NCBI GenBank assembly: GCA_013811765.1
Contig: JACCUO010000011.1
Coordinates: 1 to 17,309 of the forward strand
Direction: 5' to 3'
DNA from: Thermoleophilaceae bacterium
Lineage (GTDB): Bacteria; Actinomycetota; Thermoleophilia; Solirubrobacterales; Thermoleophilaceae
DNA length: 17,309 nt
Positions 1 through 17,309 of this stretch are shown piece by piece. The translations under genes were made by a program, and so were the position numbers. Under the pieces are notes generated by a model, which saw only the letters and a program-made list of their open reading frames with translations, searched no databases and was not told the DNA's origin. Each line of letters opens with the position of its first letter. Within the stretch, counting starts at the first letter, position 1.

Positions 1-2
1 CC

Positions 3-2141
3 GGTGTGGTGCACACGGCGATCGCCTTCGGCGAGGACGACTTCCAGCTCGGCGAGCGCTACGGGCTCAAGCTACAGAATCCGGTGAGGCCGGACGGCGC
101 CTTCGACGAGCGCATGGGACCGTTCGCCGGACGGCGGGTCAAGGAGGCCGATCGGGACATCGTCGAGGCGCTGCGCCAGTCCGGCCGCCTCCTGCGCAGC
201 GAGGAGTACGAGCACTCCTATCCGCACTGCTGGCGCTGTGAGACGCCGCTCCTCTACTACGCCAAGTCTGCCTGGTACGTGCGCACGACCGCGGTGAAGG
301 ACGAAATGCTCGCTTCCAACAAGGCCCTGCGCTGGTATCCCGACCACATCAAGCACGGGCGTTTTGGCAACTGGCTCGAGAACAACGTGGACTGGGCCCT
401 CAGCCGCGAGCGCTACTGGGGCACCCCGCTGCCGATCTGGCGCTCGGAGGACGGCCAGGAGGTTGTCTGTGTGGGCTCGGTGAGCGAGCTGCGGGAGCTC
501 GGCGCCGAGGTGCCCGAGGACCTCCACCGGCCCTACGTGGACGAGGTGACCTTCGAGCAGAACGGCAAGACGATGCGCCGGGTGCCGGACCTGATCGACG
601 TCTGGTGGGACTCCGGTTGCATGCCGTTCGCCCAGTGGCATGCCCCCTTCGAGAACCAGGACAGGTTCGAGGAGCGCTTCCCCGCCGACTACATCTGTGA
701 GGCGCTCGACCAGACACGCGGGTGGTTCTACTCACTGCTGGCCATCTCCACGCTGCTCTTCGGGCGCGCGTCCTATGAGACGGTGCTCTGCCTCGGCCTG
801 ATCCTCGACCCGGACGGCCAGAAGATGTCGAAGTCCAAGGGGAACGTGGTGGTCCCGTGGGAGGTGCTCGACGCCCATGGCGCGGACGCCTTCCGCTGGT
901 ATTACTTCACCTCGAAGCAGCCGTGGGACGGCTACCGCTTCTCGCTCGAGACCGTGAGCGAGTCCGTGCGCCAGTTCATGAAGCCGCTGTGGAACACGTA
1001 CAGCCTCTTCGTGCTCTACGCGAATGTGAACGACGTCGAGCCCCTCCCGGTCTCCGACGTGGAGCTCACCGACCTCGACCGGTGGGCGCTCTCGCGTCTG
1101 CAGGCCACCTCGGCCGTCGCGATCGAGCGCCTCGAGGACTACGACACCACGAGCGCCGGACGCGCGATCGCGGCATTCGTGGAGGACCTCTCGAACTGGT
1201 ACGTGCGCCGCTCCCGGCGGCGTTTCTGGGATGGCGATCCGGCAGCTTTTGCCACGCTGCGGGCGTGCCTGCTCGGAGTGGCGAAGCTCGTGGCCCCTCT
1301 CACGCCGTTCATCGCGGATGCCATCTACGGGAACCTCGACGGTGGCGAGCCGTCGGTGCACCTCTGCGACTACCCGCAGCCCTCCGCCGAGCTGGAGGAC
1401 CGGCAGCTCGAATGGCAGATGCAGGTGGCGCGCGACGCGGTGAAGCTAGGCCACCAGGCGCGGGCGCACGCGAAGCTGAAGGTGCGCCAGCCCCTCCGTG
1501 AGGCCGCCGTCACGGCCACCGGGCCCGAGCGCGAGGCCATCGGCCGATTCGAGGCGCTGCTGCTCGACGAGCTGAACGTGAAGAGCGTGCGCTACGTCTC
1601 GGAGGCCGACGAGCTCGGGCGCGTCGAGCTGAAGCCCAACTACCGGGCGCTCGGCCCGCGCTTTGGCAGGCACATGCCCCAGGTGGCCGCGGCCGTGGCG
1701 GGGCTCGACGCCGACCACGCCGCGAGAGCTCTGCGCGAGGGCGGCGAGGTGCACGTCTCGATCGAGGGCAAGGACCACGCGCTCGGGGCGGGGGACATCC
1801 AGCTCGTGCTCCGACCCCTCGAGGGCTATCAGGTGGAGCGCTCGGGAGCTCATGCGGTGGCGCTCAACCTCGAGCTCGACGAGGACCTCCTACGCGAGGG
1901 CCTCGCCCGCGAGGTGGTTCACGCCGTGCAGGGAGCCCGCAAGGACGCGGGCCTCGAGGTGGAGGACCGGATAAACCTGGGCTTGGGCGGTGACGAGCTC
2001 CTGCTCGAGGCCGTGAGAGACCACGAGGCCTACCTCACGGGCGAAACGCTGGCCGTCACGCTCACATTCGGTGAGGCCGCGGACGCGATCCGCACCGAGA
2101 TCGACGGCCGGGAGCTGCTGATCTCGATCGAGCGAGCGTAG
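3..2141 (+). CDS. ileS: Isoleucyl-tRNA synthetase, type 2 (5' end missing)
   Basis: This cytoplasmic class I aminoacyl-tRNA synthetase charges tRNA-Ile. The frame is open to the left edge, and the first visible residues (GVVHTAIAFGEDD) belong to the CP1 editing domain. The HIGH-motif half is therefore outside the window, and the GTG at 6 is not a real start. WWDSG follows near 603, and the KMSKS signature (KMSKSKGNVV) is at 822-836. The anticodon-binding domain and a long C-terminal domain containing NYRALGPRFG come next. The KMSKSKGN form, the PWEVLDAHGADAFRWY stretch and the absence of a C-terminal Cys zinc finger fit the eukaryote-like IleS2 clade rather than the E. coli IleS1 type. IleS2 enzymes are known to be mupirocin-tolerant as a group, but tolerance here is only an inference. 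The stop at 2139 is 3 bases from the convergent tautomerase stop. Confidence 0.95.
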   Translation, partial: GVVHTAIAFGEDDFQLGERYGLKLQNPVRPDGAFDERMGPFAGRRVKEADRDIVEALRQSGRLLRSEEYEHSYPHCWRCETPLLYYAKSAWYVRTTAVKDEMLASNKALRWYPDHIKHGRFGNWLENNVDWALSRERYWGTPLPIWRSEDGQEVVCVGSVSELRELGAEVPEDLHRPYVDEVTFEQNGKTMRRVPDLIDVWWDSGCMPFAQWHAPFENQDRFEERFPADYICEALDQTRGWFYSLLAISTLLFGRASYETVLCLGLILDPDGQKMSKSKGNVVVPWEVLDAHGADAFRWYYFTSKQPWDGYRFSLETVSESVRQFMKPLWNTYSLFVLYANVNDVEPLPVSDVELTDLDRWALSRLQATSAVAIERLEDYDTTSAGRAIAAFVEDLSNWYVRRSRRRFWDGDPAAFATLRACLLGVAKLVAPLTPFIADAIYGNLDGGEPSVHLCDYPQPSAELEDRQLEWQMQVARDAVKLGHQARAHAKLKVRQPLREAAVTATGPEREAIGRFEALLLDELNVKSVRYVSEADELGRVELKPNYRALGPRFGRHMPQVAAAVAGLDADHAARALREGGEVHVSIEGKDHALGAGDIQLVLRPLEGYQVERSGAHAVALNLELDEDLLREGLAREVVHAVQGARKDAGLEVEDRINLGLGGDELLLEAVRDHEAYLTGETLAVTLTFGEAADAIRTEIDGRELLISIERA

Positions 2142-2144
2142 CTT

Positions 2145-2354
2145 TCAGTCGGGCGGGCCGAGCGCACCGTCGCCCCCGCCCTGGATTGCCCCACCCATCG
2201 CCCAATTGGACTTCGGTGAGTCCACAAAGCGGATCCAGACCTGGTCCGGAGGCATTCCGCCCACCTCGCTGAGCACCTCGGTCACCTTCTCGGCGATCTC
2301 CTGCTTCTGCTCGCCCGACCGGCCCTCGAACCACTCGATCGTGACGTAGGGCAT
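2145..2354 (-). CDS. 4-oxalocrotonate tautomerase-like protein
   Basis: This 69-residue protein starts Met-Pro (MPYVTIEWFEGRSGEQK). Tautomerase-superfamily enzymes use Pro1, exposed after Met removal, as the catalytic base, so this ATG is preferred over a longer upstream frame. The length and the early strand-helix layout (KQEIAEKVTEVL) fit the small hexameric 4-OT/DmpI group. The substrate cannot be read from the sequence. The stretch IRFVDSPKSNWAMGG resembles the active-site region of 4-OT-like proteins. The last 10 residues are Gly/Asp/Pro-rich and probably disordered. The gene lies 7 bases downstream of trxA on the same strand, so the two are probably co-transcribed. No Shine-Dalgarno is visible before the ATG, which suggests translational coupling to trxA. 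Confidence 0.85.
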   Translation of the reverse strand: MPYVTIEWFEGRSGEQKQEIAEKVTEVLSEVGGMPPDQVWIRFVDSPKSNWAMGGAIQGGGDGALGPPD

Positions 2355-2361
2355 CGCGGCA

Positions 2362-2691
2362 CTAGGCCGCGAGGGCCGGATCGAGCTCCTGCACCAGCCG
2401 GTGCTTGGGCAGCGCGCCGACGATCTGGTGGGCCACCTCACCATTCTTGAAGAGCAGCATGGTCGGGATCGACATCACGCCATATCTCGCCGCCGTGACG
2501 GGATTCTCGTCCACGTTCAGCTTCACGATGGTCACGTCGTCGCGCTCGCCGTCGAGCTCTTCGAGGGCGGGAGCGATCACGCGGCAGGGACCGCACCAGG
2601 GGGCCCAAAAGTCCACGAGCACCGGGTCGGCGGCCTCGAGCACCTCGGCCTGGAAGTTGACGTCGGTTACTTCGGGGAGTGCTCCGGCCAC
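2362..2691 (-). CDS. trxA: Thioredoxin
   Basis: This is a 109-residue cytoplasmic disulfide reductase with the canonical active site WCGPC at residues 32-36 inside the strand-helix context VLVDFWAPWCGPC. The cis-proline is in SIPTM (Pro76), followed by the LLFKNGE strand. The length is standard for a single-domain thioredoxin, with no signal peptide. It is expected to be reduced by a thioredoxin reductase and to serve ribonucleotide reductase, peroxiredoxins and similar partners; none of these genes is in the window. The start is GTG at 2691, supported by a strong Shine-Dalgarno, AAGGAG, six bases upstream. This is unusual here, since most genes in the window appear leaderless. A TATACT −10-like element lies 36 bases upstream of the GTG. 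Confidence 0.95.
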   Translation of the reverse strand: MAGALPEVTDVNFQAEVLEAADPVLVDFWAPWCGPCRVIAPALEELDGERDDVTIVKLNVDENPVTAARYGVMSIPTMLLFKNGEVAHQIVGALPKHRLVQELDPALAA

Positions 2692-2697
2692 TGTCGG

Positions 2698-2703
2698 CTC
2701 CTT
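2698..2703 (-). promoter_or_regulatory. Shine-Dalgarno of trxA
   Basis: AAGGAG on the minus strand, six bases before the GTG at 2691. It is one of only two clear ribosome binding sites in the window and fixes the trxA start. Confidence 0.75.
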
Positions 2704-2727
2704 GTCGCGAGGGTCAATGCTTCATAA

Positions 2728-2733
2728 AGTATA
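2728..2733 (-). promoter_or_regulatory. Candidate −10 of the trxA-tautomerase unit
   Basis: TATACT on the minus strand lies in the 128-base gap between trxA and the upstream mannosyltransferase gene. A start site about 7 bases downstream would leave a leader of roughly 29 bases carrying the Shine-Dalgarno. No good −35 hexamer is seen 17 bases upstream. Confidence 0.4.
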
Positions 2734-2819
2734 GCGCCCCATGGATCCGCTCCCGAGGCCCTGTGCTGACACCCCGGAGCCTACCCGGATGGAGCCCAAA
2801 GTACCCCTTGAGACGGATC

Positions 2820-3536
2820 TCAGCGCACGCGAAAGCGCAGGCCCGGCACCTTCCAGAAGGCCTCGACGGCGATGCGCGCCGACATCTTGGACGCGCCGAC
2901 GCGCCGGTCGCGGAAGAGGATCGGTACCTCGAGCACGCGGAACCCGGCGCGGATCGCGCGGTAGGTCATCTCGATCTGAAAGCCGTAGCCGTCGGTTCCG
3001 ACAGACCGGAGATCAAGGGCCTCGAGGACCTCCCGGCGGAAGCACTTGAACCCGCCCGTGAGGTCGTGAACCGGGACCCCGAGGACGATCCGAGCGTATA
3101 GGGAGCCGCCGCGACTGATGAGCCGTCGCGTCTTCCCCCAGTCGGTTACACCGCCGCCCTTCACGTACCGGGAGCCCAGGACCAGGTCGGCGTCGGCGGC
3201 GGCTGACACGAGCCGGGGGAGATCCATCGGGTCGTGCGAGAAGTCGGAGTCCATCTCGAGCAGCAGCTCCGCACCGGCGCCGAGCGCGTAGGAGAAGCCC
3301 GCCAGGTAGGCAGGGCCGATCCCCTCCTTGCGCTTGCGGTGAAGCACCTGCACCTCGTCGAGCTCCGCCGCGAGGCGATCGGCGATCTCCCCTGTGCCGT
3401 CGGGCGAGCCGTCGTCCACCACGAGGATCTGGTGAGCCAGGCCCGTGGAGGCGAGCTCCGGGAGCGCAGCCCGGACGATGGCCTCGATGTTCTCGGCCTC
3501 GTTGTAGGTGGGTAGCACGAGCCAGGCGCCGGACAT
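2820..3536 (-). CDS. Polyprenol-phosphate mannosyltransferase (Ppm1/DPM1-like, GT2)
   Basis: This 238-residue family-2 glycosyltransferase is predicted to transfer mannose from GDP-mannose to polyprenyl phosphate on the cytoplasmic face of the membrane, supplying lipid-linked mannose for envelope glycans or protein O-mannosylation. Visible motifs are PTYNEAENI (residues 9-17), DDGSPDGT (41-48), the metal/nucleotide motif DSD at 96-98 followed by FSHDP, GSRYVKGGGV, LTGGFKCFRREVL, and the C-terminal GYGFQIEM and SKMS stretches typical of DPM1 and mycobacterial Ppm1. No transmembrane segments are present, so it is the soluble catalytic type without the Lnt-like domain fused in some actinobacteria. 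The ATG at 3536 overlaps the polX upstream region. A TAGGGT element ends 8 bases before it, implying a leaderless mRNA. Confidence 0.9.
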   Translation of the reverse strand: MSGAWLVLPTYNEAENIEAIVRAALPELASTGLAHQILVVDDGSPDGTGEIADRLAAELDEVQVLHRKRKEGIGPAYLAGFSYALGAGAELLLEMDSDFSHDPMDLPRLVSAAADADLVLGSRYVKGGGVTDWGKTRRLISRGGSLYARIVLGVPVHDLTGGFKCFRREVLEALDLRSVGTDGYGFQIEMTYRAIRAGFRVLEVPILFRDRRVGASKMSARIAVEAFWKVPGLRFRVR

Positions 3537-3543
3537 GGGCGCG

Positions 3544-3549
3544 TACCCT
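3544..3549 (+). promoter_or_regulatory. Leaderless −10 for polX (shared bidirectional element)
   Basis: TACCCT ends 9 bases before the TTG at 3559. The same base pairs, shifted by one, read TAGGGT on the other strand for the mannosyltransferase gene. No −35 hexamer is recognisable. Confidence 0.5.
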
Positions 3550-3550
3550 A
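3545..3550 (-). promoter_or_regulatory. Leaderless −10 for the mannosyltransferase gene
   Basis: TAGGGT on the minus strand ends 8 bases before the ATG at 3536, with no Shine-Dalgarno between. It overlaps five of the six bases of the polX −10. Confidence 0.55.
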
Positions 3551-3558
3551 GTCAGGGC

Positions 3559-5310
3559 TTGGCCAGAACCCTGAAGAACGCCGAGATCGCCGCCGCTTTC
3601 GAGGAGCTTGCGACTCTTTACGAGCTGGATGGCGCCGTGGTCTACCGCGTGCTCGCCTACCGCAACGCCGCGAAGTCGATTCGCGAGTCGGGCGTCTCGG
3701 TGGCCGACATGGCCGCGCAGGGGCGCGCCGAAGAGCTGGCCGGGATCGGCAGGACGATCGCAGAGAAGATCCAGGCGCTCGTCGAGACAGGCGGGATACC
3801 GGCGGCGGAGAAGCTCAAGGCCAAGATCCCGCCCGGCCTCGTGGAGATCACCCGGATCCCCGGGCTCGGGCCCAAGCGCACACGCCGGCTGCACAAGGAG
3901 CTGGGAATCGAATCGCTCGACGAGCTGCGCAAGGCAGCGGAGGAGGGGCGTATGCGCGCGGTGCCCGGCTTCGGCACGAAGGCCGAGGAGAACGTCCTGG
4001 CCGCGCTCGCCGCCGGGGCCGACACCCATGGGGGCGCAGGCGGCCCCCCGGGGTCCCGGACGCTGCTCTCTCACGCGCTCGCCCTCGGGCTCGAGTTGCT
4101 GGAGGGCCTGCGCGAGCACGAGGCGGCGCTCCGCGTGGAGCTCGCCGGCAGTGCGCGGCGGTGGGAGGAGACCTGCAAGGACCTCGACATCGTGGCGGCG
4201 GCGAGCGACCCCCGTGCCCTGGTGAAGGCCTTCACGCGCCTGCCGGCGATAGACGAGGTCACGACCTCGGGGGAGGCCGGCGCCAAGGCCATCACCCACC
4301 AGGGGCTTCCGGTGGACCTGCGGATCGTGCCCGAGCATTGCTTTGGCAACCTGCTTCAGCATTTCACCGGATCGGCACGGCACAACGAGGCCCTGCGCAC
4401 CGAGGCTGTCAAGCGCGGTCTCCACGTGAGTGAGTACGGGGTGACCGACGACTCCACCGGCCAGACGCACGCCTGCTCGAGCGAGGAGGAGGTCTACGAC
4501 CTGCTCGGCATGGCCTATGTGCCGCCGGAGCTGCGTGAGAACCGCGGTGAGCTCGCGGCGGCGCGCGAGGGCGCGCTTCCCGCGCTCGTGCGGATCGAGG
4601 ACGTCCGGGGCGATCTGCACTGTCATACCACCGCCTCCGACGGGCGCCAGTCGATCCGCCAGATGGCAGAGGCCGCGCGCGGTCGGGGCTACGAGTACCT
4701 GGCGATCACCGACCACTCAGCCACCCACGGCTTTGGCAACCACGTCTCTCCGGACGACCTGCGCCGGCAGATCGAGCGTGTGGCGGAGGTCGACGGCGAG
4801 CTCGGGGACCTCCGCGTCCTGGCCGGCAGCGAGGTCAACGTCCTTCCGGACGGCTCGCTCGACTATGAGGACGAGCTGCTGGCCGAGCTCGACTGGGTCG
4901 TGGCGAGCGTGCACACCTCCTTCGGGATGTCCGAGAGCGGGATGACCGAGCGCATGACGACCGCGATGGAACACCCCCTGGTGGACGTGATCGGGCACCC
5001 CACCGGACGGCTGATCGGCCGGCGGGAGGGCTATGAGCTCGACGTGGATCGCTTGATCGAGGTCGCCGCGCAGACAGGGACGTTTCTCGAGATCAACGCC
5101 AACCCCAACCGGCGCGACCTCTCCGACGTCTATGCCCGGGCCGCGGTGGCGGCCGGCGTGACCATCGTCATCGACTCCGACGCTCACGGGACGGAGACCC
5201 TGGCCAACATGCGTTACGGGATCGCCACGGCACGGCGTGCGTGGCTCACGCCGGCAAACGTGGCGAATACACGGTCTTGGGCGCAGCTCTGCAAGCTGCG
5301 CAAGCGCTGA
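3559..5310 (+). CDS. polX: DNA polymerase X family protein with PHP nuclease domain
   Basis: This 583-residue repair enzyme joins a polymerase-beta-like gap-filling domain to a C-terminal PHP phosphoesterase that in bacterial PolX gives 3'-5' exonuclease and AP-endonuclease activity. Residues 1-75 form the N-terminal 8-kDa-like helical domain. Helix-hairpin-helix motifs follow (ITRIPGLGPKR and AVPGFGTKAEENV). The nucleotidyltransferase core has GSARRWEETCKDLDIV with catalytic Asp208/Asp210 and a later VDLRIV Asp. The PHP domain begins at about residue 352 (DLHCHT) and keeps TDHSA, SEVN, VHTSF, GHPTGRL and DSDAH, so all metal-ligand motifs look intact. The TTG at 3559 is chosen because TACCCT ends 9 bases upstream and family members begin near KNAEIAAAF. 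An ATG at 3535 would overlap the divergent gene's start codon and lie upstream of this −10. Confidence 0.92.
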   Translation: MARTLKNAEIAAAFEELATLYELDGAVVYRVLAYRNAAKSIRESGVSVADMAAQGRAEELAGIGRTIAEKIQALVETGGIPAAEKLKAKIPPGLVEITRIPGLGPKRTRRLHKELGIESLDELRKAAEEGRMRAVPGFGTKAEENVLAALAAGADTHGGAGGPPGSRTLLSHALALGLELLEGLREHEAALRVELAGSARRWEETCKDLDIVAAASDPRALVKAFTRLPAIDEVTTSGEAGAKAITHQGLPVDLRIVPEHCFGNLLQHFTGSARHNEALRTEAVKRGLHVSEYGVTDDSTGQTHACSSEEEVYDLLGMAYVPPELRENRGELAAAREGALPALVRIEDVRGDLHCHTTASDGRQSIRQMAEAARGRGYEYLAITDHSATHGFGNHVSPDDLRRQIERVAEVDGELGDLRVLAGSEVNVLPDGSLDYEDELLAELDWVVASVHTSFGMSESGMTERMTTAMEHPLVDVIGHPTGRLIGRREGYELDVDRLIEVAAQTGTFLEINANPNRRDLSDVYARAAVAAGVTIVIDSDAHGTETLANMRYGIATARRAWLTPANVANTRSWAQLCKLRKR

Positions 5311-5340
5311 GCGGTTCCCGCCGGGGACGGCGGGCGCGCT
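5310..5340. terminator. Hairpin between convergent polX and membrane-protein genes
   Basis: CCCGCC (5317-5322) pairs with GGCGGG (5329-5334) around a six-base loop. An outer AGCG/CGCT pairing (5310-5313 with 5337-5340) reaches both stop codons. There is no U-tract on either strand, so it is only a candidate bidirectional terminator. Confidence 0.45.
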
Positions 5341-5872
5341 AGGAGGAGGGGGCGGTCACGCCGGGCACGGGCTCGACCTTGCGCAGCCCCGGGGTGCGCA
5401 GCAGCTTGGGCGCGCCGAACGGGGAGCTGCGGTCGAAGTAGAAGCGCGCCCCGTCGCGGTCCTCGATCGCCTGCACTCCGCCTGCCTGCTTTCGCCACGT
5501 GAGCGCGATCCCGATCGCATACCCGGCCGCGATCGCCGGCACCTGGGGGAACAGGAACGCCAGGGCACCCGAGACGATCGTCAACACCGCGAGGGGCCAC
5601 AGGCGGTTGAAGATGACCGCCCCGGGCTCTACCTCGGGAAGGGTGTTGGTGCTGCGCGCCCCCGCGAGGAGACGCGCGATCCCGGGGGTGGGAGCCATCC
5701 GCCGGCCGAGCCATAGCCCGGCGCCCGTGGCGAGCGCCCACCAGCCCACGGCGAGGAAGATCAACGTGGGGTTGTCGTCCGCGTTCGCGCCGGCGACCGC
5801 CGCGGTGGCCAGCGCCGTGGCGGCTCCCCCGAACAGCAGCACCGCTATGCGAAGGAAGTCCACGAACCTCAC
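5339..5872 (-). CDS. Predicted four-helix membrane protein of unknown function
   Basis: This 177-residue protein is not assigned to a family. Hydrophobic segments lie at about residues 8-30, 35-57, 91-110 and 112-128. They are followed by a soluble C-terminal tail of about 48 residues (GGVQAIEDRDGARFYFDRSSPFG...) that begins just after TWRKQ, the likely cytoplasmic boundary. The polar loop between helices 2 and 3 contains PGIARLLAGARSTNTLPEVEPGA. The GTG start overlaps the otsB-like stop (GTGA, four bases), a classic arrangement for translational coupling, so it is probably made with the phosphatase. No catalytic motif is visible and no function is proposed. Confidence 0.8.
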   Translation of the reverse strand: MRFVDFLRIAVLLFGGAATALATAAVAGANADDNPTLIFLAVGWWALATGAGLWLGRRMAPTPGIARLLAGARSTNTLPEVEPGAVIFNRLWPLAVLTIVSGALAFLFPQVPAIAAGYAIGIALTWRKQAGGVQAIEDRDGARFYFDRSSPFGAPKLLRTPGLRKVEPVPGVTAPSS

Positions 5873-6684
5873 GGCAGGAGTGCGGCCAGCACGTCCTCGA
5901 AGCCCGGCACGCCCTCGACCACCACATCGGCGCGTTCCACGATCGCGCGCGGCCCCTCGGCCGAGCGCACCCCCACGCGGACCCCGACGTCCAGGTCCCC
6001 GCTCTCGATAAGCGCATCGAGCGCGTCGAAGGCGTCGAGGTCGGTCACGTCATCGCCCCCGTATAGCGCGGAGCGCACGTCCGTCGATCTGACCATGGTG
6101 CTCACCGCCTGGCCCTTGTCGACCGGGACCGGCGGGCGGATCTCGAGCACCTTGCGTCCCCAGTGGATCTCGAACCCCTCGGCCTGGGCTTCCTGGGCCA
6201 CGTTCTGCAGCCACGTCTCGGCGGCGGCCTCGTCAGGGACGTCGCGCCAGTGAAACGCCTTGATCGGTCCCTTGTCCTCCAGGCGAAGGCGAAGCAGCTT
6301 CGCGTTGCGGTCGTTCTGCAGCTGCTGCTCCACGAAGCCGGCCACGCGGCCCTCCCAGCTCACGAACGCGTCCAGCAGCTGTGGTTGAGAGGCCCCGGCC
6401 TCCAGCAGCTCGGCCCCATGTGAGCCGATGTAGCCGATTCCCCCGACGCCCACGAGCCGCCGAGCCTCGTTGGCGGACCGCCCCGAGACGCACGCCACGC
6501 AGGCGTACCGGCGGCCCAGCCTGCTGAGCAGCAGCGAAACCTCCTCGCGCACACGCGACTCCTCGGGGCGCCCGACGATCGGCGTGAGGGTGCCGTCTAT
6601 GTCGCAGAAGACCGCACCTCGCTGGGGGTCCTGCGTAAGCGCGCAAAGGCTCTTCGCGAGGGTTTCAGCCGTTGGGGCAGACAC
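5869..6684 (-). CDS. otsB: Trehalose-6-phosphate phosphatase-like HAD hydrolase
   Basis: This 271-residue HAD-superfamily phosphatase is predicted to release trehalose from trehalose 6-phosphate, a compatible-solute pathway. HAD motif I is DIDGTLTP (nucleophile Asp28, acid/base Asp30), motif II is the SGR of VSGRS (68-70), a Lys candidate is in VPVDKG (Lys190), and motif IV is GGDDVTDLDAF (Asp211/212/215). The cap region carries GSHGAE and the EDKGPIKAFHWR and GRKVLEIRPP stretches typical of OtsB. The synthase OtsA is not in the window, so the substrate is inferred from family motifs alone. The start is GTG at 6684, with CATACT ending 7 bases upstream and no Shine-Dalgarno. The gene overlaps the following membrane-protein gene by four bases. 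Confidence 0.88.
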   Translation of the reverse strand: MSAPTAETLAKSLCALTQDPQRGAVFCDIDGTLTPIVGRPEESRVREEVSLLLSRLGRRYACVACVSGRSANEARRLVGVGGIGYIGSHGAELLEAGASQPQLLDAFVSWEGRVAGFVEQQLQNDRNAKLLRLRLEDKGPIKAFHWRDVPDEAAAETWLQNVAQEAQAEGFEIHWGRKVLEIRPPVPVDKGQAVSTMVRSTDVRSALYGGDDVTDLDAFDALDALIESGDLDVGVRVGVRSAEGPRAIVERADVVVEGVPGFEDVLAALLP

Positions 6685-6690
6685 CCCCCG

Positions 6691-6696
6691 TAGTAT
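6691..6696 (+). promoter_or_regulatory. Leaderless −10 for the TauE/SafE genes (bidirectional element)
   Basis: TAGTAT ends 8 bases before the ATG at 6705. Read on the other strand one base over it gives CATACT for otsB. There is no −35 hexamer or Shine-Dalgarno. Confidence 0.6.
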
Positions 6697-6697
6697 G
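6692..6697 (-). promoter_or_regulatory. Leaderless −10 for otsB
   Basis: CATACT on the minus strand ends 7 bases before the GTG at 6684. It shares five base pairs with the divergent TAGTAT. Confidence 0.5.
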
Positions 6698-6704
6698 CCT
6701 CGCG

Positions 6705-7061
6705 ATGTCGTCCAGGCTGGCCCGGCTCGCCGTGATCGCGACAGTGGCGGGCGCTTTCAGCGGCCTCTTCGGCGTGGGCGGCGGGACCATCATCGTGCCG
6801 CTGTTGATCCTCTGGCTGGGCTACGAAGAGCGCGAGGCCACCGGTACATCGCTCGCCGCAATCGTGGGAATCGCCGCGCTCGGCGCGGCCGCACATGGCG
6901 CGTACGGCAACGTGCATGTGGAGGAAGCTCTGCTTATCGCCCTGCCGGGCGCGGCCGGGGTCGTGGCGGGCACTGCGCTCCAGCAGCGCATTCCCGAGCG
7001 GGCGGTCTCCGGCGTCTTCTCCGTGGTCCTCGTGGCGTCGGCCGTCGCCCTGGTGCTCTGA
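6705..7061 (+). CDS. Half-length TauE/SafE-family membrane protein, first half
   Basis: This 118-residue, very hydrophobic protein has about four transmembrane segments and the family signature GLFGVGGGTIIVPLL near residues 20-34. GTSLAAIV, GAYGNVHVEEA and VAGTALQQRIP follow. Full TauE/SafE (DUF81) permeases are about 250 residues and contain this unit twice; here each copy is a separate gene. Family members export or import sulfonates, sulfite and other organic anions, but the substrate cannot be read from sequence. The ATG at 6705 is preferred because TAGTAT ends 8 bases upstream. The stop shares a base with the ATG of the next gene (TGATG), so the halves are probably translated together and assembled as a heterodimer (inference). 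Confidence 0.85.
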   Translation: MSSRLARLAVIATVAGAFSGLFGVGGGTIIVPLLILWLGYEEREATGTSLAAIVGIAALGAAAHGAYGNVHVEEALLIALPGAAGVVAGTALQQRIPERAVSGVFSVVLVASAVALVL

Positions 7062-7474
7062 TGGAGGCCGCCGAGCTCGCCGGACTGATTGGGGTCGGGC
7101 TGGCTGCGGGCCTCGCCGGAGGGCTGATCGGCGTGGGTGGCGGAGTGCTCTTCGTCCCCGGCCTCGTCTTGTTCCTCTCGCTTGGTCAACTGGACGCCCA
7201 GGCCACCTCCCTGCTGGCCGTCGTGCTCGTGGGCGCGGTCGGCGCATGGCGCCAGGCGGGCTACGGCAATCTGCGGCTACGCGACGGGATCGTCATCGGG
7301 GTGCTTTCGCCACTCGGCGTGCTGGCGGGCACGGCCACTGCGAACGTCGTGAGCGAACGGTCGCTGGCGCTGTCGTTCGCGGCGGTGCAGCTCTTCTTCG
7401 CCTACAGGCTCGCTCGAAGGGCAATCGAGGACAAAGGGAAAGCGGATGCACCATCGGGCGTTGCGAACGGGTAG
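7061..7474 (+). CDS. Half-length TauE/SafE-family membrane protein, second half
   Basis: This 137-residue protein is a paralogue of its upstream neighbour: GLIGVGGGVLFVPGL aligns with the first-half signature, ATSLLAVV with GTSLAAIV, AGYGNLRLRDG with GAYGNVHVEEA, and LAGTATANVVSERSL with VAGTALQQRIPERAV. About four transmembrane helices are predicted, ending in a basic, charged tail (RLARRAIEDKGKA). The ATG lies inside the preceding stop (TGATG), implying termination-reinitiation. The −10 of the STAS gene (7472-7477) overlaps its final codon. Neither half shows frameshift debris, and the second has its own start codon and intact reading frame, so this looks like a genuine split rather than a broken gene. 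Confidence 0.83.
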   Translation: MEAAELAGLIGVGLAAGLAGGLIGVGGGVLFVPGLVLFLSLGQLDAQATSLLAVVLVGAVGAWRQAGYGNLRLRDGIVIGVLSPLGVLAGTATANVVSERSLALSFAAVQLFFAYRLARRAIEDKGKADAPSGVANG

Positions 7475-7477
7475 ATT
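7472..7477 (+). promoter_or_regulatory. Leaderless −10 for the STAS gene
   Basis: TAGATT overlaps the stop of the TauE/SafE second half and ends exactly 7 bases before the GTG at 7485. Confidence 0.6.
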
Positions 7478-7484
7478 CGGCCCG

Positions 7485-7841
7485 GTGACTATTCTCGAAC
7501 TGGAGACGCGGCAACGCGAGGGGCTGGTGCAGGTGGTCCTCCGAGGAGAGCTCGACCTGTCCACGGTCGAGAAGGTCGAACAGGAGCTCCGCCGCCTCGA
7601 GGGGCAGGGGGAGAAGTTGCTCGTACTCGATCTCGCCGAGCTGTCCTTCCTGGACTCGACCGGCCTGCGGTTGATGGTCACCGCCGACCAGCGCGCGCGC
7701 CAGGAGGGGCGCCGGCTCGCCATCGTAAAGGGGCCCGCAAGCGTCCACCGCGTGTTCACGATCACGAAGCTCGACGAGCAGCTCGACATGGTGGACGACG
7801 TCACGGAGCTCACAGTCCCTGAGCTCAGGGACCTGAGCTGA
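7485..7841 (+). CDS. STAS-domain anti-sigma-factor antagonist
   Basis: This 118-residue single STAS domain resembles SpoIIAA/RsbV. Such proteins, when unphosphorylated, bind an RsbW-type anti-sigma kinase and free its sigma factor. The β-strand [22 protein letters not shown] and the phospho-acceptor loop FLDSTGL are present, with Ser58 in the conserved D-S-T-G position. The C-terminal half ([25 protein letters not shown]) also matches the family. The GTG at 7485 is chosen over an upstream ATG because TAGATT ends 7 bases before it and the STAS fold starts at once (MTILELE). A sigma factor gene follows within 25 bases, but no kinase gene is in the window, so the partner kinase must be elsewhere or absent. 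Confidence 0.9.
7815..7832. promoter_or_regulatory. Perfect 18-bp palindrome upstream of the sigma gene
   Basis: GTCCCTGAGCTCAGGGAC is a perfect 9+9 inverted repeat in the last codons of the STAS gene. It covers part of the position where a −35 element for the sigma promoter would sit (about 7829-7834). CCTGAGCT recurs at 7832-7839, giving a third half-site in direct repeat with 7818-7825. It is a candidate operator. Confidence 0.45.
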
Positions 7842-7851
7842 CACGTAGGCG

Positions 7852-7857
7852 TACCCT
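7852..7857 (+). promoter_or_regulatory. Leaderless −10 for the sigma factor gene
   Basis: TACCCT ends 7 bases before the GTG at 7865, with no Shine-Dalgarno. The hexamer is identical to the polX −10. Confidence 0.6.
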
Positions 7858-7864
7858 TGGTGCC

Positions 7865-8920
7865 GTGACGGTGGACATCACCACGCGCCCCGAGCTCCAG
7901 GCCCTGACCCTCCGGGGAGAGCAGAACGGCTGCATCAACCTCTCCGAGCTCGCCGAGCAGGCGCATGCGCTCGAGCTCGCAGACGAGGAGCTGGAGACAC
8001 TTCACGAGCGGATCGAGGCGCGCGGCATCGCCCTGACCGACGACTGCGGGCGAACCGACGTGGTCACCACGACCTACAGACCCGACGACCTGGCCGGGAC
8101 CACAACCGATGCGCTCCAGCTATTCCTGAACGAGCTGCGTCGCTACCCGCTGCTGAGCGCGGCGGAGGAGATCGAGCTGGCCAAGCGGATCGAACAGGGC
8201 GACCTCGAGGCCAAGGAGAAGATGATCCACTCGAACCTGCGGCTGGTGGTCTCGATCGCCAAGAAGTACCAGGGGCATGAGCTCTCGCTGCTCGACCTGA
8301 TCCAGGAGGGCATCTTCGGCCTGATCCGCGCGGCGGAGAAGTTCGACCATCGCAAGGGGTTCAAGTTCTCGACCTATGCCACGTTCTGGGTCCGTCAGGC
8401 GATCCAGCGCGGGTCGGCGAACAAGGCGCGCACGATCCGCATCCCTGTCCACATCGGCCAGCGCGAGCGCAAGATCGCGCGCGCCGAGCGCGAGCTTGGC
8501 GCGCGCCTCGGGCACGAGCCCACGGACGCCGAGATCGCCGCGGAGGCCGAGCTCCCCACCGAGCAGGTCGAGGAGGTGCGGGCGGCCGCCCGCACCGTGA
8601 CGAGCCTCGACCGCGCGGTCGGCGACGATGGGGACACGTCGTTTGGTGACCTGCTTCCCAGCGACGAGCCCCCGCTCGAGGAGGAGATCGAGGTCAGCCT
8701 CGCCAAGGAGGCCCTGCGACGCACCGTTGCCGACCTGCCAGAGCCGGAGCGAAACGTGATCAAGCTTCGCTACGGGATCGACGGTGGCGAGCCAAACCCG
8801 CTGCGCGAGACGGGCCGCCGCCTCGGCCTATCCGCCGAGCGCGTGCGTCAGATCGAATCCCGAGCGCTCAGGCGGCTCGCCACCCGGCGCGAGATAGACG
8901 CGCTACGGGACGCCGCTTAG
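7865..8920 (+). CDS. RNA polymerase sigma-70 factor, RpoD-like
   Basis: This 351-residue sigma factor directs RNA polymerase to promoters. Residues 21-60 resemble a short region 1.1 ([20 protein letters not shown]). Region 1.2 is [17 protein letters not shown] (82-98). Regions 2.1-2.4 run about 110-195 and include [18 protein letters not shown] and [18 protein letters not shown]. Region 3 includes [13 protein letters not shown]. Region 4 ends with the helix-turn-helix [26 protein letters not shown]. In region 2.4 the housekeeping YATWWIRQAITR pattern is [12 protein letters not shown], changing the position equivalent to E. coli Thr440 to Gln. It may therefore be a group 2 (RpoD-related, non-essential) factor rather than the principal sigma. 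The GTG start follows TACCCT by 7 bases. Confidence 0.93.
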
Positions 8921-8937
8921 CTTCGGGCGCGGCGGGG

Positions 8938-8943
8938 TACGCG
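8938..8943 (+). promoter_or_regulatory. Weak leaderless −10 candidate for the Usp-like gene
   Basis: TACGCG ends 6 bases before the ATG at 8950. The last position is G rather than the T of the other elements. The gene could instead be read through from the sigma gene. Confidence 0.3.
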
Positions 8944-8949
8944 ACCATC

Positions 8950-9363
8950 ATGAAAAAGAAGATCCTCGTTCTGGTCTCTGAGCCTATCTCTGGCGATGTC
9001 CTCAAGGAGGTCGTGGGCGGCGAGGAGGCCGAGGAGGCCGAGGTGCTGGTCGTGGCGCCCGCGCTGAACGAGAGCAAGGTGCGTTTCTGGGCCTCGGACC
9101 CGGACGGCTCGATCGAGCAAGCGGAGGACGTCGCTCAAGAGACGGTCGAGCGGCTGGACGAGGCTGGGGTAGACGCCGCCGGGGGCGCGGGCGAGTCAGA
9201 ACCGCTACTCGCCCTTCAGGATGCGCTGGCCACCTTCGACGCGGAAGAGATCGTGCTCTGCACGCGGCTCGGTGGCGAGCTCAACTGGCTCGAGGAGGGT
9301 CTCGTTGAGGAGGTCAAGGCGCGTTTTCCCGATCGCTCCGTCAGCCACCGCGAGATCGACTGA
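8950..9363 (+). CDS. Small universal-stress-protein-like protein
   Basis: This acidic 137-residue protein has alternating β-strands and helices like a compact UspA fold: KKILVLVSEP (strand 1), AEVLVVAPAL (strand 2), a helix with IEQAEDVAQETVERLDEAG, then PLLALQDALATFDAEEIVLCTR, and a final helix/strand LVEEVKARFPDRSVSH. The ATP-binding Usp signature (G-2x-G-9x-G-S/T) is not visible, so nucleotide binding is doubtful. The region 30-70 is rich in Glu and Ala. It sits 29 bases after the sigma gene on the same strand. The role is unknown; the fold assignment is an inference from pattern only. Confidence 0.7.
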   Translation: MKKKILVLVSEPISGDVLKEVVGGEEAEEAEVLVVAPALNESKVRFWASDPDGSIEQAEDVAQETVERLDEAGVDAAGGAGESEPLLALQDALATFDAEEIVLCTRLGGELNWLEEGLVEEVKARFPDRSVSHREID

Positions 9364-9375
9364 GCGGTAGCTCAG
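9360..9375. terminator. Perfect hairpin over both stop codons at a convergent junction
   Basis: CTGAGC (9360-9365) pairs perfectly with GCTCAG (9370-9375) around the loop GGTA. The TGA stops of the Usp-like gene (9361-9363) and of the amidohydrolase gene (9372-9374 on the minus strand) both lie in the stem. There is no U-tract. It is a candidate compact bidirectional terminator. Confidence 0.4.
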
Positions 9376-10538
9376 GCGCTGCGTTCGCCCACGTCCATCG
9401 CGGGCTCGCCCACGGGGGGCATCGGCACGTCCGGGGTGCGGGCGAGGCCGGCCGCCACCACGACCATCGGGAGCCCCGGCGCGAAGCGGGTCGGCCGGCC
9501 ATAGAGGGACCCGTTCGCCGCATCGAGCTCGCATAGCTCGAGCATCCGGAGCACCGCCGTGCAGGTCTCGGCCTGTGGCGCTTCCTCGCCCACCTCGCAT
9601 GCGAGCGCTGCGAGCCCCAGCGTCTCCTTTGCCTCCAGGCCGTTGAGCATCTGGCCTATCGAGGCCACGAGGAAGGAGTGGACGCGGTCGAGCAGCGGGT
9701 CGCGGTCGAGCGATCCCGGCCCGGGGGCGGGGCCGGCGTCGGCCGGATCACGGCCGGAGAGGATGCGGGCGAGCTGTCCGCCGAAGACGAGCTTCACCTG
9801 CTCCGCCGAGAGCCCCGCCTGAAGTGCGTAGCGCAGGTTCATCGAGGCGGCGAAGGCGGGCGTCCCGTAGGGGGCGTCGCTCGCGAACAGGATGTGGCGC
9901 GGCGGAACGAGCGCGTACAGCGCGAGCAGGTCGCTGGCAGACCACCAGGAGGTGTCGAAGAAGAGGTTGGGATGCTCGGTCGCGGCCCTCCAGATCCAGG
10001 CCAGGTCGCAGATGCCGGCGTGGGCCAGGATCAGCCGCACCTCCGGGAAGCGCTCGCAGATCTCGAGCGCGTGCCTGCCCAGGGCGGGGATCCCGCGACC
10101 GGCGTGAACCAGCACCGGCAGCCTCCGCGCGTCGGCCAGCGCGAACACCTCGGCCAGCGCCGGCGTGTTCAGCGCGAACTCCTCGGCGCGAGGATGGAGC
10201 TTGATCCCGGCCGCGCCGTTTGCCAGTGCGCGCTCGGCCTCCCCCAGCGGATCGGCGCGCGGATCGAGCCGACAGAAGGGCACGAGGCGCCCGTCCGAGC
10301 GCGCGGCCTCCTCGATGACCATGTCGTTGGCCGGTGGGTAGCCGCCCGGCTCGTGCATCGGGAACACAACGCCGCGCGCGTCCACGGCCGCGAGTCCTTC
10401 GTTCAGCTCGCTCGCGCTGCACCTGAATTCGTCCGGGTCGTTCTGCCCGATGTGCGTGTGTGCGTCGAAAAGATCGATCCCCGGCACCCCGGCTCGGAGC
10501 TGGGCAACGGAGCGCTGCATGAGCTCGTCGCCGAACAC
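9372..10538 (-). CDS. Amidohydrolase (PF04909-like TIM-barrel metal-dependent hydrolase)
   Basis: This 388-residue protein has a metal-dependent hydrolase barrel over about residues 20-265: DAHTHIG (His27/His29) on strand 1, GIKLHP (His115), VLVHAG (His145), LAHAG (His173) and the strand-8 Asp in SDAPYG (Asp221). This is the amidohydrolase-2 pattern shared by decarboxylases (ACMSD-like) and lactone/amide hydrolases, so the reaction cannot be fixed. An additional C-terminal region of about 110 residues (RDPLLDRVHSFLVASIGQMLNGLEAKETL...) is not part of the barrel and is not recognised. The start is GTG at 10538, with TACGCT ending 6 bases upstream. It is divergent from the epimerase gene, 60 bases away. 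Confidence 0.85.
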   Translation of the reverse strand: MFGDELMQRSVAQLRAGVPGIDLFDAHTHIGQNDPDEFRCSASELNEGLAAVDARGVVFPMHEPGGYPPANDMVIEEAARSDGRLVPFCRLDPRADPLGEAERALANGAAGIKLHPRAEEFALNTPALAEVFALADARRLPVLVHAGRGIPALGRHALEICERFPEVRLILAHAGICDLAWIWRAATEHPNLFFDTSWWSASDLLALYALVPPRHILFASDAPYGTPAFAASMNLRYALQAGLSAEQVKLVFGGQLARILSGRDPADAGPAPGPGSLDRDPLLDRVHSFLVASIGQMLNGLEAKETLGLAALACEVGEEAPQAETCTAVLRMLELCELDAANGSLYGRPTRFAPGLPMVVVAAGLARTPDVPMPPVGEPAMDVGERSA

Positions 10539-10544
10539 GAGACC

Positions 10545-10550
10545 AGCGTA
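10545..10550 (-). promoter_or_regulatory. Leaderless −10 for the amidohydrolase gene
   Basis: TACGCT on the minus strand ends 6 bases before the GTG at 10538. No Shine-Dalgarno is present. Confidence 0.5.
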
Positions 10551-10585
10551 CCCAGCGCGGCACGATCAGCCGCAGGCGGCCGCGC

Positions 10586-10591
10586 CATACT
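10586..10591 (+). promoter_or_regulatory. Leaderless −10 for the epimerase gene
   Basis: CATACT ends 7 bases before the ATG at 10599. The hexamer is identical to the otsB −10. Confidence 0.55.
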
Positions 10592-10598
10592 CACGGCG

Positions 10599-11471
10599 AT
10601 GGTGGAGCTCACCGCCGGCGAGCTGCAGGCCACGTTCGCCCCCGAGGTCGGGATGGTGGGCTGTTCACTGCGCCACCGCGGGGAGGAGCTGCTCGCCCAG
10701 CAGGGCGGCCTCGCCCAGTACGAGCGCAGCGGCTCGACCTTCGGCATCCCGCTGCTGCATCCGTGGGCCAACCGGCTCGGGGGCATGCGCTATGGGCAGG
10801 TAGAGCTCGACCCGGACCGCTCGCCGATCCGGCTGGACGAGCACGGCCTTCCGATTCACGGGCTCCTGAGCGCTTCCCCGCACTGGGAGGTGCTCTCCCG
10901 GCACGGCACCGGGTTCTCTGCCCGGTTTGCGTTTGACCGCCCCGAGCTGCTCCGCGCCTTCCCCTACCCGCACGAGCTCGACGTGGAGGTGACCCTCACG
11001 GCCACGGCCCTCGGGGTGAGCACGACGCTGCGTGCGGCAGGGGTCCTCCCGGTGCCCGTGTCGTTCGGCTATCACCCGTATCTCACCCTGCCAGGGGTGG
11101 CGCGCGAGGAGTGGTGGGTCGAGATGCCCGTGACCGAGCGGGCGGTGCTCGATGGGCAGGGGATACCCACTGGCGCCACCGACCCCGTGGCGCTCGAGCC
11201 GAGCCCGCTCGGGGAGCAGACCTTCGACGACCTGTTCCTTGACATACCGCTCGGCACTCGCTTTGCGCTCGCGGGTGGGGGGCGGCGGATCGAGGTGGTC
11301 TTCGAGGAGGGCTACCCGCTCGCCCAGGTGTTTGCGCCCGAAGGCCAGGACTTCATCTGCTTTGAGCCGATGACTGCGCCGACCAACGCCCTCGTAACCG
11401 GGGATGGTTTGCGCCGGGTCTCGCCGGGGGCTGAGTTCACCGCCGGCTTCTCCATAGCAGTGTCTGGCTGA
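10599..11471 (+). CDS. Aldose 1-epimerase-like protein
   Basis: This 290-residue galactose-mutarotase-superfamily protein is predicted to interconvert anomers of a free or phosphorylated sugar in the cytoplasm. The key positions are visible: WANRL (Asn58/Arg59), the HGLL histidine (His87), the catalytic acid candidate in SFGYHPYL (His159), and the catalytic base Glu256 in CFEPMTAPTNAL. The length is close to the family norm. Motifs fit the broad GalM/YeaD-like superfamily, so glucose-6-phosphate 1-epimerase or another sugar specificity cannot be excluded. The ATG at 10599 is preferred because CATACT ends 7 bases upstream and the domain starts at once (MVELTAGELQATFAPEVG). It converges on selC. 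Confidence 0.87.
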   Translation: MVELTAGELQATFAPEVGMVGCSLRHRGEELLAQQGGLAQYERSGSTFGIPLLHPWANRLGGMRYGQVELDPDRSPIRLDEHGLPIHGLLSASPHWEVLSRHGTGFSARFAFDRPELLRAFPYPHELDVEVTLTATALGVSTTLRAAGVLPVPVSFGYHPYLTLPGVAREEWWVEMPVTERAVLDGQGIPTGATDPVALEPSPLGEQTFDDLFLDIPLGTRFALAGGGRRIEVVFEEGYPLAQVFAPEGQDFICFEPMTAPTNALVTGDGLRRVSPGAEFTAGFSIAVSG

Positions 11472-11473
11472 CG

Positions 11474-11502
11474 CGTGGGTCGGCCACGGCGTCCCACCCA
11501 CG
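11474..11502. terminator. Hairpin between the epimerase gene and selC
   Basis: CGTGGGT (11474-11480) pairs with ACCCACG (11496-11502) across a 15-base loop. The right arm touches the 3' end of the tRNA gene, and there is no U-tract. It is a weak candidate for a terminator or a 3'-trailer structure. Confidence 0.3.
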
Positions 11503-11593
11503 GAGCGGCGAAGGAATCGAACCTTCCAAGCGGGGGGCTGCCCCGCCCCAACGGCTTTGAAGGCCGCGCGGGCCACCAGACCCCTGCCGCTCC
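11501..11593 (-). tRNA. selC: tRNA-Sec (anticodon UCA)
   Basis: This selenocysteine tRNA decodes UGA together with SelB. Read 5'-3' on the minus strand it has an 8-bp acceptor stem (GGAGCGGC with GCCGCTCC), one pair longer than normal tRNAs. The anticodon loop CTTCAAA has anticodon TCA at 11560-11558, on a stem CGGC/GCCG. A long variable arm (GCGGGG/CCCCGC) precedes a T arm GAAGG-TTCGATT-CCTTC. The 8+5 acceptor-T stack is the bacterial tRNA-Sec hallmark. G73 is present; CCA is not encoded. It lies 46 bases downstream of the HD-domain gene with its own −10. Its presence implies selA, selB and selD elsewhere; none is in this window. Confidence 0.93.
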
Positions 11594-11600
11594 GATGGCG

Positions 11601-11606
11601 ATGCTA
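11601..11606 (-). promoter_or_regulatory. −10 element placing selC transcription at tRNA base 1
   Basis: TAGCAT on the minus strand ends exactly 7 bases before G1 of the tRNA (11593). The spacing is the same as in the leaderless mRNAs of this window, so the transcript would begin at or within a base or two of the mature 5' end. Confidence 0.5.
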
Positions 11607-11639
11607 GTGGCCCGTCCTCCATGGAGAGAGCCGGCAACC

Positions 11640-12533
11640 TCAACCAGGCAATCCGTGCTCGAGCGCTCCCTTCACCGCGGCGTCGACGGCGTTCAGCCGG
11701 TAGAGCGCCAGCGCCTCGGGTGACCGGAAGCGCCTGCCGGGCAGCGCGTCGGCCCCGTGGTGGCCGAGGATGCAGTGCGAGAGCGCCAGGAGCTTGTCCC
11801 GCGGGAAGCTTTCCAACCGGGAAACACGGTCGGTCACCAGCTGCTGGCCGAGCGCCAGATGGCCGAGCATCGCCCCCTCGTCGCTCAGCGCGATCTCAGC
11901 CCCGAGGGCGAACTCGCGCGTCTTCCCGGCGTCATGCAGGATCGCCGCCGTGATCAGGAGGTCTGAGTTCAGACGCGGATGAAGCGCGCACGCCTCGAGC
12001 GCCAGGGTGGCCACGGCGACCGTGTGCTCGAGCAGCCCGCCGAGATAGGCGTGATGCCCTCCGCGCGTGCAGGGCGCACCCCGCAGCGCTGCACGGAAGT
12101 CGGAGTCGGCCAGGAAGGAATCGAGCAGCCGCCTGAAGTCCGCGTCGTAGACCTCGCGTGACAGGTGTTCGAGGAAGCCGTCGAGCTCCTCCATGTCCCG
12201 GTAGGCGGCCGGGAGGAACTCGGCCGGATCAAGGCCGTCCTCCTCGGCGCGGCGGATCTCCCGCACGTCCACCTGCAGCTCGTCGCGATAGCGCTCGACC
12301 ACTCCGGTGACCCGCACGAGGTCGCCACGCTCGAACTGCCCGGCCAGGAAGTCGGCGTTACGGAAAGCGCGCCCAGGGATGGCCCCGCTGCGGTCGCGCA
12401 GCTCGAGCGCGAGGTAGGCCGAGCCGCTGCGGGCCGTCAGCCGGTCCTTGCGCGAGCACGCGAAGACCCCGTCCACCTCGCCGCCGGCGCGCAACTCGGC
12501 CACGGTCGTGCGCTGGAAGGTCGTGCTGTCCAC
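11640..12533 (-). CDS. YhaM-like OB-fold/HD-domain 3'-5' exoribonuclease
   Basis: This 297-residue protein has two domains. Residues 1-95 form an OB-fold nucleic-acid-binding domain (ALELRDRSGAIPGRAF...GDLVRVTGVVERYRDELQVDV). Residues 155-290 form an HD phosphohydrolase domain with GGHHAYLGGLLEHTVAVATL (His170), AILHDAGKTREF (His200-Asp201), CILGHHG and the distal Asp284 in RLNAVDAAVKG. This architecture and these motifs match the YhaM/CbfA family of 3'-5' exoribonucleases, which need a divalent metal (Mn or Co in studied cases). The start is GTG at 12533. Upstream TACCAA only weakly resembles a −10, and no Shine-Dalgarno is clear, so the start is less certain than for its neighbours. It is divergent from the PAC2 gene. 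Confidence 0.85.
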   Translation of the reverse strand: MDSTTFQRTTVAELRAGGEVDGVFACSRKDRLTARSGSAYLALELRDRSGAIPGRAFRNADFLAGQFERGDLVRVTGVVERYRDELQVDVREIRRAEEDGLDPAEFLPAAYRDMEELDGFLEHLSREVYDADFRRLLDSFLADSDFRAALRGAPCTRGGHHAYLGGLLEHTVAVATLALEACALHPRLNSDLLITAAILHDAGKTREFALGAEIALSDEGAMLGHLALGQQLVTDRVSRLESFPRDKLLALSHCILGHHGADALPGRRFRSPEALALYRLNAVDAAVKGALEHGLPG

Positions 12534-12576
12534 GAGCTCATCTTGGTAGCCCGGCCGGACTGATGGCGCGCTCCTA

Positions 12577-12582
12577 TACCGT
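12577..12582 (+). promoter_or_regulatory. Leaderless −10 for the PAC2 gene
   Basis: TACCGT ends exactly 7 bases before the in-frame GTG at 12590. It lies inside the longer reading frame that starts with ATG at 12563, so it argues for the shorter protein. Confidence 0.5.
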
Positions 12583-12589
12583 GAGGGAG

Positions 12590-13465
12590 GTGAGCGACCT
12601 TGTGTGGAGTGAGCGTCCGACCCTGCGCCGTCCGGTGATGGTCGCGGCGTTCCATGGCTGGAACGACGCGGGCGATGCAGCCTCGGCGGCCATCGACTTC
12701 ATTCGCGCCCAGCACGAGCCGGCCGAGGTGGCCAGGATCGACCCCGAGGAGTTCATCGACTTCACGGCGGTGCGCCCCACGATCAAGCTGGTCGACGGCC
12801 GCACGCGGGAGATCGACTGGCCAGACACCGTCCTGTCCGCAACGAAGGTGCCTGGCGCGGAGGGCGACCTCGTGATCCTCCAGGGAGTCGAGCCGGCGCT
12901 GCGCTGGCGGCGCTATAGCCAGGCCATCGTGGAGGCGGCAAGGGAGCTCGACGTGCGGATGGTCATCACGCTCGGCGCCCTGCTGGCAGACGTGCCGCAC
13001 ACGCGGCCGGTATCGGTCACGGGCATCGCCTCGGAGGCCTCGCTGGTGGATCGGCTCGGGTTCGAGGCCACGAGCTACGAGGGCCCCACCGGCATCACCG
13101 GCGTCCTGCACCACGCCTGTGCGGCGGCTGGTCTGCCGTCGGTGAGCCTGTGGGCCTCCGTGCCTCACTACGTGGCCGCGGCGCCGAACCCGAAGGTCGC
13201 GCTCGCGCTCGTGCGGGCCTTCGAAGGGGCTGCCGGGGTGATGATCGACGCGGCCGAGCTCGAATCCGCCGCGGAGGACTACGAGCGGCAGGTCAGCGCC
13301 GCCGTGGCCACCGACCCGGAGGTGACGGCCTTCGTGGAAAGGCTGGAGTCCGCGATGGATGAGGCAAGCGATGGGCAGCCGCCTGAGAACCTGCCCTCCG
13401 CGGACATGATCGCGCGGGACTTCCAGCGCTTCCTTCGTCAGCGCGGGCCCGGCGAGGAGCCCTAG
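12590..13465 (+). CDS. PAC2-family protein (proteasome-assembly-chaperone-like)
   Basis: This protein of about 291 residues belongs to the PAC2 (PF09754) family, widespread in actinobacteria and archaea and distantly related to eukaryotic proteasome-assembly chaperones. Its bacterial role is not established. The N-terminal signature RRPVMVAAFHGWNDAGDAASAA is clear, followed by LVILQGVEPALRWRRYSQAIVEAAR, MVITLGALLADVPHTRPVSVTG and GPTGITGVLHHACAAAGLPSVSLWASVPHYVA. The C-terminal part (SAAEDYERQVSAAVATDPEVTAFVERLE) is helical, probably coiled coil. The GTG at 12590 (MSDLVWSERP) is preferred over ATG 12563 because TACCGT ends 7 bases before it; either is possible. It converges on the helicase-nuclease gene with 17 bases between stops. 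Confidence 0.88.
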   Translation: MSDLVWSERPTLRRPVMVAAFHGWNDAGDAASAAIDFIRAQHEPAEVARIDPEEFIDFTAVRPTIKLVDGRTREIDWPDTVLSATKVPGAEGDLVILQGVEPALRWRRYSQAIVEAARELDVRMVITLGALLADVPHTRPVSVTGIASEASLVDRLGFEATSYEGPTGITGVLHHACAAAGLPSVSLWASVPHYVAAAPNPKVALALVRAFEGAAGVMIDAAELESAAEDYERQVSAAVATDPEVTAFVERLESAMDEASDGQPPENLPSADMIARDFQRFLRQRGPGEEP

Positions 13466-13482
13466 CGGACAGGACTGGCGGT

Positions 13483-16400
13483 CTACTTCTCTGCCGCGGG
13501 GCAGATGATCCGGTAGTCGCAGAAGGGGCAGATCTCAGGAGATGGCGTCGGCTGGAAGTCCTGACGCATGATGCCGTCCCCGATCGCGGCGATCGTGGCG
13601 CGCACCCTCTCCAGCTGCTCCTCGGAGTGCTCGACCGGCACCTTCTCCCCGGTCATCACGTAGAAGTAGCTCTGGGCGGAGGTCTCGAGCCCCCACGACT
13701 CCCGCGCCCCCATCTGGTAGACCGAGAGCTGCACGTCCTCTCGCAGCTGCTGCTCGGTTCTGGCCTTGCCGGTCTTGTAGTCGATCAGCTCGTAGCTGCC
13801 GTCCACCCGGCGGTCCACCCGATCCACCCTCCCGCGCACCAGGTGCGCTCCGAGCCGGAACGAGAAGCCACGCTCGAACCAGACCGGCTCGCTCTCCTCG
13901 TCACGCACTCGCTCCCAGTAGCGCTCGAGCGCGTCCAGGGCACGCTCGCGGAACTGCAGCTCGTCGTCGGTCTCGCCGAACCCGGAGCGCCGCCAGGAGA
14001 GCTCGAAGAGGTCGAACAGCTCCTGCCGGGTGCCACCGGTGTGCTGGTGGAAGCGCTCGAGGACCTGATGCAGGGCAATACCGAAGCGCTGGTTGATCGT
14101 CGGCTCCTGGGGGATCCTGAAGACCCGCGCGAACTTGTACTTGAGCGGGCAGATCCGGTAGGTCTCGATGTCCGACGCCGAGAGCATCAGCCCGTCCCCG
14201 CGGCGGGGGATGAAGGGGTCGAGCGATGGCTCGGAGCCGGCCGCCCCCGATGCCGGCCGCCGCTCGGGGTCCCGCCCGGCGTCGCGCAGCCAGCCGTCCA
14301 ACGCCGAGGCGGCCAGGATCTCCCGCTGCTCCGGCGTCGCGCCCTGGGCGAGCAGCTGGTTCACCTCTTCGATCGCCTCGTCGAGCGCCTGACCGGTCTT
14401 CGAGCGTTCGATCACGGCGGCCACCTTGACGAGCTCGAGGAAGCTCGCCACCGCGCTCGACACGTCCACCGCGGTGTCGAGACGCATCTCACCGAGCCGA
14501 CCACCCACCCGTGCGACCGTGTCCAGCAGCTCGTCGCGCATGATCCGGAAGGTCGAGTGAAGGCCCTCGGCGGCCCCGAAGAGCTCCTCCTCGACCGCCT
14601 CCTCGTCAGTGCCCGTGGCAGCGCATGCCTCCGCCACGAAAGGCGAGGGCCGCTCCGGTCCTCCGTCCGCGGCCTCGCCCTCGGCCCAGGCGAGCACGAG
14701 CCCCTCGCGAGCCCTCGTCATGGCCACGTGAAGCAGGCGGCGCATCCGGGGCTCCGCGAAGCCGGCGGCGGGAAGGCGCTCCTTCAAGAGCGCGTCGGGC
14801 ACTCCGTCGGCCGCTGTGCCCTGCTCGCCGGGGGCCATCCGCGCGGCCGAGACCCCCAGGACGAAGACATGGTCGAACTCGCAGCCCTTGAGATCGTGGG
14901 CGCCCATCACGCGCACGGAGGGTGTGAGAAGCGGGGAATCAGCCTCCGCCTCGGGAAGCCGGGAGTCGGCGATCGCCTTCAGGTAGCGCGCGAAGTCGCG
15001 TGGCGTGGCCTGGGGTTCGCGTCGCATGAACGCCGTCGCCAGCTCCGGCAGCCGCGCTATGTTGCGCAGGCGCTCGACGGTGTCGGCCTGCGTGGCGAAG
15101 ACCTGCTGGCGGCGTATTCCCACCCGCTCGATCAAACGCAGCACGAACGCGTCCGGCCTGCGGTTTTCGAAGGCTCCCAACGCGGCGCGGTAGAGGCGGA
15201 GGAAGGCCTGCGCGCGGTCGCGGCCCTCCGGGGACAGCTGTGGCCCGTCGAGCGCGGCCGCCACCGCCGCCGGAATGTCCAGCTTGCGCCGCCGGGCGAG
15301 CTGCGTGAGACGCGCGATGTCTACCGAGTGCAGGGCCACGGGAGGGCGCGAGAGCGCCCGCACGGCCGCGCCCGAGTCACCCGGATCGGCGAGCAGCCGA
15401 AGCCAGGCCAGCACGTCGCGCACCTCAGCGCGTGCGAAGAACGCCCCCGAGCCCGTGAGCCTGAAGGGCACCGCGCGCTCCTCCAGCGCGGCGCCTACCG
15501 CGGTGCCGTCGTCCTTGACCGACTGCACCACCACGCCGATCCCGTCGGGAGCCACTCCCGCGGAGATGAGCCGATCGACCTCCGCCGCCACCGCCTGCGC
15601 CTGTGCCCGCTCGGAGGCACAGCGCCAGAAGCGGACCTCGCCCCCCTCCCGGGCGGAGAGGCCTCCGTCGCCCTTCCCGTCGAGGACCGCAGCTGCCACG
15701 GCGAGAATTCGCCGGCGGCAGCGGCGACTCTCCTCGAGCCGCACCATCTCAGCTTCCGGAAACGCCTCCCGGAAGTCATGGAGGTTCTTCTCCGAGGCGC
15801 CGCGGAAGCGGTCGATGGACTGCCGCGGGTCGCCCGCCACGGTGATCTGCCGCCCTCTCTCGCAGAGCAGCGCAAGCACCATGCCCTGGGCGAAGCTGGT
15901 GTCGTGGTGTTCGTCGACCAGCACGTGGCGAAAGCGGCTCGTCACCCGCTCGCGCACCTGTGGCTTCTCGTGCAACAACCTGAACGTGCGCAGCAGGAGA
16001 TCCCCGAAGTCGAGCGCCCCTCGCTCGGACAGGAGCCGCTCGTGATCTGCGTACACGCCCGCGAACTCGAGCTCGCGGGCCCGCCGGGCTCGCTGCGCGT
16101 CGTCGGCTTCGTGCGCTTCGGCCGCCCCCTGCTCGACGTGTGACTGGAGCTCCGGCGGGGAGATCATCTCTTCCTTCAGCATGTCGATACGCGACACGAA
16201 GCTCGCGAGGAGTGGCGCCGGGTTCCCGCGGATCTCGTGGTGGCGCAGCTGCAGTTCGTCGATCCGGTCAAGGAGCAGCGCCACCCGGTCGGCGGGCGTG
16301 ACAGGCACGAACGCTGGGTCGAGCCCCGCCTCGAGCGCCTCGTCGCGGAGGAGACGGGCGCATAACGAGCGGAAGGTGCCCGAGTGAAGCTCCTCGTAGG

Positions 16401-16632
16401 GCGGGTCCACCAGCTCTTCGAGCGCCTGGCGCATTCGGTTGGCAGCTTGCGGCGAGAAGGAGATCGCCAGCACCGACTCGGCCTCCACTCCCTGCTCGAC
16501 GAGCCACCCGAACCGCCGCGTGAGCACGTGCGTCTTGCCCGTGCCCGCCCCCCCCACCACCATCAGCGGTCCCTCGGGGTGCGTGACCGCTGCGAGCTGC
16601 GAGCGGGTCAGACCGTCGATGGAGCTCGGCAC
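13483..16632 (-). CDS. UvrD-type helicase fused to RecB-like Fe-S nuclease (AdnA/AdnB-like)
   Basis: This 1,049-residue protein combines an SF1A helicase with a PD-(D/E)XK nuclease, the architecture of the AdnA and AdnB subunits that process double-strand breaks in actinobacteria. Helicase motifs are Q/I GPLMVVGGAGTGKT (about residues 22-34), motif II LVDEHHDTS (DEHHD where DExQD is usual), motif III VAGDPRQSIDRFRGA, motif V GAHDLKGCEFDHVF and motif VI LLHVAMTRARE. The nuclease begins at about residue 815: SASDIETYRICPLKYKF (first cluster Cys), GIALHQVLERF, GRVDRVDR, ELIDYKTGKA (Asp-x-Lys) and DVQLSVYQ. It ends with CPFCDYRIIC, completing a four-Cys Fe-S site. The GTG at 16632 is preferred over ATG 16641, since TACCAT ends 7 bases before it. 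No second Adn subunit gene is adjacent within the window. Confidence 0.9.
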   Translation of the reverse strand: MPSSIDGLTRSQLAAVTHPEGPLMVVGGAGTGKTHVLTRRFGWLVEQGVEAESVLAISFSPQAANRMRQALEELVDPPYEELHSGTFRSLCARLLRDEALEAGLDPAFVPVTPADRVALLLDRIDELQLRHHEIRGNPAPLLASFVSRIDMLKEEMISPPELQSHVEQGAAEAHEADDAQRARRARELEFAGVYADHERLLSERGALDFGDLLLRTFRLLHEKPQVRERVTSRFRHVLVDEHHDTSFAQGMVLALLCERGRQITVAGDPRQSIDRFRGASEKNLHDFREAFPEAEMVRLEESRRCRRRILAVAAAVLDGKGDGGLSAREGGEVRFWRCASERAQAQAVAAEVDRLISAGVAPDGIGVVVQSVKDDGTAVGAALEERAVPFRLTGSGAFFARAEVRDVLAWLRLLADPGDSGAAVRALSRPPVALHSVDIARLTQLARRRKLDIPAAVAAALDGPQLSPEGRDRAQAFLRLYRAALGAFENRRPDAFVLRLIERVGIRRQQVFATQADTVERLRNIARLPELATAFMRREPQATPRDFARYLKAIADSRLPEAEADSPLLTPSVRVMGAHDLKGCEFDHVFVLGVSAARMAPGEQGTAADGVPDALLKERLPAAGFAEPRMRRLLHVAMTRAREGLVLAWAEGEAADGGPERPSPFVAEACAATGTDEEAVEEELFGAAEGLHSTFRIMRDELLDTVARVGGRLGEMRLDTAVDVSSAVASFLELVKVAAVIERSKTGQALDEAIEEVNQLLAQGATPEQREILAASALDGWLRDAGRDPERRPASGAAGSEPSLDPFIPRRGDGLMLSASDIETYRICPLKYKFARVFRIPQEPTINQRFGIALHQVLERFHQHTGGTRQELFDLFELSWRRSGFGETDDELQFRERALDALERYWERVRDEESEPVWFERGFSFRLGAHLVRGRVDRVDRRVDGSYELIDYKTGKARTEQQLREDVQLSVYQMGARESWGLETSAQSYFYVMTGEKVPVEHSEEQLERVRATIAAIGDGIMRQDFQPTPSPEICPFCDYRIICPAAEK

Positions 16633-16639
16633 CCCGCCC

Positions 16640-16645
16640 ATGGTA
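16640..16645 (-). promoter_or_regulatory. Leaderless −10 for the helicase-nuclease gene
   Basis: TACCAT on the minus strand ends exactly 7 bases before the GTG at 16632, and itself contains the first two bases of the alternative ATG at 16641. Confidence 0.5.
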
Positions 16646-16649
16646 AGAG

Positions 16650-16709
16650 CCGGGGGGCTCTCGCCCCCCGGAGCCCCCGCGCCCCTTCACCTACGGCGTT
16701 CGCGGGGGC
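16650..16709. repeat. Two tandem perfect hairpins, REP-like
   Basis: First hairpin: CCGGGGGGC (16650-16658) with GCCCCCCGG (16663-16671), loop TCTC. Second, two bases on: GCCCCCGCG (16673-16681) with CGCGGGGGC (16701-16709), 19-base loop. Both stems are 9 bp and perfect. They lie between divergent genes, where a terminator is not needed, and cover the region upstream of the helicase −10. They could be a dispersed palindromic repeat or a regulatory structure. Confidence 0.5.
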
Positions 16710-16770
16710 ACGCCGCCGGGCTCGTGGCGTTTGCCATTTTCCACCGCCGGGTATCTCTCCTGGACCTTCA

Positions 16771-16784
16771 AGGAAGAGGAGAGA
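16771..16784 (+). promoter_or_regulatory. Purine-rich Shine-Dalgarno of the small membrane-protein gene
   Basis: AGGAAGAGGAGAGA ends two bases before the TTG at 16787 and contains two SD-like cores, AGGA and GGAG. It supports the TTG start. A TATCTC element about 30 bases upstream, near 16752, may be the −10. Confidence 0.5.
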
Positions 16785-16786
16785 CG

Positions 16787-17029
16787 TTGCTTATCGGAGC
16801 TGTAATCGTCATCTGCATCGTGCTGGTGGTGCTCGCCTTCGTGGCGCCCCGGCTGTCGCGCCATCCCCAGCGCGGAGTAGACAAGACCATGGGGGCTGGG
16901 CAGCGCGCCGGTGGAAAGCTGCCCGGGTTCCTCGGGCGCTGGGCGGAGAAGCCGTTCAGATCCTCGCGCAAGGCCACCAACAAGAGTGCTTCCGCCGGCC
17001 GGCGCGGTCGTGGCAAGCTGCCCGGCTAG
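16787..17029 (+). CDS. Small single-pass membrane protein with basic tail, unknown function
   Basis: This 80-residue protein is not assigned to a family. Residues 1-22 form one strong transmembrane helix (LLIGAVIVICIVLVVLAFVAP), followed directly by a basic cytoplasmic tail (RLSRHPQRG...) with about 14 Lys/Arg and no acidic cluster. The motif GKLPG occurs twice: GGKLPGFLG near the middle and RGKLPG at the very end. The tail KPFRSSRKATNKSASAGRRGRGK could bind nucleic acid or acidic lipid (inference). The TTG start rests on the purine-rich SD and on the helix starting immediately after it. Codon choice and GC look like the neighbours. It converges on the CAP-domain gene 18 bases downstream. Confidence 0.7.
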   Translation: MLIGAVIVICIVLVVLAFVAPRLSRHPQRGVDKTMGAGQRAGGKLPGFLGRWAEKPFRSSRKATNKSASAGRRGRGKLPG

Positions 17030-17052
17030 CCCCCTCGCGGGACCTCGCTAGC
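17025..17052. terminator. Inverted GCTAGC pair over both stops at a convergent junction
   Basis: GCTAGC at 17025-17030 and again at 17047-17052 can pair around a 16-base loop. The TAG stops of both flanking genes are inside the arms. There is no U-tract; this is a weak terminator candidate. Confidence 0.3.
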
Positions 17053-17309
17053 GGCGGTAGCCGAAGGTGGTGGTGTAGGTCGCCGCCACGGGGGCGTCGT
17101 TGCCGGGAGCGTGGAAGACCACTCCGATTCCGATCTCGCGGAAACGCCGGTTGAGAATGTTGCGCCGGTGGCCGGGGCTGTTCATCCAGCCGATCACCGT
17201 CTCGCGTGGGGTGCTTCGGGCGCCGGTGCCCCAGGCCAGGTTCTCGCCCACGCTCCAGCTGCGGACGGCGCCGAGGTAGCCCGTCGAGGTGAGCCTGTCC
17301 ACCACGTCG
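17048..17309 (-). CDS. CAP/SCP-domain protein (YkwD-like), 5' end missing
   Basis: The C-terminal part of a CAP-superfamily domain is visible: SVGENLAWGTG, ETVIGWMNSPGHRRNILNRRFREIGIGV and the final AATYTTTFGYRR. The GENLA Glu and the SPGHR His are the conserved cavity residues of the family. Bacterial YkwD-like proteins are usually secreted, but the N-terminus, and any signal peptide, lies beyond the right edge. The frame stays open to the edge, so the GTG at 17305 is not a reliable start. No function beyond the family can be claimed. Confidence 0.88.
   Translation of the reverse strand, partial: DVVDRLTSTGYLGAVRSWSVGENLAWGTGARSTPRETVIGWMNSPGHRRNILNRRFREIGIGVVFHAPGNDAPVAATYTTTFGYRR

Follow-up and report, generated by a model that had tools for sequence, protein, structure and literature searches.

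Ten genes in the 17,309-nucleotide stretch of Thermoleophilaceae DNA analysed here (the window; contig C116 of a 1.53-Mb source genome in 332 contigs, 68.6% complete) carry a TAnnnT-like hexamer shortly before the start codon. A preliminary description of the window took these hexamers for −10 elements of leaderless transcripts and proposed that leaderless initiation is the default in this lineage. The locus raises the question of what the hexamers do and how many genes of the lineage depend on them. We consider it highly probable that TAnnnT is a −10 element, that the start codon lies at or near the transcription start, and that the tightest divergent gene pairs share one such element.

Hexamers and start codons in the window

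All ten hexamers and their spacings read as had been described: eight are TAnnnT and two CATACT, and they end 6–9 bases before the start. In G002, a relative of the same genus whose proteins are 51–91% identical to those of the window, all ten sites retain the hexamer, exactly or in a closely similar form, while the flanks change. The signal, its position, its statistics and its conservation at the cases examined were computed. Genes were called with a codon model of our own, and their starts were sorted by an EM mixture of leaderless-type, Shine-Dalgarno (SD) and ‘none’ classes, in which the start model favours the motif. This mixture learned TAnnnT at 6–10 bases and a separate GGAG-type motif; the former, learned independently, equals the published TAnnnT −10. 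Window genes were scored with a start model trained without their own genome, and the resulting leaderless-type probabilities are given below in brackets.

The first candidate −10 hexamers lie between divergent genes. TAGGGT (3545–3550, minus strand) stands 8 bases before ATG 3536 of the mannosyltransferase gene (0.89), and TACCCT (3544–3549, plus strand) 9 bases before TTG 3559 of polX (0.37). CATACT (6692–6697, minus strand) precedes GTG 6684 of otsB by 7 bases (0.66), and TAGTAT (6691–6696, plus strand) precedes ATG 6705 of the TauE gene by 8 (0.96). On the plus strand, the STAS gene (0.98) has TAGATT (7472–7477) 7 bases before its GTG start (7485), and the sigma factor gene (0.98) has TACCCT (7852–7857) 7 bases before its GTG start (7865); both hexamers are kept in G002, TACCCT at 6 bases. 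The amidohydrolase hexamer TACGCT (10545–10550, minus strand; 6 bases before GTG 10538; 0.98) is likewise kept in G002, which by eye soon diverges from the window upstream of the box. The aldose epimerase gene starts at ATG 10599, 7 bases after the −10-like CATACT (10586–10591, plus strand), which becomes AATACT in G002; the gene caller missed this gene, which therefore has no model score. TACCGT (12577–12582, plus strand) precedes GTG 12590 of the PAC2 gene by 7 bases (0.69), and in G002 an identical hexamer precedes an ATG. The UvrD-type helicase gene has TACCAT (16640–16645, minus strand) 7 bases before GTG 16632 (0.94), replaced in G002 by TACACT at 10 bases. Outside these ten, a possible −10, CAAGAT (12540–12545, minus strand), lies 6 bases before GTG 12533 of an HD-domain gene (0.76); CCAAGAT is kept in G002, as judged by eye. 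Pfam matches in the window comprise family 2 glycosyltransferase, PolX-type polymerase, trehalose phosphatase, TauE, STAS, sigma-70, amidohydrolase, PAC2, UvrD-type helicase and aldose epimerase.

The starts chosen previously for polX, STAS, PAC2 and helicase sit inside longer open reading frames. Comparison with G002 bears out the internal starts of STAS, PAC2 and helicase, and the upstream ATG of PAC2 and that of helicase are both missing from G002; longest-ORF starts would be wrong for all three. For polX the evidence is mixed: G003 and G004 carry GTG at the place that matches TTG 3559, but the model favours another start, ATG 3535 (probability 0.42), and is undecided on whether polX is leaderless-type. 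The reported lack of SD sequences agrees with an SD posterior of at most 0.03 for the confidently modelled leaderless-type genes, a group that excludes polX (0.25) and the unscored epimerase gene.

Near-uniform use of the hexamer, as first described, holds for the transcript-leading genes of the window but not for every gene. The gene usp is classed as ‘none’ (0.69), and three more genes, with starts at 2354, 5872 and 7061, fall mostly in the same class. As had been noted, trxA is SD-led (SD 0.97), with AAGGAG (2698–2703, minus strand) 6 bases before GTG 2691. Farther upstream is TATACT (2728–2733), and both elements are kept in G002. The trxA leader (2692–2733, minus strand) has the same order in the window and in G002, namely TATACT, ATG or GTG followed by AAG-CAT-TGA, and AAGGAG. 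Its middle part could be a tiny upstream open reading frame.

Several other features of the window deserve mention. TauE (6705–7471, plus strand) is divided between two neighbouring half-length genes whose order is swapped: positions 129–236 of the Pfam TauE family are matched by the first and positions 1–113 by the second. Two conserved genes have no Pfam match at E 1e-5: one at 5872 (minus strand) encodes a 177-amino-acid protein and overlaps the end of otsB, and one at 8950 (plus strand) encodes a 137-amino-acid protein after the sigma factor. A selenocysteine tRNA gene lies at 11501–11593 (minus strand; Rfam tRNA-Sec 68.2 bits; ARAGORN anticodon tca), which suggests selenoprotein synthesis in the lineage.

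Positional signal and frequency of leaderless-type genes

Of the 15 window genes that were called, 8 have a strict TAnnnT 6–9 bases before a candidate start; when the flanks were shuffled by mononucleotide, the mean was 0.55 and the maximum 4, and 0 of 1000 shuffles reached 8. All 15 have a closed 5′ end, and candidate starts had to be in frame and no more than 45 nt away from the coding-based start; the epimerase gene (uncalled) and ileS (cut at the window edge) are not among the 15, and otsB and epimerase are not strict hits because of their CATACT. Four of the ten starts were placed inside longer reading frames, and a pattern produced by chance might profit from such freedom. The shuffles, however, enjoyed equal freedom in choosing starts, relatives back the starts, and the signal, found across the genome, is missing from a control of similar GC content. 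Chance can be set aside with near certainty.

The genome-wide enrichment that the preliminary description anticipated is present, as a peak 6–10 bases before starts with a mode of 7. In the window’s own genome, TAnnnT occurs at spacing 7 before 8.1% of 246 ATG and 8.0% of 300 GTG candidate starts, values that are inflated because most of the own contigs were chosen partly by TAnnnT-N7-RTG matches. Outside spacings 6–10, it occurs at no more than 1.2% at any spacing, and before internal ATG or GTG codons at no more than 0.2%. In an unbiased set of own contigs taken in numerical order (C1–C20 and C200–C221, except C206 and C215, taken earlier), TAnnnT stands at spacings 6–10 before 20.0% of 80 genes, against 3.8% at control spacings. 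The peak appears in all Thermoleophilia-type sets and is missing before the starts of a high-GC, SD-led Azospirillum control. Raw counts of the pattern in the own genome were dropped as evidence, since the reversed control is unmatched in composition: TAnnnT-N7-ATG gave 68 versus 29 reversed, and TAnnnT-N7-GTG 78 versus 123.

The claim that no −35 element can be recognised was upheld on a larger scale. Among 413 confident leaderless-type genes from five sets, in which the hexamer was selected by the model and the upstream bases were unscored, KL divergence is at most 0.03 bits at every position 5–40 upstream of the hexamer. The −35 window holds slightly more TTG (19 of 413) than five control windows do (11–15), and no excess of TTGAC (2 versus 1–2). 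As a start codon, TTG is rarer in leaderless-type genes (12/561 versus 35/811, p = 0.03). This scarcity fits a purine transcription start site, and TTG would accordingly be a poor start site at polX. Another feature of the hexamer flanks, the rarity of A directly after the hexamer, was considered as a sign of selection against two-way promoters and rejected in favour of a general avoidance of TA: the depletion is equal in intergenic TAnnnT not tied to starts (5/145 versus 12/342, p = 1.0) and is seen in all TAnnnT of the DNA.

Confident leaderless-type genes have spacings from 6 to about 12 bases, with a sharp drop below 6. The upper part of this range would let some genes have leaders of a few bases, and one could suppose that the elements are genuine −10s from which transcription mostly begins several bases upstream of the codon. 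The mode of 7 and the sharp drop instead fit a start at the codon itself, 7 bp is the optimal distance from −10 to transcription start in the available text of PMC12825309, and an SD sequence would not fit into a leader only a few bases long. We regard mostly short-leadered transcripts as unlikely, and a start at or near the codon as the better account.

We estimated how common such starts are with fixed motifs, the only estimates that count, as freely refitted motifs also fit shuffled DNA at 15–45%. Genes were taken as transcript-leading if they had a divergent neighbour or a same-strand gap above 20 bp, so that operons were defined by strand and gap alone. On this basis, leaderless-type starts account for 52% of transcript-leading genes in the own contigs (n = 262, biased ones included), 40% in G002 (n = 248), 34% in G006 (n = 224), 54% in G028 (n = 252) and 44% in 28 named loci (n = 257). 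Across these five sets, 16–30% are SD-led and 21–42% ‘none’; shuffled upstream DNA yields 0–1.3% leaderless-type. The unbiased own contigs, a small set (n = 50), gave 41% leaderless-type, 36% SD and 23% none. Leaderless-type is the largest class in these contigs and in three of the five sets (own, G028 and named loci), and is slightly exceeded by ‘none’ in G002 (0.42 versus 0.40) and G006 (0.36 versus 0.34).

Benchmarks over all genes, each from 150 kb of plasmid DNA that may not represent chromosomes, gave 0% leaderless-type and 92% SD for an Azospirillum replicon, and 14%, 24% and 42% leaderless-type for Streptomyces, Deinococcus and Miltoncostaea (class Thermoleophilia), respectively; the unbiased own contigs gave 32% (n = 81). 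A mixed Bacillota control (transcript-leading genes, 8% leaderless-type and 85% SD) says little about the leaderless class because it is AT-rich and its shuffles reach 37%.

Leaderless initiation as a default is thus partly borne out: it is the largest or nearly the largest transcript-leading class (34–54%), but it is not near-exclusive. To call SD-led genes the exception was an overstatement, with SD at 16–36% of transcript-leading genes. The 16S rRNA anti-SD end was found by exact pattern in four of seven relatives; the same pattern was not found in the own genome, which is itself incomplete (68.6%). Thermoleophilia are also tabulated with an anti-SD and, as the column reads in the part of PMC10783764 available, 45% SD use. 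Given the SD-led estimates, the anti-SD ends in relatives and this table, SD initiation is in ordinary use in the lineage.

Operon-internal genes are mostly SD-led or unclassified, and 9–15% are leaderless-type. This distribution bears on whether TAnnnT could be a translation signal on leadered mRNAs, for instance a contact for the ribosome or protein S1 near the start. The motif is tied to the start codon, and S1 binding has been proposed, in the text available of PMC5397173, as an alternative for AT-biased positions before non-SD starts. Operon-internal genes need translation signals equally, yet the motif is weak before them. Moreover, it is identical to the −10 consensus, experiments in Deinococcus show it working as a −10 (according to the accessible part of PMC12340547), and opposed boxes overlap at offsets given for bidirectional promoters in the consulted text of PMC12825309. 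We judge a translation signal quite improbable, more so than short leaders.

From these data we infer the function of the box as a −10, the positions of transcription starts, leaderless translation and, where boxes are shared, mutual exclusion. TAnnnT would be the −10 element that the housekeeping sigma factor recognises. RNA polymerase would be placed mainly by this element, with no fixed −35, and would begin on the A or G of ATG or GTG, or within a few bases of the start codon. Ribosomes carrying initiator tRNA would then read the leaderless mRNA directly. Roughly 35–55% of the lineage’s transcript-leading genes would be leaderless-type, the remainder being SD-led or unclassified.

Boxes shared by divergent genes

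The preliminary description missed that the window holds two divergent pairs whose predicted boxes overlap, rather than two separate promoters in each. The mannosyltransferase and polX genes share the predicted −10 TACCCTA (3544–3550, both strands), which is identical in G002; otsB and TauE share TAGTATG (6691–6697, both strands), also kept in G002. The start codons are 22 bp apart in the first pair and 20 bp in the second, and the boxes in each are offset by one base.

Such arrangements recur. Among 38 divergent pairs from the five sets with candidate starts 12–36 bp apart, 11 have two strict TAnnnT, each 6–10 bases from its own start, against a shuffled mean of 0.12 and maximum of 2. Nine of the 11 are independent, one L081/L138 pair and one own/G002 pair being orthologues, and otsB/TauE, with CATACT as its left box, does not count among the 11. 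The boxes in these pairs are offset by −1 (3 pairs), +4 (6), +7 (1) or +14 (1, in which they do not touch); only −1 applies to the two pairs of the window. With model-assigned starts, 12 of 64 pairs in which both genes are leaderless-type have overlapping or adjacent boxes. A histogram of divergent gaps, built on motif-aware starts, places 24 of 304 at 15–29 bp, with lower neighbouring 5-bp bins.

Class-wide, the two-way box TAnnnTA occurs at 26 places in 21 of 149 genomes, versus 5 control places, and AnnnTAnnnT at 37 places in 35 of 149, versus 7. These counts used a fixed spacing, ATG on both sides and the pattern alone, with the pattern read backwards (which turns TA into AT) as control; they are supporting only, and some places are AT-rich and may be chance. 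Neither two-way ATG pattern was found in the own genome in this count. Four genomes of genus g61, from another family of the class (G057, G124, G130 and G159), share a near-identical AnnnTAnnnT between CAT and ATG, a possible second conserved shared promoter.

Both shared boxes of the window can be followed through its family. A match to otsB is present in 29 of 31 family genomes, and we compared the otsB/TauE junctions of the own genome, G002 and 20 of 27 others. TAGTATG with a left GTG at 6–8 bases and a right ATG or GTG at 7–10 bases is found in 19 of the 22; G011 and G006 have one base changed and no near right start, and G013 lacks the box. Of 399 class genomes, 14 contain the exact string CAC-N5-GTAGTATG-N6,7-RTG; the window’s family supplies 11 of these from 27 genomes, and the reversed control gave 0. 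A polX match is present in 30 of 31 family genomes. Its junction with the mannosyltransferase gene, compared in the own genome, G002 and 20 of 28 others, retains TAnnnTA in 17 of 22 (absent from G003, G010, G005, G001 and G011). The mannosyltransferase start lies 7–10 bases from this box in 16 of the 17, the piece of G004 ending short there; the polX start lies 6–11 bases away in 9, and elsewhere is farther off or behind other sequence. Because of these start distances, the mannosyltransferase side looks firmly leaderless-type, whereas the polX side varies. A similar family-wide comparison for the sigma factor gene was dropped, as starts extrapolated from protein matches were wrong in most of 17 loci, which leaves G002 as the comparison for that gene. 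By eye, L257 and L258 (from G004 and G003, two genomes of the window’s genus) contain repeated modules of about 25 bases directly before polX; in G004 these modules sit between the TACCCTA box and the polX start.

A string of 8–10 bases kept for so long at otsB/TauE could also mark an operator, and the conserved boxes between divergent genes might be binding sites for a regulator instead of shared −10 elements. In different pairs, however, the middle bases differ, while the TAnnnT positions and the distances to the start codons on both sides are kept, as would be expected of a −10; we give regulator sites a small probability, similar to that of short leaders. That a single conserved −10 would serve two leaderless genes is well supported by these comparisons. 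In the tightest divergent pairs, a pseudo-symmetric −10 (TAnnnTA, or AnnnTAnnnT with a shared TA) would be used in either orientation, so that a box of 7–10 bp serves two leaderless genes, with one polymerase at a time.

It is tempting to go further and propose that Thermoleophilia regularly use compact, conserved two-way leaderless promoters, a proposal we hold slightly more probable than its opposite. Each would comprise a −10 of 7–10 bp between start codons 16–28 bp apart, each codon being its own transcription start. Because neither a −35 nor an operator would fit outside coding sequence, the two genes would be locked into competition for one polymerase. Some of these boxes, such as that of otsB/TauE, would have outlasted the divergence of genera.

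Comparison with known systems

Since leaderless-type starts rival SD-led ones, SD models alone are an unsafe basis for calling gene starts in Thermoleophilia. With start codons as markers of the expected transcription starts, such promoters can be sought from sequence alone. In the shared boxes, the choice of direction by polymerase, and the question whether exclusion couples two mRNAs, could be studied in a minimal and conserved setting.

Both TAnnnT-led leaderless genes in Actinobacteria and the symmetry of bidirectional −10 elements are already published. By title and beginning of abstract, we found no bacterial paper combining leaderless starts with a shared bidirectional −10, in a search that mostly lay outside subscription papers and leaves absence unproven. 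The words Conexibacter, Rubrobacter, Thermoleophil- and divergent are absent from the main text of PMC3160421, divergent and bidirectional from that of PMC12340547, and leaderless from the text available of PMC12825309.

Zheng et al. 2011 (PMC3160421, as available in part) reported TAnnnT about 10 bp before the start. Of 89 actinobacterial genomes, 86 have leaderless genes in that study, with a share of about 20% of genes in Actinobacteria and about 40% in Deinococcus-Thermus, and operon-distal genes are mostly SD-led. The genes described here resemble those TA-led genes in carrying TAnnnT before the start and in being mostly first genes (34–54% versus 9–15%). They differ from the actinobacterial value of about 20%, as all-gene shares here are 32% (unbiased own contigs) and 42% (Miltoncostaea plasmid), although the methods differ. 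In Deinococcus-Thermus, TANNNT just before open reading frames acts experimentally as the −10 for leaderless genes, according to the portion available of PMC12340547; motif and placement are the same, in another phylum. Mycobacterium tuberculosis, from another actinobacterial class, has extensive leaderless mRNAs with mapped transcription starts (PMC3898074, partial text), and the Thermoleophilia set, predicted here from sequence, would resemble it in this respect. Thermoleophilia would join the lineages in which leaderless-type starts rival or outnumber SD-led ones among transcript-leading genes.

The Grainger group described bidirectional promoters in which a pseudo-symmetric −10 is read on both strands (PMC12825309, PMC10268837), with transcription starts most often 18 bp apart and 10 and 23 bp also common, in the parts of these papers available to us. 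By our own arithmetic, an overlap at offset −1 would put two starts, each 7 bases away from its box, 18 bp apart, and offset +4 would put them 23 bp apart; these are the two commonest offsets among the predicted opposed −10s described here. Unlike the published bidirectional promoters, the candidates in Thermoleophilia have predicted transcription starts that coincide with start codons, which brings the two coding sequences within 16–28 bp of each other.
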